Shown here: positions 1 to 64,000 of the stretch, one piece after another
Layout of the letters: each line of letters begins with the position of its first letter
How positions within the stretch are numbered: position 1 is the stretch's first letter
NCBI RefSeq assembly: GCF_029626175.1
Contig: NZ_JARUBM010000002.1
Span: 5,597,001-5,661,000, forward strand
Reading direction: 5' to 3'
DNA from: Micromonospora sp. WMMD1082
Lineage (GTDB): Bacteria > Actinomycetota > Actinomycetes > Mycobacteriales > Micromonosporaceae
Length of the DNA stretch: 64,000 bases
Translations under genes and position numbers: made by a program
Notes under the pieces: model-generated
Database searches by the model: none
Seen by the model: the letters and a program-made list of their open reading frames with translations, nothing else
Told to the model about the DNA's origin: nothing

Positions 1-1
1 C

Positions 2-1003
2 GGGGGTGGCGGCAGCGAGATCACCCTCGGGCACAACCGTGCCGCCCTCGATCGGGTCGGTGTGTTGCCGAGAGTGCTGACCGGCGTGGACACCCCCAGC
101 CTGCGCACCCGACTGCTCGGGCGCGCGTACGCGATGCCGGTGGGCGTGGCGCCGATGGCGTACCAGCGGTTGGTGCATCCCGACGGCGAGCCGGCGCTGG
201 CCGCCGCCGCCCGCGCCGCGGAGGTGCCGTACCTGGCCAGCATCCTCGGCAGCACACCGATCGAGCAGGTCACGGCCACCGGTGCCGAGGTCTGGTTCCA
301 GCTGTACTGGCTGCGCGACCGGGGCCTGGTCGCCGACCTGCTGGGGCGGGTCCGCGACGCGGGCTGCCGGGCGTTGGTGGTCACGGTGGACGTGCCGGTG
401 CTCGGCCGGCGCCTGCGGGACGTGCGCAACGCCTTCCGGCTGCCCCCCGAGCTGGTCGCGGCGAACCTGCCGGGCGGCCGGGACGACCTCGCCCACGGCG
501 GTACGCCGGGCGTCACCCCGATGCCCGCGCGCGGCGGCACGGCCTTCGCGCCGGCGCTGCGCTGGACGGACCTGCGGTGGCTGGGCGAGCACTGCGACCT
601 GCCCCTGATCGTCAAGGGCGTCCTCGATCCGGCCGACGCGGTCCGGGCCGTGGAGGCGGGCGCGCGGGCCGTGGTGGTGTCCAACCACGGTGGGCGGCAG
701 CTCGACGGGGTGCCGGCCAGCGTCACCATGCTGCCCGAGGTGGTCGCGGCCGTCGGCGACCGCTGCGAGGTGCTGCTGGACAGCGGGATCCGGGGCGGCG
801 TCGACGTGCTGCGCGCGCTGGCCCTGGGTGCCGACGGGGTGCTGGTCGGCAGGCCGATGCTCTGGGCCCTGGCGGTGGGCGGGCAGGCCGGTGCGCGGGC
901 CGCGCTGGCCCTGCTCGCCGACGAACTGCGCGACGCGCTGGCCCTGGCCGGCTGCGCCGACCCGGCCGCCGCCCGTGAGCTGCGCACCGTGGCCCTGGGA
1001 TAG
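2..1003 (+). CDS. FMN-dependent alpha-hydroxy-acid oxidase (5' end cut off)
   Basis: C-terminal 333 residues of an enzyme that oxidises an L-2-hydroxy acid (lactate-type substrate) with FMN. The reading frame is already open at the window edge with family-like sequence (GSEITLGHNRAALDR), so the true start lies upstream and the internal GTG at 62 is not the start. Visible family signatures are VGVAPMAYQRLVHPDGE, FQLYWLRDRG, the catalytic-base motif SNHGGRQLDG, and the FMN-phosphate segments LLDSGIRGG and GADGVLVGRP. The substrate (lactate, glycolate or a longer hydroxy acid) cannot be decided; lactate 2-monooxygenase and LldD-type dehydrogenase are alternatives. Confidence 0.9.
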   Translation, partial: GGGGSEITLGHNRAALDRVGVLPRVLTGVDTPSLRTRLLGRAYAMPVGVAPMAYQRLVHPDGEPALAAAARAAEVPYLASILGSTPIEQVTATGAEVWFQLYWLRDRGLVADLLGRVRDAGCRALVVTVDVPVLGRRLRDVRNAFRLPPELVAANLPGGRDDLAHGGTPGVTPMPARGGTAFAPALRWTDLRWLGEHCDLPLIVKGVLDPADAVRAVEAGARAVVVSNHGGRQLDGVPASVTMLPEVVAAVGDRCEVLLDSGIRGGVDVLRALALGADGVLVGRPMLWALAVGGQAGARAALALLADELRDALALAGCADPAAARELRTVALG

Positions 1004-1088
1004 GGGGAGGGACACATCGCGTTCACCGCTCGGCAATCTGTGACAGCCACCCTGCCGTGGTCCTGGGTGGACGGTCATAATGGGCGGC

Positions 1089-1340
1089 ATGGTTGCCTGG
1101 GAGTACGCCCTGCTGGTCCGCCGGTACCAGGGACAGGGCCGCAATTTCCATGTCACGTTCGTCTGGTACGGCCCCGACGGATCCCGCAAGGACATCACGG
1201 CGTACGGCGACACCGCCATCGCGCACCTGAACCTCGCCGGGCGGGAGGGCTGGGAACTGGTCTCGGCGGCCGAGGACGTCAACAACGTGCAGGGCAGCAC
1301 CGAGGTGCACCGCTACCACCTCAAGCGCCCGCTCTCCTGA
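1089..1340 (+). CDS. small DUF4177-like protein
   Basis: 83-residue soluble protein without signal peptide or membrane segment. It starts MVAWEYALLVRR and carries EGWELVSAAEDV near the C terminus, the pattern typical of DUF4177-like proteins of unknown function. I chose ATG 1089 over the in-frame ATG at 1080 because a near-consensus -10 box CATAAT (1076-1081) lies 7 nt upstream, so the mRNA is probably leaderless. It stands alone between the oxidase and convergent glyA. No function can be assigned. Confidence 0.75.
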   Translation: MVAWEYALLVRRYQGQGRNFHVTFVWYGPDGSRKDITAYGDTAIAHLNLAGREGWELVSAAEDVNNVQGSTEVHRYHLKRPLS

Positions 1341-1406
1341 CCCGGACCGCGCCGGTGAACCGCGCGGGCGGTGCCGGGCCGGACGCCGGCCCGGCACCGG
1401 GGCGGG

Positions 1407-2843
1407 TCAGCCCAGGTCGACGCTCGGGTAGAGCGGGAAACCCGCGAGCAGCTCGCTGGCCTGGCGACCGATCTTGTCGGCGAGGGCGGGGTCGAGCACG
1501 TACTTCGCCTTGGAGGCCGTGCCGTCCGGGTTCGCCCCGGCGCCGGTCTGGCTGAGCACGGTGTGGATCAGCTCGGCGGTGGTGTCCATCTCCGCCGTGC
1601 CGAGCCCGCGGGTGGTCAGCGCCGGCGTGCCGATCCGGATGCCGGAGGTGTACCAGGCGCCGTTGGGGTCCTGCGGCACCGCGTTGCGGTTGGTGACGAT
1701 GCCCGAGTCCAGCAGCGCCTGCTCCGCCTGCCGGCCGGTCAGGCCGTAGCCGGTCACGTCGATGAGCACCAGGTGGTTGTCGGTGCCGCCGGTGACCAGC
1801 GTGGCGCCCCGGCGCAGCAGGCCCTCGGCCAGCGCCTGGGCGTTGTCGACGATGCGCCCGGCGTAGTCGGCGAAGTCGGGCCGGCGGGCCTCGGCCAGGG
1901 CGACGGCCTTGGCGGCCATCACGTGCGGCAGTGGGCCGCCGAGCACCATCGGGCAGCCCCGGTCGACCTGATCGGCCAGCTCCGGGCCGCACAGCACCAG
2001 GCCACCGCGCGGGCCGCGCAGCGACTTGTGGGTGGTGGTGGTGACGATGTGCGCGTGCGGCACCGGGTCGAAGTCGCCGGTGAACACCTTCCCGGCGACC
2101 AGGCCCGCGAAGTGGGCCATGTCCACCATGAAGGTGGCGCCGACGGAGTCGGCGATCTCCCGCATGATCCGGAAGTTGACCTTCCGGGGGTACGCCGAGT
2201 AGCCGGCGACCAGCACCAGCGGCCGGAACTCGCGGGCCGCCTCGGCGACCCGGTCGTAGTCGATCAGCCCGGTGGCCGGGTCGGTGCCGTAGCTGCGCTG
2301 GTCGAACATCTTGCCCGAGATGTTCGGCCGGAAGCCGTGGGTGAGGTGACCGCCGGTGTCCAGCGACATGCCGAGCATCCGCTGGTCGCCCAGCTCGCGC
2401 CGCAGCGCGAACCAGTCCTGCTCGGTCAGGTCGTTGACGTGCCGGGCCTGCGCCCGCTTCAGCGCGGGGGCCTCCACCCGGTCGGCCAGGATCGCCCAGA
2501 ACGCCACCAGGTTGGCGTCGATCCCCGAGTGCGGCTGCACGTACGCGTGTGCCGCGCCGAACAGCTCCCGGGCGTGCTCGGCGGCGAGCGCCTCGACGGT
2601 GTCCACGTTCTGGCAGCCGGCGTAGAATCGGCGCCCGACGGTGCCCTCGGCGTACTTGTCGCTGAGCCAGTTGCCCATGGCCAGCAGGGTGGCCGGGGAG
2701 GCGTAGTTCTCACTGGCGATCAGCTTGAGCGACTCGCGCTGGTCGGCCAGCTCCGCCCCGATCGCCTCGGCCACCCGCGGCTCGACGCCACGGATCACCT
2801 CCAGGGCGCTGCGGAAGGCGGTGGACTCGGCGTTGCGGGACAT
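1407..2843 (-). CDS. glyA: serine hydroxymethyltransferase (long actinobacterial form)
   Basis: 478-residue PLP enzyme interconverting serine and glycine and loading one-carbon units on tetrahydrofolate. The PLP lysine lies in [14 protein letters not shown]. Other family marks are [10 protein letters not shown] near the N terminus, [12 protein letters not shown] and [11 protein letters not shown]. It is longer than the ~420-residue E. coli enzyme because of an insertion around residues 140-200 ([17 protein letters not shown]), as in many actinobacteria. An SD sequence GGAGGT sits 5 nt before ATG 2843. A ZTP riboswitch and a TAGGAT -10 box lie directly upstream, tying expression to purine/folate status. 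Confidence 0.97.
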
Positions 2844-2867
2844 GCGACCTCCAGGTGACGTGCGGAA

Positions 2868-2950
2868 GGCCCAGGCGCTCGGCGTGCGTCCTCATGACGG
2901 GGCCGCTTCCCGATGGTGCTCCATCCCCACGCGCCAGTCACGGCCCCCGC
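2868..2950 (-). promoter_or_regulatory. ZTP (pfl-motif) riboswitch ahead of glyA
   Basis: On the minus strand the leader contains the conserved first half GGGCCGTGACTGGCG (about 2945-2932), an ATGG/CCAT helix, the segment CGGGAAGCGGCCCC, and the diagnostic second half CGCCTGGGC (about 2877-2869). These match the ZMP/ZTP-sensing pfl motif, known to control glyA, folD and purH. The aptamer ends about 25 nt before the glyA ATG, close to its GGAGGT ribosome site, so control of translation start is plausible; that last point is inference. Confidence 0.9.
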
Positions 2951-2952
2951 CG

Positions 2953-2958
2953 ATCCTA
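2953..2958 (-). promoter_or_regulatory. -10 box of the glyA promoter
   Basis: TAGGAT on the minus strand. A transcript starting about 7 nt downstream would begin right at the 5' helix of the ZTP aptamer. No good -35 hexamer is evident. Confidence 0.55.
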
Positions 2959-3026
2959 CCGGCTCCGACGCCCGGCGCCTCGGGCACTGGCCGGGTGGGC
3001 ATCTCGCCACCGCTGGCCGACCCGCC

Positions 3027-3032
3027 TACGAT
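3027..3032 (+). promoter_or_regulatory. -10 box, leaderless start of the metallophosphoesterase
   Basis: TACGAT six nt upstream of ATG 3039 with no SD sequence between, the standard layout of a leaderless actinobacterial mRNA. It is divergent from the glyA promoter 70 nt away. Confidence 0.55.
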
Positions 3033-3038
3033 CGGCGC

Positions 3039-3881
3039 ATGACGGCCCGGGGTGGGGGAAGCCTGCTCGCGATCAGCGATCTGCACGTCGGCCACCCGGC
3101 CAACCGCGCGATCGTCGAGGCGCTGCGTCCCGACTCCCCGGACGACTGGCTGCTGGTCGCCGGCGATGTCGGTGACACCGTGGCCGACATCGAGTGGGCG
3201 CTGACCACGCTGAAGCGTCGCTTCGGCACCGTGCTCTGGGCGCCCGGCAACCACGAGCTGTGGACCCCGCAGTCGGATCCGGTGCGGCTGCGCGGGGTGG
3301 ACCGCTACCGTCACCTGGTCGAGCTGTGCCGGCGCCTCGGCGTGCTGACCCCGGAGGACCCGTACCCGATCTGGCGCGGGCCCGGCGGGCCGGTGCTGGT
3401 GGCGCCGCTGTTCCTGCTCTACGACTACAGCTGGCGGCCGGACGGGCTGGACACGCCGCAGGCGGCGCTGGCCGAGGCGTACCGTACGGGCATCGTCTGC
3501 ACCGACGAGTTCCTGCTGCACCCCGACCCGTACCGGAGCCGGTCGGCGTGGTGCGCCCGACGGGTCGCCGAGACCGCGCGGCGGCTGGCCGAGCGGCCCG
3601 ACGACCTGCCGACCGTGCTGGTCAACCACTGGCCGCTGGTGCGGGAACCGACCCGGGTACTGCGGTACCCGATCTTCGCGCAGTGGTGCGGTACGGAGGC
3701 CACGGCCGACTGGCACCGACGCTTCCGCGCCGCCGTGGTGGTCTACGGTCACCTGCACATCCCCCGTACCACCTCCTACGACGGGGTGCGCTTCGAGGAG
3801 GTGTCGGTGGGATACCCGAGGGAGTGGCGGCCACGGGCGACGCCACCGGCGTGGCGCCGGATCCTGCCGGTCCCGTCGTAA
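3039..3881 (+). CDS. calcineurin-like metallophosphoesterase
   Basis: 280-residue cytosolic phosphoesterase. All metal-ligand motifs of the calcineurin-like fold are present in order: SDLHVGH (D-x-H), GDVGD, GNHE, VNHWPL and GHLH, so it should be a dinuclear-metal hydrolase. The substrate is unknown. Start ATG 3039 is chosen because of the leaderless -10 box TACGAT; an upstream extension in frame reads through the glyA control region and lacks family sequence. The TAA stop (3879-3881) forms part of the TAACCT box that probably drives the next gene. Confidence 0.85.
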   Translation: MTARGGGSLLAISDLHVGHPANRAIVEALRPDSPDDWLLVAGDVGDTVADIEWALTTLKRRFGTVLWAPGNHELWTPQSDPVRLRGVDRYRHLVELCRRLGVLTPEDPYPIWRGPGGPVLVAPLFLLYDYSWRPDGLDTPQAALAEAYRTGIVCTDEFLLHPDPYRSRSAWCARRVAETARRLAERPDDLPTVLVNHWPLVREPTRVLRYPIFAQWCGTEATADWHRRFRAAVVVYGHLHIPRTTSYDGVRFEEVSVGYPREWRPRATPPAWRRILPVPS

Positions 3882-3891
3882 CCTCTCAGGT

Positions 3892-4863
3892 GTGGCGACG
3901 GCGGCCGAGGAGATCCGGGTGGGGCGGCGGACGGTCCGCGTCTCCAGCCCGGACAAGCCGTACTTCCCCGAGCGCGGCCTGACCAAGCTCGACGTGGTGC
4001 GCTACTACCTCGCCGTCGGCGACGGCATCCTGCGCGCGTTGCGGGATCGGCCGACCATGCTGGAACGGTGGCCCCGGGGGGTCTTCGAGGGCGCGACCAT
4101 CGCCACCCGGCAGAGCAACCGGGGCGACGCGTTCTACCAGAAGCGGGTGCCGGCGGGCGCGCCGGACTGGGTGGGCACCGCGCACATCACCTTCCCCAGC
4201 GGCCGGACGGCCGACGAGGTCGCGTCGGCCGAGCTGGCGGTGGTGATCTGGGCGGTCAACCTGGGTACGCTGCGCTTCCATCCCTGGCCGGTGACCCGGG
4301 CCGACGTCGAGCGGCCGGATCAGCTGCGCATCGACCTGGACCCGCTGCCCGGGGTCGGATTCGACCGGGTGGTGCCGGTGGCGCACGAGGTGCACGCCTT
4401 CCTCGACGAGCTGGGCCTGGTCGGCTATCCGAAGACCACCGGCGGGCGTGGCCTGCACGTCTATGTCCCCATCGAGCCACGGTGGAGCTTCGGCGACTGC
4501 CGCCGGGCCGTGCTGGCGCTGGGCCGCGAGATGCAGCGGCGCCGCCCGGACCTGGTCACCACCACCTGGTGGCGGGAGCAGCGCGACCGGCCGGTCTTCG
4601 TCGACTACAACCAGATGGCCCGGGACCACACGATGACCTCGGCGTACTCGATCCGCCCGACGCCCGCCGCGCTGGTCTCCGCGCCGCTGGACTGGGCCGA
4701 GCTGGACGACGCCCGGCCGGAGGACTTCGACGTGACCACCATGCCGGGTCGCTTCGCCGACCGGGGCGACCCGCACGCGGGCCTGGACGAGCGACGCTTC
4801 CCGCTGGACCCGCTGCTGGAGCTGGCCGACCGGGAGGGCCTGGAGTCCCCACCCGAGCGCTGA
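3892..4863 (+). CDS. LigD-type polymerase-domain protein (NHEJ primase-polymerase)
   Basis: 323-residue stand-alone polymerase domain of the archaeo-eukaryotic primase type found in bacterial DNA ligase D. It carries the metal-binding D-x-D motif in RIDLDP, the GRGLHVYVPI histidine motif and the C-terminal VDYNQMARDHTMTSAYSIRP region. There is no ligase or phosphoesterase domain, so it would act with separately encoded Ku and LigD proteins, filling gaps or adding ribonucleotides at broken ends. GTG 3892 follows TAACCT (3879-3884) by 7 nt, suggesting leaderless initiation. The -10 box overlaps the stop of the phosphoesterase gene. Confidence 0.88.
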   Translation: MATAAEEIRVGRRTVRVSSPDKPYFPERGLTKLDVVRYYLAVGDGILRALRDRPTMLERWPRGVFEGATIATRQSNRGDAFYQKRVPAGAPDWVGTAHITFPSGRTADEVASAELAVVIWAVNLGTLRFHPWPVTRADVERPDQLRIDLDPLPGVGFDRVVPVAHEVHAFLDELGLVGYPKTTGGRGLHVYVPIEPRWSFGDCRRAVLALGREMQRRRPDLVTTTWWREQRDRPVFVDYNQMARDHTMTSAYSIRPTPAALVSAPLDWAELDDARPEDFDVTTMPGRFADRGDPHAGLDERRFPLDPLLELADREGLESPPER

Positions 4864-4867
4864 GCCG

Positions 4868-5374
4868 TCACGCCCACGGGCTGCGTACCCCGTCGTACTC
4901 CTCGAAGACCAGCCAGCTGCGGGTGGCGAGCACCCCGGAGATGCGCTGCACCCGGTCCAGCACCACGTCCCGCAGCGTGGCGTTGTCCGGCGCCCGCACC
5001 AGCGCGAGCACGTCGTGCTCGCCGCTGAGCAGCGCCACGTGCTCGACGTAGCGCACCCGGGCCAGCTCCGCCGACACCTCGCGCCAGGTGTTCTGCCTGA
5101 TCGTCAGCGCGATGTACGCCGAGGTGCCCAGGCCGGCCGCCTCCGGCGCGACCCGGGCGGCGAAGCCGGTGACCACGCCGTCGCGCACCAGCCGCTCCAC
5201 GCGGGCGTACGCGTTGGTGCGCGAGACGTGCACCCGCTCGGCGAGGGCCCGGATGGAGATCCGCCCGTCGCGGGTCAGCTCGTCGAGGATGCGCCGGTCC
5301 ACCTCGTCGAGGGCGACTGCCGAACGTCCCGTTCCGCCCGGTCGGTCCGGCCCTTCGGCGGCTTCCTGGCTCAT
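4868..5374 (-). CDS. Lrp/AsnC-family regulator, probable BkdR
   Basis: 168-residue transcription factor. The N-terminal helix-turn-helix reads DEVDRRILDELTRDGRISIRALAERV; the C-terminal RAM-type ligand domain covers about residues 85-155. ATG 5374 (MSQEAAEG) is chosen because AGGAGAGG lies just upstream; a longer frame starts at 5428 without an SD. The gene is divergent from the keto-acid dehydrogenase operon, the arrangement known for Lrp-type BkdR regulators, so it probably senses a branched-chain amino acid and controls that operon. The regulatory target is inferred from position. Confidence 0.9.
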   Translation of the reverse strand: MSQEAAEGPDRPGGTGRSAVALDEVDRRILDELTRDGRISIRALAERVHVSRTNAYARVERLVRDGVVTGFAARVAPEAAGLGTSAYIALTIRQNTWREVSAELARVRYVEHVALLSGEHDVLALVRAPDNATLRDVVLDRVQRISGVLATRSWLVFEEYDGVRSPWA

Positions 5375-5419
5375 CGTCACCTCTCCTGAGTGCCGTCCGT
5401 CCCGCGTTTGCCGGGAATC

Positions 5420-5428
5420 TTGAGTCAA
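5420..5428. promoter_or_regulatory. candidate Lrp/BkdR operator
   Basis: Short palindrome TTGAGTCAA in the 105-bp divergent gap between the Lrp gene and the E1-alpha gene. On the minus strand it contains TTGACT, a plausible -35 element for the regulator itself. Assignment is positional. Confidence 0.35.
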
Positions 5429-5479
5429 TCATCCAACCGCAGGAGCATAGGGCCACCACACGTCCAGGAGGTCCCCGCC

Positions 5480-6652
5480 GTGACGACCACCCCCCAGGCG
5501 GCCCGCAGGGCATCACCGCGCAAGCGGCCGGGCACCCCGGCCGCTCCGGCCGCGCCCGATCCCTCCGCCGGCCTGCTGCCCCAGGCCGAGCCGGTGCGGT
5601 TGCTGAACCCGGACGGCACCCTGCGGCCGCCCCGCGCCGACTATCCCGAGCCGCCGGTCGAGGCGCTGCGCGAGATGTACCGGCGGATGGTGGTCGGCCG
5701 GCGCTTCGACGCGCAGGCCACCGCGCTGACCAAGCAGGGCCGGCTCGCCGTCTACCCGTCCTCCCGTGGCCAGGAGGCCTGCCAGGTCGGCGGCGTGCTC
5801 GCGCTGCGCGACGACGACTGGGTCTTCCCCACCTACCGCGAGTCGATGGCGCTGACCGCCCGTGGCATCGACCCGGTCGAGGTGCTCACGCTGCTGCGCG
5901 GCGACTGGCACTGCGGCTACGACCCGGCGGCCCGGCGGACCGCCCCGCAGTGCACCCCGCTCGCCACCCAGTGCGTGCACGCCGCCGGTCTGGCCTACGG
6001 CGAGTCGTACCAGGGGCGCGACACCGTGGCGCTGGTCTACATCGGCGACGGCGCCACCAGCGAGGGCGACTTCCACGAGGGGGTCAACTTCGCCGCCGTG
6101 TTCAAGGCGCCGGTCGTCTACTTCGTGCAGAACAACCGGTACGCGATCAGCGTCCCGCTGTCCCGGCAGACCGCCGCGCCGTCGCTCGCCTACAAGGGCG
6201 TCGGCTACGGCGTGCCCAGCGAGCAGGTCGACGGCAACGACCCGGTGGCCGTGCTCGCCGTGCTCAACCGGGCGGTGGCGCACGCCCGGGCCGGGAAGGG
6301 GCCGTTCCTGGTGGAGGCGCACACCTACCGGATGGAGCCGCACACCAACGCCGACGACGCGACGCGCTACCGCGACGCCGACGAGGTCGAGGCGTGGCGC
6401 GACCGTGACCCGCTCACCCGGTTGGAGACCTACCTGCGCGGGCGGGCGGCGCTCGACGACGCGGCCGTCGCCGAGTTCGCCGAGCAGGCCGAGGCGTACG
6501 CCGCGCGGCTGCGTGACCGGATGAACGGCCAGCCCACGGTCGACCCGCTCAGCCTCTTCGACCACGTCTACGCCCAGCCTACCCCGCAACTGGTGGAGCA
6601 GCGCGAGCAGGTACGCGCCGAACTGGCCGCCGCCGCGGAGGAGGACGCCTGA
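5480..6652 (+). CDS. bkdA: branched-chain 2-oxoacid dehydrogenase E1 alpha subunit
   Basis: 390-residue thiamine-diphosphate subunit. The TPP motif runs from GDGATSEGDFHEG to QNNRYAIS. RGQEACQVGG and FPTYRES are typical of the E1-alpha family, and the phosphorylation-loop region reads YRMEPHTNADDATRYR. The GTG start has a strong AGGAGGT (5466-5472) 7 nt upstream. The first 40 residues are Ala/Pro/Arg-rich and probably disordered. It pairs with the next gene to form the E1 heterotetramer that decarboxylates branched-chain keto acids, supplying acyl-CoA starters for branched fatty acids. A pyruvate-specific E1 cannot be excluded; the Lrp neighbour favours branched-chain substrates. Confidence 0.9.
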   Translation: MTTTPQAARRASPRKRPGTPAAPAAPDPSAGLLPQAEPVRLLNPDGTLRPPRADYPEPPVEALREMYRRMVVGRRFDAQATALTKQGRLAVYPSSRGQEACQVGGVLALRDDDWVFPTYRESMALTARGIDPVEVLTLLRGDWHCGYDPAARRTAPQCTPLATQCVHAAGLAYGESYQGRDTVALVYIGDGATSEGDFHEGVNFAAVFKAPVVYFVQNNRYAISVPLSRQTAAPSLAYKGVGYGVPSEQVDGNDPVAVLAVLNRAVAHARAGKGPFLVEAHTYRMEPHTNADDATRYRDADEVEAWRDRDPLTRLETYLRGRAALDDAAVAEFAEQAEAYAARLRDRMNGQPTVDPLSLFDHVYAQPTPQLVEQREQVRAELAAAAEEDA

Positions 6653-7668
6653 TGGCCACCATGACCATGGCGAAGGCCCTCAACGCCGCGCTCGCCGACG
6701 CGATGCTCGACGACGAGCGGGTGCTCGTCTTCGGCGAGGACGTCGGCCAGCTCGGCGGGGTCTTCCGGATCACCGACGGGCTGCAGGCCCGGTTCGGTGA
6801 CAAGCGCTGCTTCGACACGCCCCTCGCGGAGGCCGGCATCGTCGGGTTCGCCGTCGGGCTGGCCATGTCCGGGCTGCGCCCGGTGGTCGAGATGCAGTTC
6901 GACGCGTTCGCGTACCCGGCGTTCGAGCAGATCGCCTCGCACGTGGCGAAGCTGCGCAACCGCACCCGAGGCGCGCTCAGCGTGCCCATGGTGATCCGGG
7001 TTCCGTACGCCGGTGGGATCGGTGGCGTGGAGCACCACTGCGACTCCTCCGAGGCGTACTACGCGCACACCCCCGGCCTGAAGGTGGTCACCCCGGCGAC
7101 CGTCGACGACGCGTACTCGCTGCTGCGGGAGGCGATCGACGACCCCGACCCGGTGGTCTTCATGGAGCCGAAGAAGCTCTACTTCGCCGGCGCCGAGACC
7201 GCCCTGCCGGCGCGGACCGAGCCGTTCGGTCGGGCGGTCGTACGCCGGGCCGGGCGCGACGCCACCCTGGTCGCGTACGGCCCGGCGGTCCCGGTCGCAC
7301 TGGAGGCCGCCGACGCCGCCCGCGAGGAGGGCTGGGATCTTGAGGTGGTCGACGTACGCACCATCGTGCCGTTCGACGACGCCACGGTCGCCGCCTCGGT
7401 CCGGCGTACCGGACGGTGCGTGGTGGTGCAGGAGGCGCAGGGCTTCGCCGGTGTCGGCGCGGAGATCGCCGCCCGGGTGCAGGAGCGCTGCTTCCACGCC
7501 CTGCACGCGCCGGTGCTGCGGGTCTCCGGGCTGGACATCCCGTACCCGGCGCCGATGCTGGAGCACACCCACCTACCCTCGGTCGACCGCGTGCTGGACG
7601 CGGTGGCCCGGTTGCAGTGGGACGACCAGCCGGACCCACGCTGGTCGACCGAGGGCAGCGCGGCATGA
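6652..7668 (+). CDS. bkdB: branched-chain 2-oxoacid dehydrogenase E1 beta subunit
   Basis: 338 residues, full length for an E1-beta. Start and preceding stop overlap by one base (TGATG), so translation is coupled to E1 alpha. Visible marks are FGEDVGQLGGVFRITDGL, the LAEAGIVGFAVGLA segment, EMQFDAFAYPAFEQI, and the C-terminal transketolase domain with TIVPFDDATV. It forms the alpha2-beta2 E1 component that hands the acyl group to the lipoyl domain of E2. Confidence 0.93.
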   Translation: MATMTMAKALNAALADAMLDDERVLVFGEDVGQLGGVFRITDGLQARFGDKRCFDTPLAEAGIVGFAVGLAMSGLRPVVEMQFDAFAYPAFEQIASHVAKLRNRTRGALSVPMVIRVPYAGGIGGVEHHCDSSEAYYAHTPGLKVVTPATVDDAYSLLREAIDDPDPVVFMEPKKLYFAGAETALPARTEPFGRAVVRRAGRDATLVAYGPAVPVALEAADAAREEGWDLEVVDVRTIVPFDDATVAASVRRTGRCVVVQEAQGFAGVGAEIAARVQERCFHALHAPVLRVSGLDIPYPAPMLEHTHLPSVDRVLDAVARLQWDDQPDPRWSTEGSAA

Positions 7669-9209
7669 CCGAGCGCACCTTCCTCCTGCCCGACCTCGGT
7701 GAGGGGCTGACCGAGGCGGAGATCGTGCAGTGGCGGGTCGCGGTCGGCGACACCGTCACGGTGGACCAGACCGTGGTCGAGGTCGAGACCGCCAAGGCCG
7801 TCGTGGACGTGCCCTGCCCGTACGCCGGCCGGGTCGTCGCCCTGCACGGCGCCCAGGGCGAGGTACGCCCGGTGGGCCAGCCACTGATCACCGTCGCCGA
7901 GCCGATCGCCGCCGGTGTCTCCGCTGCCGCCGGTGCGGCCGGGACCGGTGGGGGCGGGGCTGAACCGGTCGGGCACGCCGTGTACCGCGAGGAGGAGCGC
8001 GCCGGCTCCGGGAACGTCCTGATCGGGTACGGCACCGGACACGGCGGCTCCCGGCGGCGCCGCCGGCCCCGGCTGGCGCCCGTGTCGACGGCGGACGGCG
8101 CCCCGACCACCCCCCACCCGCAGACCACCCCACCCGCCCCGGCGTCGGTCGCGTCCGACCCGGCGGTCGGTCCGGTGGTCGCGCCTGTTCCAGCGGTCGC
8201 GCCCGGTCCGGTGGCGACGGTATCCGTCCCGCCGGAGGCCGGACCGGTGCCGGCGCTGGTGATCTCGCCGATCGTGCGGCGGCTGGCCCGCGAGCACGGG
8301 GTGGATCTGCGCGCGCTGCGCGGCAGCGGCCCCGGCGGCGTGGTCCGCCGGGCCGACGTGGAGGCGGCGGCCCGGCTCACCTCCGATGCGAGCCGGGCCG
8401 GTACGCCGACCACGGTGGCCGGGCTCCCGGTGGGCGCGGAGCAGCCGGTGGCGGACCCGCTCGCGGCCGGGCAAACGCGGCAGTCGGGGCACGCCGGGCC
8501 GGCTCCGGCGGGTACGCAGGACGTCGTTATCCCGCTGACCGGCATCCGCCGGACGATCGCGGAGAAGCTCTCCCGCAGCCGGCGGGAGATCCCCGAGGTG
8601 ACCATCTGGGTGGACGCCGACGCCACCGCGCTGCTGGAGACCCGGGCCGCGATCAACGCCGCCAGCCCGGAGCGGCCGGTGAGCATCCTGGCCCTGCTCG
8701 CCCGGATCTGCCTGTCCGGACTGCGCCGCTACCCGCAACTCAATGCCCGGGTCGACACCGAGGGGCAGCGGATCATCCAGTCCGCCGGGGTGCACCTGGG
8801 CATCGCCGCCCAGACCGACCGTGGCCTGGTGGTGCCGGTGCTGCGCGACGCCGAGCGGCTCACCACCGCGGAACTGGCCGCCGAACTCGCGACCACCACG
8901 GCGGCGGCCCGCGCCGGCGAACTGCCGCCGGCCCGGCTCACCGGAGGCACCTTCACGCTGAACAACTACGGGGTGTTCGGTGTCGACGGCTCGACCCCGA
9001 TCATCAATCACCCCGAGGCGGCGTTGCTCGGCGTGGGCCGCATCGTGGACAAGCCGTGGGTCGTCGACGGCCAACTCGCGGTCCGCAAGGTGACGCAGCT
9101 CAGCCTCACCTTCGACCACCGGGTCTGCGACGGCGGCGTGGCCGGTGGCTTCCTACGGCACGTCGCGGACTGCGTGGAGCGGCCCGCGTTGCTGATCGCC
9201 GCCGTCTGA
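7665..9209 (+). CDS. bkdC: dihydrolipoamide acyltransferase, E2 component
   Basis: 514 residues, ATGA overlap with the E1-beta stop. Domains in order: one lipoyl domain (about 1-80) with the lipoylated lysine in EVETAKAVVDVP; a long Ala/Pro/Val linker that includes an Arg-rich patch (SRRRRRPR); a peripheral-subunit-binding domain ISPIVRRLAREHGVDLRALR; a second linker; and the catalytic domain ending with the active-site motif DHRVCDGG. It transfers acyl groups from E1 to CoA. No E3 (lipoamide dehydrogenase) follows, so E3 must be shared from elsewhere. A strong terminator lies 18 bp downstream. Confidence 0.95.
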   Translation: MTERTFLLPDLGEGLTEAEIVQWRVAVGDTVTVDQTVVEVETAKAVVDVPCPYAGRVVALHGAQGEVRPVGQPLITVAEPIAAGVSAAAGAAGTGGGGAEPVGHAVYREEERAGSGNVLIGYGTGHGGSRRRRRPRLAPVSTADGAPTTPHPQTTPPAPASVASDPAVGPVVAPVPAVAPGPVATVSVPPEAGPVPALVISPIVRRLAREHGVDLRALRGSGPGGVVRRADVEAAARLTSDASRAGTPTTVAGLPVGAEQPVADPLAAGQTRQSGHAGPAPAGTQDVVIPLTGIRRTIAEKLSRSRREIPEVTIWVDADATALLETRAAINAASPERPVSILALLARICLSGLRRYPQLNARVDTEGQRIIQSAGVHLGIAAQTDRGLVVPVLRDAERLTTAELAAELATTTAAARAGELPPARLTGGTFTLNNYGVFGVDGSTPIINHPEAALLGVGRIVDKPWVVDGQLAVRKVTQLSLTFDHRVCDGGVAGGFLRHVADCVERPALLIAAV

Positions 9210-9226
9210 CACCCTCCCCTCGCGTC

Positions 9227-9289
9227 GATCGCGGGTTCGCGTCCGGCCCTCGGCCGAAAGTCCGGACGCGAACCCCGCGATCGTTTTTT
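9227..9289 (+). terminator. long GATC-tipped hairpin with T-tract
   Basis: Arms 9227-9246 and 9262-9282 pair over 20 bp with one bulged base (GATCGCGGG + TTCGCGTCCGG against its complement), followed by GTTTTTTC. It ends the keto-acid dehydrogenase operon. It belongs by architecture to the GATC-tipped palindromes discussed in the findings and is the only one with a clear T-tract. Confidence 0.85.
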
Positions 9290-9538
9290 CATCCTCTCGG
9301 CGGTTCGTGTGACATGCGGACCGGGTGACCGCCAAGAGGTCGAGATGGGTTCGTGCGCCGTCGCCTGCCGGATTTCGCCCGTCGCGTCGCCAGTCGCTAT
9401 TCCTCGTTCGTCGTGGCGCGATAACGGAGAAATAACCGGGCTCCAATGCTGCCGCTCTTGCTGGAAACTGCGAAAACGACGGCGCCGAGCCAGGGAGAAT
9501 GTGGGCGGAGGAAGCGGCGATAAACGGGGGGACGCATC
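9290..9538. other. gene-free upstream region of the L,D-transpeptidase gene
   Basis: Together with the terminator this is a 329-bp stretch without a gene. It is somewhat AT-richer around 9420-9520. It probably holds the promoter of the downstream lipoprotein gene, but I see no convincing -10/-35 pair or operator. Confidence 0.5.
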
Positions 9539-10798
9539 ATGATGTTGAGGCGGCGACTGACGCTGTTGGCGGTGAGCGTCGCAGCGGCACCGCTGGCGCT
9601 GGGCGCCTGCACCAGCGACCGCAAGTCGGGGCAGCCGGCCGAGGCGCGGGCCAACCCGGAGCTGGCCGTGACGCCGGCCGAGGGCACGCGCGACGTGCCG
9701 ATCAGCGGCGAGATCGGCACCGCCGTCAAGCACGGTCGGGTCACCGATGTACGGATCACCGACGACAAGGGTGCGACCGTGGCGGCGGAGCCGCGCGAGG
9801 ACGGTACGGGTTGGGTGCCGAGCCGGCCGTTGGAGCCGAAGCGGACCTACACCGCGGAGGTCACCGCGACCAGCGACTCCGGAAAAACGGTCACTCGAAG
9901 GACCACCTTCACGACTCAGCCGAAATCGTCTAAACCGGCGATCACCAGCGTCCTGTATTTTGCCGGTGAGCGGACGTACGGGACGGCGATGCCGGTGACC
10001 GTCTCCTTCGACCCACCAATTCCGAAAGAGGCCAGGGCAGATGTGCAACGCCGTCTGTTCGTGAAGACGGATCCGCCGCAGCCGGGCACCTGGTCCTGGG
10101 TGTCCGACGGTAGTCAGGTCTATTACCGGGCGCCCGATTTCTGGCGACCCGACACGACGATCAGCGTCCGCTCGGCGCTGGAGGGCCTACCGATCGGCAA
10201 GGAGAACGTCGGTGACGCCGACCGGCGCGCGACCTCGAAGATCGGCCGCCAGGTCGAGTTGGAGATCGACAACGAGACCAAGCAGATGTCGGTGATCCGG
10301 GACGGCAAGCTGTTGCGCAAGCTGCCGGTCAGCCTCGGCAAGCCGAGCACACCGACCTCCAGCGGCAAGATGGTGATCATGGAGAAACACGAGTTCACCA
10401 CGTTCGACACGCGAGGCTCGGCCGATCCGTACGTCGTCGACGTCGAGGACGCGCAGCGGCTCACCTGGGGCGGCGAGTTCATCCACGGCGCGCCCTGGTC
10501 GGAGGGGGACCAGGGGTACACCAACGTGTCGCACGGCTGCACTAACCTCTCCGCCGCCAACGCGGACTGGCTGATGGGCGTCACCCAGGTCGGCGACCTG
10601 GTGACCGTCAAGGGCACCGAGGTCGAGCTCAACGAAGGCAACGGCTGGACTGCCTGGAACGTCAGCTGGGACCAGTTCGCCAAGGGCAGCGCGCTACCCG
10701 TGCCCGCAGGTCTGCGGCCGACGCCGACCCAGGCGCCGGACCCGGGCGCGGTGGCCGGTGGCTCGCCGGAACCACAGCCGTCCACCAGCGGCGGCTGA
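9539..10798 (+). CDS. L,D-transpeptidase lipoprotein
   Basis: 419-residue cell-envelope enzyme that makes 3-3 peptidoglycan cross-links. It has an N-terminal signal with lipobox LGAC (lipidated Cys about residue 23), two Ig-like domains (about 40-130 and 140-240) as in mycobacterial LdtMt2-type proteins, then a YkuD catalytic domain. The active site is HGAPW...SHGCTNLS, with catalytic Cys in SHGC. The tail is Pro/Gly/Ser-rich. The ATG at 9539 (or the adjacent ATG 9542) follows a G-rich SD. It is transcribed alone, ended by a GC-rich hairpin. Confidence 0.95.
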   Translation: MMLRRRLTLLAVSVAAAPLALGACTSDRKSGQPAEARANPELAVTPAEGTRDVPISGEIGTAVKHGRVTDVRITDDKGATVAAEPREDGTGWVPSRPLEPKRTYTAEVTATSDSGKTVTRRTTFTTQPKSSKPAITSVLYFAGERTYGTAMPVTVSFDPPIPKEARADVQRRLFVKTDPPQPGTWSWVSDGSQVYYRAPDFWRPDTTISVRSALEGLPIGKENVGDADRRATSKIGRQVELEIDNETKQMSVIRDGKLLRKLPVSLGKPSTPTSSGKMVIMEKHEFTTFDTRGSADPYVVDVEDAQRLTWGGEFIHGAPWSEGDQGYTNVSHGCTNLSAANADWLMGVTQVGDLVTVKGTEVELNEGNGWTAWNVSWDQFAKGSALPVPAGLRPTPTQAPDPGAVAGGSPEPQPSTSGG

Positions 10799-10810
10799 CC
10801 GGATCGTACG

Positions 10811-10842
10811 CGCCGGGCCGCCCGTCGTGGGTCGGCCCGGCG
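10811..10842 (+). terminator. GC-rich hairpin without T-tract
   Basis: Perfect 10-bp inverted repeat CGCCGGGCCG / CGGCCCGGCG with a 12-nt loop, 13 bp after the L,D-transpeptidase stop; the usual T-less actinobacterial terminator form. Confidence 0.7.
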
Positions 10843-10904
10843 TGACCCCATGGGCGCTGCGGAGCGGTCCCCGGCCCGGCCGGCCGTGACTCGCGAGCCG
10901 GGCC

Positions 10905-11010
10905 GGCCTCGCGCTTGCCGGGTCGGCCTCGTGCTTACTGGGCCAGGTCGTGCTTGTGTGGCGGGTCGGGTCGTGTTTGCCGGGTTGGGTCGTGTTTGCG
11001 TGCGTGGCGT
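10905..11010. repeat. degenerate ~20-bp tandem repeat
   Basis: Four to five imperfect units around GGGTCGTGTTTGCC (variants GGCCTCGCGCTTGCC, GGCCTCGTGCTTACT, GGTCGTGCTTGTGT). They occupy much of the 367-bp gene-free stretch 10799-11165. No reading frame here looks protein-coding. Confidence 0.6.
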
Positions 11011-11165
11011 TGGATCGCGGCGATCTCGCCCGTGTCCCGCGTCCCGCGTCCCCGGGGGATCGTCCCTAGGGTGGACGCGCCGCGCCTGCGGGTCATGCCC
11101 TGGGCTTACCCGGAACCGCCCTTCGGTGGGGTGGATGTGTCGGTGGCGAGGGATAGGTTCGTTTC

Positions 11166-11516
11166 ATGCGAGAGCGCGAGGAGCGGTTCCACGTCGAGAC
11201 CAGCGTGTCCGACGACGCGGTGTGCGTTCGCGCGGTCGGTGTGATTGACATCGCCACCGTCGGCGCGTTCCGCGCCGCCCTGTGGGCGGCCCCCGCCCGG
11301 CCGGAGCTGCGGGTGGATCTCTCCGGTGTCCGGCTGCTCTCCGCGGCCGGGGTGCGCACGCTGGTGGCGGCCCGGCTGTGGGTGCGGTCCCAGGGCGGCG
11401 ACCTGGTGCTGGTCGACCCGCCGCCCGTGGTGGAGCGGGTGCTTCGGGCCACCGGCCTGCGTCGGGTCATCCCGGTCGTCGGCCCGGCACCCGGGCGGGT
11501 GCTCGCGGCGGCGTGA
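11166..11516 (+). CDS. STAS-domain anti-sigma-factor-antagonist-like protein
   Basis: 116-residue single STAS domain (ERFHVETSVSDDAVCVRAVGVIDI, then LRVDLSGVRLLSAAGVRTLV). Such proteins usually bind an anti-sigma kinase and are switched off by phosphorylation of a Ser in a D-S-S/A-G motif. Here that motif reads L-S-A-A-G, so the normal phospho-acceptor is replaced by alanine and control by phosphorylation is doubtful. ATG 11166 is 6 nt after the -10 box TAGGTT (11154-11159), so it is probably leaderless. No anti-sigma or sigma gene lies beside it. Confidence 0.85.
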   Translation: MREREERFHVETSVSDDAVCVRAVGVIDIATVGAFRAALWAAPARPELRVDLSGVRLLSAAGVRTLVAARLWVRSQGGDLVLVDPPPVVERVLRATGLRRVIPVVGPAPGRVLAAA

Positions 11517-11828
11517 CCCGGCTCCGCGCCGCACAGACGCCAGCACGGGGATGAGGCCGGACGGGACCGACGCCGGCGCCGGGGCGATGCCAGCGCCGGC
11601 CCGACGCCGGAGCCGGGCCCCGATGCCAGCGTCGGGCCGATGCCAGCGTCGGGGCGGACGTCGGGGCGGTGCCGGCACCGGTAGATGACGCGGCGGGCGC
11701 GGGCCGGGTGGCCGCCGCTGGGGGTCCGGTGGGTGGCGCGTCACCGGGCTCGACGTGCCGGTGGCACGGGGGTGGCTGCCGCTGATGCGTCCGGCGCCGG
11801 GCACGGGGGCCGGCGCCGGACGCGGTAA
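11517..11828. repeat. gene-free stretch with ~17-bp degenerate tandem repeats
   Basis: Between 11569 and about 11682, six or seven imperfect copies of a unit like GATGCCAGCGTCGGGCC follow one another. The rest, up to the FKBP stop, is GC-rich without recognisable signals. No gene is supported. Confidence 0.6.
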
Positions 11829-12209
11829 TCAGCGGACGCCGAGCAGGTCGACCACGAAAACCAGGGTCTCGTTGGGCTTGATGACGCCACCGGCTCCCCG
11901 GCTGCCGTAGCCGAGGTGCGGCGGGATGGTCAGCCGGCGCCGGCCCCCGACCCGCATCCCCACCACACCCTGGTCCCAGCCGGCGATGACCCGCCCGCCG
12001 CCGAGCGGGAACTCGAACGCCTCACCCCGGTTCCAGGAGGCGTCGAACTCGGCGCCGGTGGAGTGCGAAACCCCGACGTAGTGGACGCGGGCCACCTGGC
12101 CGGGCTGGGCCTCGGGGCCCTCTCCCACGGTGATGTCCTCGACCACGAGGTCGGCCGGCGGTGCGCCCTCGATCGGACCGATCTCGGGCTTGCTCGCTGC
12201 CTGGTTCAT
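11829..12209 (-). CDS. FKBP-type peptidyl-prolyl cis-trans isomerase
   Basis: 126-residue cytosolic isomerase of prolyl bonds, a single FKBP domain after a 20-residue lead. It has VHYVGVSHSTGAEFDASWNRGEAFEFPLG, GWDQGVVGMRVGGRRRLTIPP, LGYGSRGAGGVIKPNETLVF and the terminal VDLLGV, covering the FK506-binding pocket. There is no signal peptide. It is monocistronic and separated from the DoxX gene downstream by a long palindrome. Confidence 0.96.
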   Translation of the reverse strand: MNQAASKPEIGPIEGAPPADLVVEDITVGEGPEAQPGQVARVHYVGVSHSTGAEFDASWNRGEAFEFPLGGGRVIAGWDQGVVGMRVGGRRRLTIPPHLGYGSRGAGGVIKPNETLVFVVDLLGVR

Positions 12210-12332
12210 GCGGATTCTCCTGGGACGTCGGGCTCGGTCGGCACAATCCTGCCGGACTTTACGGCAGCCAGGATCACGGCATGCCCGTGACCTCGGAGGC
12301 AGCCCCCAGACCGAGGCAGGCCGCCCCCCAAC

Positions 12333-12407
12333 CGCCGATCTTGCACTTATGGTCGCCGTAAAAGCCGCAAAGGGCTCGTAACGGCGACCATAAGTGCAAG
12401 ATCGGCG
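12333..12407. repeat. GATC-tipped palindrome, copy A
   Basis: Perfect 27-bp arms (12333-12359 and 12381-12407) around a 21-nt loop, starting CGCCGATC and containing the core TGCACTTATGGTCGCCGT. It lies between two minus-strand genes (upstream of FKBP, downstream of DoxX). The same core recurs in copy B at 55541. It may act as terminator for DoxX; there is no T-tract. Confidence 0.9.
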
Positions 12408-12482
12408 CGGTGGGGGTGGGGGTGGGGGTGGGCGGCGGGCGTCACCTGGGGTGACGCCCGCCGCGTGGGGGAGGTGATCAGG

Positions 12483-13043
12483 TCAGCGGAGCCAGCCGAA
12501 CCGCTGGACGATCGGCAGCCGCGCCCAGGTGCGGCCCAGGCCCAGGGTGTCACCGGCGTTGGTCACCGCGAGCAGGGCCAGCACACCGGCGTAGACGAGG
12601 TGGTCGTCCATGAAGGGGTTGTTCGCCGGAGGCAGGACGGCCGTCCACATCAGCACCAGCAGCAGGCCACCCGCCGCGGCGGCGATGCGCACCCCGACGC
12701 CGAGCAGCAGTGCCGCACCGATGGCCGCCAACCCGATCATGAACAGCCAGTCTGCCCAGGCGGCTCCGGCGATGCCGTTGTAGAAGCCCTGGAACGGGCC
12801 GGCGGCACCGAAGGTGAGGAAGCCCTCGGTCGGGCTGCCCCCGTTGATCCAGGCGTTCTTCGTCTCGGTGGCGAACCCCAGGCCGAACATCTTGTCCAGG
12901 AAGGCCCAGAGGAAGACCCAGCCCAGCGCCAGGCGGAGCCCGGCGAGCAGGTAACGGGTGGCCCGCTTCCGGGTGGTCTGCTCCCGGACGGTCTCGGCCC
13001 CCGGGGTCTTGATGGCGGTGTTCCGCTCGATCATCGCGGTCAT
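12483..13043 (-). CDS. DoxX-family membrane protein
   Basis: 186-residue protein with four hydrophobic segments (about 42-62, 95-118, 118-140, 150-170) in the DoxX/MauE arrangement: LALGWVFLWAFLDKMFGLGF, the WINGGSPTEGFL loop, and ADWLFMIGLAAIGAALLLG. DoxX-like proteins are linked to redox balance at the membrane, but the reaction is not known. ATG 13043 (MTAMIERNTAIKTPG) is preferred; the longer frame to 13259 has no family sequence or SD. It is monocistronic. Confidence 0.88.
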   Translation of the reverse strand: MTAMIERNTAIKTPGAETVREQTTRKRATRYLLAGLRLALGWVFLWAFLDKMFGLGFATETKNAWINGGSPTEGFLTFGAAGPFQGFYNGIAGAAWADWLFMIGLAAIGAALLLGVGVRIAAAAGGLLLVLMWTAVLPPANNPFMDDHLVYAGVLALLAVTNAGDTLGLGRTWARLPIVQRFGWLR

Positions 13044-13278
13044 CGTGTCCACGTCCCTTCTCTGCTTCGCACCGCATCTCCCGGTGGCACTTCTATTGGA
13101 CGCCGTGGGAGAGCCGGCGGTCAGGGCCGACCGGGCCGTAACCGGGCGGGACCTTCGACCCGTGTCCGCCGGGACCTCCCCGAACCCGGTCCGCCGGGGC
13201 CTGCCGGGCACGTTGGCCGGATCCTTCCGGGCTGCGGTCGGCACTCGGTGGCCGGCCACTACGGGCCCACGCGGGCGG

Positions 13279-14004
13279 TCAGCCGGCGACGAGCGGGTCG
13301 GCGAGTTGGGCGGTCAGGACCGCGGTCGCCTCGGCCAGCGACGGGCCGTACCAGGTCAGGTGCCGTCCGGACACCAGGGCGCAGGGGATGCCCGGGAACG
13401 CCTCCGGTCCGTCGTCACGGGTGAACCGGTACGGCTCGTCCGGCAACACGACCAGGTCGGGTGATTGTGCCCGCAGCTGATCGAGGCTCGGCCGCGGGTA
13501 CCGTTCCGGCTGCTCGGCGTAGCGGTTGGCGACGCCGAGCCGGCGCAGCACGTCGCCGGCGAAGGTGTCGGCGCCGAGTACCACCCAGGGGCGCCGCCAG
13601 ACCGGCACCACGGCGCGCCGGGCGACCGGCGTCCCGGGGAGCGCGGCCCAGGCGTGCCGGGCCGCGGTCAGCCAGTCGGGTTCCGCCGGTGCGCCGAGGT
13701 CGCGGAGCAGGTCGGCCAGTTCGGTCAGCGCACCGTCCACGGTGCGCGGATAGGTCAGCCGGACCGGTACGCCCGCGGCGGCCAGGGCGGCGGCATCCTC
13801 GCGCCGGTTCTCCTCGATGTTGAGCAGGACCAGGTCGGGGCGGAGCGCACGGACCCGGTCCAGATCCGGATACTTGGTGCCGCCCACCCGGGGCACGTCC
13901 AGGTCGGCCGGGTGGGTGCACCAGTCGGTGGCCCCGACCAGCAGCCCGGGCAGGGTCAACGCCACCGCCTCGGTCAGCGACGGCACCAGCGACACCACCC
14001 GCAC
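13279..14004 (-). CDS. BtuF-like helical-backbone metal/cobalamin-binding protein (no signal peptide)
   Basis: 241 residues with the fold of class III ABC-transporter binding proteins: MRVVSLVPSLTEAVALT, VGGTKYPDLDRVRALRPDLVLL, and LRAQSPDLVVLPDEPYRF. It lacks a signal peptide and lipobox, and no permease or ATPase gene is nearby, so a classical uptake role is unlikely. It may be a cytosolic corrinoid or chelate binder. The start GTG is preceded by GGGGAGGTGA. The function is only inferred from the fold. Confidence 0.8.
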   Translation of the reverse strand: MRVVSLVPSLTEAVALTLPGLLVGATDWCTHPADLDVPRVGGTKYPDLDRVRALRPDLVLLNIEENRREDAAALAAAGVPVRLTYPRTVDGALTELADLLRDLGAPAEPDWLTAARHAWAALPGTPVARRAVVPVWRRPWVVLGADTFAGDVLRRLGVANRYAEQPERYPRPSLDQLRAQSPDLVVLPDEPYRFTRDDGPEAFPGIPCALVSGRHLTWYGPSLAEATAVLTAQLADPLVAG

Positions 14005-14210
14005 CTGGTCACCTCCCCGGCCGGGCCGGCCCGCTGGGCCCGCCGCCGACGCGCCGACGCCCGACCGGTGGAGCCGGCCGGCATGATCGTCATCCTAGAC
14101 TCGATCGGTCGGCGGCAGGATTGCATCCTTACCCACCTGAACCGCGCGGCGTCCGCACATGACGACCATGCGATCCGCCGGACGGCACGGTCGGTTGAAG
14201 GGATCACTGG

Positions 14211-15080
14211 GTGGATACGACGATGACCGGTGACGACCGCTGGCTGGCGACGGTGCCGAGCGGCGCCGGGCGCGGCCCCGTGCTGCTCCGGTCGGGGCAG
14301 CGGATGCACGCCGGCCTGCGCCTGGGCGAGGTGGTCCGGCGCCGGCCACCGGGTCTCACCGCGAGCCAGTGGAACACGGCCGCCCGCACCCTGTTCGACC
14401 AGGTGGTCTGCGCCGAGGACACGGGACGCCCGCAGTTCGCCGTCGAGTTCCGTCCACCGTCGTCCGACGCCACCGCCCGGCGGGCCGAGCGGACCACGGA
14501 GGCGGTCGCCGCCGCCGTCGGTCTGCCCCTGCTGCGGATCGCCTCCGCCACCCTGCGCGCCGCCGAGCACGGGCCGCGGGTCATCGGGTACGTGATCGAC
14601 GCCCGCCGGTACGCCGAGGGTGCCAGCGGTCCGGAGGCGGCCGCCGTCGGCTTCCGGGACATCGTCGGCCGGCTGCCCGACGGGCGGGACGGCGCGGTCA
14701 ACGATCTCGGCGCGCTGGCCCGGACCGAGGCGATCGAGGCGTACGTGGCGCGCCGGCTGGCGGATCCGATCCTGCGCGGGCTGCACGTGCGGTGGGCTCA
14801 GGGACCGGTCGAGGGGTGGAGCTGGGTCGAGGTGCGTCCGGGGAGCTTCCTGATGGAGCGGGTGACGCTGCGGCCGTACCGCCTTTCCTGTGGGGTCGAC
14901 CCGGCCCGGCTCGCCGAGGACCTGGCCGTTCTCGCCGTCGGCGAGCGGCTGCGGACGGGGGAGGCCGACGTGTCGTCGCTGATGTCCCGTGCGGATCTGC
15001 GCGCCGACATCCGGCGACTACAGGGTCGCCGGGACGAACTCGTGGACGGCTTCGCGTACGACCATCTCTGCGAGGCGTGA
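14211..15080 (+). CDS. DUF2726-like nuclease-fold protein of unknown function
   Basis: 289-residue soluble protein. Residues about 60-110 (FDQVVCAEDTGRPQFAVEF, then AAAVGLPLLRI) resemble the DUF2726 / restriction-endonuclease-like core, in which a D-x(n)-E-x-K motif cuts DNA. Here the D and E positions are recognisable but the lysine region reads RPPSSDATAR, so activity is uncertain. Start GTG 14211 has GAAGGGA upstream; ATG 14223 is an alternative. It stands alone. I recognise no specific role. Confidence 0.6.
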   Translation: MDTTMTGDDRWLATVPSGAGRGPVLLRSGQRMHAGLRLGEVVRRRPPGLTASQWNTAARTLFDQVVCAEDTGRPQFAVEFRPPSSDATARRAERTTEAVAAAVGLPLLRIASATLRAAEHGPRVIGYVIDARRYAEGASGPEAAAVGFRDIVGRLPDGRDGAVNDLGALARTEAIEAYVARRLADPILRGLHVRWAQGPVEGWSWVEVRPGSFLMERVTLRPYRLSCGVDPARLAEDLAVLAVGERLRTGEADVSSLMSRADLRADIRRLQGRRDELVDGFAYDHLCEA

Positions 15081-15380
15081 CCGTCCGCTGAGCGGCCGGC
15101 TGGCCAGGAGCGGACGGTAGCGGGCCGCGCGCGGAAAGAAACATCGGAAAAAAGTCGGCACCCTTTGAACCGCCGTCGTGGCGCGCCCGTACCTCACCGG
15201 GAATGGACAGGATCTCCCCAACCCGCACCGGCAGGCGCGGGAGACGGTGCGGAAAGGGCATCGTCGTTCGTCGACGTGCCACCGGCACGCTCGGACGGTC
15301 CCCGTCGAGCGGGCCACCACGATTCCGTTCGGTCCGTCGAGTCACGAATCAGGTACCGGATCGAGAAGGAGAGCAATTCG
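15081..15380. other. 300-bp gene-free upstream region
   Basis: Between the DUF2726-like gene and the secreted protein. It contains an A-rich patch near 15135-15155 and ends in the SD GAAGGAGAG (15365-15373). A promoter for the secreted protein must lie here, but no consensus pair stands out. Confidence 0.4.
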
Positions 15381-16625
15381 ATGCGCAGGTCAACCCGGTC
15401 GCGGCCACCATCCGGTAACGCGCGGACCAAGAGACTTCTGGCCGCTGGCGCCACGCTCGCTGTCTTCGGCGGCGTCGTCGCTGTTACCCAGATCTCGTCG
15501 GCCGGTGACCGACGGGCGAACCAGCAGGCCCGGCCGGCGTCGGCCGCCTGCGTGGAGCCGAGCCCCGGTGCCACCGCACCGGAGGCCCGCGGCGCCACCA
15601 CCACCCGCACCTGGCAGAACGGCCGTTGGGTAGTCAACCACTGGGGCGACGGGCAGCAGACCGTCGAGGAGTGTGTGGACACCCGCGACGGCACCGATGA
15701 CGCGACCACCGGCACCCTCGCGGTGGCCTGTCCGGACGTGGTCAGCCGGCTGCCGCAGGTGCCCGACCGCGCCCGCGCCGAGGTGGACCGCAACCTGAAC
15801 GCGCTGCAGACCCAGATCACCGCGGCGGACCAGCGGCTCGCCGCGGAGGCCAACGCGGACGAGGCGTTCATCCGCAGCAGCGTTCTCAATCCGCTGGCCA
15901 ACCAGCGCCGGGCGACCCTGAACCGGATCACCAACGCCATCGACCGGTTCGGCCCCCGGCCGCGCGGTCTCGCCAATCTCGCCACCTGCCAGGTCCAGCC
16001 CGTCGACAACACCAACGAGGGCGACGACGACGGCAGTGACAACGGTGGTGACAACGGCGGCAACAACGGTGGCAACAACGGCCTCGACGTGCTGGCCAAC
16101 AACTGCAACAACAGCCAGCTGCAGGCGCACGACGGTTTCCAGAACGGCAACCGCTGCATCAGCACCGCCTTCGGTGAGGTGGGTTCCGCGGCCAACAACC
16201 CGTCGCTGCTGATCACCGACTTCCCGCAGCAGATCGACCGCAACGAGGGCTTCTCGATCCGGGTCAGCACCCGCAACCTGATCCGGGACCGCTTCCTCCC
16301 GGCCGGCCAGGGCGGCTACTACCTGGAAAGCTCGCTGCTCAACGAGCAGGGCCTGACCCGTGGCCACTTCCACACGGCCTGCCGGATGCTGAACAACACC
16401 GACGAGGCCCCGGCGCCGGAGCCGGTGCCGGCCTTCTTCGTCGCCACCGAGGACGGCGGCGGCGGCGCCCAGCCGGACGAGGTGACCATCCAGATTCCGG
16501 GCCTGCCGGAGTCGGGTCTCGCGCAGTGCGCGGTCTGGGCCGGTGACGGTTCGCACCGCATCCCGATGTCGGAGCGGGCCAACCAGACCCCCGCCTTCGA
16601 CGCGGTGCGGATCCAGGTCAACTGA
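15381..16625 (+). CDS. secreted protein of unknown function with Asn/Gly-rich linker
   Basis: 414 residues. The N terminus (basic MRRSTRSRPP, then hydrophobic LLAAGATLAVFGGVVAVTQI) is a signal peptide or anchor. An Ala-rich region with helical character (about 115-190) is followed by a low-complexity Asp/Asn/Gly linker (DNGGDNGGNNGGNNG) at about 212-235, then a conserved-looking domain rich in Cys pairs (NNCNNSQLQAHDGF, NRCIST, HTACRMLNNT, AQCAVWAGDG) to the end. Four or more cysteines suggest disulfides outside the cell. ATG 15381 follows GAAGGAGAG. I do not recognise the family with confidence. Confidence 0.8.
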   Translation: MRRSTRSRPPSGNARTKRLLAAGATLAVFGGVVAVTQISSAGDRRANQQARPASAACVEPSPGATAPEARGATTTRTWQNGRWVVNHWGDGQQTVEECVDTRDGTDDATTGTLAVACPDVVSRLPQVPDRARAEVDRNLNALQTQITAADQRLAAEANADEAFIRSSVLNPLANQRRATLNRITNAIDRFGPRPRGLANLATCQVQPVDNTNEGDDDGSDNGGDNGGNNGGNNGLDVLANNCNNSQLQAHDGFQNGNRCISTAFGEVGSAANNPSLLITDFPQQIDRNEGFSIRVSTRNLIRDRFLPAGQGGYYLESSLLNEQGLTRGHFHTACRMLNNTDEAPAPEPVPAFFVATEDGGGGAQPDEVTIQIPGLPESGLAQCAVWAGDGSHRIPMSERANQTPAFDAVRIQVN

Positions 16626-16661
16626 CGCCGAAGGCCGAGGCCGTGAGCTGAGGCCAGGCAC

Positions 16662-16695
16662 GCAGGGCCGTCCGGAGATTTCCGGGCGGCCCTGC
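16662..16695 (+). terminator. intrinsic-type hairpin
   Basis: GCAGGGCCGTCCGG, loop AGATTT, CCGGGCGGCCCTGC: a 14-bp stem with one mismatch, 36 bp after the secreted-protein stop. Confidence 0.75.
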
Positions 16696-16815
16696 GGCAT
16701 GTTCGGCGCCGTTCACCCGTGGCAGGTCGATCGGTGCGCAACAGCTACGGGCAGGCGACCCGCCCATTCGACGCGGTGTCGGGACCACACCGCGTCGGAG
16801 CGACATTCTCGCTGC

Positions 16816-17163
16816 TCAGCGGTTCTTGTACGCCTCGACGACCTCGACGGGGATACGGCCCCGCTCGGAAATCTTGTAGCCGTTGCTGACCGCCCATTCC
16901 CGGACGGCGCGGTTCTGCTCGCGGTTCATTCCCGCGGCCCCCGAACCGCCGGCGCGACGCGGGTTGCGAACGGTGTCGGTGCCGCCGCGACCGAGTCGCC
17001 GGCCGGCATCGATAAACGGATCCAGCGCCTTGCGCAGGACTCCCGCGTTCTCGTCGGAGACGTCGATGGTGTACGCCACGCCGTCGAGGCTGAACTCGAC
17101 CGTCCGGTCCGCCTTTCCGCCGTCGAGGTCGTCGGTCAGCACCGTGATTACTTTTTTGGCCAT
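16816..17163 (-). CDS. lsr2: Lsr2 nucleoid-associated protein
   Basis: 115-residue DNA-bridging xenogeneic silencer of actinobacteria. The N-terminal dimerisation domain reads MAKKVITVLTDDLDGGKAD, then VEFSLDGVAYTIDVSDENA. The C-terminal DNA-binding domain is REWAVSNGYKISERGRIP with the minor-groove RGR motif. It binds AT-rich DNA. The gene is divergent from lon across a 276-bp gap that is AT-richer than its surroundings, and a perfect palindrome (17196-17208) 33 bp upstream of its start may take part in its control. Confidence 0.97.
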   Translation of the reverse strand: MAKKVITVLTDDLDGGKADRTVEFSLDGVAYTIDVSDENAGVLRKALDPFIDAGRRLGRGGTDTVRNPRRAGGSGAAGMNREQNRAVREWAVSNGYKISERGRIPVEVVEAYKNR

Positions 17164-17195
17164 CGTCGAATACTCCCTGTGTCGGGCGGGGTGTG

Positions 17196-17208
17196 GTCAA
17201 AGTTTGAC
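17196..17208. promoter_or_regulatory. palindrome upstream of lsr2
   Basis: GTCAAAGTTTGAC, perfect 6+1+6 dyad, 33 bp from the lsr2 start. On the minus strand it contains GTCAAACTTTGAC next to a likely promoter. A possible operator; the cognate protein is unknown. Confidence 0.45.
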
Positions 17209-17396
17209 TCATCGCCCCGCAATTGCGCAACAAAAGCGCACGTTGGTGGTGGTTCGCGTTTTGCGTGACGCCGATATCCCGTTTTGGATCTGGTTCGCGC
17301 AGGCCGACCCCGTGTGGCCCGGCAACCTGCGGCGGCCGGCCGTGGCCCGAACCCGTGTTCCGGATCACACGGAGGAACAACGGCGGCCCGTCGCGA

Positions 17397-17417
17397 CTTG
17401 AGCCATACACGCTCAAC
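17397..17417. promoter_or_regulatory. HAIR element (HspR operator) ahead of lon
   Basis: CTTGAGC-N7-GCTCAAC, one symmetric base change per arm from the HAIR consensus CTTGAGT-N7-ACTCAAG, ending 22 bp before the lon ATG. HspR is the heat-shock repressor known to control lon, clpB and dnaK operons in Streptomyces. The position would let HspR block the lon promoter until heat shock. Confidence 0.85.
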
Positions 17418-17439
17418 TCAATGCGATTGCAGGTGTTCG

Positions 17440-19775
<2,336 letters not shown>

Positions 19776-19776
<1 letters not shown>

Positions 19777-19850
19777 GCACCGTAGGGAAGGGATCCGGCC
19801 AGCACCCTAGGCAAGGGATCCGGCCAGCATCCTTGGGAAGGGCTCCCGCC
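19776..19850. repeat. three 25-bp tandem repeats after lon
   Basis: Exact 25-bp periodicity (19776, 19801, 19826), consensus AGCACCCTAGGGAAGGGATC plus CGGCC. The third unit supplies the left arm of the terminator that follows. The first unit begins at the last base of the lon stop codon. Confidence 0.85.
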
Positions 19851-19871
19851 AGCACCGGCGGGGGCCCTTCC
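19836..19871. terminator. bidirectional hairpin between lon and the helicase
   Basis: GGAAGGGCTCCCGCC, loop AGCACC, GGCGGGGGCCCTTCC: a 15-bp near-perfect stem between convergent genes, so it can end both transcripts. Confidence 0.85.
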
Positions 19872-19878
19872 TCGCGCC

Positions 19879-21582
19879 TCAGCGGCGGTCGTCGCGGTCG
19901 CGGCGTACGGTGGCCTTGCGGCCCTTGATGGTGCTGCCGCGCAGCCCGGCGATGACCTCGTCGGCGACCGAGATCGGCACCTCCACCAGGGAGAAACGGT
20001 CGGCGATCTCGATCGATCCGATGTCCCGGCCGCGCACCCGGGTCTCCCCGGTGATCGCGCCCACCAGGTCCTGCGGGCGCACCCCGGCCCGCCGGCCCAC
20101 CCCGATGAAGACCTGCGTGGTGCCGCTGGTGCGGGGGCGCGCCGGTCGGCGCTCGCCCCGGCTCTCGTACCCCGGTCGCCCCTCCCGGCCCTCGCGGGGC
20201 GGGCGGACCGCGACCTGCGGGATCTCCTCCTCGGCCTCGTCGGAGCCGGGCAGGACCGCCTCGTGGGCCAGCTTCACCGCGGCGAGCGCCACCTCCATCA
20301 GGTCGAACTCGTCGCTGAGCGTCTCGACGATCACCCGGAACGGGTCCAGGTCGTCGGTCAGCAGGCTCTCCCGCAGGGCGGCCTGGGTCAGCTCGAGCCG
20401 GCGGTTCCGCAGGTCGGCGACGGTGGGGATCTTGTCGATCAGGATCCGCTGCCCGGTGACCCGCTCGATGGTCTTGAGCATCCGGTGCTCGCGCGGCTCG
20501 GCCAGGGTGATCGCCACGCCCTCCCGGCCGGCCCGCCCCACCCGGCCGATGCGGTGCACGTACGACTCGGGGGCCGACGGCACGTCGTAGTTGACCACGT
20601 GGCTGAGCTGCTCGACATCCAGCCCACGGGCCGCCACGTCGGTGGCGACCAGCAGGTCGGCGGTGCCGGCGCGGAGCCGGCCCATGACCCGGTCGCGCTG
20701 TTCCTGGCTCATCCCGCCGTGCAGCGCCTCGGCCCGGTAACCGCGACCGTTCATCGTCTCGGTGAGCCGGTCGACCTCCTCCCGGCTGCGGCAGAACACG
20801 ATCGCCGCCGTGGGGGACTCGACGTCCAGCACCCGGCCCAGCGCCGCCGGCTTGTGCGCCCGCGCCACCAGGTACGCGCTCTGCCGCACCAGGGGTGTCT
20901 CGCCGGCCACCGCCGGCTCGCGGGTGATGAGGATACGCACCGGATCGTTCAGGTGCGCCCGGGCCATCCCGTCGATGCGTGCCGGCATGGTGGCCGAGAA
21001 GAGCACCGTCTGCCGCTGTTCGGGGGCGTGCTCCAGGATCGCGTCGATGTCCTCGGCGAAGCCCATGTCGAGCATCTCGTCGGCCTCGTCGAGCACCACC
21101 GTGGCGATGTCGCCGAGCCGCAGCGTGCCCCGGGCGATGTGGTCCAGGGCCCGGCCGGGGGTGGCCACCACGACGTCGACGCCCAGGTCCAGCGCCCGCA
21201 ACTGCCGGCCGATGGGCTGACCGCCGTAGATCGGCAGCACCCGGGCGCCGAGGTCCTTGCCGTAGCGGTGGAACGCCTCGGACACCTGCACCGCGAGTTC
21301 CCGCGTCGGCACCAGCACCAGGGCCAGCGGATCGCCCGCCCGGTCCTCCGGCATCCGCTGCAGCAGCGGCAGCGCGAACGCCGCCGTCTTGCCGGTGCCC
21401 GTCGCCGCCTGCCCGAGCAGATCCTGGCCGGCCAGCAGTGGAGGAATCGCCTCCCGCTGGATGGGGGTGGGCTCCTCGTAGCCGAGCGCGGCGAGCGCGG
21501 CGAGCAGTTCGGGTCGCAGGCCGAGATCCGCGAAGGCGGGCGGTTCGGTGGACGGGTCGGGCGATACGGGCGTGGAACTCAT
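19879..21582 (-). CDS. deaD: DEAD-box RNA helicase (DeaD/CsdA type)
   Basis: 567-residue ATP-dependent RNA helicase for ribosome assembly and RNA turnover, often cold-induced. Motifs in order: Q motif (PTPIQREAIP), motif I ATGTGKT, PTRELA, ATPGR, DEAD, SAT, ARGLD and HRIGRVGRAG. The C-terminal quarter has a charged linker, then a DbpA-like RNA-binding domain (IGVGRRAGVRPQDLVGAI). ATG 21582 (MSSTPVSPDPS) is chosen because homology starts soon after; frames extending further upstream lack it. The 3' end shares a bidirectional terminator with lon. Confidence 0.95.
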   Translation of the reverse strand: MSSTPVSPDPSTEPPAFADLGLRPELLAALAALGYEEPTPIQREAIPPLLAGQDLLGQAATGTGKTAAFALPLLQRMPEDRAGDPLALVLVPTRELAVQVSEAFHRYGKDLGARVLPIYGGQPIGRQLRALDLGVDVVVATPGRALDHIARGTLRLGDIATVVLDEADEMLDMGFAEDIDAILEHAPEQRQTVLFSATMPARIDGMARAHLNDPVRILITREPAVAGETPLVRQSAYLVARAHKPAALGRVLDVESPTAAIVFCRSREEVDRLTETMNGRGYRAEALHGGMSQEQRDRVMGRLRAGTADLLVATDVAARGLDVEQLSHVVNYDVPSAPESYVHRIGRVGRAGREGVAITLAEPREHRMLKTIERVTGQRILIDKIPTVADLRNRRLELTQAALRESLLTDDLDPFRVIVETLSDEFDLMEVALAAVKLAHEAVLPGSDEAEEEIPQVAVRPPREGREGRPGYESRGERRPARPRTSGTTQVFIGVGRRAGVRPQDLVGAITGETRVRGRDIGSIEIADRFSLVEVPISVADEVIAGLRGSTIKGRKATVRRDRDDRR

Positions 21583-21721
21583 GGGGTCAAGCCTTTCATT
21601 ACGCCCACCTACCCGCTGCGGCGACCACCGGAACGCGCCGCGCCGACCCGCCGCCGCGTGCCGGTGAGCCCCGACCCCTGGTTCGCCGTGGTGGACCCGG
21701 GGCGGCCGTAGCATGCGTGTC

Positions 21722-22297
21722 GTGACCGTCACCGAGCCCGCCAGCGGCCCCCAGGAGGCCCTTCTGCGGCGGGTGATCGGGTGGTTCGCGGCCAACGGCG
21801 TCGGCGACACCAGCCTGCGTGCCCTCGCCGCGGAGATCGGGACGAGCCACCGCATGCTCATCTACCACTTCGGTTCCCGCGAGGGGCTGCTCACCGCGAT
21901 GGTCGACGCCGTCTGGCGGGATCAGCAGCAGCTGTTCGAGTCGCTGCTGCGCGAGGCGGCGGACGACCCGTACGACGGGGCCTGGCGCTTCTGGTCGCGG
22001 CTCGCCGACGACCGCGCGTTCGCGCCGCTGTTCTTCGAGATGGCGGCGGCGGCGATGCAGGGGCACGCGTGGGCGAGCTCGCTGCGCACGTGGGTCGTCG
22101 TCTGGACCGACCGGCTCGCCCGGTTCTTCGAGGACGTGGGCCACCCGGCCGCGCGGGCGCAGGCCCAGGCGCGCATGGCGATGGCGATGAGCCGGGGCGT
22201 CCTGTTCGAGCTGGCGCTGACCGGTGACCGGGCTGCGGCCGACGCCACCATGGCCGCCTTCCTGGACTCGACCCGGCCGCCGCGCCCGGCCGCGTGA
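21722..22297 (+). CDS. TetR-family transcriptional regulator
   Basis: 191 residues with the N-terminal TetR helix-turn-helix: VIGWFAANGVGDTSLRALAA then GTSHRMLIYHFGSREGLL. The C-terminal two thirds form the ligand-binding helices. GTG 21722 lies 7 nt after TAGCAT (21709-21714), a leaderless layout; ATG 21713 in frame is an alternative. It is convergent with the alpha/beta-hydrolase gene, whose promoter carries a perfect TetR-like operator at 23201-23218, so it is the likely repressor of that gene. Confidence 0.93.
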   Translation: MTVTEPASGPQEALLRRVIGWFAANGVGDTSLRALAAEIGTSHRMLIYHFGSREGLLTAMVDAVWRDQQQLFESLLREAADDPYDGAWRFWSRLADDRAFAPLFFEMAAAAMQGHAWASSLRTWVVVWTDRLARFFEDVGHPAARAQAQARMAMAMSRGVLFELALTGDRAAADATMAAFLDSTRPPRPAA

Positions 22298-22321
22298 CGG
22301 CCGGGGTGGGGGAGGCCCAGC

Positions 22322-23176
22322 TCAGCGGGGCGGCCCGGCGACCTCGGTCGTGACGAACCGGGTGAGTTCCGCCGCGAGCCGGCGCGGCTGGTCCTGGGGC
22401 ACGAGGGTGTAGCTGTCGTCGATCTCCACCAGCCGGCCACGGGGAAACAGCGCCGCGAGCCGGGGCCCGTGCGCGCGGGGCATCAGCTTGTCCTCCGGTG
22501 CCCACACCACGAGCACCGGCCGGTCGAACGAGGCGAGCCGCGCCGTCATGGCCCGCAGCTCGTTTCGGGACGGGGTGGAGAGCGCGAAGGTGCGCAGGTC
22601 CCGCCGGATCGCCGCGTCCTGCTGCGCCGGCCGGAACCAGGCGTCCAGCACCTCGGTGGGGATCGGGCGCTTGCTCATCCATCCCCAGCCGCCCGGTGCG
22701 CGGCGGAACCAGCCGAAGCGTTGGAGCTGCATCGACAACCACACCAGCGCGGGTACGCGGGCGCTCATGGCGATCGCCTTGCCCGGCTTTCCGGGCGGAA
22801 AGTTGTCGAACGCCTCGCAGGCGACCAGCGCCATGCCCGCGAGCCGGTCGGTCGGCCCGTCGGCGACGAGGAACTGCACGCCACCCCAGTCGTTGGCGAC
22901 CAGCGTCACGTCGCGCAGATCCAGCGCCTCGATCAACTCTCCGACCAGCGCGGCGACGCCGCGATGGGTGACCAGCTCCGGTCGCTGCATCGGGCGTCGA
23001 TGGCTGCCGAGCGGCAGCGTCGGGCACACGCAGCGCACGCCCGGGCCCAGCTCGTCGACGACTCGGCGCCACAGGCTCGCGTCCATGTTCACGCCGTGCA
23101 GCAGCACCAGGGTCGGGCCGTCGCCGCCGGTGTCGGTGTAGTCGATCGTCCCGGCGGTCAGGGTGATGGTCGGCAT
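22322..23176 (-). CDS. alpha/beta-hydrolase with Asp nucleophile elbow
   Basis: 284-residue alpha/beta-hydrolase fold protein. The oxyanion region reads LVLLHGVNMDASLW; the nucleophile elbow is LVANDWGGVQF, placing Asp where esterases have Ser, as in haloalkane dehalogenases and epoxide hydrolases. The late acidic residue is present (VVWAPEDKLMP), but the usual GH/SGHF-type catalytic-histidine segment reads DDSYTLVPQDQP, so His appears replaced by Thr. ATG 23176 is preceded by AGGAGGC. Expression is probably controlled by a TetR repressor through the dyad 25 bp upstream. The substrate is unknown. Confidence 0.85.
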   Translation of the reverse strand: MPTITLTAGTIDYTDTGGDGPTLVLLHGVNMDASLWRRVVDELGPGVRCVCPTLPLGSHRRPMQRPELVTHRGVAALVGELIEALDLRDVTLVANDWGGVQFLVADGPTDRLAGMALVACEAFDNFPPGKPGKAIAMSARVPALVWLSMQLQRFGWFRRAPGGWGWMSKRPIPTEVLDAWFRPAQQDAAIRRDLRTFALSTPSRNELRAMTARLASFDRPVLVVWAPEDKLMPRAHGPRLAALFPRGRLVEIDDSYTLVPQDQPRRLAAELTRFVTTEVAGPPR

Positions 23177-23200
23177 CGGCAGTGCCTCCTGTCGATCGCT

Positions 23201-23218
23201 ATGTACCGGATGGTACAT
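23201..23218. promoter_or_regulatory. TetR-type operator upstream of the alpha/beta-hydrolase
   Basis: Perfect dyad ATGTACC-GGAT-GGTACAT, 25 bp before the hydrolase ATG, overlapping its expected promoter. The closest candidate regulator is the convergent TetR gene at 21722. Confidence 0.75.
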
Positions 23219-23395
23219 GAGGTGTCCAGCGGCCGGTGGGTCGCATCGTCCGGGAACGGCCTCCGCGGCGCCGCCGTCCGTGCTGACTTCGTCTGGAGTA
23301 GATAGGAGGATTGTTCGGACTCCTCCCGCTGTGCGTGGTTACGGTGTCGCTGACGGTGACATACGCCGTGACGTCGCGACGGAGAGGACCCGACC

Positions 23396-24364
23396 ATGCG
23401 TGTGCCCAGCCGTAGCCCGAGACAGCAGTCGGGCGCTCCCGTCCCGTACGCCGCGCCGGCCCGCCGTCGCGCGGTGTCCCGGCTGCCGCGCAGCGTCCCC
23501 GCCGCCGTGCCGGACCTGGACGCGTACCGCGATGCCGTGGCCGAGCTGCTGGTCGAGGTGAGCGCGCTGGTCGGCGCGAGCAGTACCAAGGCCCGCCAGG
23601 TGCTGATCGACCAGCGGCTGCGGGAGCCGGCCATCGCGACGGTGCTCGACGCCACCTCCCAGGGCCTGATCGGTGCCCGCGAGACCCTGCTGCTGGAGAT
23701 GGCGCGGTACCAGCCGAACGAGCGCAGCTCCGCCGGCGACCTCACCGCGCTGGTCCGCATCTACCTGCTCTCCCGGATCGACGTGATGTGGTGGCGGGAC
23801 GCGTCCACCTTCCTCACCGACACCGAGGTGCACCGCAGCGCGGAGCTGATCGACCTGGAGTGGCTGCGGCGACGGGACCTGCTGCGGTTCCGGTACACCG
23901 AACAGCCCCGCACGATCGTCGGCCGGGGGGTGCGTGCCCTGCGCCGCCGGGTGCTGCCCGACGCCACCCCGCGTACCGCCGGGTTGTTGTTCCGTCAGGC
24001 CCGTCGCGAGGTGGTCGCCCTGCTCAACGACCTCGGCCGCGAGTTCACCGCGGCCACCCCGGCGGGCACCCCGCCGCTCTGGGTGACCAGCCTGGTCCGC
24101 AGCGCCGAGCACCAGTACCGGCTGCGGCGTCTCGGGTACGCCGCGATGGTGCCCAGCGGTCACTGCCTGGGCTGGGCGGCCGACGTGGAGATGGCCTGGT
24201 ACGGCCGCTTCGGCGTCCGCGACGTGCTGGCCGGGCTGCTGCTGAAGCGGCAGGAGGCCGGTGAGATCAACGTGGTCGACGAGGGGCAGGCGTGGCACAT
24301 CTGCCTCGCCCCGTCCGCGACCCCGCGGCTGCGCCGGGCGTACGAAGCCGAGATGGGGATCTGA
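23396..24364 (+). CDS. M15-like zinc-peptidase-fold protein (DUF5715-like)
   Basis: 322-residue protein without a clear signal peptide. Residues 254-263 read SGHCLGWAAD, an exact match to the M15 (D-Ala-D-Ala carboxypeptidase / hedgehog) zinc motif S-x-H-x-x-G-x-A-x-D; the third zinc ligand would be His301 in QAWH. The catalytic glutamate normally three residues before that His is Gln298 here, so the site may bind zinc without normal peptidase chemistry. The N-terminal 40 residues are Arg/Ala/Pro-rich and the middle is helical. It forms a tight operon with the amidotransferase gene 2 bp downstream. The DUF number is from memory. Confidence 0.75.
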   Translation: MRVPSRSPRQQSGAPVPYAAPARRRAVSRLPRSVPAAVPDLDAYRDAVAELLVEVSALVGASSTKARQVLIDQRLREPAIATVLDATSQGLIGARETLLLEMARYQPNERSSAGDLTALVRIYLLSRIDVMWWRDASTFLTDTEVHRSAELIDLEWLRRRDLLRFRYTEQPRTIVGRGVRALRRRVLPDATPRTAGLLFRQARREVVALLNDLGREFTAATPAGTPPLWVTSLVRSAEHQYRLRRLGYAAMVPSGHCLGWAADVEMAWYGRFGVRDVLAGLLLKRQEAGEINVVDEGQAWHICLAPSATPRLRRAYEAEMGI

Positions 24365-24366
24365 CG

Positions 24367-25977
24367 ATGTGCGGAATCATGCTCAGCATCGGCCCGGAGG
24401 CCGATCCGGCGATCTTCCGGCGGATGCTCGGCGTGCTCGCCCAGCGGGGCGAGGTCACCGAGACCCGGCACGAGAGCGGCCTGCTCGCCGGGGTCCGGCG
24501 GTTGCGGGTGGTGGACCGGGACCGGGCGGTGCAGCCCTGGGTCTCCGCCGACGAGCGCTGGCTGCTCTGCTACAACGGCGAGGTCTTCAACCACCACGAG
24601 CTGCGCGCCGAGCTGACCGGTCTCGGTCACCAGTTCCGCAGCACCAGCGACACCGAGGTCGTGCTCGCCGCGTTCGCGCACTGGGGCGAGCAGGTGGTGA
24701 CCCGGCTGCGCGGCGAGTACGCCTTCACCATCGTCGAACGGGCCACCGGCCGTGCCTATCTGGTGCGGGATCCGCTCGGGGTCAAGCCGCTGTACTGGGC
24801 GCGGACCCCGGGGTGCCTGCACGTGGCGAGCGAGGTCAAGGCGCTGGTCCGGCTCAGGGCGCCGGTGTTCGAGGTGCCGCCGGGGCACCACGGCTGGGTC
24901 GACGCCGACCGGCAGGTCCAGCTGCGCCCGTACGTGGACCTGCTCGCCCTCGGCGCGGGCCTGCCGGTGGTGACGGACCCGGACGAGGCCGCCCTGCTCG
25001 TCCGTACCGCCCTCACCGACAGCATCCGGGTGCGGCTGGACACCGACCTGACCGTGGGGGTGGTGCTCTCCGGCGGCCTGGACAGTTCGCTGGCGCTGCT
25101 GCACGCGGCGCAGCTGCACCCGGACTGCGTGGCGGTGACCGTCGGGGTGCCGGAGAGCCCGGATCTCGCGTACGCGCGGCGGCTGGCGAAGGACCTCGGC
25201 GTGCGGCACGAGGTGATCGAGCTGCGCCCGCGCGACATCCGGCTCGCCGACGTGCGGGAGGCGATCCGGATCTCGGAGCTGACCGAGTACGGCGACATCA
25301 TCAACGCGGTGGTCTCGGTGCCGATCTTCCGCCGGCTGCGGGAGCTGGGCGTCAAGGTGGTGCTCACCGGCGACGGCTCCGACGAGCTGTTCGGCGGCTA
25401 CCCGATGTATCACGAGGTCGGCCCGGAGGCGTCCCGCCGGCTCTTCCTGCACAAGATCCGCAACCTCTGTCGTACGGAGTTGCAGCGGGTCGACCGCACC
25501 AGCATGGGCTTCGGCGTGGAGGCCCGGGTGCCCTTCCTGGACCTGGCCCTGGTCGAGTTGGCGATGCGGCTGCCGGTCGACCTGAAGATGCGCGACGGCC
25601 AGGAGAAGTGGATCGTGCGGCGGGCCTTCGCCGACATGCTGCCCGACTACATCCGGCGCCGGCCGAAGAACCCGATGTCGTACTCCTCGGGGCTGCACGA
25701 GCGGGCCCGGCTCTACAAGCCGCTCTTCGCGCGGCTGCACCGCTCGTTCGGCTACCACCTGCTGGAGCCGGTACGCCGTGACTTCGACAGCGTGCTGATG
25801 CGCTGCGGCAACGACCTGGACGCCGCGCTCGCCGCCGGCCGGGCGAGGCCGGACTACACCGTGCTGGAACACGCCCGCGACCTGGTCGGCGCCGCGCGGT
25901 GGAACGCCGCGCCGATGATGCGGCGGCTGGTCTCCCCGCGCCGCAACCACGGCGACGAGGCGCCGCTGCCCGGCTGA
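24367..25977 (+). CDS. asparagine synthetase-like glutamine amidotransferase (AsnB family)
   Basis: 536 residues. The N-terminal Ntn-hydrolase glutaminase domain starts with the nucleophile Cys2 (MCGIM), followed by YNGEVFNHHELR and SDTEVVLAAF. The C-terminal ATP-pyrophosphatase synthetase domain has SGGLDSS and VVLTGDGSDELFGGY. The reaction is transfer of glutamine amide nitrogen to a carboxylate activated with ATP. Free aspartate is the textbook acceptor, but AsnB paralogues amidate peptidoglycan meso-DAP or modify peptides. The operon partner with a cell-wall-peptidase fold makes a wall or peptide substrate worth considering. ATG is 2 bp after the upstream stop. Confidence 0.9.
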   Translation: MCGIMLSIGPEADPAIFRRMLGVLAQRGEVTETRHESGLLAGVRRLRVVDRDRAVQPWVSADERWLLCYNGEVFNHHELRAELTGLGHQFRSTSDTEVVLAAFAHWGEQVVTRLRGEYAFTIVERATGRAYLVRDPLGVKPLYWARTPGCLHVASEVKALVRLRAPVFEVPPGHHGWVDADRQVQLRPYVDLLALGAGLPVVTDPDEAALLVRTALTDSIRVRLDTDLTVGVVLSGGLDSSLALLHAAQLHPDCVAVTVGVPESPDLAYARRLAKDLGVRHEVIELRPRDIRLADVREAIRISELTEYGDIINAVVSVPIFRRLRELGVKVVLTGDGSDELFGGYPMYHEVGPEASRRLFLHKIRNLCRTELQRVDRTSMGFGVEARVPFLDLALVELAMRLPVDLKMRDGQEKWIVRRAFADMLPDYIRRRPKNPMSYSSGLHERARLYKPLFARLHRSFGYHLLEPVRRDFDSVLMRCGNDLDAALAAGRARPDYTVLEHARDLVGAARWNAAPMMRRLVSPRRNHGDEAPLPG

Positions 25978-26012
25978 CGCCGGACGGCGGCGCCGTCGTC
26001 GGTGCGGCCGGA

Positions 26013-26234
26013 TCAGCCGGCGGGGGGATAGGGGTCGTCCCGGTAGGTGTACTCCGTCTCGATCTTCCCGTCGGCGGTGTGCACCACGAGTTGGCTGGGC
26101 TCGTTGCCGTGTGCCGCCTCGCGCCCGGCGTCGACCGCCCGCTGCTTGGTGTCGTACGTGCCGACGACGGTGCTGCCCTGCTCCACCTTCCAGCCACCGC
26201 CGTCGGGCACCACGTGGTACTCGTTGCGCGTCAT
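26013..26234 (-). CDS. DUF2188-family small protein
   Basis: 73 residues: NEYHVVPDGGGWKVEQGSTV, QRAVDAGREAAHG, and ELVVH-like QLVVHTADGKIETEYTYRDDPYPP, the hallmark layout of DUF2188. The family is small, soluble and of unknown role. ATG 26234 has AGGGG upstream; a longer in-frame stretch to 26330 reads through a terminator-like hairpin and is not credible. Confidence 0.85.
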   Translation of the reverse strand: MTRNEYHVVPDGGGWKVEQGSTVVGTYDTKQRAVDAGREAAHGNEPSQLVVHTADGKIETEYTYRDDPYPPAG

Positions 26235-26315
26235 CTCGCACCCCTTTCCTGGGTGACGGACGAGGTACCCGGGACGCGCGGGAGAAAACGCGACCCCTGT
26301 GGCCGCTGGTACGCG

Positions 26316-26357
26316 ACCGGGCCCGGCCACTCCCGTGCGGGAGCGACCGGGCCCGGT
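26316..26357 (-). terminator. compound GC hairpin after the LVIVD gene
   Basis: Two copies of the palindrome ACCGGGCCCGG flank an inner hairpin ACTCCCGTGCGGGAGC; the whole can fold as one long stem 15 bp beyond the stop of the minus-strand LVIVD gene. Confidence 0.65.
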
Positions 26358-26371
26358 GGAACGCGCTGGCC

Positions 26372-27829
26372 CTACCAGCTCAGGTAGCTGGGCTGGGTCT
26401 GGACGTTCAACTCGCGGAAGTGGACCAGCTTGGCCGTCAACGTCCGCCAGTCGTTGAGTTCGAGCACGTCGAGCCCCTTCTGGATGTCAGAGGAGTAGAT
26501 GTGCCCGTTGTAGTAGTAGGCCGACCAGGAACCGCCCACGATCAGCTGGCTGTCCGACAGCGGACCGCGCTCCCAGAAGCCGATCTCCTTCGGCTTGCGG
26601 GAGTTGGTGAAGTCCCACACCGAGATGCCACCCTGATACCACGCCTGGACCATGATGTCCTTGCCGAGCACCGGGATCAGCGAGCCGTTGTGCGCCACGC
26701 AGTTCTCGGTGTCGCCGTTGGTCCGCGGGATCTTGTAGTAGCTGCGGAACTCCAGCTTCCGGCTGTTGCCCTTGCCGGTGATGTCGTAGATGGCGTTCGC
26801 GCCGCGCTCCGGGCCCACGGCCTCGTTGCAGGTGGCGCCGCCGCCACCGCCCAGCTCGTCGGTGAAGACGACCTTGGTGCCGCGGTTGTTGAAGGTGGCC
26901 GAGTGCCAGAACGCGAAGTTGGTCGTGTCCCGCACGGTGTGCAGCACCCGCGGCGCCTCCCGCTTGCTGATGTCCAGCAGCACCCCGTCGCCCATGCAGG
27001 CGCCGGCGGCGAGGTCCTTCTCCGGGTAGGCGGTGATGTCGTGGCAGCCGGTGGTCGCCGAGGCGCCCGTGCGGCCCTCGTAGCCACCGTCGGGGAAGAG
27101 GTTCGGCGTGGCCACGACGGCCGCGTCGGTCGGCTTCTTCAGCGGCACCTTGACGATGCTGATCGAGTCGTGCGGCGGCTGGCAGTCGGGGAAGGTGTCG
27201 TTCGGGCTGTACGAGGAGACGTACAGGTAGACCGACTTCTTGTCCTTCGCCGGCACCAGGGTGTGGGTGTGGGAGCCGCACGCCGTCTCGACCGACTTGA
27301 TGTAACGGGGACTGGTCTTGTTCTTGACGTCGAAGATCTTGATGCCCTCCCACGACTCCTTGATCGTGGCGGGCTGGGAGACGCTGCTGCACGAGTCGTC
27401 GCTGCGGGACGCGTCGGTCGACAGGAAGAGCAGGTCACCGTAGATGGAGACGTCGTTCTGCGCGCCCGGGCAGAGCACCTGCGACACGATCTTCGGCTTG
27501 CTCGGCCGGGACACGTCGTAGATGACGAAGCCGTCGTAGTTGCCGACGAATGCGTACTTGCCCTGGAAGGCGATGTCGGTGCCGAGCGCCGCGGTGGTGT
27601 CGAACGGCGCCTGCTTCGGCAGGTTGGCGATCAGCTTGAGGTTGGGGCTGCTGGCGATCTCGTCGACACCGAGAGGTGCCTCGACGGCCGCGGCAGGCTC
27701 TACGGCCGTCTGCGAGACCGTCTGCGCGCTGCCGGGTGAGGCAACCGCGATGCTGGCGAGGAGGAGCCCGGTGGCGGCCACACTGACGATACGCAGTTGC
27801 CGCCCCCGTGGCAGGGTCAATTTGACCAT
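26372..27829 (-). CDS. secreted LVIVD-repeat-type beta-propeller protein
   Basis: 485 residues. A signal peptide (LRIVSVAATGLLLASIAVASPGSAQ) is followed by repeating blades: YAFVGNYDGFVIYDVSRPSKP, LLFLSTDASRSDDSC, GIKIFDVKNKTSP, GVLLDISKREAPRVL, GGISVWDFTNSRKP, GLDVLELNDW. This is the pattern of LVIVD-repeat propellers, exported proteins of unknown biochemical role. Several cysteines suggest disulfides. The promoter has TAAGGT at 27867-27872 and a perfect CRP-type dyad centred at about -41.5, so activation by a Crp-like factor is likely. Confidence 0.87.
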   Translation of the reverse strand: MVKLTLPRGRQLRIVSVAATGLLLASIAVASPGSAQTVSQTAVEPAAAVEAPLGVDEIASSPNLKLIANLPKQAPFDTTAALGTDIAFQGKYAFVGNYDGFVIYDVSRPSKPKIVSQVLCPGAQNDVSIYGDLLFLSTDASRSDDSCSSVSQPATIKESWEGIKIFDVKNKTSPRYIKSVETACGSHTHTLVPAKDKKSVYLYVSSYSPNDTFPDCQPPHDSISIVKVPLKKPTDAAVVATPNLFPDGGYEGRTGASATTGCHDITAYPEKDLAAGACMGDGVLLDISKREAPRVLHTVRDTTNFAFWHSATFNNRGTKVVFTDELGGGGGATCNEAVGPERGANAIYDITGKGNSRKLEFRSYYKIPRTNGDTENCVAHNGSLIPVLGKDIMVQAWYQGGISVWDFTNSRKPKEIGFWERGPLSDSQLIVGGSWSAYYYNGHIYSSDIQKGLDVLELNDWRTLTAKLVHFRELNVQTQPSYLSW

Positions 27830-27866
27830 CGGCGAGGCCCTTCGAAAGGGGGATGACGATGGCCGT

Positions 27867-27872
27867 ACCTTA
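27867..27872 (-). promoter_or_regulatory. -10 box of the LVIVD gene
   Basis: TAAGGT on the minus strand, placing the transcript start near 27860, about 30 nt before the ATG. Confidence 0.55.
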
Positions 27873-27893
27873 CCCCCAGAAGAGGGCCATCGA

Positions 27894-27909
27894 TGTGATC
27901 TGAGTCACA
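27894..27909. promoter_or_regulatory. CRP-type binding site
   Basis: TGTGA-TCTGAG-TCACA, an exact 5-6-5 match to the CRP consensus. Its centre (27901.5) lies about 41.5 bp upstream of the start predicted from the TAAGGT box, the class II activator position. No gene on the plus strand could use it. Confidence 0.75.
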
Positions 27910-27912
27910 TGG

Positions 27913-27935
27913 CGTGTCCTTCTTCAGTGGACACG
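27913..27935 (-). terminator. possible terminator of the sugar-nucleotide dehydrogenase gene
   Basis: CGTGTCC-N9-GGACACG, 7-bp arms, about 100 bp beyond the minus-strand stop at 28034 and beside the CRP-type site. Weak stem without T-tract; it could also be an operator half of the same control region. Confidence 0.35.
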
Positions 27936-28033
27936 AGCGCCGCGACCTCGCCCCTCAGGGTACGCCGCGTGACCGCCCGACGTGGACGGTCGCTGGCCGT
28001 TGTCACATCGGTCACCGTGCGCTTGGTGTGTCG

Positions 28034-29296
28034 TCAGAGACGTTCCACGGTGGGGCCGGTGCAGCGGTTGCGGGTGTCGAAGACGTAGCGGGCGTGCCGG
28101 GCGACGAGGTCGTAGTCGAACGCGTCATGGTCGGTGATCACCACCACCCCGTCGGCCTCGCGTACCTCGCGCTCGGTCAGGTCCACCGTCAGCACCCCGG
28201 CGGGGAGGTGGTGGGCCTCGGCGTACGGCTCGACCGCGCGGACCTCGGCGCCGAGGTCCCGCAGCCGCCGGGCCACGTCGACGGCGGGTGAGTCGCGCAT
28301 GTCGCCGGTGTTGCGCTTGTACGCCAGGCCGAGCAGAAGCAGCCGGGCCCCGTTGACCGCCCGTCCGGAGCGGTTCAGCCCCGCCATCACCCGCTGCGCC
28401 ACGTGCTCGGGCATCTCGTGGTTGACGTCGTTGGCCAGTTCGATGAACCGGAACTGCCGGCCGAGACGGCGCTTGACCTGCCAGGAGAGATAGCAGGGGT
28501 CGATCGGCAGGCAGTGCCCGCCGACACCCGGGCCGGGGCGGAACGGCATGAAGCCGAACGGCTTCGTCGACGCCGCCTCGATCGCCTGCCACACGTCGAT
28601 GTCCAACTGGTGCGAGAGCATGGTCAGCTCGTTGACCAAAGCGATGTTGACCTGGCGGAAGGTGTTCTCGATCAGCTTGGTCAGCTCGGCGACCTGGGTC
28701 GAGTCCACCGGCACCGTCCGCTCCACCAGCCGCCGGTAGAACTCGTCAACCCGGGCCAGGGCGGCGGCGTCCACCCCGGAGACCACCTTCGGGGTGTTCG
28801 CCAGGCGCCAGGTCGGGTTGCCCGGGTCGATCCGCTCCGGGCTGTAGCCGAGGTGGAAGTCGCCGGGGGCGCGCAGTCCGCTGGCCGACTCCAGCAGCGG
28901 GCGCAGCAGTTCCTCGGTGGTGCCCGGGTAGGTGGTGGACTCCAGGATCACCATGCAGCCCGGTCGCAGGTACGGCCCCACCGCCGTGCCGGCCTGTTCC
29001 ACGAAGCTCAGGTCGGGAGTGCCGTCGCGCAGCGGCGTGGGCACGGTGATGACGCAGATGTCGAAGTCCTTGGCGTCGGCGTACGCCGTGCTCGGGTGGT
29101 AGCGGCCGCTGGCCAGCGCCCGGCCGAGCCGGTCGGCGGGGATGTCCGACACGAACGACTCGCCGGAGGCGAGCCGCTTGACCCGGTCGGGGTCGACGTC
29201 GAGGCCGACCACCGCCATGCCGGCCTCGACGGCCTGCATGGCCAGCGGCAGGCCGACGTAACCCTGGCCGACGACGACCACCTTCTGAGCGCTCAC
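28034..29296 (-). CDS. UDP-sugar 6-dehydrogenase (WecC/WbpA type)
   Basis: 420-residue NAD-dependent enzyme that oxidises C6 of a UDP-sugar to a uronic acid. Rossmann motif VVVGQGYVGLPLA at the N terminus; YSPERIDPGNP; the catalytic-Cys segment GPGVGGHCLPIDP; C-terminal LGLAYKRNTGDMRDSPAVDV. Length and the GPGVGGHC motif fit UDP-HexNAc dehydrogenases more than UDP-glucose dehydrogenase. It probably feeds surface polysaccharide synthesis; the polysaccharide region itself lies 9 kb away. Confidence 0.88.
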   Translation of the reverse strand: MSAQKVVVVGQGYVGLPLAMQAVEAGMAVVGLDVDPDRVKRLASGESFVSDIPADRLGRALASGRYHPSTAYADAKDFDICVITVPTPLRDGTPDLSFVEQAGTAVGPYLRPGCMVILESTTYPGTTEELLRPLLESASGLRAPGDFHLGYSPERIDPGNPTWRLANTPKVVSGVDAAALARVDEFYRRLVERTVPVDSTQVAELTKLIENTFRQVNIALVNELTMLSHQLDIDVWQAIEAASTKPFGFMPFRPGPGVGGHCLPIDPCYLSWQVKRRLGRQFRFIELANDVNHEMPEHVAQRVMAGLNRSGRAVNGARLLLLGLAYKRNTGDMRDSPAVDVARRLRDLGAEVRAVEPYAEAHHLPAGVLTVDLTEREVREADGVVVITDHDAFDYDLVARHARYVFDTRNRCTGPTVERL

Positions 29297-29403
29297 CCGG
29301 ACTCCCGAACGGTAGGAGATAACTGCTGGTGAGGAGCCTAGAGCGCGGTGTGGTGCCGTACGTCCGTTTCGGGGAATCCGGGAAGGTCGGGGCGGCCGGG
29401 ACT

Positions 29404-30756
29404 TCAGGCGCCGCCGTCCCCGGTCTCCGGCGGCACCGCCGGAGAGGTCGTCGGCGTCGGCGAGGGTGGATCGGTCGACGGGCTGGGGCTGCCGGTCTCC
29501 GTCGGCTCAGGGCTGGGCGTCGTCGGCTCCGGCGTCGTCGGCTCACTCGACACGGTCGGTTGCGGCGTGGTCGGCTCGGGCGACGGGGACTCCGTCGCCC
29601 GGCCCGTCGAGCCGGCCGGCACCAACGGCGGCACCCGGGCGGGTGCGCTCTCCTCCTGACTCGGCGGTGCCTGCTCCTCGGCGGTGGATTCGGCCGTCGG
29701 CGTGGTGGTCGGCAGCTTGACCGCCGGGGTGTTGGCGTCGGTGGCCGCGCCGAGTGCCGCGCCGAGGGCCGCCAAGCCGACCAGCACCGCCGTGAGCGCG
29801 CCGACGAGCGCGCCGCGTCCCCGCCGGCCGGGCGGCCGGGCGCCGATCACCGGCAGGTCGGTGCGGGTGTCCGGCCCCGCGCCGCGCAGGGACGTGGCCG
29901 CCGGGACCATCGCCGTGGGCAGGGAGCCCTCCGACACGGCGGCCCGCGCGGCCTCCGCCATCGCCGCACCGCTGCCGAACCGGTCGGCCGGATCCTTCGC
30001 CAGCGCGCGGGCGACCAGCACCCGCACCGCCTCCGGGATGTCCGGCGGCAGCTCCGGCGGTGGGTCGTCGAGGTGCCGGACGGCGACCTGAAGCGGGTTG
30101 TCGCCGGTGAACGGCGGGCTGCCGGTCAGGCAGCAGTAGGCGACCGCGCCGAGCGCGTACAGATCGGTCGCCCCGGAGACCGGCCGTCCGGCGGCCTGCT
30201 CGGGCGCCATGTACAGCGCGGTGCCCGGCACCGCGTTCGTGCTGGTGATGCTCGTCACGTTCGTCGAACGGGCGACGCCGAAGTCGACCAGGACGACCGT
30301 GCCGTCCTCCTGCATCAGCAGGTTGCTCGGCTTGACGTCGCGGTGGACGATCCCGCCGAGGTGCGCGGCGTGCAGCGCCTGCGCCGCCTGCGCCACGACC
30401 GACATGGCCACGCCCACGTCCAGGCGCCCCTCGGCCTCGATCCGCTTGGACAGCGGCTGACCGGTGACGAACTCCATGACCAGGTAGTCGGCCCGGCTGC
30501 CGTCGGGTAGGTCGTCCTCGCCGCAGTCGAAGACCTGCACGATCCCCGGGTGGCGCAGCGCCGCCATGATCCGCGCCTCGGCACGGAACCGGGCGATGAA
30601 GTCGGGGTCGGAGACCAGGGAGGGCAACAGCACCTTGACCGCGACCTGGCGGCCGAGGATCAGGTCGGTTCCCCGCCAGACGTCGCCCATGCCGCCGGTG
30701 GCGACGCGCTCGTCCAGGCGGTACCGACCGCTGAGTACGACCTCCGCATACAACAC
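29404..30756 (-). CDS. membrane Ser/Thr protein kinase (PknB-like)
   Basis: 450 residues. Kinase domain about 8-265 with GxGxxG-type loop VATGGMGDVW, VAVKVLLP lysine, catalytic HRDVKPSNLL, DFG (VDFGVARS) and APE (YMAPEQA). One transmembrane helix near 315-340 (GALVGALTAVLVGLAALGAA) is followed by a Pro/Thr/Ser/Glu-rich extracellular tail without PASTA or other known sensor domain. GTG 30756 lies 6 nt after TACGGT, a leaderless start. Divergent from egtA. Targets unknown. Confidence 0.92.
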   Translation of the reverse strand: MLYAEVVLSGRYRLDERVATGGMGDVWRGTDLILGRQVAVKVLLPSLVSDPDFIARFRAEARIMAALRHPGIVQVFDCGEDDLPDGSRADYLVMEFVTGQPLSKRIEAEGRLDVGVAMSVVAQAAQALHAAHLGGIVHRDVKPSNLLMQEDGTVVLVDFGVARSTNVTSITSTNAVPGTALYMAPEQAAGRPVSGATDLYALGAVAYCCLTGSPPFTGDNPLQVAVRHLDDPPPELPPDIPEAVRVLVARALAKDPADRFGSGAAMAEAARAAVSEGSLPTAMVPAATSLRGAGPDTRTDLPVIGARPPGRRGRGALVGALTAVLVGLAALGAALGAATDANTPAVKLPTTTPTAESTAEEQAPPSQEESAPARVPPLVPAGSTGRATESPSPEPTTPQPTVSSEPTTPEPTTPSPEPTETGSPSPSTDPPSPTPTTSPAVPPETGDGGA

Positions 30757-30762
30757 GGCACC

Positions 30763-30768
30763 ACCGTA
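30763..30768 (-). promoter_or_regulatory. -10 box, leaderless kinase gene
   Basis: TACGGT on the minus strand, 6 nt before the GTG start codon of the kinase gene. Confidence 0.5.
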
Positions 30769-30970
30769 CCCACAGTGTGCCCGAACGGCGCGTCGACGGT
30801 CCGGGCGTACGGCTCCTCGTCGGGCGGGATCCGGCCGGATCGTGAATTCCACTCGACGGGCGGCTGACCCCTGCTACACAGATGATGGTGGAGACGACGA
30901 CGATCGGTGTGAATGTCACCGGTGCGGGTTACGGTGGGCGGCGGTCCGGTCCGCAGAGGGGAGCGGTGGC

Positions 30971-32206
30971 ATGGTGACGTCTTCGGAGGTGGGTCAGGTT
31001 CGGGTGCTGCGTGACCGCGCCGCGGCCGCTCGACATCTCGCCCGCATCTGCTTCAAGACCGGTCCACCCACGTGCACCGGGGTCGAGCTCGAGTGGACGG
31101 TTCACGACGCCGTCGACCCGCGCCGTCCCGTCGACGCCGCGCGACTGCGCGCGGCGTTGGGGCCGTACAGCCCCACCACGCTGGACCCGACCAGCCCCGC
31201 CCTGCGCCTGCTCCAGGGCGGCGCGGTGACCGTCGAGCCCGGCGGGCAGGTGGAGATCTCCACCCCGCCGCGAGCCTCCGTCGCCGCGCTGATCGAGGCG
31301 ACCCAGTCCGACATCGACCAGGTCGTCCGCCTGTTGGACGCCGCCGGCCTGACGCTCGGCCGCGCCGGCATCGATCCGTACCGACACCCGCAGCCGGTGA
31401 TCGACACCCCGCGTTACCGCGCCATGCGTCGGGTCTTCGACCGCCACGGGCCGGACGGGCAGACGATGATGTACAGCAGCGCCGGCCTGCAGATCTGTCT
31501 CGACGCGGGGGAGCCCGAGCAGCTCGTGGCGCGCTGGGAGCTGGCGCACACGGTCGGGCCGCCGCTGCTCGCCGCCTTCGCCACCGCCGGCCGGCACGCG
31601 GGCCGCGACACCGGCTGGGCGTCGGCCCGGATGGGCGCGTGGTGGCGCATCGACCCGGCCCGGACGGCGCCGGTCTGGACGCCGGGCCGGGCCGGCGAGG
31701 ATCCGGTCGCCGCCTGGACCGCGTACGTGCTGGCCGCCCCGCTGCTCTGTGTGCGCGGCGACGGCGCGGACTGGACGCCCCCGCCGGGCGTCACGTTCGC
31801 CGACTGGATCGACGGTGCGCTGGGCCGACCGCCCAGCGTCGACGACCTCGACTACCACGTCAGCACGCTCTTCCCACCGGTGCGCCCGCGCGGATACCTC
31901 GAACTGCGCTACCTCGACACCCAGCCCGACCGCGACTGGACCGTGCCGCTGGCGGTGCTCAGCGCGCTGTTCAGCGGTCCCGAGACCGTCGCCGAGGCGG
32001 CGGCGGTGACCGCACCGGCGGCCGACGGCTGGCACCGCGCCGCGCGGCAGGGTCTGCGCGACCCGATCCTGGCCCGGGCCGCGGCCGGCCTGTTCGACCT
32101 GGCCCTGGCGGCGTTGCCGCGGCTGGACCTGCCGCCGGCCCTGCACGACGAGATCGACCGGGGAGTACGACGGCGGCGCCACGCCGCGGAGAGGAGTCAG
32201 CGGTGA
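30971..32206 (+). CDS. egtA: gamma-glutamylcysteine ligase EgtA (ergothioneine)
   Basis: 411-residue ATP-dependent ligase joining glutamate and cysteine, the first step that supplies the sulfur donor for ergothioneine. GCS-type features include TGPPTCTGVELEWTVHDAV near the N terminus, PGGQVEISTPP, and MMYSSAGLQICLDAG. ATG 30971 is preceded by GAGGGGAGCGG; a TACGGT -10 box lies at 30930. The stop overlaps the egtB start by 4 bp, so egtABC is one translationally coupled unit. Confidence 0.93.
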   Translation: MVTSSEVGQVRVLRDRAAAARHLARICFKTGPPTCTGVELEWTVHDAVDPRRPVDAARLRAALGPYSPTTLDPTSPALRLLQGGAVTVEPGGQVEISTPPRASVAALIEATQSDIDQVVRLLDAAGLTLGRAGIDPYRHPQPVIDTPRYRAMRRVFDRHGPDGQTMMYSSAGLQICLDAGEPEQLVARWELAHTVGPPLLAAFATAGRHAGRDTGWASARMGAWWRIDPARTAPVWTPGRAGEDPVAAWTAYVLAAPLLCVRGDGADWTPPPGVTFADWIDGALGRPPSVDDLDYHVSTLFPPVRPRGYLELRYLDTQPDRDWTVPLAVLSALFSGPETVAEAAAVTAPAADGWHRAARQGLRDPILARAAAGLFDLALAALPRLDLPPALHDEIDRGVRRRRHAAERSQR

Positions 32207-33540
32207 CCGACACCACCAGCACCGACCGGGGCCCCGAGGAGCTCCGCGGCCGGATCGCGGCCGAGCTGGCCCGCACCCGGGCCCGTACCGCCCTGCTGAC
32301 CGACGCGGTGGACGACGACGACCTGACGCGCCAGCACTCGCCGTTGATGTCCCCGCTGGTGTGGGACCTGGCCCACGTGGGCAACCAGGAGGAACTCTGG
32401 CTGGTCCGCGACGTCGGGCGGCGGGAGGCGGTCCGGAGCGACATCGACGACCTGTACGACGCGTTCAAACAGCCGCGCCGGGACCGCCCGTCGCTGCCGC
32501 TGCTGCCGCCCGGCGAGGCGCGGGCGTACGTGGCCACCGTCCGCGAGAAGGTGTACGACCTGCTGGACCGCGTCGCCTTCGACAGTCGCCGGCTGGTCGT
32601 CGACGGCTTCGCCTTCGGCATGGTCGTGCAGCACGAGCAGCAGCACGACGAGACCATGCTCGCCACCCACCAGCTGCGCTCCGGCCCTGCGGTGCTGCAC
32701 GCGCCGCCGCCGCCCGAGCCGGCCGTGCGGGTGCCCGCTGAGGTGCTGGTGCCCGCCGGCCCGTTCGTCATGGGCACCGACGCCGACCCGTGGGCGCTGG
32801 ACAACGAGCGTCCGGCCCACCGGGTGGAGCTGCCCGCGTACGTCATCGACGCGGCGCCGGTGACCAACGGTGCGTACCGCGCGTTCATCGCCGACGGCGG
32901 GTACGACGACCCGCGCTGGTGGACCGAGACGGGCTGGGGGCACCGCCGGCAGGCCGGGCTGAGCGCGCCGCTGCACTGGCGGCGTGACGGCGACGGCTGG
33001 GCGTACCGGCGCTTCGGCCGTTGGGATCCGGTCCGCGACGACGAGCCGGTGGTGCACGTCTGCTTCCACGAGGCACAGGCGTACGCCCGCTGGGCGGGCA
33101 AGCGGCTGCCCACCGAGGCGGAGTGGGAGAAGGCCGCCCGCTGGGATCCGGCGACCGGCCGCTCCCGTCGCTATCCGTGGGGTGACGAGGAGCCGACGCC
33201 GGCGCACGCCAACCTGGGGCAGCGGCACCTGTCGCCGGCGCCGGTCGGCGCCTACCCCGCCGGTGCCTCGCCGCTCGGCGTGCACCAACTCGTCGGCGAC
33301 GTGTGGGAGTGGACCTCCACCCCGTTCCGGGGATATCCGGGCTTCGCCGCCTTCCCCTACCGGGAATACTCCGAGGTCTTCTTCGGCGACGACCACCAGG
33401 TCCTGCGGGGCGGTTCGTTCGGCACCGACCGGGCCGCCTGCCGGGGCACGTTCCGCAACTGGGACTACCCCATCCGCCGGCAGATCTTCAGCGGTTTCCG
33501 CTGCGCCCGCGACGCCCGGGCCGACGAGGTCGACCGGTGA
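32203..33540 (+). CDS. egtB: EgtB, iron-dependent C-S bond-forming sulfoxide synthase
   Basis: 445 residues. The N-terminal DinB-like domain carries the iron-binding H-x3-H-x-E motif (HEQQHDE) and an earlier His in DLAHVGNQEE. The C-terminal formylglycine-generating-enzyme-like domain has VPAGPFVMGTDADP, CFHEAQAYARWAGKRLPTEAEWE and LRGGSF. It couples gamma-glutamylcysteine (or cysteine) to hercynine with oxygen. GTG start overlaps the egtA stop (GTGA). Confidence 0.96.
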   Translation: MTDTTSTDRGPEELRGRIAAELARTRARTALLTDAVDDDDLTRQHSPLMSPLVWDLAHVGNQEELWLVRDVGRREAVRSDIDDLYDAFKQPRRDRPSLPLLPPGEARAYVATVREKVYDLLDRVAFDSRRLVVDGFAFGMVVQHEQQHDETMLATHQLRSGPAVLHAPPPPEPAVRVPAEVLVPAGPFVMGTDADPWALDNERPAHRVELPAYVIDAAPVTNGAYRAFIADGGYDDPRWWTETGWGHRRQAGLSAPLHWRRDGDGWAYRRFGRWDPVRDDEPVVHVCFHEAQAYARWAGKRLPTEAEWEKAARWDPATGRSRRYPWGDEEPTPAHANLGQRHLSPAPVGAYPAGASPLGVHQLVGDVWEWTSTPFRGYPGFAAFPYREYSEVFFGDDHQVLRGGSFGTDRAACRGTFRNWDYPIRRQIFSGFRCARDARADEVDR

Positions 33541-33571
33541 CGGGAGCCAGGCGACCGGCCCGGGTGGCCTG

Positions 33572-34321
33572 ATGTGCCGACACCTGGCCTACCTGGGGCC
33601 GCCGGTGACCCTGCGTGAGCTGCTCCTCGATCCGCCGCACTCGTTGCTGCGCCAGTCCTGGGCGCCACGCGACATGCGTGGCGGTGGGACGGTCAACGCC
33701 GACGGGTTCGGCGTCGGCTGGTATCCGGACGGCGGCGGCGCGCCGGTGCGGTACCGCCGGGCCCAGCCGATCTGGAGCGATCCGACGATCGCCGGACTCG
33801 CGGCGGTCACCTCGGCCGGCGCGGTGCTGGCCGCGGTCCGCTCGGCCACCGTCGGCATGCCGGTCGTTGACGCCGCCGCCGCGCCGTTCGCCGAGGGCCG
33901 GTGGTTGTTCAGCCACAACGGTGTGGTGCGCGGCTGGCCGGACTCGATGGTCCCGCTCGCCGCCGCACTACCCGTTCGTGACCTGCTCACTCTCGACGCG
34001 TCGACCGACTCGGCGCTGCTGTGGGCGCTGGTGCGCGACCGGTTGCGCGCGGGCCTCGGGCCGGCTCGGGCGGTCGCCGAGACGGTCACCGCGGTCGCCG
34101 CGGCCGCCCCCGGCTCGCGGCTCAACCTGCTGCTCACCGACGGCCACACGGTGGTCGCCAACGCGGCCGGGCACGCCCTGTCGCTGCGTGCGGCACCGGT
34201 CTCGGTGCTGCTGGCCTCCGAACCGCACGACGACGAACCGGGCTGGCGTGAGGTGCCCGAGGGGCAGCTCGTGGCGGCCACCGCGACCGAGGTACGCCAG
34301 CGCCCGCTGGCGGCGTGGTGA
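33572..34321 (+). CDS. egtC: EgtC, glutamine-amidotransferase-type gamma-glutamyl hydrolase
   Basis: 249 residues. Class II amidotransferase fold with nucleophile Cys2 (MCRHLAYLG), NADGFGVGWY and FSHNGVVRGW. It removes the gamma-glutamyl group from the hercynyl sulfoxide intermediate. ATG 33572 is 31 bp after the egtB stop. Confidence 0.93.
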   Translation: MCRHLAYLGPPVTLRELLLDPPHSLLRQSWAPRDMRGGGTVNADGFGVGWYPDGGGAPVRYRRAQPIWSDPTIAGLAAVTSAGAVLAAVRSATVGMPVVDAAAAPFAEGRWLFSHNGVVRGWPDSMVPLAAALPVRDLLTLDASTDSALLWALVRDRLRAGLGPARAVAETVTAVAAAAPGSRLNLLLTDGHTVVANAAGHALSLRAAPVSVLLASEPHDDEPGWREVPEGQLVAATATEVRQRPLAAW

Positions 34322-34366
34322 GCCGGCCCGTACCACCACCGACACGCACGACGGAAGGGGAAGCTG

Positions 34367-35332
34367 ATGGGCGCTGAGCCGCTGGAGATCCACCTCGACG
34401 ACCAGGACCTGGATCGCAGCCTGCGGCGGGACGTACGGGTCGGGCTGACCGCGCCGGAGAAGTGGCTGCCGCCGAGATGGTTCTACGACACCCGGGGCAG
34501 CGAGCTGTTCGACGAGATCACCCGGCTGCCCGAGTACTACCCCACCCGCGCCGAGCGTGCCGTGCTGGCCGACCGCGCGGCCGAGATCGTCGAGTTGACG
34601 CGCGCGAAGACCCTGATCGAGCTGGGTTCCGGGTCGTCGGAGAAGACCCGGCTCCTGCTGGACGCCTTCACCCACCGGGGCGGGCTGGGGACGTTCGTGC
34701 CGCTGGACGTGTCGGTCAGCGCCCTGACGGGCTCCACCACCGCCCTCGCCGCCGACTATCCCGGGCTGCGGGTACGCGGCATCGTCGGGGACTTCACCCG
34801 CCACCTGGACCGGCTGCCCACCGGCGGGCGGCGGCTGGTGATCTTCCTTGGCGGCACCATCGGCAACCTGCTCCCGGCGGAGCGGGCCGACTTCCTTGCC
34901 CGGATGCGCGCCGCCCTGGAGGCGGGTGACTGGCTGTTGGTCGGTACCGACCTGGTCAAGAACCCGGCGGTGATCGTTCCGGCGTACGACGACGCGGCGG
35001 GGGTGACCGCGGAGTTCAACCGCAACGTGCTGCGGGTGCTCAACCGGGAACTCGGGGCCGACCTCGACCCGGAGGCGTTCGCCCACGTCGCACTCTGGGA
35101 TCCGGCGCACGAGTGGATCGAGATGCGGCTGCGGGCCGAGCGGCCCATGCGGGTGCGGGTACTGGACCTGGACGTCGGCTTCGCCGCCGGGGAGGAGCTG
35201 CGCACCGAGGTGTCGGCGAAGTTCCGCCCGGAGGGGATCGCCGCCGAACTGGCCACGGCGGGGTTCCGCACCCAGCGGTTCTGGACCGACCCGGACGGCC
35301 TCTTCGGGGTCACCCTGGCCCGGGCCGCGTGA
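34367..35332 (+). CDS. egtD: EgtD, L-histidine N-alpha-trimethyltransferase
   Basis: 321-residue SAM-dependent enzyme making hercynine from histidine. SAM pocket in LIELGSGSSEKTRLLLDAF; FYDTRGSELFDEITRLPEYY is the family signature; FLGGTIGNLLP and KFRPEGI toward the end. It is preceded by AAGGGGAAGC. No egtE (PLP lyase) follows; the gene ends in a 12-bp perfect hairpin. Confidence 0.95.
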   Translation: MGAEPLEIHLDDQDLDRSLRRDVRVGLTAPEKWLPPRWFYDTRGSELFDEITRLPEYYPTRAERAVLADRAAEIVELTRAKTLIELGSGSSEKTRLLLDAFTHRGGLGTFVPLDVSVSALTGSTTALAADYPGLRVRGIVGDFTRHLDRLPTGGRRLVIFLGGTIGNLLPAERADFLARMRAALEAGDWLLVGTDLVKNPAVIVPAYDDAAGVTAEFNRNVLRVLNRELGADLDPEAFAHVALWDPAHEWIEMRLRAERPMRVRVLDLDVGFAAGEELRTEVSAKFRPEGIAAELATAGFRTQRFWTDPDGLFGVTLARAA

Positions 35333-35340
35333 CGGGCCGT

Positions 35341-35365
35341 CGCCGCCCAGCCGGGCTGGGCGGCG
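35341..35365 (+). terminator. hairpin ending the egt operon
   Basis: CGCCGCCCAGCC-G-GGCTGGGCGGCG, 12-bp perfect arms 9 bp after the egtD stop. It separates the egt operon from the Mn riboswitch unit. Confidence 0.8.
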
Positions 35366-35418
35366 GGTCCGGTGGTGGGCCATCTCACCCGGCGGCGCCG
35401 CGGCGGCCGATGATCGGC

Positions 35419-35424
35419 TAGGCT
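35419..35424 (+). promoter_or_regulatory. -10 box of the Mn-riboswitch transcript
   Basis: TAGGCT, which would start transcription at about 35431, right at the aptamer 5' end. Confidence 0.55.
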
Positions 35425-35430
35425 CGGCGT

Positions 35431-35560
35431 AGCGAAGGGGAGTAGCCCGCAACGTCGTGGTCGACATACTGGTGCGTTCCGCATCCGGCCACGCGGCCTC
35501 GTCAGACGAGGCGGGCGAGACCTTCGACCCAGGCTCAACGGCCGGGTCGAGGGCGTCCCC
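35431..35560 (+). promoter_or_regulatory. yybP-ykoY manganese riboswitch
   Basis: The leader contains the invariant GAAGGGGAGTAGC (35434-35446), the CGACATACTGG segment (35462-35472), the helix CCTCGTC-A-GACGAGG and the second conserved loop GGGCGAGACC (35513-35522), then a TCGACCC/GGGTCGA helix. These are the two cross-docking loops of the Mn2+-sensing yybP-ykoY RNA. It precedes a GDT1/TMEM165-type Mn transporter, a classic target; Mn2+ would switch the exporter on. Confidence 0.85.
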
Positions 35561-35593
35561 GTGCCTCCTCCCGGCAAGATCCGGAAGGACATC

Positions 35594-36181
35594 ATGGAGG
35601 GCTTCCTCGTCGCGCTGGCGGTCAGCTTCGGCGTCATCTTCGTTGCCGAGCTGGGAGACAAGTCCCAGCTCATGGCCCTGGCGTTCGCCACCAGATACCG
35701 CACCGTGCCGATCCTGATCGGCATCACCGTCGCCACCGCCGTGGTGCACCTGGCCTCGGTGGCGATCGGCTACGGGCTGGGCGCCGCCCTGCCCACCGGC
35801 TGGATCTCGCTGCTGGCGGGCCTGGCCTTCATCGGTTTCGGCATCTGGACCCTGCGCGGTGACACGCTCACCGAGGAGGAGAAGCGCAAGGCCGCCAAGG
35901 GCGGCAAGTCGGCCGTGTTCGCCGTCGGTGTCGCGTTCTTCCTGGCCGAACTCGGCGACAAGACGATGCTCGCCACGATCACCCTGGCCACCCAGTACGG
36001 CTGGTTCGGCACCTGGATCGGCTCGACCATCGGCATGGTCGCCGCCGACGCGCTCGCCATCGTCGTCGGCCGGCTGCTCGGTCGAAAGCTGCCGGAACGC
36101 ACCATCAAGTTCGGCGCCGCCGCCCTGTTCGCCATCAGTGGTGTCTGGCTGATCGTCGAGGCGGTCGCGCAGCTGAGTTGA
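35594..36181 (+). CDS. GDT1/TMEM165-family Mn2+ (Ca2+) exporter
   Basis: 195-residue, six-helix membrane protein with the two family signatures E-x-G-D-K-(S/T): VAELGDKSQLMALAF near the N terminus and LAELGDKTMLATITL in the second half, an internal duplication. Homologues export Mn2+ or exchange Ca2+/H+. ATG 35594 (MEGFLVALAV) follows GGAAGGA by 5 nt. Regulation by the Mn riboswitch supports manganese as substrate. Confidence 0.92.
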   Translation: MEGFLVALAVSFGVIFVAELGDKSQLMALAFATRYRTVPILIGITVATAVVHLASVAIGYGLGAALPTGWISLLAGLAFIGFGIWTLRGDTLTEEEKRKAAKGGKSAVFAVGVAFFLAELGDKTMLATITLATQYGWFGTWIGSTIGMVAADALAIVVGRLLGRKLPERTIKFGAAALFAISGVWLIVEAVAQLS

Positions 36182-36252
36182 GCGGCCGCGTCGGGCCGCG
36201 GCCCGACGCGGCACGCCCGACTACCCGGGTGCCGGCCGGGTATGGCGCCCGG

Positions 36253-36633
36253 GTGGACGTGGCGCCGATCCTGGAGCACGGTCACCAGTCCCTGGTGACC
36301 GCGGTGGAACTCGTCGGCGCCCTGGTGATCGCTGCCGGAGCGGCCTGGGCGGCGCTGTGGTTCGTGCTCGACGGGCTGCGCTACCGCGACGCCGCCGTCT
36401 TCACCCGGATCCGGTTGACCCTGAGCCGCTTCCTCACCCTGGGGCTGGAGTTCCAGCTGGCGGCGGACATCCTGCGTACCGCCCTGTCGCCGACCTTCGC
36501 GCAGATCGGCCAGCTCGCCGCCATCGCCGCCATCCGGACCGTCCTGAACTACGTCCTAGGCCGGGAGATCGAGCAGGAGCAGCGACAGGTCGGTGGCTCG
36601 GGACGACCGGGTCAGGCGCCGGGCCGCTGGTAG
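36253..36633 (+). CDS. DUF1622 membrane protein
   Basis: 126 residues with three likely membrane segments: [20 protein letters not shown], the region around [20 protein letters not shown], and [20 protein letters not shown]. The [17 protein letters not shown] stretch is typical of DUF1622, function unknown. The start is uncertain: GTG 36253 fits the family length; an in-frame ATG exists at 36178. Its 3' end overlaps the convergent nhaA by 22 bp. Confidence 0.75.
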
Positions 36634-37943
36634 ACGTCCGGCACGCCGTCCCGGTCGAGGTCGACCTGCTCCTTCAGGGCGATCGCCCGGTGGAACCTGT
36701 TGCGCCGCCGCAGCACCACGGTGGCCAACAGCGCCGAGATCAGCGATCCGCCCAGCACCGCGGCCTTGACGTTGCCACCGGCCACGCCGTCGGAGCCGAA
36801 GGCCAGTTCGCCGATGAGCAGCGACACGGTGAAGCCGATACCGGCCAGGAACGACACGCCGAGCAGATCCGACCAGCTGATGTCCTCGTCCAGGCTGGCC
36901 CGGGTGAACCGGGCGAGCAGGAAGGTGGAGCCGAGGACGCCGACGCACTTGCCGACGACCAGACCGAGCACGACACCCAGGACGATCGGGTCGGTGACCA
37001 CCGCGCCGAGGTCGGCGCCGCGCAGCGAGACCCCGGCGGCGAAGAACGCGAAGACGGGTACGGCGACACCGGCCGAGATCGGCCGCCACACGTGCTCCAG
37101 GTGCTCGGCGAGGCCGGGCATCGGGCGACGCGGGTCGCCGTTCCGGCCGGCGAGCACCGGCACGGTGAAGCCCAGCAGCACCCCGGCGACCGTGGCGTGC
37201 ACCCCGGAGGCGTGCACCAGCGTCCAGGCCACGAGCGCGAGCGGGACGAGCGCCCACCACCACGTGCGGCGACGCTGCACCAGCAGGCCGAACAGGGCGA
37301 TCGGGGCCAGCGCGCCGAGCAGCGGTAGCAGGCTGACGTCGTCGGTGTAGAAGACCGCGATGATGGTGATCGCGAGCAGGTCGTCGACCACGGCCAGGGT
37401 GAGCAGGAAGGCGCGCAGCCCCTGCGGCAGATGGGCCCCGATCAGGGCCAGCACCGCCAGCGCGAAGGCGATGTCGGTGGCGGTCGGGACGGCCCAGCCG
37501 CGCAGTCCCTCGCCGCCGCCGGCGACGGTGACCCCCACGTAGATCAGCGCCGGCGCCATCATGCCGCAGATCGCCGCCACCACCGGCAGCACCGCCCGGC
37601 GCGGGTCGCGCAGGTCACCGGCGACGAATGCGCGCTTCAGTTCCAGCCCGACCACGAAGAAGAAGATGGCCAACAGGCCGTCGGCGGCCCAGGTGGCCAG
37701 GTCGATGTCGAGGTGTAGCGCCGAGCCGCCGGGCCAGGGCACCCATCGCCCCAGCTCGGCGTAGGCGTCGCCCCAGGGCGAGTTGGCCCAGAGCAGGGCG
37801 AGCACGGCCCCGAAGAGCAGGAGGGCGCCACCGACGGTCTCGGTGCGCAGCACGTCGGCCACGAAGCGCGCCTCCGGCCAGGAGGTACGCGCGAAGAGGC
37901 GGCGTACGCCGCGGCGCTCGGGGCGCGGGGGCTGGTGGTTCAT
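36612..37943 (-). CDS. nhaA: Na+/H+ antiporter NhaA
   Basis: 443-residue inner-membrane antiporter, about 12 helices. Transport-site motifs are [17 protein letters not shown] (Thr132/Asp133 equivalent) and [15 protein letters not shown] (the Asp163-Asp164 pair). Also present are [17 protein letters not shown] and [13 protein letters not shown]. It exchanges Na+ or Li+ for protons, giving pH and salt tolerance. The last 22 bp overlap the convergent DUF1622 gene. Confidence 0.96.
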
Positions 37944-38250
37944 GTCCGGGGCTCATCTCGCGGTCGAAGGGCAGCACTGCACCATCGCCGACCAGGCTTC
38001 CCGGCACACCGTGCACGACCTTATCCACTGCCGACCGAAAGAACACACCGCACTTTTCCGGGCCGGAAGCGATTCCGACGGCCCGTCGGTCCGGTTGGTC
38101 ACAGCGGACGCGATCCCACTGACCCAGGAAAATACCTAACTCCGGACATAAGCCGCATGAGCCGCTTTAATGGTTTCACGAGATTGAGACGACCTTGGGG
38201 GTTTTCGTGAAGTTCTTTGGCGTTACCGGCCCGGTACGGAGGCCCGCCTG
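37944..38250. other. 307-bp divergent intergenic region
   Basis: Lies between divergent nhaA and the tyrosine autokinase gene and must hold both promoters. The middle (38110-38215) is AT-richer than the window average. An SD GGAGG (38238-38242) precedes the kinase ATG. I see no repeat or operator I would name. Confidence 0.45.
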
Positions 38251-39717
38251 ATGGACCTGTACCGCCAACTACGCCTCGTGCGCCGGCACTGGTGGATCGT
38301 CCTGGTCACGCTCATGGTGGCCCTGGGCGTGACCGCCCTGGTCACCGTCCGGGCCCAGCCCCGCTACGTCGCCTCGGTCACCTTCTTCGTCACCACGCCG
38401 AGCCAGGGTGTCACGGACGCCTACCAGGGCGGCCTCTTCCTCCAGCAGCGGGTGAAGTCCTACGCGGAGCTGCTGACCAGCGACCGGCTGGCACAGGCCG
38501 CGGTGGCCGACAGCCAACTGGGGCTGACCGCCGAGGAGGTCCAGCGCCGGGTCAGCACCTCCACCGAGACCGGCACGGTCCTGCTCCGGGCGTCGGTGAC
38601 CGACACCGACCAGACCCGGGCCCTGCGGGTCAGCGAGGCGCTCTCGGCGAAGTTCGTCGAACTCGTGCAGAAGGTCGAGGCGCGGCCGGACGGCAGCCCC
38701 GGGCCGATCAAGATCGAGGTCGTCAGCGGGCCCCGGGTCACGCCCACCCCGGTCTCGCCGCAGCCGGTCCGGAACACCGCCATCGGCGCCCTGCTCGGCC
38801 TGCTGGCCGGCGTCGGCCTGGCGATCCTGCGCGGCATGGCCGACGTGCGGCTGCGCGACGCCGCCGGGCTGCAACGCGTGACCGGCAGCCCGCTGCTCGG
38901 CGAGATTCCGATCGACACCGCCGCACGCTCGGCCCCGTTGATCGTGGGCGACGCCGCGACCTCGGCGCGGGCCGAGGCGGTTCGCAAACTCAGGACCAAC
39001 CTGCGCTTCGTCGACGTGCACGAGCCGGCGCGGGTCATCGCCGTCACCAGCGCCCTGCAGGGCGAGGGCAAGACCACGCTGTCGTGCAACCTGGCGATCG
39101 CCCTGGCCGAGGCGGGCTGGCGGGTCCTGCTGGTCGACGCCGACCTGCGTCGGCCGAAGGTCGACGACTACCTGGGCATCGACGCCGGGGTGGGGCTGAC
39201 CGACGTGCTGGTCGGCGACGTGCACGTGGGCGACGTGGTCCAGCGCTGGGGCGACAAGTCCCTGCTCGTGCTGCCGAGCGGCTCGGCCCCGCCCAACCCG
39301 AGCGAGCTGCTCGGCTCGAAGGCCATGTCGGACCTGCTGCTGGCCCTGCGCGAGTCCGCCGACATCGTCATCATCGACACCGCGCCGCTGCTCGCGGTCA
39401 CCGACGGTGTGGTGGTCGCGGTGCAGGCCGACGGCGCTCTGCTGGTCACGCAGCAGGGACGTACCTCCCGGGCGCAGGTGGCGGCGGCGGCCCGGGCGTT
39501 GCACTCGGTCTCGGTGCGGCTGCTCGGCTGCGTGCTGAACATGGCCCGGGTGCCCAAGACCGAGGCGTACCAGTACGAGGCATACCGCGTGGTCGCCGCC
39601 GCGTCGGGCGCCCAGACGGTGCCCACGGACCGGGCATCGGCCGGCCGGCACGCCGAGCACGCGCAGGCCGCCGAGACGAGCGACCACACCCAGGAACTCA
39701 CCCGGCTGCCCCGATGA
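38251..39717 (+). CDS. polysaccharide co-polymerase / BY-type tyrosine autokinase
   Basis: 488 residues, a Wzz-like chain-length domain fused to a bacterial tyrosine kinase. TM1 at 15-35 (HWWIVLVTLMVALGVTALVTV), extracytoplasmic Wzz domain, TM2 near 175-195 (AIGALLGLLAGVGLAIL), then the kinase with Walker A SALQGEGKTTLSCN, Walker A' LLVDADLRRP and Walker B VIIDTAP. The C-terminal tyrosine cluster is short (EAYQYEAYR), so autophosphorylation sites are few. It controls capsule or exopolysaccharide chain length together with the phosphatase next door. Confidence 0.93.
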   Translation: MDLYRQLRLVRRHWWIVLVTLMVALGVTALVTVRAQPRYVASVTFFVTTPSQGVTDAYQGGLFLQQRVKSYAELLTSDRLAQAAVADSQLGLTAEEVQRRVSTSTETGTVLLRASVTDTDQTRALRVSEALSAKFVELVQKVEARPDGSPGPIKIEVVSGPRVTPTPVSPQPVRNTAIGALLGLLAGVGLAILRGMADVRLRDAAGLQRVTGSPLLGEIPIDTAARSAPLIVGDAATSARAEAVRKLRTNLRFVDVHEPARVIAVTSALQGEGKTTLSCNLAIALAEAGWRVLLVDADLRRPKVDDYLGIDAGVGLTDVLVGDVHVGDVVQRWGDKSLLVLPSGSAPPNPSELLGSKAMSDLLLALRESADIVIIDTAPLLAVTDGVVVAVQADGALLVTQQGRTSRAQVAAAARALHSVSVRLLGCVLNMARVPKTEAYQYEAYRVVAAASGAQTVPTDRASAGRHAEHAQAAETSDHTQELTRLPR

Positions 39718-39744
39718 GCGTGCGCAGCGAGCGAATCATCGGGC

Positions 39745-40332
39745 TCAGTGCGATGGTGCCTCGTCGCGGCGCAGAGCGTAGGGAGGTGCTTCGATGAGCG
39801 CCGCCAGAGGGCGCAACGCGCGGTCGATCTCCTCCGCGCAGCGTCGGAAGTCCTCGGGCGTACCGCTCACCGGATCCCGCAGGTCGTCGGCCTCCCCGGG
39901 GGCGGGTTGCAGCCGCCCCCGGGCCAGGGCCGCGGCGGCCACCGCGGCCTGCACCGGGTCGCCGGGCTCGTCCACCGGCGGCTCGACGGCGGCGGCGAGC
40001 CGACCGAACTGGCGCAGGGTGAACGTCCGGTGCAGCGCCGCGGGCGCCAGTGCGGTGCAGATCGAGCGCTGGCGCCGGGTGGCGGTCAGCACCAGCGTCG
40101 CGCCGGTGAGGTGCTCCGGCAGCAACCGTCGACTGCGGAAGGACGCCGGATCCTCGCCGGTCTCCGCCGCGATCTCCGCCGCGTACGGATGCATGGCCAG
40201 GCCCTCGACGGCGTCGGTGCCGGCGCTGGTCACCAGCACCGGACGGCCGGCGAGCAGGCGACGCGCGGCGTACTCGGCCATCGGTGACCGGCACAGGTTG
40301 GCGTGGCAGACGAACAGCACCCCGTTGGCCAT
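39745..40332 (-). CDS. low-molecular-weight protein tyrosine phosphatase
   Basis: 195 residues. P-loop C-x5-R in VCHANLCRSPMAEYAARRLL at residues 8-27; catalytic-acid region DPVSGTPEDFRRCAEEI near the C terminus. It would dephosphorylate the neighbouring BY-kinase, the standard Wzb/Wzc-type pairing. It is convergent with the kinase gene and divergent from the glycosyltransferase. ATG 40332 follows GAGGGGG. Family members are usually about 150-165 residues; the extra length is an insertion after the P-loop half. Confidence 0.92.
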   Translation of the reverse strand: MANGVLFVCHANLCRSPMAEYAARRLLAGRPVLVTSAGTDAVEGLAMHPYAAEIAAETGEDPASFRSRRLLPEHLTGATLVLTATRRQRSICTALAPAALHRTFTLRQFGRLAAAVEPPVDEPGDPVQAAVAAAALARGRLQPAPGEADDLRDPVSGTPEDFRRCAEEIDRALRPLAALIEAPPYALRRDEAPSH

Positions 40333-40494
40333 GTGGAACCCCCTCGACGACGCGATCGCGGGCGGTAGCACCGCGACGAGAAGCGGTCGCCGGTGGCGCC
40401 CGCCCCGGGAGGGGATGCCGGAATCGTACGCAGCCGCGGCGCCCACGGTCCCGGGCGGCGCGCCGAACCGGCGGGCCGGGACGGAGGTGTGACG

Positions 40495-41748
40495 GTGCGG
40501 ATCGGGATCCTGACTTACCACTTCCCGCCGGAACCGGCGTTCATCCCCGGCAGCCTGGCCGAGGAACTGGCCGGGCGGGGTCACGAGGTGCGGGTGCTCA
40601 CCGGCTTTCCCGACTACCCGGGCGGGCACGTCTACCCGGGCTGGCGGCAGCGCTGGCACCACGAGACCCGCAGCCGGGGGCTGACCGTGCGCCGGGTGCC
40701 CCGGTACAGCACCGGTGATGCCACCGCGCGCGGCCGGATGGCCTCCTGGCTCTCCTTCGCCGGCAGCGCGGCGCTGGTGGGGCGCCGATTTCTCGCCGGC
40801 GTCGACGTGCTGTACGTGCACCAGCCGCCGGCGGCGGCGTTCGCCTCGGCGGCCCTGCTGCGCCTGCTCGGCCCCGTGCCGGTGGTCCTGCACGTGCCGG
40901 ACGTGTGCGCCGAGGAGGCGCCGGAGGGCGTCGACGACGGCCGCTGGGCCGGGCGGGTCCGCGCGGCCATGGCCCGGACCTATCGGGCCGCCACCGCGAT
41001 CGCGGTGACCGCGCCGTCGCTGCGCGACGCGGTCGTGGCGACCGGGATCGATCGGGCGCGGGTCCGGGTGGTGCTCAACTGGACCGACGAGCGCATCTTC
41101 CGTCCGGCACAGGCCAGCGCGGCCGCGCGCCGACTGGTCCGCCGCGACGAGCGGTGCGTCGTGATGCACGCCGGCACCATCGGGGCGCGGCAGGGGCTGG
41201 AGACCGCGGTACGGGCCGCGGCGGCCCTGGGCGACACCGCGGACCTGGTCCTGGTGGGTTCGGGTGCCGACGAGCGGCGGGTGCGGGGGCTCGCCGCCGA
41301 CCTGCGGGCCGACAACGTCCGGTTCGTCGACCGGCGGTCCCCGCTGGACATGCCCGAGCTGTACGCCGCCGCCGACTACCAGCTGGTGATGCTGCGTGAC
41401 CTGCCGGAGTTGCGCAGCACCGTGCCGGACAAGCTCCAGGCGGCGCTGTCGTGCGGGGCGCCGGTGGTCGCCTCGGCCGGCGGGGACACCGCCGCCCTGG
41501 TCGAGCGGACCCGGGCGGGGCTGTCCTGCCCGCCCGAGGACTGGGCCAGCCTGGCGGACCGGTTCTGGCTGGCGGCGCACATCCCCGCCCCGGCACGGGC
41601 CGAGATGGGCCGGCGCGGCCGGGAGGCGTACCTGCGGGACATGTCGCTGCCGGCCGGGGTGGACCGGATAGAGGAGCTGCTGCGGGACGCGGCGGCCGGC
41701 GGCACCACCCGGGACATGAATCACGACCGAATCTCGCATAACGGCTAA
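40495..41748 (+). CDS. GT4-type glycosyltransferase (WcaI-like)
   Basis: 417-residue GT-B fold glycosyltransferase. N-terminal MRIGILTYHFPPE with ELAGRGHEVRVLTGFPDYPGG; VLHVPDVCAEEA; hinge region VVMHAGTIGARQGLETAV; C-terminal donor motif PELYAAADYQLVMLRD then VPDKLQAALSCGAPVVAS. It resembles the colanic-acid WcaI group acting early in surface polysaccharide assembly. GTG 40495 is preferred because GGAGG sits 7 nt upstream; GTG 40489 is too close to it. Confidence 0.88.
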   Translation: MRIGILTYHFPPEPAFIPGSLAEELAGRGHEVRVLTGFPDYPGGHVYPGWRQRWHHETRSRGLTVRRVPRYSTGDATARGRMASWLSFAGSAALVGRRFLAGVDVLYVHQPPAAAFASAALLRLLGPVPVVLHVPDVCAEEAPEGVDDGRWAGRVRAAMARTYRAATAIAVTAPSLRDAVVATGIDRARVRVVLNWTDERIFRPAQASAAARRLVRRDERCVVMHAGTIGARQGLETAVRAAAALGDTADLVLVGSGADERRVRGLAADLRADNVRFVDRRSPLDMPELYAAADYQLVMLRDLPELRSTVPDKLQAALSCGAPVVASAGGDTAALVERTRAGLSCPPEDWASLADRFWLAAHIPAPARAEMGRRGREAYLRDMSLPAGVDRIEELLRDAAAGGTTRDMNHDRISHNG

Positions 41749-41833
41749 TAGCGTCATTAACCCACCAGTTTCGCCGTTAAGTGTTAAGAACGTATGTGGT
41801 CTTCTGTCCGTTTTCGACGAGTTGGAGTGTGGT

Positions 41834-43618
41834 GTGACGGAGAGCGAGAGCCCTCGTCGTCGGGCCAGCCGGCGTCGCCGCCGTCGGCGTGCGCGGCTGC
41901 GCCGCGCCCTGCTCACCACGCTCGTGGTCGGCTCGCTGGTGCTGGGCCTGGCCGGCTGGGTCGGTCTGCGCGGCTGGCAGGCCCGCGCCCACCTGGTCAA
42001 CGCGGCCGGGCTGGCCGGCGAACTGAGCGCCCACCTGGTCGGTGGCGACACCGCCCGCGCCCAGCGGACGCTCGCCGCGTTGCAGGAGCAGTCCGGGGCG
42101 GCCCGCCGGGCCACCGGGGATCCCGGTTGGTGGCTCGGCCGGCAGACCCCGATCGCCGGGGCGAATCTCTCCGCGGTCCGGCAGATCGCCATCGCCATCG
42201 ACGATCTCGCCCGTCAGGCGTTCCCGGCGCTGCTCCGCGTCGACCTCGGTGACCTGGTGCCCCAGGAGGGGCGGCTCGACGTCTCCGGGCTGCGCGCCGT
42301 CACCGACGAGCTGGTCGCGGTCGACGCGACCGTGCAGCAGGCCCGTACGGAGTTGGCCGAGGTCTCCGGGGACCGGCTGGTCGGGCAGGTCCGGCGCGCC
42401 CTGGAGGACCTGCGCGGTGAGATCGACCGACTGGCCGCGATGACCTCGGCGGCCGACCGGGCCAGTCGCCTGCTGCCGCCGCTGCTCGGCGTCGACGGTC
42501 CGCGACGCTACCTGCTGGTGTCGCAGAACTCGGCGGAGCTGCGCGCGACCGGCGGCATGTTCGGCGCGTACGCGGTGATCGAGGCGGACCAGGGCCGGGT
42601 CAAGATGGGCGCGCAGGGCAGCAGTTCGAGCCTCGGCCGGTTCGTGAAGCCGCTGAAGATCTCGAAGGAGCTGCGGGCCCTCTGGGGGGACCTGCCCGGC
42701 ATCTATCCGGCGGACGTGAACCTGAGCCCGCACTTCCCGACCGCCGCCTCGCTGTACCGGGAGATGTACCGCCGGCACAGCGGAGTGACCGTCGACGGTG
42801 TCCTCGCCGTCGACCCGGTGGTGCTGTCGTACCTGCTGAAGGCCACCGGGCCGGTACGGGTGCCGGGCGGGGTGTCGCTAAGTGCCGAGAACGCGGTGCG
42901 GACGCTGCTCAACGACGCGTATCAGCGGATGGCTCCGGAGGAGCAGGACAGCTTCTTCGCGGCCGCGGCCGCCACGGTGTTCGACACCCTGTTCGCGAGG
43001 AACGTGCACCCGAATGGGTTACTGTCCGCATTTGACCGCTCTATACAAGAACGTCGGATATTGTTCTGGAGTGCCCGACCGGAGGAACAGCGGACATTCG
43101 GCGACAGCCGGATGGCCGGGACGCTTCCGGAACAGGACACCGTGCCGACGGTCGGCGTGTTCCTCAACGACGGCAGCGGCGCGAAGCTCGGCTACTACCT
43201 CCGACAGACCGCCGACCTGACGGTCGGCGACTGCCACGCCGACGGTCGCCGCGAGTTGAACCTCAGGGTGACGCTCCGGTCCACCGCACCGGCCTCGGGG
43301 CTCAGCAAGTCGGTCCTCGGCCTGGGGCGGACCGGGGACCCGTACACCGTCCGGACGCTCGTGTCGGTGTACGGCCCGGCCGGCGGGTCGGTGCTCGACA
43401 CCCACCTCGACGGCGCCGAGACCTCCGTGGGTAACGGCACGGAGCGGCGCCGGCAGGTCGCCACCGTGAACGTCGAGGTCGGCCCGGGCGGGGCCCGAAC
43501 GCTGGAGGTCTCGCTGCTGACGGGCAAGACGGACAGCGGGGCTGCCGAGCTGTGGCTGACCCCGACCGCCACCCCATGGACCACCCAAGTTGTTACCGCA
43601 CCCAGCTGTTCTCAGTAG
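41834..43618 (+). CDS. DUF4012 membrane-anchored protein of the polysaccharide locus
   Basis: 594 residues. A very Arg-rich cytosolic start (RRRASRRRRRRRARLRR), one TM helix (LLTTLVVGSLVLGLAGWVGL), then an extracytoplasmic DUF4012 domain: RRYLLVSQNSAELRATGGMFGAYAVI and DGVLAVDPVVLSYLLKATGPV. DUF4012 proteins occur in exopolysaccharide clusters and are structurally related to LytR-CpsA-Psr ligases in some descriptions, but their reaction is not known. GTG 41834 follows TTGGAG. The region around 43000-43080 is locally less GC-biased. Confidence 0.88.
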   Translation: MTESESPRRRASRRRRRRRARLRRALLTTLVVGSLVLGLAGWVGLRGWQARAHLVNAAGLAGELSAHLVGGDTARAQRTLAALQEQSGAARRATGDPGWWLGRQTPIAGANLSAVRQIAIAIDDLARQAFPALLRVDLGDLVPQEGRLDVSGLRAVTDELVAVDATVQQARTELAEVSGDRLVGQVRRALEDLRGEIDRLAAMTSAADRASRLLPPLLGVDGPRRYLLVSQNSAELRATGGMFGAYAVIEADQGRVKMGAQGSSSSLGRFVKPLKISKELRALWGDLPGIYPADVNLSPHFPTAASLYREMYRRHSGVTVDGVLAVDPVVLSYLLKATGPVRVPGGVSLSAENAVRTLLNDAYQRMAPEEQDSFFAAAAATVFDTLFARNVHPNGLLSAFDRSIQERRILFWSARPEEQRTFGDSRMAGTLPEQDTVPTVGVFLNDGSGAKLGYYLRQTADLTVGDCHADGRRELNLRVTLRSTAPASGLSKSVLGLGRTGDPYTVRTLVSVYGPAGGSVLDTHLDGAETSVGNGTERRRQVATVNVEVGPGGARTLEVSLLTGKTDSGAAELWLTPTATPWTTQVVTAPSCSQ

Positions 43619-43631
43619 GAGGGAACGAACC

Positions 43632-44258
43632 ATGCGGCTATCCCGCATCATCATGGCGCTCTCGGTCGGTCTGGCCGTGGTGGCCGTGCCGACCGCGGCG
43701 GGGGCGGCGCAGCCGCAGCCGGCGCCAACAGTCACCGATACGCCCCAGCCACCGCCCTATCCGCCGGTGCTCGCCTCGCTGACGGTGAACCGACCCACCA
43801 TCTTCCTGGGTGAGACGGTCATCCTCACCGGCCGCAACTTCGGGCCGAACGAGACGGTGGACATCGTGGTCTCGGTGACGCCGCTGGCCGCGCCGGCCGC
43901 CGGCACGGCCCGCCGCAGCGACGGCAGCACGGTCGCTATGGCACCGGTGGCCTTCCAGGCCAGCGCGCCGCTGAGCTTCACCGCTCGGACCAACGCGCAG
44001 GGCGTCTTCACCCGGCGGTACACGCCGTCGGTGACCGGCCTGCTCACCTTCACCGCGACCGGCCGGGAGTCCGGCCGGACCGCCACGACCGAGCTGCGGG
44101 TGCTGCACAAGAAGAAGCCGCACCTGCCGGTCACGGGCAGCAGCCTGGGCACGCCGATGAAGGTCGGTGGTGGTCTCGTGGCCGCCGGCGCGGTCCTGCT
44201 GCTCGGCACCGTGCTGTGGCGGCGGCGCAACCGCTTCGGTGCCGGTGGCGCGCACTGA
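43632..44258 (+). CDS. LPxTG-type cell-wall-anchored surface protein
   Basis: 208 residues. A signal peptide ending AAGAAQ; an Ig-like/TIG-like beta domain (about 50-150, LTVNRPTIFLGETVILTGRN); a basic stretch HKKKPH; then the sorting signal LPVTG followed by a hydrophobic helix (GGGLVAAGAVLLLGTVLW) and the RRRNR tail. A sortase should cut within LPVTG and attach it to peptidoglycan. No sortase gene is in the window. It follows the DUF4012 gene by 13 bp with its own AGGAGGGA, so they form an operon. Confidence 0.9.
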   Translation: MRLSRIIMALSVGLAVVAVPTAAGAAQPQPAPTVTDTPQPPPYPPVLASLTVNRPTIFLGETVILTGRNFGPNETVDIVVSVTPLAAPAAGTARRSDGSTVAMAPVAFQASAPLSFTARTNAQGVFTRRYTPSVTGLLTFTATGRESGRTATTELRVLHKKKPHLPVTGSSLGTPMKVGGGLVAAGAVLLLGTVLWRRRNRFGAGGAH

Positions 44259-44286
44259 TCCAGCACTCCGGGCAGGGCCCGGACAA

Positions 44287-44304
44287 GACACCGGTACCGG
44301 TGTC
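44287..44304. terminator. 18-bp perfect palindrome after the LPxTG gene
   Basis: GACACCGGTACCGGTGTC, 28 bp after the stop; part of it (CACCGGTACC) recurs at 44323. Most likely the end of the polysaccharide-locus transcript. Confidence 0.5.
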
Positions 44305-44398
44305 CGCCGTTCCCTCGGCGGGCACCGGTACCCGTGTGTCCGGCTCCGGTCGGTCACCGCCGTCCGGCTCACCGGACCCGTAGCGTTCACTGGTCGTC

Positions 44399-44785
44399 GT
44401 GGACGAGACGATCTGGCAGGCGGTGCGGACCGCGCGTGGCTGGTTGGACGAGGCGAACGGCACCGGGCAGGCGGAGCTGACCTGTCGCATGCTGAAGCTG
44501 ACCGAGGAGGCGGGCGAGGTGGCCGGCGCCTGGATCGGGCTGCTCGGCCAGAACCCCCGCAAGGGCGTCACCCACACCCGGGAGGACGTGGCGGCGGAGC
44601 TGGCCGACGCCGCGTTCACCGCCCTGGTCGCCATCGAGAGCCTGGGCCTCGATGCCCGCGCGGTGCTGGGGCGCTGCGCCGGCAAGGTCGCCGAGCGAGT
44701 GGGCGAGCGGCCCGGCGCCAGCGGTGCGAACCCGGGCCCGCGGGAGTCCGGTCCGGCCGGGCGCGGCGGCGCCGAACGGGCGTAG
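44399..44785 (+). CDS. MazG-like nucleotide pyrophosphohydrolase
   Basis: 128 residues. All-alpha NTP-PPase signature: MLKLTEEAGEVAGAWIG (E-E-x-x-E metal site) and EDVAAELADAAFTALVAIE (second acidic site E/D-x3-D). It would hydrolyse an (d)NTP or related nucleotide to a monophosphate and pyrophosphate, a house-cleaning role. The C-terminal 25 residues are Gly/Pro-rich. The start is GTG 44399. Confidence 0.85.
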   Translation: MDETIWQAVRTARGWLDEANGTGQAELTCRMLKLTEEAGEVAGAWIGLLGQNPRKGVTHTREDVAAELADAAFTALVAIESLGLDARAVLGRCAGKVAERVGERPGASGANPGPRESGPAGRGGAERA

Positions 44786-44794
44786 GGTCGGCCT

Positions 44795-45769
44795 GTGGAG
44801 CGTACCGAGTCGATGCCCGCGCAGACCCGACCTCCCGGTGTGGCGACCGTCGACCCCGGCAGCGTCCTGCTGCCCGGCCACGACGTGCCGCTGGGCCGCT
44901 ACACCACGGTGCGCCGGCTGTTGCCGCAGCGCACCCGGCGCCTGGTCGGGGCCTGGTGCTTCGTCGACCACTTCGGGCCCGACGACGTGGCGCAGCGGCC
45001 GGGCATGGAGGTGCCGCCGCACCCGCACACCGGGTTGCAGACCGTGACCTGGCTGCTCGACGGCGAGATCCTGCACCGCGACAGCCTCGGCAACGAGCAG
45101 CCGATCCGCCCCGGCCAGCTCAACGTGATGACCTCCGGCCACGGCATCGCGCACTCCGAGCGCTCGCCGGCCGAGCATCCGCCGCTGATGCACGGCGTAC
45201 AGCTGTGGGTGGCGCTGCCGGACCCGGCCCGGGCCGGCGCGGCCGACTTCGCCCACCACGCCGAGTTGCCCCGGTGGCGCGACGGCGACCTGGACGTCAC
45301 CCTGCTGGTCGGGGAACTCGCCGGCGAACGCTCGCCGGCCCGGGTGCACACCCCGCTGCTCGGCGCGCAGCTGGAGCTGGCCGGGGCGGGAGCGGTCGCG
45401 CTGCCGTTGCGGCGCGACTTCGAGTACGCGCTGCTCGCCCTCGACGGGGCCGCCGAGGTCGACGGCGTGCCGCTCGCACCCGGTGCGCTGCTCTGGCTCG
45501 GCACGGGACGGGACACGTTCGCCGCGCGCGGCGAACCCGGCACCCGGCTGATGCTGCTCGGCGGCACACCGTTCGAGGAGCCGCTGGTGATGTGGTGGAA
45601 CTTCGTCGGCCGCAGCCACGAGGAGATCGTCGCCGCGCGGGAGGACTGGATGGCCGGGCGGCGCTTCGGCGCCGTCGCCGCCGACCCGGACCCGCCGCTG
45701 CCCGCGCCGACGCTGCCCACCACCCGGCTCAAGGCCCGCGACCGGTCCGGCGGCTTCCGGGACTCGTGA
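44795..45769 (+). CDS. pirin-family bicupin protein
   Basis: 324 residues. Pirin metal-site motifs in the N-terminal cupin: HPHTGLQTVTWLLDGEILHR and MTSGHGIAHSE; the C-terminal pirin domain has FEYALLALDGAAEV and TRLMLLGGTPFEEP. Bacterial pirins act as quercetinase-like dioxygenases or regulators of metabolic enzymes; which applies is unknown. GTG 44795 is 6 nt after TAGGGT (44783-44788), so leaderless. Its -10 box overlaps the end of the MazG-like gene. Confidence 0.9.
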   Translation: MERTESMPAQTRPPGVATVDPGSVLLPGHDVPLGRYTTVRRLLPQRTRRLVGAWCFVDHFGPDDVAQRPGMEVPPHPHTGLQTVTWLLDGEILHRDSLGNEQPIRPGQLNVMTSGHGIAHSERSPAEHPPLMHGVQLWVALPDPARAGAADFAHHAELPRWRDGDLDVTLLVGELAGERSPARVHTPLLGAQLELAGAGAVALPLRRDFEYALLALDGAAEVDGVPLAPGALLWLGTGRDTFAARGEPGTRLMLLGGTPFEEPLVMWWNFVGRSHEEIVAAREDWMAGRRFGAVAADPDPPLPAPTLPTTRLKARDRSGGFRDS

Positions 45770-45805
45770 GGGACTAGTCGCCCCGGGTGCGGGTAACGGC
45801 CGCTC

Positions 45806-46468
45806 ATGCCCACCACGCCCGCCACCATCGAGGACCGCAAGCGGCTGGCACGCCGGCTCGCCGGCAGCGGCCGGGGGTTCGCCGAGCAGTACGGCTTCCG
45901 GGTCACCAACAACCCCGCCAGCCTGTTCCAGCTGCTCTGCCTCGCGATCCTGCTCGCCCGCCGGGGCGACTTCCGGCGCGCCCTGGACAGCGCGCACGCG
46001 CTGCCCGGTGCGGGCTGGGACAGCGCGGCCCGGTTGTCCCGTTCGCTGCCCGCCGAACGGGCCCGGGTGCTGCGCGACAGCGGTCAGCGCGGTGACGTCG
46101 ACGCGCTGGCCGACCTGCTGGGTGACCTGGCCCGCACCGTGGTCGAGCGGTACGGCGGCGACCTGCGGCGACTGCGGTCGGCGGCGCACCGCGACCCGAC
46201 GCGCGAACGGGCCCTGCTCACCGCGCTGCCCGGGGTGGACGGCCAGGTGGCGGACCTGTTCCTGCGCGAGGCGCAGGCGTTGTGGGGGGAGGTCGCGCCG
46301 GTGGCCGACCGGCGTGCGCTGACGGCGGCGCGGCGGCTCGGGCTGGGGCGTTCCGCCGAGGATCTCGCCGGGCTGGCCGGTGGGGGAGAGTCGGAACGAC
46401 TCGCCTGGCTGGTCGGTGCCCTCGCCCGGGTCGACCTGGAACGACGATACGCGGAGCTGGCGGGATGA
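45806..46468 (+). CDS. endonuclease III-like HhH protein
   Basis: 220-residue all-helical protein resembling the endonuclease III / HhH-GPD DNA glycosylase fold. NPASLFQLLCLAILLARRGD matches the family's first helices, and LLTALPGVDGQVADLFLREA is the helix-hairpin-helix. It lacks the four-cysteine Fe-S cluster, and the usual catalytic Lys after the HhH is not evident (ALWGEV), so enzymatic activity is unproven. It follows the pirin gene by 36 bp. Confidence 0.75.
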   Translation: MPTTPATIEDRKRLARRLAGSGRGFAEQYGFRVTNNPASLFQLLCLAILLARRGDFRRALDSAHALPGAGWDSAARLSRSLPAERARVLRDSGQRGDVDALADLLGDLARTVVERYGGDLRRLRSAAHRDPTRERALLTALPGVDGQVADLFLREAQALWGEVAPVADRRALTAARRLGLGRSAEDLAGLAGGGESERLAWLVGALARVDLERRYAELAG

Positions 46469-46532
46469 AGCTCTTTGTCGGCACCCCTCATCCGTTCGGA
46501 CGATGGCGTGCGGTAACCTGATCGCAGTAACA

Positions 46533-46557
46533 GCAGCCGCCCGGTTCGGGCGGCTGC
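46533..46557. terminator. hairpin 1 of a three-hairpin block
   Basis: GCAGCCGCCCG-GTT-CGGGCGGCTGC, perfect 11-bp arms, between the convergent HhH and DUF2795 genes. Confidence 0.75.
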
Positions 46558-46620
46558 CGGCCGCCTGGTGGCCGCGACCCGGTTCGGGCGTGGGCGCCAC
46601 CAGGGCAGGTGGTTACGCAG

Positions 46621-46656
46621 GGGCGCTCCCGGCCGCGGTTCGCGGCCGGGGCGCCC
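46621..46656. terminator. hairpin 2 of a three-hairpin block
   Basis: GGGCGCTCCCGGCCGCG-GTT-CGCGGCCGGGGCGCCC, 16-bp pairing with one bulge; same GTT loop as hairpin 1. Confidence 0.75.
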
Positions 46657-46659
46657 ACC

Positions 46660-46687
46660 TGAGCCCCGATCCGCGGATCGGGGCTCA
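46660..46687. terminator. hairpin 3, 28-bp perfect palindrome
   Basis: TGAGCCCCGATCC-GC-GGATCGGGGCTCA, directly after the DUF2795 stop on the minus strand. Confidence 0.75.
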
Positions 46688-46692
46688 CCGGA

Positions 46693-46965
46693 TCAGATGC
46701 CGCGCAGGTGCTGAGACACCCGCTGGTGACGCTTGTCCCGGGCCTGTGCGGCGCGCTGCGCGTCGGTGACCTCGGGCGCCGCGTCGATGCCGGCCGAGCG
46801 GGCCACCTGGTTGCCGTTGGCGTAGTCCACCGGAGGCAGCGCGCGCAGGGCCCGCAGCACGTCCGGTGGTGCTCCCTCCCGCTCGGCCTCGCGTACCACG
46901 TCGTCCTTGCCGGCGGGAAAGTCCAGGCTGGACAGGTACTGCAGGACGTCGGAGTAACTCGCCAT
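46693..46965 (-). CDS. DUF2795 protein
   Basis: 90 residues: SYSDVLQYLSSLDFPAGKDD then VREAEREGAPPDVLRALRALP, the DUF2795 core, followed by NGNQVARSAG. Small, soluble, common in actinobacteria, of unknown function. ATG 46965 follows GGGAGGAG. Divergent from the DUF2267 gene, a pairing that suggests a shared stress-type role but proves nothing. Confidence 0.88.
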   Translation of the reverse strand: MASYSDVLQYLSSLDFPAGKDDVVREAEREGAPPDVLRALRALPPVDYANGNQVARSAGIDAAPEVTDAQRAAQARDKRHQRVSQHLRGI

Positions 46966-47121
46966 GGTGTCGGCTCCTCCCGGCTTCGATCCGGCCACGA
47001 CCGGGCGCGGATACCCACCCGGGCGGCCGTCACGCGCCGACCTGGCGGAAAAACCGGCGGAAAACCGGCCGCCGTTTCCCTTCCGGCCCCCGGGGTAAGC
47101 GGCGTGCCGGAGGGATGCGCG

Positions 47122-47532
47122 ATGAACTACGACACGTTCGTCGGCCAGGTGGCCCAGCGCACCAGCACGTCCTCGGCCCGGGCGGTGGAACTGATCGAGG
47201 CGACGCTGGAGACGCTCGCCGAGCGGCTGACCGGTGGCGAGGTGCTGGACCTTGCCGTGCAACTGCCCGCGCCGCTGCGACTGCCGCTGCGCCCGACGCC
47301 GGACACCGAGGCGGCGGAGCGCTTCGGCGCGGCCGAGTTCGTCGCCCGGGTGGCGGTACGCGCCGGGGTGCCGGAGCCGGCCGCCCGGGACGTGGTCCGG
47401 GCGGTCTTCATCACCGTACGCGAGGCGGTGACCGGCGGGGAGTTCGACGAGCTGGTGGTCCAGTTGCCCCGCGACTACCGGGGCATGGTCGAGCCGGCCC
47501 TGGCGCCCGGCGCGACGCTGCGCCGCCGGTGA
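47122..47532 (+). CDS. DUF2267 protein
   Basis: 136 residues. MNYDTFVGQVAQRTSTSSAR, TLETLAERLTGGEVLDLAVQLP, FVARVAVRAGV and FDELVVQLPRDY match the DUF2267 helical-repeat domain of unknown function. GGAGGG is 7 nt before ATG 47122. A second DUF2267 domain occurs in the fusion gene at 54001. Confidence 0.88.
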   Translation: MNYDTFVGQVAQRTSTSSARAVELIEATLETLAERLTGGEVLDLAVQLPAPLRLPLRPTPDTEAAERFGAAEFVARVAVRAGVPEPAARDVVRAVFITVREAVTGGEFDELVVQLPRDYRGMVEPALAPGATLRRR

Positions 47533-47553
47533 ACCGTCTCGGCCGGACGCCGC

Positions 47554-48720
47554 TCAGGCGATCGCCCCGGCGGCCCGCAGCTCGGTGACTCGGTCTGGAG
47601 CGAAGCCGGCCTCGGCGAGCACCTCGTCGGTGTGCTCACCCGGCCACGGTGGGGGCCGGCGCACCGAAGTGGGGGTGCCGGAGAACCGGGGCGCGGGCGC
47701 CGGCTGGACGACCCCGTCGCGGCGCACGAAGGTGCCCCGGGCGGCCAGGTGCGGATGCTCCGGCGCCTCGCGCCAGTCGAGCACCGGCGCCACGCAGGCG
47801 TCCGAGGCGGTGAGCAGGGACGCCCACTCGTCCCGGGTACGGGTGCGGAACAGCCGCGCCCAGGCGGCGCGCAGCGCCGGCCAGTTGGCCGGGTCGGTCC
47901 GGTCGGCCGCCTCGTCCGGCGGCAACGGGAAGCCGGTGAGCCGGACCAGCTCGTCGTAGAAGCGCGGCTCCAGCGCGCCGACCGCGAGGTGCCGCCCGTC
48001 GGCGCACTCGTACGTGTCGTAGAACGGGGCGCCGCCGTCGAGCAGGTTGACCCCGCGCGGATCCCGCCACATGCCGAGCTGCCGCAGCGCGTGGATCTGG
48101 GTGCTGAGCACCGCGACCCCGTCCACGATGGCCGCGTCGATCACCTGACCGGCCGCGCCGCCACGCACCGCGTACAGGGCGGAGACCAGGCCCAGGGCGA
48201 GCATCATCCCGCCGCCGCCGAAGTCGCCGAGCAGGTTCATCGGCGGCACCGGCCGCTCGTCGGCCCGCCCGATGCCGTGCAACGCGCCGGTCAGGGCCAG
48301 GTAGTCGATGTCGTGCCCGGCGTGCGGGGCGCTCGGGCCGTCCTGGCCCCACCCGGTCATCCGGCCGTAGACCAGCCGTGGGTTGACCGCGTGGCAGTCG
48401 GCCGGGCCGAGCCCGAGCCGTTCGGTCACCCCGGGCCGGAACCCCTCGACTAGGGCGTCCGCGCCGCCGACCAGGGCACGCACGACATCCCGGCCGTCGG
48501 CGGACTTCAGGTCCACCCCGATCGAGCGGCGCCCCCGGTTGAGCAGGTCGGGATGCGGGGTGCCGAACGCCGAGGTGTCGACCTCGGTCACCCGGTCCAC
48601 CCGGATCACGTCCGCTCCGAGGTCGGCCAGCATCATGGCGGCGAACGGGCCCGGGCCGATCCCGGCCAGCTCGACCACGCGTACGCCGGCCAGCGGGCCG
48701 GCTGCCAGGTCTGCGGTCAC
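47554..48720 (-). CDS. CoA-transferase family III (CaiB/BaiF; AMACR-like)
   Basis: 388 residues. VRVVELAGIGPGPFAAMMLADLGADVIRVD is the family N terminus; GVDLKSADGRDVV, LVEGFRPGVTERLGL and the GRMTGWGQDGP loop follow; the catalytic Asp equivalent lies in HDIDYLALTGALHGIG. The gap pattern and GRMTGWGQDGP fit alpha-methylacyl-CoA racemase more than formyl-CoA transferase. GTG 48720 is 6 nt after TATCGT on the minus strand, so leaderless. It overlaps nothing; 21 bp separate it from the DUF2267 gene. Confidence 0.9.
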   Translation of the reverse strand: MTADLAAGPLAGVRVVELAGIGPGPFAAMMLADLGADVIRVDRVTEVDTSAFGTPHPDLLNRGRRSIGVDLKSADGRDVVRALVGGADALVEGFRPGVTERLGLGPADCHAVNPRLVYGRMTGWGQDGPSAPHAGHDIDYLALTGALHGIGRADERPVPPMNLLGDFGGGGMMLALGLVSALYAVRGGAAGQVIDAAIVDGVAVLSTQIHALRQLGMWRDPRGVNLLDGGAPFYDTYECADGRHLAVGALEPRFYDELVRLTGFPLPPDEAADRTDPANWPALRAAWARLFRTRTRDEWASLLTASDACVAPVLDWREAPEHPHLAARGTFVRRDGVVQPAPAPRFSGTPTSVRRPPPWPGEHTDEVLAEAGFAPDRVTELRAAGAIA

Positions 48721-48869
48721 CGGGTCACGATAGGCGCTCACGTCGCCGGTGGGGCGTTTGCGGTGGTGAGCGGCGCCACCGCAGCCAGGTGGGCGGCGCC
48801 GCCATAGCCAGGTGAGCGGCGCCACCCCGGCCCGGCGTGCCCCGCGTGGCGATCGGGAACCGGCTGTTC

Positions 48870-48875
48870 TAGCCT
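48870..48875 (+). promoter_or_regulatory. -10 box of the terC leader
   Basis: TAGCCT, predicting a transcript start near 48882 at the 5' end of the conserved leader. Confidence 0.5.
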
Positions 48876-48881
48876 TGTCGG

Positions 48882-48976
48882 CACGAGGGGAGTACTTCCC
48901 ACGAACCATGCCGGTCAGTACGGCGCGCCCGGAGCGTGCCTCGGGTGGTTGCCCGCGAAAACGCGGGTGAAGGAGA
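48882..48976 (+). promoter_or_regulatory. yybP-ykoY-like manganese leader ahead of terC
   Basis: GAGGGGAGTACTTCCC (48885-48900), GGTCAGTACGGCG and GGGTGAAGGAGACC (48965-48978) follow in the order and spacing of the two yybP-ykoY docking loops. The second loop is longer than canonical (GGTGAAGGAGACC versus GGCGAGACC), so the assignment is less firm than for the element at 35431. TerC exporters are known targets of this riboswitch. Confidence 0.65.
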
Positions 48977-49002
48977 CCTCGAACATGACACGGTGTTCGA
49001 GG
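48977..49002 (+). promoter_or_regulatory. hairpin overlapping the terC ribosome-binding site
   Basis: CCTCGAACA-N8-TGTTCGAGG, 9-bp perfect arms. The right arm runs into the SD AGGAGG (49000-49005), so folding would hide the ribosome site; a plausible expression platform for the leader. Confidence 0.6.
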
Positions 49003-49009
49003 AGGCCCC

Positions 49010-50026
49010 ATGTCCGATTTGTCGCATGCCGCTGCTGGCCTGCAATCGGTGGCCACGCCATCGCTCTGGGCGATCACGATCGTCGGGGTCATCGCCCTGC
49101 TGGTGCTCGACTTCGTGGTGACCCGTCGCCCGCACGAGGTCTCCCTGAAGGAGGCACTCGGCTGGTCGGCCTTCTACATAGCCCTGCCGCTGGCCTTCGG
49201 CGCCTGGATCTGGTCCCGGTACGGGCGGCAGGAGGGCATCGACTACCTCGCCGGTTACCTGGTCGAGAAGTCGCTGTCGGTCGACAACCTCTTCGTCTTC
49301 ATGCTGCTGCTGGCCGCCTTCGCGGTGCCGAGCGTGCTCGCCCAGCGGGTGCTGCTCTTCGGCATCACCGGTGCGCTGGTGCTGCGCGGGGTCTTCATCG
49401 CCCTCGGCGCGGCCGCCCTACAGACCCTCGACTTCGCCTTCCTGATCTTCGCGCTGATTCTGCTGTTCACCGCGGCCAAGCTGCTGCGCGACGCGTTCAC
49501 CGGGCACGAGCAGACGGTGGACATCGGCACCATGCGCTCGGTGCGCCTGCTGCGCCGCTTCATGCCGGTGGTCCACGAGTACCACGGCACGAAGATGATC
49601 GTGCGGGTCGACGGCCGGCGGGCGCTGACCCCGCTCGCGCTGGTGGTGGTGGCGGTGCTCGCCACCGACGTGGTCTTCGCGGTCGACTCGGTGCCGGCCG
49701 TCTACGGCATCACCGAGGACCCGTACCTCGTCTTCGCCACCAACGCCTTCGCCCTGCTCGGCCTGCGGGCGCTCTACTTCGTGCTGCACGCGGCGCTGAG
49801 CCGGCTGGTCCACCTCACCTACGGCCTGGCGGTCATCCTGGCCTTCATCGGTGTCAAGCTCGGCCTGCACTGGGCACACGGCATCTGGCCGGGCGTCCCG
49901 CTGATTCCCACCGAGGTCTCCCTCGCGGTCATCATCCTGGTGCTGACCATCGTCACCATCACCAGCCTGCGCGCGACCCGCAACGTGGTGCCCGGCTCGA
50001 AGGAGATCGTCACCGAACGGAAGTGA
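49010..50026 (+). CDS. TerC/Alx-family metal exporter
   Basis: 338-residue membrane protein with about nine helices. Signature acidic membrane motifs are SLSVDNLFVFMLLL and VLATDVVFAVDSVPAVYGI. TerC proteins, long filed as tellurium resistance, include Alx- and MeeF-type Mn2+ exporters. The Mn-type leader upstream supports a manganese role here. Confidence 0.93.
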   Translation: MSDLSHAAAGLQSVATPSLWAITIVGVIALLVLDFVVTRRPHEVSLKEALGWSAFYIALPLAFGAWIWSRYGRQEGIDYLAGYLVEKSLSVDNLFVFMLLLAAFAVPSVLAQRVLLFGITGALVLRGVFIALGAAALQTLDFAFLIFALILLFTAAKLLRDAFTGHEQTVDIGTMRSVRLLRRFMPVVHEYHGTKMIVRVDGRRALTPLALVVVAVLATDVVFAVDSVPAVYGITEDPYLVFATNAFALLGLRALYFVLHAALSRLVHLTYGLAVILAFIGVKLGLHWAHGIWPGVPLIPTEVSLAVIILVLTIVTITSLRATRNVVPGSKEIVTERK

Positions 50027-50066
50027 TCGCGCCCGACCGTCAGGCCCTCCGTGGTACGACTGAGCG

Positions 50067-50666
50067 GTGGGTATCGTCACGCCGGGCTTCGAGGGCCGGC
50101 CACGCTCCGGGGCGCCGGACCTGCCCCCGGGGCAGTACCTCACCCCCGACTTTCCCGTCCTCTCCGCCGGCCCGACCCCGAGGGTGCCGCGTGACCAGTG
50201 GGAGTTCGTGATCAGCACCGAGACCGGCACGGAGTACCGGTGGAGCTGGGACGAGATGATGGCGCTGCCGCAGGAGACCCCGACGGTCGACATCCACTGC
50301 GTCACCCGGTGGTCGAAGCTGGGCACCACCTGGCGGGGGGTGTCCCTGGACACCCTGCTCGACGGCGTGGACAGCGCGGCCGACTACGCGCTGGCCCACT
50401 CGTACGGCGGCTACTCCACCAACCTGCCCCTGGACGACCTGCGCGACGGGCGGGCCTGGCTGGTGCACACCTTCGACGGCGACGACCTGCCCGCCGAGCA
50501 CGGCGGCCCGGCCCGGCTGCTGGTGCCCCACCTGTACTTCTGGAAGTCCGCCAAGTGGGTGCGCGGCATCCAGCTGACCGTCGAGGACACCCCCGGCTTC
50601 TGGGAGACCGCCGGCTACCACGACTACGGTGACCCGTGGCGTGAGCAGCGGTACCAGGGCGATTGA
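50067..50666 (+). CDS. sulfite-oxidase-fold molybdopterin enzyme (short form)
   Basis: 199 residues, one oxidoreductase molybdopterin-binding domain of the SUOX/MsrP type. The molybdenum-ligand cysteine is in DIHCVTRWSKLGTTWRGV; LPLDDLRDGRAWLVHTFDG, GGPARLLVPHLYFWKSAKWV and a terminal GFWETAGYHDYGDPWREQR complete the domain. There is no Tat signal, so it is cytosolic, unlike MsrP. It is followed at once by a flavoreductase gene that could supply electrons. The GTG start follows TACGAC by 6 nt (possibly leaderless). The substrate is unknown. Confidence 0.88.
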   Translation: MGIVTPGFEGRPRSGAPDLPPGQYLTPDFPVLSAGPTPRVPRDQWEFVISTETGTEYRWSWDEMMALPQETPTVDIHCVTRWSKLGTTWRGVSLDTLLDGVDSAADYALAHSYGGYSTNLPLDDLRDGRAWLVHTFDGDDLPAEHGGPARLLVPHLYFWKSAKWVRGIQLTVEDTPGFWETAGYHDYGDPWREQRYQGD

Positions 50667-50674
50667 GCGGGCGG

Positions 50675-51397
50675 ATGGGCTGGCAGCCGGCCCGGCTGGT
50701 GGACCGCCGGGTGGAGACACCGACCGCGCAGACCCTGGTGCTGGAGGTGCCCGGCTGGCCGGCCCACCTGCCCGGCCAGCACGTCGACATCCGATTGACC
50801 GCGACCGACGGGTACCAGGCCGCCCGGTCGTACTCGCTGGCCGCGCCCGCCGACGGCGACCGGATCGAGGTGTCCGTCCAGCGGGTGCCCGACGGTGAGG
50901 TGTCGCCGTTCCTGGTCGAGGGTTACCGCGAGGGCGACCCGGTCGAGGTACGCGGACCGATCGGCGGCTGGTTCGTCTGGCGGCCGCAACAGACCGACCC
51001 GGTGCTGCTGGTGGCCGGCGGCTCGGGGGTGGTGCCGTTGATGGCCATGATCCGGGCACGGCGGGCGGCCGGCAGCCGGGCGCCCTTCCGGCTGATCTAC
51101 TCCGTCCGCACTCCCGCCGACGTCTTCTACGTCGACGAACTGCGGAACCGGGTCCGCGACGACGCCGGTCTCGACGTGGCGTACGTCTACACCCGTGAGG
51201 CGCCCGAGGGGTGGCGCGGCGGACCGCACCGGCTCGGCCTCGCCGACGTCAACACGCACGGCTGGCCGCCGGAGTTGGAGCCGCTGGTGTACGTCTGCGG
51301 GCCCACCGGTTTCGTGGAGACCGTCTCCGATCTGCTCGTCGGGCTGGGCCACCCGGCCCGGCGGGTGCGTACCGAACGCTTCGGCCCGACCGGCTGA
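50675..51397 (+). CDS. FNR-type flavoprotein reductase
   Basis: 240 residues. FAD domain with ARSYSLAAPADGDRIEVSVQ (RxYS motif), NAD(P) domain with VLLVAGGSGVVPLMAMI and VYVCGPTGFVETV. It lacks a C-terminal 2Fe-2S ferredoxin domain. Start choice: ATG 50675, or TTG 50663 whose TTGA overlaps the upstream stop; either way it is coupled to the molybdoenzyme gene. It probably passes electrons between NAD(P)H and the molybdenum centre. Confidence 0.88.
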   Translation: MGWQPARLVDRRVETPTAQTLVLEVPGWPAHLPGQHVDIRLTATDGYQAARSYSLAAPADGDRIEVSVQRVPDGEVSPFLVEGYREGDPVEVRGPIGGWFVWRPQQTDPVLLVAGGSGVVPLMAMIRARRAAGSRAPFRLIYSVRTPADVFYVDELRNRVRDDAGLDVAYVYTREAPEGWRGGPHRLGLADVNTHGWPPELEPLVYVCGPTGFVETVSDLLVGLGHPARRVRTERFGPTG

Positions 51398-51411
51398 GAG
51401 GAGGCCCGCGG

Positions 51412-51687
51412 ATGAACCCGCTGCCGTACGTGGACGGCAACATGCTCGACGGCCCGTTGGGGGAGGTGTTCGCGGTCGACCTGAGTACCGCCACCGCCCG
51501 ATGCGCCCACTGCGGCACCCCGGGGCCGGTGGCCGGGCTGCGGGTCTACTCGCACACGCCCGGTCTGGTGGGGCGCTGCCCGAACTGCGCCGAGGTGCTG
51601 CTGCGGCTGGTCCGGGCGCCCGACCGCGCCTGGCTCGACCTGCGGGGCGCCACCTTCCTCCAGTTCCCGATGCCGCCCGACCGATAG
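51412..51687 (+). CDS. small zinc-ribbon protein (DUF6510-like)
   Basis: 91 residues with two C-x2-C knuckles: RCAHCGTPGP and GRCPNCAEVL, about 26 residues apart, a probable zinc ribbon; the N terminus reads YVDGNMLDGPL. It is the third gene of the molybdoenzyme operon, with GAGAGGAGG upstream and a 14-bp gap. The role is unknown; a zinc or redox partner for the complex is conceivable. The DUF number is from memory. Confidence 0.82.
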   Translation: MNPLPYVDGNMLDGPLGEVFAVDLSTATARCAHCGTPGPVAGLRVYSHTPGLVGRCPNCAEVLLRLVRAPDRAWLDLRGATFLQFPMPPDR

Positions 51688-51762
51688 CCCGACTTGTCCG
51701 GCGGGCCCCTCCCGTCGCGGCGGAGTGGCTACTGTCGTCCTTCGACTGACGGAGGGGCGGCG

Positions 51763-52587
51763 ATGACGGGAATCGGGCGACGGACGATGTTGACCGCTCT
51801 GGCCGGCGCGGCCGTCGGGGCGCCGGCCCTGGTCGCGGTGGCGCCGCGACCGGCCGTCGCGGCCCCGGACGACCTCTACCAGACCAACAGCGAGCTGTAC
51901 GCGAGCCCGACGCTGACCGAGGGCGTGGACTACGCCCGGCGGTTCCGGCGGCACGGCGCGCTCGACGACGATCTGGCCGGCGTCGTGGGCTTCCCGAACA
52001 CCGTCGTGATCGCGCCGCACGGCGGCGGCATCGAGGTGGGCACCTCCGAGCTCGGCCTCGCGGTCGCCGGCTACCACCCGGCCACGCTCACCCCGACCGG
52101 CGCGACGTACGACTACTGGATGTTCGAGGGGCTGCGCGCCGCCAACAACGGCGAGCTGCACGTGACCTCGACCGGATGTGACGACCCGCAGGCGGAGTCG
52201 TTCTGCGGCGGCGCCCGGTACGCGGTCTCCCTGCACGGCTGCACCGCCGGCCAGCTCGGCCTGCCCGACACCGCGCAGGCGGTCGCCGTAGGCGGGCTCG
52301 ACGCCGTCCTGCGGACCTACCTCCGGCAGGAGTACGCCGCGATCGGCGTCCTGGCCCTGGACGCCCCGACCACTCCCGCCCTGGCGGCCCTGGCCGGCGT
52401 CCAGCCGAGGAACATCGTCAACCGGACGCTGTCCCAGCAGGGCGCCCAACTGGAGCTGAGCACGCCGCTGCGCAACGCCATGTTCGGCACCAACACCCGG
52501 GCACAGCGGCGGCACACCACCCTGCCGCCGTTCTGGAGCTTCGTCACCGCCACGCGTGCCGCGTTGGCCCGCCGCGGGGCCGGGTGA
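51763..52587 (+). CDS. exported poly-gamma-glutamate-hydrolase-like protein
   Basis: 274 residues. The N terminus GRRTMLTALAGAAVGAPALV ending AVAA looks like a Tat-type signal (twin Arg, modest hydrophobicity). The body fits the poly-gamma-glutamate hydrolase family: TVVIAPHGGGIEVGTSELGL, YDYWMFEGLRAANNGELHVTS, and YAVSLHGC, supplying the zinc ligands. The family cleaves gamma-linked glutamate polymers and is common in phages. ATG 51763 follows GGAGGGG. Confidence 0.85.
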   Translation: MTGIGRRTMLTALAGAAVGAPALVAVAPRPAVAAPDDLYQTNSELYASPTLTEGVDYARRFRRHGALDDDLAGVVGFPNTVVIAPHGGGIEVGTSELGLAVAGYHPATLTPTGATYDYWMFEGLRAANNGELHVTSTGCDDPQAESFCGGARYAVSLHGCTAGQLGLPDTAQAVAVGGLDAVLRTYLRQEYAAIGVLALDAPTTPALAALAGVQPRNIVNRTLSQQGAQLELSTPLRNAMFGTNTRAQRRHTTLPPFWSFVTATRAALARRGAG

Positions 52588-52637
52588 CGGTTCCCGGTGT
52601 CACGTTTGCCGTGGCCCGGGACGGGAACCGGCCCGGC

Positions 52638-53939
52638 ATGACGAAGCCTCGTGTGGTGATCGTGGGGGCCGGGTTCGCCGGGTACCACGCGGCGAAGACG
52701 TTGCGCCGGCTGGCCCGCGACCGGGCCGAGATCGTCCTGCTGAACTCGACCGACTACTTCCTCTACCTGCCGCTGCTGCCCGAGGTGGCCGCGGGGGTGG
52801 TGGAGCCGGGCCGGATCGCGGTGCCGCTGACCGGCACGCTGGACGGCGTACGGGTGGTCATCGGTGAGGCCGACAGCGTGGACCTGCAGAACCGGTGGGT
52901 CGGCTTCACCCAGCCGGAGGGGGAGCGCAACCGGCTGGCGTACGACCGGTTGATCCTCGCGGTCGGCAGCGTCAACAAGCTGCTGCCCATCCCCGGCGTG
53001 ACCGAGTACGCGCACGGCTTCCGTGGTCTGCCCGAGGCGCTCTACCTGCACGACCACGTGGTCCGGCAGATCGAGTTGGCCGAGCAGGCCGAGGACCCGG
53101 CCGAGCAGCAGGCCCGGGCCACGTTCGTGGTGGTGGGTGCCGGCTACACCGGTACCGAGGTGGCCGCGCACGGCAAGTTGTTCACCGACGAGCTGGCCGC
53201 CCAGCGTCCCCGGCTGAAGGCCCGCCCGAGGTGGATGCTGCTGGACGTCGCGCCCCGGGTGCTGCCGGAGCTGGATCGACGGATGTCCGTCACCGCCGAC
53301 CGGGTGCTGCGCCGGCGCGGGGTGGATGTCCGGATGGGCACCTCGGTGGCGGTCGCCACCTCCGACGGGGTCAAGCTCACCGACGGCGAGTACGTGCCCA
53401 CCTGTTCCCTGGTCTGGTGCGTCGGCGTACGGCCCGACCCCTTCGTGGCGGAACTGGGCCTGCGGACCGAGAAGGGGCGGTTGGTCGTCGACGAGTACCT
53501 CAACGTCCCCGGTTTCCCGGAGGTGTACGCCTGCGGCGATGCCGCCGCCGTGCCCGACCTGGCCCGGGCGGGCGAGATCTGCACGATGACCGCCCAGCAC
53601 GCCCAGCGGCAGGGCAAGCTCGCCGCGCACAACATCGCCGCCTCCTACGGGCAGGGGCGCCGTCGGCCGTACAAGCATCACGACCTCGGGTGGGTGGTCG
53701 ACCTGGGCGGCAAGCAGGCGGCGGCGAACCCGCTCAAGGTGCCGCTGTCCGGCCTGCCGGCGAAGGCGGTCACCCGTGGCTATCACCTGCTCGCGATGCC
53801 CGGTAACCGGGCCCGGGTGAGCGCGGACTGGCTCCTCGACGCCGCACTGCCCCGTTCGGCGGCACAGCTCGGCCTGATCGCCGCCAACGCCGTACCGCTG
53901 GAGAGTTCCTCACCCGAGATCCCGGCGCGGGCCCGCTGA
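52638..53939 (+). CDS. NDH-2-like FAD-dependent NADH dehydrogenase
   Basis: 433 residues. FAD-binding VVIVGAGFAGYHAAKTLRR, NADH-binding FVVVGAGYTGTEVA and the conserved YACGDAAAVPD near the C-terminal FAD site. NDH-2 enzymes pass electrons from NADH to quinone without proton pumping. LLPEVAAGVVEP is typical. The C-terminal region has amphipathic segments suited to peripheral membrane binding. ATG 52638 (MTKPRVVIVG). It ends in a 10-bp GC hairpin. Confidence 0.92.
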   Translation: MTKPRVVIVGAGFAGYHAAKTLRRLARDRAEIVLLNSTDYFLYLPLLPEVAAGVVEPGRIAVPLTGTLDGVRVVIGEADSVDLQNRWVGFTQPEGERNRLAYDRLILAVGSVNKLLPIPGVTEYAHGFRGLPEALYLHDHVVRQIELAEQAEDPAEQQARATFVVVGAGYTGTEVAAHGKLFTDELAAQRPRLKARPRWMLLDVAPRVLPELDRRMSVTADRVLRRRGVDVRMGTSVAVATSDGVKLTDGEYVPTCSLVWCVGVRPDPFVAELGLRTEKGRLVVDEYLNVPGFPEVYACGDAAAVPDLARAGEICTMTAQHAQRQGKLAAHNIAASYGQGRRRPYKHHDLGWVVDLGGKQAAANPLKVPLSGLPAKAVTRGYHLLAMPGNRARVSADWLLDAALPRSAAQLGLIAANAVPLESSSPEIPARAR

Positions 53940-53949
53940 CCGCGCGGCC

Positions 53950-53977
53950 GGCCCGCGCGGTGGGGCCCGCGCGGGCC
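53950..53977 (+). terminator. hairpin after the NDH-2 gene
   Basis: GGCCCGCGCG-N8-CGCGCGGGCC, perfect 10-bp arms, 10 bp after the stop, between convergent genes. Confidence 0.75.
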
Positions 53978-54000
53978 GACGGGCAGCCGGCCGGTGACCC

Positions 54001-54948
54001 TCAGCCGGCGGCCATCCCGGCGCCGGCCTCGTCGATCGCGTCGTCGACCGCACGGGCCAGGTCGATGTCCATCGCGGTCACCGCACCGGCATTGCTGCTG
54101 GTGACGGTCAGTACGGCGGTGCTCGGGTCGGCCCGACCGATCCGTGGGCCACGGCCGTTCTGGTCACGGAGCTGATCGAGCCGGTCCAGGACCCGGTCGA
54201 GGTTGCCCGGCGGCAGCTCGACGGTCCGTGACAGCGCGCTGCCGTCACCGGACCAGTAGGGCAACTCGTCGAGGGCCGCGCGTAGCTCCGCGTCCGAGAG
54301 CGTGGGCGTGGCGCTGCTCGCGCCGACCACGCCGCCGCCGACCGCCGGCGGGTTCAGCAGCTCCCGCAACTGGTCCGGTACGTGCAGCGATTCGACCAGG
54401 TCACTATCGTGTTCGGCGAGCGCGGCGAGGGTCGCCTCGGCCTGGTAGCGGGCCTGCTCGGGGCTGCGGCCGCTGATCCGGCCCACCTCGGCCAGGAATC
54501 CGCCGAGGTCCTGGCGCCGCTCGATCCCGTCGACCGGGACCACGTCGTGCAGCGAGGCGGGGACGGCCTCCAGCAGCCGCCGACGTTCGCCGACCTCCAG
54601 GGCGCGAGCCAGGACGAGCACCGTCGACTCCACCCCGACCTTGGCGGTGGGGAAGTCGACGCCCGCGCGGCGGACGACATCCTCGACCAGGTCGCGGTAG
54701 CCCATGGTGGTGACCCCCGGCGCCTCGACGCCCGGCTCCGGCCGGGGCCGGGGGCGCTGCGGGATGCCGGCCGGCGGGGGAGCGGGACCGGCCGGCGGCG
54801 GGCCGGCCCGCCTGTTCTGGTCGAGATGGGCGGGTTGCTTGGTCGCGCTCAGGCTGGCACCGGCGTCGGCGGCCGGCATGCCGCGCTCCCGGGCCTGACG
54901 GGCCAGCGCCCGGCGACGTTGGTTGTCGCCCTCCATCTGCTTGCGCAT
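54001..54948 (-). CDS. DUF2267 / pterin-4a-carbinolamine-dehydratase-like fusion
   Basis: 315 residues in three parts. 1-45: basic segment MRKQMEGDNQRRRALARQAR and a KQPAHLDQ motif, seen N-terminally in other actinobacterial proteins; a Pro-rich linker follows. About 80-205: a DUF2267 domain (YRDLVEDVVRRAGVDFPTAK). About 220-310: LSDAELRAALDELPYWSGDG, then VLTVTSSNAGAVTAMDIDLA, the PCD fold, but where PCD has its catalytic His-His-Pro there is GPRIG, so the enzyme activity should be lost. Role unknown; PCD-fold proteins can act as binding partners (DCoH). Confidence 0.8.
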   Translation of the reverse strand: MRKQMEGDNQRRRALARQARERGMPAADAGASLSATKQPAHLDQNRRAGPPPAGPAPPPAGIPQRPRPRPEPGVEAPGVTTMGYRDLVEDVVRRAGVDFPTAKVGVESTVLVLARALEVGERRRLLEAVPASLHDVVPVDGIERRQDLGGFLAEVGRISGRSPEQARYQAEATLAALAEHDSDLVESLHVPDQLRELLNPPAVGGGVVGASSATPTLSDAELRAALDELPYWSGDGSALSRTVELPPGNLDRVLDRLDQLRDQNGRGPRIGRADPSTAVLTVTSSNAGAVTAMDIDLARAVDDAIDEAGAGMAAG

Positions 54949-55162
54949 GGTGACACCTCGCTTCCGCTGCTGTTTCGCGGGCTTCGTCGATGGCCTTCCC
55001 GCCGCTACCGGGAGCGAAACGATCGCTCGGGCGCGGCCGGCGGGCCGTTCGGTGCCGGCGGCGAGGCTTCATCCGGCCGGGGTGAGGGGCGGTCACCCGG
55101 GCGGGGCCGACGATCGCGGTGGACCGAAGATCTTCCGAGGTACGGCGGAAGGGAAGGTCGTG

Positions 55163-55453
55163 ATGAAGCGGATAGTCGAGATCGTCCCCGCACGACCCGG
55201 CTGGTACGCCCGGTGGCGCCTGGACCCCGAGAGCACCCGCTGCTACGCGGTGAGCCTGTGGGCGCTGGTGGAGGAGGCCGACGGCACGGGCCGCGAGGTG
55301 ATCGGCGTCGACTGCGCCGGGCAGTGGCCCGGGGACGACGGGACGGTCGCGGAGTTCGTCCGCTATCTGTTCAAGACTCCCGATTCGGGGCCTCCCGAGG
55401 ACGCGGAGTCGACACCGCGTCCCGACCACCCGAAGCCCATCCCGGTGACCTGA
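55163..55453 (+). CDS. small protein of unknown function
   Basis: 96 residues: MKRIVEIVPARPGWYARWRL, ALVEEADGTGREVIGVDCAG, then a Pro-rich tail. It has good codon bias and an SD GGAAGGGAAGG before the ATG, so it is likely real. No known family recognised; no signal peptide or membrane segment. Divergent from the DUF2267/PCD fusion gene. Confidence 0.7.
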   Translation: MKRIVEIVPARPGWYARWRLDPESTRCYAVSLWALVEEADGTGREVIGVDCAGQWPGDDGTVAEFVRYLFKTPDSGPPEDAESTPRPDHPKPIPVT

Positions 55454-55540
55454 GCCTTTCTCCGGCCCCCGACCCCTGGTCCCAGGGTCGGGGGCCACCC
55501 CGTCGGTCTAGCGGTACGGGCACCCCCGCTCCCGCTCCCG

Positions 55541-55609
55541 CGATCATGCACTTATGGTCGCCGTAAAGCGGGCATCCCTCGCATAAGGGCGACCACAAGT
55601 GCATGATCG
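55541..55609. repeat. GATC-tipped palindrome, copy B
   Basis: 22-bp arms (55541-55562, 55588-55609) with one mismatch, starting CGATCATGCACTTATGGTCG; the core TGCACTTATGGTCGCCGTAAA is shared with copy A at 12333. It lies between the convergent 96-residue gene and the DUF397 gene. Confidence 0.88.
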
Positions 55610-55679
55610 GCGCAGCGGGGTGGGGCGAGGGTGGCGTGAGAGGGGTGGGGTGAGGGGTGGGCGCTCTCGCGCGTCTGGG

Positions 55680-55871
55680 TCAGGCGCGCTCGGCGAGCTG
55701 GGCGACGAAGGTCCGCCAGGCAGCGGGGCCGAAGGTCAGCGCCGGGCCGGTCGGGTCCTTGCTGTCCCGGACGCCGACGACGCCGGGCAGGTTGTCGGCG
55801 ACCTCGACGCAGTTACCGCCGCTCGCGCCGCTGCGGCTGTTCTTCCGCCACCTGGCGCCGGTCAGGTCCAT
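55680..55871 (-). CDS. DUF397 protein
   Basis: 63 residues: MDLTGARWRKNSRSGASGGN then CVEVADNLPGVVGVRDSKDP and AWRTFVAQL, the full DUF397 pattern. Such genes nearly always follow an XRE/DUF5753 regulator, as small antagonists of that regulator. Here only the last part of the upstream regulator survives (55862-56038), so this is an orphan. Confidence 0.93.
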   Translation of the reverse strand: MDLTGARWRKNSRSGASGGNCVEVADNLPGVVGVRDSKDPTGPALTFGPAAWRTFVAQLAERA

Positions 55872-56038
55872 GTCTCTGCCACATCCCTTATGAGTTGTAT
55901 CGACTGCTGGTGTGGTAGCGCGGCCCCGCGCACATTCTCCCACGCCGCGAGAAGGGCGACGAGATCGCCCGGTTCGGACGCCACCTGCCCGTAGAGCTGC
56001 GTGTCCAGGTAGGCGGCAGCCTGGCCGTGCTCACCGGC
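55862..56038 (-). pseudogene. 3' remnant of an XRE/DUF5753 regulator
   Basis: About 55-60 codons: GQAAAYLDTQLYGQVASEPG, then LLAAWENVRGAALPHQQSIQLIRDVAETWT, matching the end of DUF5753 regulators. The helix-turn-helix and most of the sensor domain are missing; upstream the sequence switches to an unrelated plus-strand coding fragment near 56038. It overlaps the DUF397 start by 10 bp as intact pairs do. Confidence 0.75.
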
Positions 56039-56210
56039 GAAGCTGCGTCTGCTGGCCGAGTACAAGGGCCGCCTGGCCGCGCTGATGGTCTACCTGGTGG
56101 GCCTGCGCGAAGAGGCCGCCGAGCAGCTTGCCGAACTGGAGTGCGGCACCCCTCCGGCGGACCTTCACCATCGCTTCACGGACTGGGTTCCCGTGCACCC
56201 CTCGAAGTAA
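56037..56210 (+). pseudogene. 3' fragment of an unknown gene
   Basis: Open frame of 57 codons with normal codon bias, reading AKLRLLAEYKGRLAALMVYL and ending DWVPVHPSK before TAA. It abuts the XRE remnant head-on at about 56038 and has no start codon context, so it looks like a truncated gene end left by a deletion or rearrangement. The family is not recognised. Confidence 0.5.
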
Positions 56211-56425
56211 GACACCCGCCCCCGGTCGCTGCGGCCATCCCCCTGCCGCGCCCGGGGACGGGTCACCTGCGGCCGGGCGGGCGGCCCTGTTGGCGACGGG
56301 AGGGTGGTCCCCGCGACAGGGGGCGTACAGTCCGGCAGGCCATCGGCCGCCCTATACTTGCCGAGCGGCAAGCATCCGGATCTGACGTCGCGGACCCGGC
56401 GGGCACCGGCCGGCCGGGCATGGGC

Positions 56426-56431
56426 TAGATT
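56426..56431 (+). promoter_or_regulatory. -10 box of the response-regulator gene
   Basis: TAGATT, about 53 nt upstream of ATG 56485. The gene-free 56211-56484 otherwise shows no distinct signal. Confidence 0.4.
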
Positions 56432-56484
56432 TCCGCCAGCGCGGGACCGTGGGTTCCGTCCTGGCCGAGCTGAGGCAGGTAATG

Positions 56485-56931
56485 ATGGGCGCACGCACCC
56501 TCACTCCGGTTCGCATCCTTGTCGTGGACGACGACCCGGGCGACGTGCTCATGATCGAGGAAGCCCTGTCGACCTCGGACGTCGAGAAGGTCATCGACGT
56601 GGTCGGCGACGGCCAGGAGGCGATGGAGTTCCTGCGCCGTGAGGGCCGGCACGGCGACGCCCAGCGCCCGGACGTGATCCTGCTCGACCTGAACATGCCC
56701 CGGATGGACGGGCGGCAGGTGCTGGGCGAGGTGAAGAGCGACGAGGACCTGCGGACCATCCCGATCGTCGTGTTGACCACGTCGAACGCGGACACCGACA
56801 TCATCAGCAGCTACACGCTTCAGGCCAACGCGTACGTCACCAAGCCGATCGACCTGGACGACTTCAACGACGTGGTCCACCGCATCGACGAGTTTTTCGG
56901 TCGCGTGGTCGTGCTGCCCAAGCGGGCCTGA
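56485..56931 (+). CDS. single-domain (CheY/Rcp-like) response regulator
   Basis: 148 residues, a receiver domain only. VRILVVDDDPGDVLMIEEAL holds the acidic pocket; the phospho-acceptor Asp is in VILLDLNMPRMDG; Thr and Lys switch residues are in VLTTSNADTD and YVTKPIDLDDF. The VVDDDPGDVLMIEEAL form is typical of Rcp1-like regulators paired with phytochrome or other hybrid kinases. No kinase is adjacent. ATG 56485 is favoured by GAGGCAGG five nt upstream; ATG 56482 is possible. Confidence 0.92.
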   Translation: MGARTLTPVRILVVDDDPGDVLMIEEALSTSDVEKVIDVVGDGQEAMEFLRREGRHGDAQRPDVILLDLNMPRMDGRQVLGEVKSDEDLRTIPIVVLTTSNADTDIISSYTLQANAYVTKPIDLDDFNDVVHRIDEFFGRVVVLPKRA

Positions 56932-56976
56932 CCCGCCCGGCCGACCCCGCCCCGGGGTCCACCACCGCGTCGCGGG

Positions 56977-57837
56977 TCAGGTCAGCGCGGCCACGATGGT
57001 GGCGGCCCGCTCCTCGTGCTGGGCGTAGGCGTACGGGTAGGCGGAGATCTGCACGGCCTGGGCGGCCAGGGTCAGGCTCATCTGCCGCCAGCCGGGCACT
57101 TCGAGCAGCGCCTCGTAGAAGGCGCGGGACGCGTACGCGGGACGCATCAGGTCGCGTACGGTGCCCCAGCCGCTGCTGGGGCGCTGCTGGAACAGCCCGA
57201 CCGAGTCGTGGTCCCAGCCGATGGCCTGGTGGGGGTAGTTCTGCGACTCGGGCAGCACGCCGCTGGCGTAGTTGAGCAGGGTGCTCTCCTGCATCGCGGT
57301 GGCGACGGCGATCACCAGACCCTGGCGGGGGATCTCCATGTCGACGCCGACGTCCACGATCACCTTGGCGTTGTCCATCTGGGCCTGGGTCAGGCCGGCC
57401 ACCGGCTTGGGGCGCGGCGGCTTGGTGGGGGTCTTCTTCGGCTTGGGGCTGGCCGACGCCTTGGCGGTCGGCGATGCGGTCGGTGAAGCGGTCGGGCTGG
57501 GGCTGGCCGGGGTGGGGGAGGGGCTGCGGTCGAGGGAGCGGGACGCGATCTCGTCCTGGGCGGCGAGGGCGCGGTCGGCCACCGCCTCGGTCGGCAGCGA
57601 CGGTGGTGGCTCGTCGTCGTCCCTGGTCGCCACGACGGCCGCGGCGCCGAGGCAGCAGGCCACGCCGGTGGCCAGGGCCACCCGTAGGGGAGTGGAGGTC
57701 AGCAGGGCGCGGACGCTGCGCGGGGCCACCGCTGCGCGGTGCCGGCCTGTCAGCCTTTCGGATGATGTGGCGTCGGCCGAAGGGATCGCCGGTTGCTGGG
57801 GGGTCAGCTGCTGGTCGGTCTGGTCGTCGGGATGCAC
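56977..57837 (-). CDS. membrane-anchored lysozyme-like protein
   Basis: 286 residues. Cytosolic N terminus (about 1-48), TM helix (LRVALATGVACCLGAAAVV), a Ser/Pro/Thr/Ala repeat linker (SPTASPTASPTAKASASPKP) and Lys/Pro stretch, then a C-terminal domain (about 150-286): VIAVATAMQESTLLNYASG, VGLFQQRPSSGWGT, AAQAVQISAYPYAYAQHE. The Glu in AMQES followed by DSVGLFQQRP is the layout of a lysozyme/transglycosylase-like fold used in actinobacterial wall hydrolases. GTG start is 6 nt after TAGCCT, leaderless. Confidence 0.82.
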   Translation of the reverse strand: MHPDDQTDQQLTPQQPAIPSADATSSERLTGRHRAAVAPRSVRALLTSTPLRVALATGVACCLGAAAVVATRDDDEPPPSLPTEAVADRALAAQDEIASRSLDRSPSPTPASPSPTASPTASPTAKASASPKPKKTPTKPPRPKPVAGLTQAQMDNAKVIVDVGVDMEIPRQGLVIAVATAMQESTLLNYASGVLPESQNYPHQAIGWDHDSVGLFQQRPSSGWGTVRDLMRPAYASRAFYEALLEVPGWRQMSLTLAAQAVQISAYPYAYAQHEERAATIVAALT

Positions 57838-57843
57838 CCGCCG

Positions 57844-57849
57844 AGGCTA
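57844..57849 (-). promoter_or_regulatory. -10 box, leaderless lysozyme-like gene
   Basis: TAGCCT on the minus strand, 6 nt before the GTG start codon. Confidence 0.5.
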
Positions 57850-58142
57850 GAAAGACAGCGGCCGCATGCCACCGGGTCGGTTGGTGGCATGCGTCACAAT
57901 TCGCGGCTATTCATCTGGTGATTCTCCGCGAGTCATTCTTTAACGGACGGAAATCCCCTATCCGTAATTCCGTAAATGTCGTAAACGGGCGGGCAAAGCC
58001 GTACGAAACGGTGATCTTGTGGGGCTCGATGTGTCGCGGCGCGCGCCTCCCCCGAACGGGCGACCCCGGGTCCGCCCGACCGCGTCGCCCGTTGGGGCGG
58101 TCGGGCCATCCCGGCGCCGGCAGCGCCGCCCGGCCCGGCGGC
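57850..58142. other. gene-free, AT-richer intergenic region
   Basis: About 300 bp between the lysozyme-like gene start and the OsmC gene stop. The part 57890-58015 is clearly less GC-rich than its surroundings (for example TTCTTTAACGGACGGAAATC). I see no gene, T-tract or clear dyad; an unannotated small RNA or Lsr2-bound segment is possible. Confidence 0.4.
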
Positions 58143-58565
58143 TCAGTGCCGGCCGTTCTCGGCCGGGGTGACGGTGAGCCGGTGCCGGCTACCGCCCCCG
58201 CTGGAGAAGGGCCACAGCTGGTCGGCGTGCTCGACCAGTTCGGCGAGCTGCTGCCGGGTCAGGCCCACCGAGGAGATCGAGGCGTGCACGTCGGCCCGGT
58301 AGCGGCCGTCGTCGTCGCGGCCGAGCTTCGCCTCCGCGCGTACCTGCACGGTGTGCGCCTCGTCGGTGATCCCACCGGCCGCCTCGACCGCCGCGTGGTG
58401 CAGGCAGGACGCGAAGGCGGCGGCGAGCAGCTGCGACGGGGTGAGCCCGGTGCAGTGCGGCGCCAACGGCGAGGCGAGGGCGGATGACAGCGCCTCGTCG
58501 TCGGTGTGGATGTGACCGCCCTCGGCGGTCGCGGCGGCAACCTCGTTCAACCAGGAACTCGGCAT
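58143..58565 (-). CDS. OsmC/Ohr-family peroxiredoxin-like protein
   Basis: 140 residues with the two family cysteines: APHCTGLTPSQLLAAAFASC brings both into one segment (peroxidatic Cys in PHC, resolving Cys in ASC). The fold reduces organic hydroperoxides with a dithiol. The N terminus SWLNEVAAATAEGGHI is usual for the Ohr/OsmC group. No OhrR repressor is adjacent. Confidence 0.88.
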   Translation of the reverse strand: MPSSWLNEVAAATAEGGHIHTDDEALSSALASPLAPHCTGLTPSQLLAAAFASCLHHAAVEAAGGITDEAHTVQVRAEAKLGRDDDGRYRADVHASISSVGLTRQQLAELVEHADQLWPFSSGGGSRHRLTVTPAENGRH

Positions 58566-58623
58566 CGCGTTCCTCCCGTCACTCCCCGCCCGGCTACCCG
58601 CGCCCGATCGGGTGAAACCGGGA

Positions 58624-59571
58624 TCAGCCGCCCTGCCGGCTCCACTGGACGCCGCGCGCCGCCTCGGTGACCTCGGCCGCCGCCCGGTCCGTCCACGGGC
58701 TCACCGCCGCCGGCCGCTGCCGTGGCATGAGCGGCTCGTGCATCGGCACGTACACCCGGGCGTCCACCGCCTCGCCGAGCAGCAGCGCGGCCACCAGGCT
58801 GCTCGGCCGTCGCGCCGGATCCTCGGCGAGGCAGCGGCGGCACAGGTCGGCCACCTCGGCGGGCAGCCCGGGCAGTTCAGGCAGCGGCTGCGGAGGCTGG
58901 CGTCCCTGCGCGTCGAGCAGCTGGGTGACGCTGTCCGCCAGGTACGGCAGGCGCCCGGCCAGGCAGCGGTAGAGCAGCACCCCGAGGGCGTAGATGTCGG
59001 CCGCCGGGGTTGCCGGAGCCCGGTGCAGTTGCTCCGGCGCCAGGTACGCGGGCGTACCGACCAGCAGGCCGTCCGGTGCGGTGTCGATGGCGCCGGCCGG
59101 CGTGGCGATGCCGAAGTCGAGCACCTTCACCCCGGCCGGGGTGAGCATCACGTTGGCCGGCTTGATGTCGCGGTGCACGATCCCGTGCGCGTGTGCGGCG
59201 GCCAGCGCCGCGCCCACCTCCGCGCAGACGCGCACCGCGATGCGCCAGTCCAGCGGCCCGGCGCGCAGGTGGGTGGCGAGCGTCCGCCCCTCGGCCAGCT
59301 CCATCACGATGTACGGCAGCGCGCGCCCCGGCGCCGTGTCGCAGGTGCCGAAGTCGTGGACGCTGGCGACGTTGGGATGGACGAGACGGGCCGCGGAACG
59401 GGCCTCGGCGCGGATGCGCTCCACCGACGCCACGCCGTCCGGCTGGCCGGGCGATACCAGCTTCACCGCGACCGGTCGGTCCAGCACCGCGTCGTGCGCT
59501 CGCCAGACCTCCGACATCCCGCCGATGCCGATCCGCTGTTCGAGCCGGTACCTCCCGTCCAGCGTACGCAT
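58624..59571 (-). CDS. soluble Ser/Thr protein kinase
   Basis: 315 residues, kinase domain 1-265 with IGIGGMSEVWRAHD, VAVKLVSPG, catalytic HRDIKPANVML, VLDFGIATP and APEQL. Unlike the kinase at 29404 it has no transmembrane helix or sensor tail; the last 45 residues are short and unstructured. Divergent from a 74-residue gene. Targets unknown. Confidence 0.92.
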   Translation of the reverse strand: MRTLDGRYRLEQRIGIGGMSEVWRAHDAVLDRPVAVKLVSPGQPDGVASVERIRAEARSAARLVHPNVASVHDFGTCDTAPGRALPYIVMELAEGRTLATHLRAGPLDWRIAVRVCAEVGAALAAAHAHGIVHRDIKPANVMLTPAGVKVLDFGIATPAGAIDTAPDGLLVGTPAYLAPEQLHRAPATPAADIYALGVLLYRCLAGRLPYLADSVTQLLDAQGRQPPQPLPELPGLPAEVADLCRRCLAEDPARRPSSLVAALLLGEAVDARVYVPMHEPLMPRQRPAAVSPWTDRAAAEVTEAARGVQWSRQGG

Positions 59572-59736
59572 CGACCGCTCCCTACCCTCGTGGTGCTCAC
59601 CCCGGCCCGCGTGCCCGTGGCGTCGGCACGGTACCCCGCCTCCGATCAGGGCAAACCGGCCTCCGACGGCGGCCGGTGCGTTACCGTGCGAGCCGGGACG
59701 CCCGACCTGCCGGGCGGGCTGGAGGCGGAGCGGGTG

Positions 59737-59961
59737 ATGAGTGAGGTGACCGTACGTTTCGTCGGTGGACCGGCCGACGACCTGGTCCGGTCGTTACCGG
59801 CCGGCCCGGACGGCGCTCCGCCGCGACTGTGGGTGCTGCGCCGGCCGCAGGCGGCGGCCACGCCCGCCGCGGACCATCTCTACGCCCGGCAACGGCCCGA
59901 CGCGACCGGGGTCTGGTCCATGCGCTTCGTCCGTACCGACCCGGTCGGTGTGACCGAGTGA
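59737..59961 (+). CDS. small protein of unknown function
   Basis: 74 residues: MSEVTVRFVGGPADDLVRSL, LWVLRRPQAAATPAADHLYA, then WSMRFVRTDPVGVTE. Coding-type codon bias and a GGAG-containing lead support it. Family not recognised; soluble. It lies between the divergent kinase and the two-component genes. Confidence 0.65.
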   Translation: MSEVTVRFVGGPADDLVRSLPAGPDGAPPRLWVLRRPQAAATPAADHLYARQRPDATGVWSMRFVRTDPVGVTE

Positions 59962-60055
59962 TGTCCGGCCCGGCCGGGAGCGGGACCGCCGCCCAGCTGG
60001 CGCACAGGATCCGCACAGACGGGACACAGTGCGCCGCACCACCCTGGCAACCGTG

Positions 60056-60799
60056 ATGAGCGAGGGAGCGGTCGGATCGGGCCGCGTGGAGCTGCGCCGA
60101 CCCGACGGCGAGCCGGTCCGGGTCCTGGTCGTCGACGACGAGCCGACCCTGACCGACCTGCTGTCGATGGCGCTGCGGTACGAGGGCTGGCAGGTGCGCA
60201 CGGCGGGCGACGGGACGGCCGCGGTACGCGCCGCCCGGCAGTTCCAGCCCGATGCGGTGGTGCTCGACGTGATGCTGCCCGACCTGGACGGCTTCCAGGT
60301 GCTGCGCAAGCTGCGGGCGGACAATGCCGCCGTGCCGGTGCTCTTCCTGACCGCCCGGGACGCGGTGGAGGAGCGCGTCGCCGGGCTGACCGTGGGCGGC
60401 GACGACTACGTCACCAAGCCGTTCAGCCTGGAGGAGGTCATCGCGCGGCTGCGGGCGCTGCTGCGCCGCTCCGGCTTCGCCGTCGCCACCCGCCCGGACG
60501 CGGTGCTGACCGTCGGCGACCTGAGCATGGACGAGGACAGCCACGAGGTGCGCCGGGCCGGGCAGCTGATCACCCTCACCGCCACCGAGTTCGAGCTGCT
60601 GCGGTATCTGATGCGCAATCCCCGCCGGGTGCTGAGCAAGGCACAGATCCTCGACCGGGTGTGGAACTACGACTTCGGCGGCCAGGCCAACGTGGTCGAG
60701 CTGTACATCTCGTACCTGCGGAAGAAGATCGACGCCGGTCGCCCGCCGATGATCCACACGCTGCGCGGGGCCGGGTACCTGCTCAAGCCGGCGGAGTGA
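60056..60799 (+). CDS. OmpR-family response regulator
   Basis: 247 residues. Receiver domain 20-140 (VRVLVVDDEPTLTDLL, phospho-Asp in VVLDVMLPDLDG, KPF switch) and winged-helix DNA-binding domain 150-247 (TATEFELLRYLMRNPRRVLS, HTLRGAGYLL). Start: ATG 60056 is chosen; in-frame GTGs at 60029 and 60053 exist. The stop overlaps the kinase start by 4 bp, so the pair is co-translated. Confidence 0.94.
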   Translation: MSEGAVGSGRVELRRPDGEPVRVLVVDDEPTLTDLLSMALRYEGWQVRTAGDGTAAVRAARQFQPDAVVLDVMLPDLDGFQVLRKLRADNAAVPVLFLTARDAVEERVAGLTVGGDDYVTKPFSLEEVIARLRALLRRSGFAVATRPDAVLTVGDLSMDEDSHEVRRAGQLITLTATEFELLRYLMRNPRRVLSKAQILDRVWNYDFGGQANVVELYISYLRKKIDAGRPPMIHTLRGAGYLLKPAE

Positions 60800-62253
60800 G
60801 CGCGGTGCGCCGGTGGCTGGCGGGCTGGTCGCTGCGGACCCGGCTGGTGGTCATCCTGGTCGCCCTGCTCGCCGTGGTCAGCCTGGCCGTCGGCGCGATC
60901 ACCACGGCCGCGCTGCGGCAGTTCCTGATCTCCCGGGTGGACCAGCAGCTGCTCTTCAGCCCAGGCGGCCGGCCGAGCGCCCCGTGGGAGCCGGGGCCGG
61001 GCAACGGGCCGTGGGGCGACGTCCGGGTGCCGCGCGGCTTCCCGGCCGGCACGATCAGCGCGCAGATCGTCGACGGCCGGGTCACCGAGGCGTGGACGCT
61101 GGTCGCCCGCCAGGAACAGGCGGTACCGCTCGACGAGGTCGCCGCGCTGGTCGAGGTGCCCGTCGACGGCCGCCCGCACAGCCTCGGCCTCGGCGACCGG
61201 GGCAGCTACCGGCTGGTGGCCCGGCAGTCCGCCGCCGGGACCGTGCGGGTGCTGGGCGTGCCGCTGTCCGGGGTGCAGGAGACCGTCTGGTGGCTGGTGG
61301 CCGCGCAGGCCGGGGTGACCGCCGCCGGGTTGCTGGTGGCCGGCGGTGCCGGTGCGCTGATCGTCCGGGCCACCCTGCGCCCGTTGCGCCGCGTCGCGGC
61401 CACCGCCGCCCGGGTCAGCGAACTGCCCCTGGACCGGGGCGAGGTGGCGCTCTCCGAGCGGGTGCCGGCCGCCGACACCGATCCGCGTACCGAGGTCGGC
61501 CAGGTCGGCTCGGCGCTCAACCGGATGCTCGGGCACGTCGCCGCCGCGCTCGCCGCCCGGCAGGCCAGCGAGACGCGGGTACGCCAGTTCGTCGCCGACG
61601 CCAGCCACGAACTGCGTACGCCGCTGGCCGCGATCCGCGGCTACGCCGAGGTGGCGCGCCGCGGCCGGGACCGCGTCCCGCCCGACGTGGCGCACGCGCT
61701 GCGCCGGGTCGAGTCGGAGAGCACCCGGATGACCAGTCTCGTCGACGACCTGCTGCTGCTGGCCCGGCTGGACGCCGGCCGCCCCCTCGCGGTCGAGCCG
61801 GTCGACCTGAGCGCGCTGGTGGTGGACGCGGTCAGCGACGCGCACGTGGCCGGCCCGGAACACCGCTGGCGGCTGGACCTGCCCGAGGCGGTGATCCGCG
61901 TCCCCGGCGACCCCGCCCGGCTGCACCAGGTGCTGGCGAACCTGCTGGCCAACGCGCGGGTGCACACCCCGTCCGGCAGCACCGTCACCACCCGCCTGCG
62001 GCTGGCCGACGGCGCCGTCGAGCTGAGCGTCACCGACGACGGCCCCGGCGTGCCGCCCGAGCTGCGCCCCGAGGTCTTCGAACGGTTCGCCCGGGGCGAC
62101 AGCTCCCGTTCCCGGGCGCACGGCAGCACCGGACTCGGCCTGGCCATCGTCGCCGCCGTGGTGGAGGCGCACCACGGCACCGTCTCGCTCGACACCCGCC
62201 CCGGCCGTACCGTGTTCACCGTCCGGCTGCCGGATCCCACCCACCCGGTTTGA
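60796..62253 (+). CDS. sensor histidine kinase
   Basis: 485 residues. TM1 about 14-36, extracytoplasmic sensor about 37-160 with no recognised domain, TM2 about 168-192, HAMP, HisKA with the phospho-acceptor in ADASHELRTPLAAIRGYAEV, and an HATPase with N box LANLLANARVHTP, DDGPGVP and GSTGLGLAIV. GTG start overlaps the regulator stop (GTGA). Its TGA stop lies inside the left arm of the GATC-tipped palindrome at 62250. Confidence 0.95.
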   Translation: MSAVRRWLAGWSLRTRLVVILVALLAVVSLAVGAITTAALRQFLISRVDQQLLFSPGGRPSAPWEPGPGNGPWGDVRVPRGFPAGTISAQIVDGRVTEAWTLVARQEQAVPLDEVAALVEVPVDGRPHSLGLGDRGSYRLVARQSAAGTVRVLGVPLSGVQETVWWLVAAQAGVTAAGLLVAGGAGALIVRATLRPLRRVAATAARVSELPLDRGEVALSERVPAADTDPRTEVGQVGSALNRMLGHVAAALAARQASETRVRQFVADASHELRTPLAAIRGYAEVARRGRDRVPPDVAHALRRVESESTRMTSLVDDLLLLARLDAGRPLAVEPVDLSALVVDAVSDAHVAGPEHRWRLDLPEAVIRVPGDPARLHQVLANLLANARVHTPSGSTVTTRLRLADGAVELSVTDDGPGVPPELRPEVFERFARGDSSRSRAHGSTGLGLAIVAAVVEAHHGTVSLDTRPGRTVFTVRLPDPTHPV

Positions 62254-62308
62254 TCATGAGGTTAGCGGCGACTCTGATCTCCAAAACTGCCGCTAACCTC
62301 ATGATCAA
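62250..62308. repeat. GATC-tipped palindrome, copy C
   Basis: Perfect 20-bp arms TTGATCATGAGGTTAGCGGC and its complement (62250-62269, 62289-62308), 19-nt loop. The left arm contains the histidine-kinase stop codon TGA (62251-62253). Confidence 0.92.
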
Positions 62309-62357
62309 CGGCAGTGAGGGGTGGGTGAGAGGGAGGGTGGGTGGGGTGGGGGTGTGG

Positions 62358-63056
62358 GTGTATCGGGAACGACCGGCCGGGGTTGCGGGTGCGACGGTGT
62401 GGACCAGCACCGCGCCGGACCGTCCCGCGCCCACCCGGGTGCTTCCCGACGGCTGTCTCGACCTGCTCTGGTCCAGCCGGGCCGGGCTGCTGGTCGCCGG
62501 GCCGGACCGCACCGCGTTCCTGTCCACCAGCGCGCCGGGGGAGCGGTGGGTCGGGCTCCGGCTGCCGCCCGGGGTCGGCCCGGCGGTGCTCGGCGTTCCC
62601 GCGGTGGAACTGCGCGACCAGCGCGTACCCCTGGGGGCGTTGTGGGGCGACCGGGCCGTCGCGGCGCTCGCCGACCGGGCCGGGTCGGACGCCGAGGCCG
62701 TGCTGGTCGAGGTGGTGGCGGGCCGGCTGCGGGACGCCGGCGGCCCGGATCCGCTCGGTGCCCGGGTGGCCGCCGCGCTGGCCGCCGGCGCCACGGTGGG
62801 CGCGACCGCCGCCGAGGTCGGCCTCGACCCGCGCGCGCTGCTGCGGCGCAGCCGGCACCTGTTCGGGTACGGCCCGAAGACCCTCGCCCGGATCCTGCGG
62901 CTGCGCCGGGCGCTCGCCCTGGCCCGCAGCGGCGTGCCGCTGGCCGAGGTGGCCGCCCGTACCGGCTACGCCGACCAGGCCCACCTCACCCGCGACACGA
63001 GAGCCCTCACCGGCCTACCCCCCACCCCCCTCCTCCCACCTCCCTCACCCCCTTGA
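62358..63056 (+). CDS. AraC-type regulator with N-terminal ligand domain
   Basis: 232 residues. N-terminal domain (YRERPAGVAGATVWTSTAP, RVLPDGCLDLLW) of the type filed as DUF6597; C-terminal AraC helix-turn-helix pair: GATAAEVGLDPRALLRRSRH, FGYGPKTLARILRLRRAL, AEVAARTGYADQAHLTRD. GTG 62358 is favoured; GTG 62352 is 6 nt upstream. The GC-rich lead between palindrome C and the start holds a G-run that could serve as ribosome site. The stop lies inside palindrome D. Confidence 0.88.
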   Translation: MYRERPAGVAGATVWTSTAPDRPAPTRVLPDGCLDLLWSSRAGLLVAGPDRTAFLSTSAPGERWVGLRLPPGVGPAVLGVPAVELRDQRVPLGALWGDRAVAALADRAGSDAEAVLVEVVAGRLRDAGGPDPLGARVAAALAAGATVGATAAEVGLDPRALLRRSRHLFGYGPKTLARILRLRRALALARSGVPLAEVAARTGYADQAHLTRDTRALTGLPPTPLLPPPSPP

Positions 63057-63111
63057 TCATGAAGTTGTTGTCGTCCCGGCCGGCGTGTCGGGGCAACAAC
63101 TTCATGATCAA
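63053..63111. repeat. GATC-tipped palindrome, copy D
   Basis: Perfect 18-bp outer arms TTGATCATGAAGTTGTTG and complement (63053-63070, 63094-63111) plus an inner CCCG/CGGG pairing. It supplies the stop codon of the AraC gene (63054-63056) and, on the other strand, of the VOC gene (63108-63110). Confidence 0.92.
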
Positions 63112-63536
63112 CCAGGTGACTGGGGGGAGGGCGAGGGGGACGGGAGGGGGGCGAAGAGGTCGACGGGGGTGTGGTCGGGGTCGTGCAGGACGGCGTAGCG
63201 CTGGCCCCAGGGCGCGTCCCAGGGCGGGAGGTGGCCGTGGTGGCCCTCGGCGGTCAGCTCGGCGTACCAGCGGTCGACCTCGGCCGGGCTGGCGCAGCGG
63301 AAGGCCAGCGCCGCCCGATGGCCGCCGACCGGCGGGGTCCATTCCGGGTCGAAGGAGCGCACGGTCGCGACGTCGTCCCAGGCAAGCCGGAGGCCGCCGG
63401 GCAGGGTCACCTCCACGTGCGGCTCCCGCTCCGCACCGGCCGGGATGTCGAGTCCCAGCCGGCGGTAGAAGTCCAGCGTGCGGGCCATGTCGGCGGCGAC
63501 CAGGCCGATCAGGTCGAGGTGTGGCGTCAGGGTCAT
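63108..63536 (-). CDS. VOC-family (glyoxalase-fold) protein
   Basis: 142 residues. HLDLIGLVAADMARTLDFYR, FRCASPAEVDRWYAELTAEG and YAVLHDPDHTPVDLFA are the paired beta-alpha-beta modules of the vicinal-oxygen-chelate fold. The C terminus is a Ser/Pro repeat tail. ATG 63536 is 7 nt after TAGCCT (minus strand), probably leaderless. It is convergent with the AraC gene, which may control it. Reaction unknown. Confidence 0.9.
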   Translation of the reverse strand: MTLTPHLDLIGLVAADMARTLDFYRRLGLDIPAGAEREPHVEVTLPGGLRLAWDDVATVRSFDPEWTPPVGGHRAALAFRCASPAEVDRWYAELTAEGHHGHLPPWDAPWGQRYAVLHDPDHTPVDLFAPLPSPSPSPQSPG

Positions 63537-63563
63537 GACCGTGAGGCTAGGGCCGTCCGGAGT

Positions 63564-63587
63564 CGTCCGTCTTGAACGAAACGGACG
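63564..63587. promoter_or_regulatory. inverted repeat upstream of the VOC gene
   Basis: CGTCCGT-N10-ACGGACG, 7-bp perfect arms, 15-40 bp upstream of the TAGCCT -10 box of the VOC gene. Placement fits an operator; the regulator is unknown (the adjacent AraC protein is a candidate). Confidence 0.45.
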
Positions 63588-63725
63588 CGGGGAAGTGGGC
63601 GTTTGTGCCCGACAGGCAGCAGTGAGCAGCGTACGGTGGCATAAGTCCGGCTACACCGCTTAAATCCGAAATGCGAGTAACGGTGGCTGATGCCGGTGTC
63701 GTGACGGCGAGGGAAGGAGCGGTCG

Positions 63726-63875
63726 GTGAACCACCTGGCCTACCTGGACGCGGGATCCGGCAGCCTGATCGTGCAGGCGGTGGTCGGCGGGATCGCCGGC
63801 GTCGCGGTGGCGGCCAAGCTCTACTGGCGCAGACTCGTCAGCCGGTTCCGCCGCCAGCCCACCGACCAGAGCTGA
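63726..63875 (+). CDS. 49-residue single-helix membrane protein
   Basis: MNHLAYLDAGSGSLIVQAVV, a hydrophobic helix (VGGIAGVAVAAKLYW) and a basic tail WRRLVSRFRRQ. The YLDxGSGS start followed by one helix is a pattern seen in many bacterial mini-membrane proteins. GTG start is preceded by GAAGGAGC. It is probably the first gene of an operon with the partial gene 9 bp downstream. Role unknown. Confidence 0.75.
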   Translation: MNHLAYLDAGSGSLIVQAVVGGIAGVAVAAKLYWRRLVSRFRRQPTDQS

Positions 63876-63884
63876 CCGCCCGCG

Positions 63885-64000
63885 ATGACGATCCCGGACC
63901 TGGGCCGGTCACCGCGACCTGCCTCGCCCGGCACCGACCCACGCCCAGAGCCCGGCGCCGATCCGCGCCCGAAGCCCGGCACCGACCCACGCGCAGAGCC
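63885..64000 (+). CDS. start of a gene with Pro-rich octapeptide repeats (3' end outside window)
   Basis: 38 codons visible from ATG 63885: MTIPDLGRSPRPASPGTDPR and onward, in which an 8-residue unit PG(T/A)DPR(P/A)(E/K) repeats three times. The frame is open at the window end. This is likely a disordered N-terminal extension of a larger protein; the protein itself cannot be named. Confidence 0.55.
   Translation, partial: MTIPDLGRSPRPASPGTDPRPEPGADPRPKPGTDPRAE
63927..63998 (+). repeat. three 24-bp in-frame tandem repeats
   Basis: Units start at 63927, 63951 and 63975 (CCCGGCACCGACCCACGCCC plus four bases, with variants). They encode the octapeptide repeat of the partial gene. Confidence 0.8.

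Follow-up and report, generated by a model that had tools for sequence, protein, structure and literature searches.

REPs are among the closest systems described. According to the parts of Di Nocera et al. (2013; PMC3733652) that deal with them, the GTAG and CGTC superfamilies are 20–40 bp long, bear an unpaired tag on one of their ends, lie between convergent and tandem genes near 3' ends, where their tips may give stop codons, and also occur inside genes, repair genes included. In the same parts, two Xanthomonas species differ in the REP that they carry near one position in recB, and the CGTC REPs are without a dedicated transposase. The words Actinobacteria, Micromonospora, Frankia, and GATC are absent from the main text of that paper, and Streptomyces and Frankia from the portions used here of a survey of stem-loop families (PMC2267715). 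The family analyzed here, starting from 64,000 nucleotides of Micromonospora sp. WMMD1082 (the window), resembles both superfamilies, as portrayed in those parts, in its short dispersed palindromes near 3' ends, its stop-codon tips, its intragenic copies, including those in repair genes, and its differing occupants at one site in different species, and it resembles the CGTC REPs in that no dedicated transposase was found. It differs from them in that its units are mostly 47–70 nt in near-fixed length classes with paired, GATC-bearing tips at both ends, and also in its loop modules, C-rich/G-rich flanks, and actinobacterial host. Rickettsia palindromic elements (RPE; covered in part in PMC3733652) likewise lie inside genes, but these are Rickettsia sequences. 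No earlier description of the family was found among the titles and abstract openings of the literature searched. Conserved end boxes, a variable paired core, and a position at gene 3' ends also recall integron attC sites, although the family lacks RYYYAAC/GTTRRRY boxes in the attC arrangement and lies outside cassette arrays.

In a scan of the window for inverted repeats with arms of at most one mismatch and loops of 3–40 nt, the first four ranks were taken by the elements at 12333, 62250, 55541, and 63053, in that order; when poorer arms were tolerated, further, weaker repeats fell between them. GATC-to-GATC repeats (16-bp arms, at most one mismatch) numbered four in the window and zero in 200 dinucleotide-preserving shuffles. 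A previous reading, made without database searches (the sequence-only reading), had listed five inverted repeats, and all five are present. It was also correct that the 12333 and 55541 elements share TGCACTTATGGTCGCCGT (the stem CACTTATGGTCGCCGT is common to them) and that there is a single T-tract; among the five sites, a U tract after a GC-rich stem was found only at 9227. Its statement that all lie at gene 3' ends was nearly right. In the uncurated annotation of a codon-usage gene caller, the 62250 and 63053 elements overlap stop codons and the 55541 element lies approximately 70 nt past a DUF397 gene; the 12333 element, between two minus-strand genes, follows an ORF without a Pfam match by 79 nt and is upstream of an FKBP gene. 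An Rfam search of the window returned no element above the gathering score. The sole Rfam match in the window was a ZMP/ZTP riboswitch, located elsewhere.

The repeat at 9227, which begins 18 nt after the stop codon of an E2 acyltransferase gene (7665–9209), had been counted as the fifth member but has to be removed, given its tip, bulge, and T-tract (see the table) and the lack of a second copy of its pattern in 1.66 Mb of the WMMD1082 genome. It is a lone T-tailed terminator, whereas the other four sites belong to a dispersed family. For these four, the proposal of a lineage-limited, REP-like dispersed element whose tips are conserved while its cores vary was borne out.

Table. Coordinates of the hairpins and associated features in the window
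Feature	Positions	Strand	Details
67-nt GATCTTG-class element with 3 nt on each side	12334..12406		GATC to GATC 12337-12403; perfect 27-bp arms
67-nt element with GATCATG tips and 3 nt on each side	55539..55611		GATC to GATC 55542-55608; 1 mismatch in 22-bp arm
55-nt GATCATG element with 3 nt on each side	62249..62309		GATC to GATC 62252-62306; stem AGGTTAGCGGC; GATCTCC in loop
55-nt GATCATG element with 3 nt on each side	63052..63112		GATC to GATC 63055-63109; stem AAGTTGTTG; GGCGTGTC in loop
TGA stop of histidine-kinase gene 60796-62253, made by element tip	62251..62253	+	Gene call; HATPase_c, HisKA
TGA stop of gene 62397-63056 (HTH_18), made by left tip	63054..63056	+	Gene call
TGA stop of gene 63108-63536 (Glyoxalase), made by right tip	63108..63110	-	Gene call
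G-rich 3' flank, family-typical	62310..62380	+	Sequence; family averages
Ordinary-looking intrinsic terminator, non-member	9227..9290	+	GATCGCG ends; 1-nt bulge; T6 tract

Each unit of the family forms a hairpin, and its length is nearly constant: 55 nt in most copies, with further classes at 47–49 and 66–70 nt. Both tips follow the consensus GATC[AT][AT]GNN[GC]TT, the core is variable, and the two arms change together. Measured from GTY to RAC, the most frequent unit is 61 bp long, with both ends reading GTYGATC[AT][AT]GNN[GC]TT; this tip conservation is inflated because the copies were partly gathered by exact tip patterns. The comparison with shuffled or control sequence that the sequence-only reading had called for gave 82 copies in the WMMD1082 genome versus 0 for the control pattern, and 113 versus 0 with wider tips, a density of approximately 15 copies per Mb. 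The family was present in all 23 Micromonospora genomes sampled and was sporadic in other Actinobacteria among the matches listed; the genomes G091 and G047 hold 171 and 159 copies, respectively. Elements resemble their genome mates: of 68 elements from four genomes, 56 had their nearest neighbor in their own genome (mean 26 and maximum 38 after shuffling). Of 131 unique 55-nt elements, 57 had the loop motif GACACGCCG (at most two mismatches) and 45 had GGAGATC (at most one mismatch), in each case at a fixed position. These motifs and the nearly invariant tips, themselves partly a product of the search patterns, would suit sites for a DNA-binding protein, such as a nucleoid or boundary factor, that recognizes the GTYGATC tips together with the loop motif when they are spaced at a fixed distance. 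We consider such sites quite unlikely because the arms vary freely yet stay complementary (0.89 versus 0.64 for permuted arms), which a duplex reader would not need, and because the 3'-end placement and the near-identical dispersed copies would be left unexplained.

An origin as ordinary MITEs or REPs, belonging to a resident transposase of a known family, would predict an insertion sequence with GTYGATCWWGNNSTT at its ends. Dispersed palindromes at 3' ends and in genes, clusters holding elements of different types, and a tip that provides a stop codon, as in GTAG REPs, are consistent with this origin, but it is unlikely from the searches for a mover. The Y1 transposase domain PF01797 was absent from 11 of 15 genomes (the WMMD1082 genome and 14 others), including the copy-rich G091 and G047 as well as G189 and G193, and the only match in the WMMD1082 genome, as read from its sequence, has a TnpB-like ORF as its neighbor, the arrangement seen in IS605. 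GTAG REPs are recognized by an unpaired GTAG or its complement at one end and by a cognate RAYT in the genome; here, both ends are paired GATC[AT][AT]G with GTY outside, and PF01797 was confined to four of the 15 genomes. The CGTC tag and 20–40-bp length of the CGTC REPs also differ from the tips and lengths found here, and there is no target duplication (see below). The 113 copies qualify as REP-like only in the broad sense of the term, which covers short palindromes that are dispersed in tens or hundreds of copies and lie mostly downstream of genes. Reverse transcriptase was detected in three of 12 genomes, G091 among them, and was absent from the other nine, including that of WMMD1082. The 412 proteins encoded near elements formed homology clusters of at most five members, and one sequence from each of the 15 largest clusters included no transposase look-alike. 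No mobilizing enzyme is identified by the Y1, reverse transcriptase, and neighbor-protein searches. Viral copies were also considered: a loose pattern matched 26 viral stretches, but in the 24 listed only 10–12 of 16 tip-side positions paired, at 31–65% GC, and these matches were dismissed as chance. A BLAST search with positions 63040–63125 gave no match in phage or plasmid collections.

The boundary of the unit is sharp. Among near-identical pairs from the same genome (n = 223; 196 from the WMMD1082 genome), flank agreement at positions -1, -2, and -3 was 0.83, 0.75, and 0.94, versus backgrounds of 0.39, 0.41, and 0.68, whereas at -4 it equaled the background (0.46 versus 0.46). Near-identical copies match for 3 nt outside GATC and then nothing further. 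Because of these 3 shared nucleotides, and because free GTYGATCRAC sites were not enriched (24 versus 33.6 expected), we discarded the idea that GATC is a target duplication of 4 bp, which had been suggested by the in-frame copies, whose lengths minus 4 (55 - 4 = 51 and 70 - 4 = 66) are whole codons. Direct repeats of 1–9 nt beside GATC, or of 1–8 nt past the 3-nt boundary, were at about the shuffled level, the largest departure being at 3 nt (9 versus 5.2).

Arms hardly ever occur alone. In 1.66 Mb, the main arm word GATCATGA[AG]GTT was found 75 times within elements and 0 times elsewhere; a longer degenerate word, GTYGATCWWGVVSTT, was found 69 times within and five times outside; and a short degenerate word, GATCWWGVVSTT, 96 times within and 25 times outside, versus 6.3 expected. 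Tip pairs matched in 340 cases, versus four mixed-tip candidates, which favors a change of type at both ends together. Uptake sequences of Neisseria and Pasteurellaceae form inverted pairs at gene ends and species dialects, and are abundant as single copies. The family shares the first two features: the GATCAAG type, for instance, numbers 0 in the WMMD1082 genome and 38 in the relative G205. A genome-maintenance gene is also among its hosts. An uptake-like drive, in which DNA exchange favors the arm word and spreads it like the DUS dialects of Neisseria, is nevertheless highly improbable, considering the scarcity of free arms, the long variable core, and a copy density far below that of DUS.

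The elements are concentrated at gene 3' ends. In an unbiased 1.26 Mb, 11 elements occurred in 112 convergent, 11 in 436 tandem, and three in 150 divergent intergenic regions, and enrichment at 3' ends, which the sequence-only reading had asked to be checked, was evident from the densities of 0.32, 0.087, and 0.054 elements per kb of intergenic DNA, respectively. Of 113 tandem copies, 96 were closer to the 3' end of the upstream gene. Tips sometimes provide a TGA stop, and rare in-frame copies lie inside genes, in protein linkers. On both strands, the flanks are C-rich before the hairpin and G-rich after it: C was 0.49–0.58 and G 0.21–0.22 at 10–60 nt outside the tips, fading by approximately 100 nt, and this skew was absent at the midpoints of 56 element-free convergent regions. 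The mean 3' flank had G at 0.44–0.56 and T at 0.11–0.16, with no U tract. Flank G-quadruplexes (0.41 versus 0.32 in base-shuffled flanks) were weakly elevated, and flank–flank pairing modestly exceeded that of permuted pairs (8.59 versus 7.82, sd 0.15). The 3'-end placement and the C-rich flanks would be expected of functional bidirectional terminators or 3'-end stabilizers, in which an RNA hairpin is selected at gene ends and families arise via hairpin duplication. A C-rich stretch before the hairpin on both strands is what Rho loading would want, hairpins without a U tract are under discussion for mycobacteria, and the folds of the members are very stable (z-scores: 12333, -14.3; 55541, -9.8; 62250, -9.7; 63053, -8.1; for comparison, 9227, -6.3).

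Compensation on the transcribed strand gave a less uniform picture. In the first tandem set, from which nine non-Actinobacteria loci were dropped and in which a few chance matches remain among L176–L211, G.U pairs outnumbered A.C mismatches by 35 to 11, but in two further sets the counts were 14:13 and 7:5 (pooled over the three sets, 56:29, p = 0.0045), and the in-frame Ada-AlkA copies showed the reverse trend, with 8 G.U to 21 A.C. The excess in the first and pooled sets leaves room for RNA-level selection; the processing target or terminator class of the sequence-only reading was not demonstrated, the G.U comparison being in its favor in the first set and without trend in the other two. Furthermore, loop modules are read in either orientation (GACACGCCG was forward in eight and reverse in nine tandem contexts, random relative to the upstream gene), copies occur in frame within genes, and hairpin selection alone leaves the exact lengths, the shared tips, and the near lack of free arms unexplained. 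Terminator function of family members is possible, and selected terminators as the explanation of the whole family are conceivable, although we lean against them.

Comparisons between relatives showed what happens at individual slots. In the best 30 of 160 genomes, 22 of the 30 species had an occupant in the slot of the Ada-AlkA linker, and their tree required at least 16 changes of state. One clade of 17 species was filled throughout but carried four labels, two of which were the same loop motif in opposite orientation, and the contents differed even between sister species. We also followed 13 of 39 eligible WMMD1082 elements; slot 0 among them could be mapped neither in G205 nor in G327. In G205, nine of 12 mapped slots were filled or degenerate, seven of the nine with GATCAAG tips, and in three of the nine (slots 3, 10, and 12) the loop was, by eye, similar to that of the WMMD1082 element; in G327, three of 11 mapped slots were filled. 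Degenerate occupants were called by eye (slots 6 and 11 in G205 and 10 in G327). The Ada-AlkA slot and most of the 12 G205 slots demonstrate that a resident hairpin is replaced by another subtype while the slot stays filled. The slots are not universal, some keep their type, and over longer distances they are also empty. For example, the 62250 slot was filled in four of 20 relatives with a mapped kinase gene end, in L077 and L084 with hairpins of the window's arm and loop kind (the L084 loop being reversed) and in L082 and L090 with GATCAAG hairpins; the 63053 slot was filled in two of 20 relatives. A clean empty site with exact ends was not found, apart from a look-alike in L318 (GTTGATCAGG), the slot flanks being hypervariable. 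The co-variation of arms between strains, another check that had been proposed, held in that the arms are complementary, but between species one hairpin type often takes the place of another in a slot that is retained, rather than the arms simply co-varying in place. Selection for a hairpin at these places could account equally well for the persistence of slots and the bias towards 3' ends.

The family is probably a new, double-tagged, REP-like superfamily: chromosomal, non-coding, and spreading at the DNA level, with copies overwriting copies. Complete hairpins are copied around the chromosome as DNA, as is indirectly shown by near-identical copies that share nothing past the tips, main arm words that hardly ever stand alone, and the expansion of genome-specific subtypes. 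As observed, they settle or survive at gene 3' ends and occasionally in frame in protein linkers. At many occupied slots, the resident has given way to another subtype. This replacement is presumably guided by the tip sequence common to all copies, through ectopic template switching, through gene conversion from one copy to another, or through a putative enzyme that recognizes a folded strand by its tips. Copying of the whole hairpin, or of one arm twice by fold-back synthesis, would keep the arms matched even if RNA pairing were not selected, and loops of either orientation in one slot would follow if entry can occur at either end. A dedicated recombination system that recognizes folded hairpins by their two GTYGATC tips and swaps them as wholes among fixed slots, so that slots are rewritten towards the current subtype of the species, would amount to cassette exchange without TnpA, reverse transcriptase, or target duplication; we regard it as speculative and rather doubtful. 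For the superfamily that we favor, effects on transcript 3'-end formation are probable side effects and not the reason for its spread.

Such a mode of spread would be a warning not to take hairpins of this kind for conserved terminators, nor to treat co-variation among copies as evidence of a function in RNA. For the question of how REP-like palindromes can multiply in the absence of a transposase, which the CGTC REPs pose as well, the GATC-tipped family offers an unusually clean case: its units are nearly constant in length, their two tips match, free arms are few, and one slot lies in the coding sequence of a widespread Ada-AlkA gene.

The five inverted repeats that the sequence-only reading had described in the window were all present as described, and four of them (12333, 55541, 62250, and 63053) ranked 1–4 in a scan of the window for near-perfect short-loop repeats. 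In the comparison with shuffled sequence proposed in that reading, the GATC-to-GATC form occurred four times in the window and never in 200 dinucleotide shuffles. The repeat at 9227, previously included in the family, instead has GATCGCG tips, a bulge, and a T6 tract; no second copy of its kind was found in the 1.66 Mb of the same genome searched, and it was treated as an ordinary terminator.

Coordinates of the repeats and of other features observed in the window and at other loci (L-numbers)
Sequence	Position	Strand	Feature
Window	2862-2951	minus	ZMP/ZTP riboswitch, 52.3 bits, exceeding its own gathering score
Window	9227		Inverted repeat outside the family
Window	12333		GATC-tipped element
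Window	12432-12464		Perfect GC-rich hairpin, 15-bp arms, near element 12333
Window	55464-55496		Perfect GC-rich hairpin, 12-bp arms, near element 55541
Window	55541		GATC-tipped element
Window	62250		GATC-tipped element
Window	63053		GATC-tipped element
L060	15176-15243		Chimera with one GATCTTG end and one GATCATG end
L260	9229-9511		Cluster of 3-4 elements of different tip types, single intergenic region
L263	9487-9717		Cluster, as for L260
L273	9735-10135		Cluster, as for L260

Across the whole genome of WMMD1082, the pattern GATCATGNNNTT...AANNNCATGATC had 82 copies versus none for the reversed control, and 113 copies carried GATCWWG tips. In an order-level sample of 200 genomes that included this one, the pattern was found in 42, namely every one of the 23 from the genus, 1 of the 6 from elsewhere in the family, and 18 of the remaining 171. 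A scan of named sequences gave at least 116 matches. Most of the 80 listed were from Micromonospora, and the others included Catellatospora, Hamadaea, Geodermatophilus, and a few further Actinobacteria; the scattered single matches outside those Actinobacteria, among the matches listed, look like chance. Copies with the wider tips numbered 1 to 171 per genome in 15 related genomes.

Lengths in a set of 237 unique elements peaked at exactly 55 nt, a class in which 133 have GATCATG tips, and the others were mainly 47–49, 54, 56, and 66–70 nt. The left arm consists of GATC[AT][AT]G, followed by two variable bases, usually [GC]TT, and then a variable stem; outside GATC, both sides favor G (86%), T (69%), and C/T (95%). 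In 152 unique 55-nt elements, arm complementarity at positions 8–18 was 0.89, compared with 0.64 for permuted right arms, and most of these positions showed several pair types. Loop modules sit at fixed positions (chiefly GACACGCCG in 57 of 131 and GGAGATC in 45 of 131), and the same modules occur with different arms. In 55-nt elements at many loci, the common motif GACACGCCG includes GACAC, the Streptomyces WhiA binding-site core, which we regard as a lead only.

Near-identical copies within a genome (pairs mostly from WMMD1082) matched at three flanking bases and none further out, indicating that the copied unit spans GTY to RAC. The arm word GATCATGA[AG]GTT occurred 75 times within elements and never outside them, and GTYGATCWWGVVSTT occurred 69 times within and 5 times outside (two in one mixed-tip element, one resembling a lone remnant arm, and two that appear to be chance matches). 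The short word GATCWWGVVSTT was found 96 times within elements and 25 times outside, against 6.3 expected. Free arms are thus rare; half elements occur as remnants (e.g., L323, slot 10 of the related genome G327), and no target duplications were found beside elements. Complete hairpins are dispersed as sharp-ended units. Only four mixed-tip candidates, one doubtful, were found versus 340 elements with matching tips, so type switching mostly involves both ends together; the L060 chimera may be an intermediate of such switching.

In an unbiased 1.26 Mb, none of 25 members lay within called genes, and intergenic density was highest between convergent genes (0.32 per kb), against 0.087 for tandem and 0.054 for divergent regions. 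Across all sets (283 deduplicated elements), 114 were convergent, 113 tandem, 19 divergent, 14 overlapped a called gene, and 23 were at locus edges; 96 of the 113 tandem elements were closer to the 3' end of the upstream gene. Of 341 facing gene ends, 31 (three within the window) use the TGA in the tip as their stop codon. On each strand, the flanks are C-rich ahead of the hairpin and G-rich behind it (C 0.49–0.58 and G 0.21–0.22 at 10–60 nt outside the tips), a skew that fades toward about 100 nt and is unlike the midpoints of 56 convergent regions without elements. Mixed-type clusters contain up to four elements per intergenic region (L260, L273), spaced roughly 75–165 nt start to start, and those at L273, L260, and L263 can be likened to the BIMEs formed by REPs.

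In-frame copies within genes occur at five loci encoding an Ada-AlkA repair protein (Ada_Zn_binding, HTH_18, and AlkA_N domains), where they lie in the linker, and one further copy (L291) lies in frame in a gene whose sequence resembles that of an acyltransferase. The Ada-AlkA protein had a match in all 160 genomes of the genus, in nine only weaker than 1e-100. Among the 30 best of the 160, the slot held an intact 54–55-nt element in 22, a degenerate one in 3, and none recognized by the finder in 5, one of which (L322) looks degenerate by eye. On a tree built without the linker, no fewer than 16 changes were required by the six slot states, with empty and degenerate counted; the smallest possible number was 5, shuffled states averaged 19.6, and 3 of 200 shuffles came as low. 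A well-supported 17-member clade had the slot filled throughout, yet with four labels, and sisters, for example L305 and L313, differed in content. Together, these observations point to some inheritance combined with rapid switching.

Intergenic slots behave similarly among close relatives. In the related genome G205, 12 of 13 queried slots were mapped, with seven intact and two degenerate elements; seven of these nine had GATCAAG tips, a type with 38 copies in G205 and none in WMMD1082, and in three (slots 3, 10, and 12) the loop looks similar to that of WMMD1082. In G327, 3 of 11 mapped slots were filled and one held a remnant, and in more distant relatives slots were often empty. The 62250 slot was filled in 4 of 20 relatives with a mapped kinase gene end, by the window loop type (L077), the same type reversed (L084), or GATCAAG elements (L082, L090); in L086, L094, and L095, the kinase is absent and an element lies just upstream of the next gene. 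The 63053 slot, between HTH_18 and Glyoxalase gene ends, was filled in 2 of 20 (L067, from G205, and L086), both with GATCAAG tips. Many slots outlast their contents. In some slots without a GATC element (L068, L072, L377), a hairpin of another dispersed type was present, resembling AAGGAAGGGCCCCTT...AACGCCT...GGGGGCCCCCTT.

For 56 of 68 elements, the nearest neighbor lay in their own genome (shuffled maximum, 38), showing that subtypes amplify within genomes. Such spread probably involves an ectopic step of copying or exchange guided by the tips. Speaking against selection at the RNA level alone, an excess of G.U pairs in the first set (35:11) did not recur in the second (14:13) or third (7:5), even though the pooled ratio was 56:29 (p=0.0045), and loop orientation was random with respect to the upstream gene. 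A terminator or 3'-end role is possible and compatible with copying. Enzyme searches covered Y1 transposases, absent from 11 of 15 genomes searched, and reverse transcriptases, absent from 9 of 12.

The family works like REPs, which, according to Di Nocera et al. (PMC3733652), sit at gene 3' ends, supply stop codons from their tags, and occur inside repair genes; a recB site occupied at nearly the same position in two species carries a different REP in each, and the CGTC REPs are without a transposase. Compared by tags, length, and transposase, the family falls outside both the GTAG and CGTC superfamilies, and we regard it as a new REP-like superfamily. Its most unusual property is the degree to which content is switched at slots that are themselves kept.
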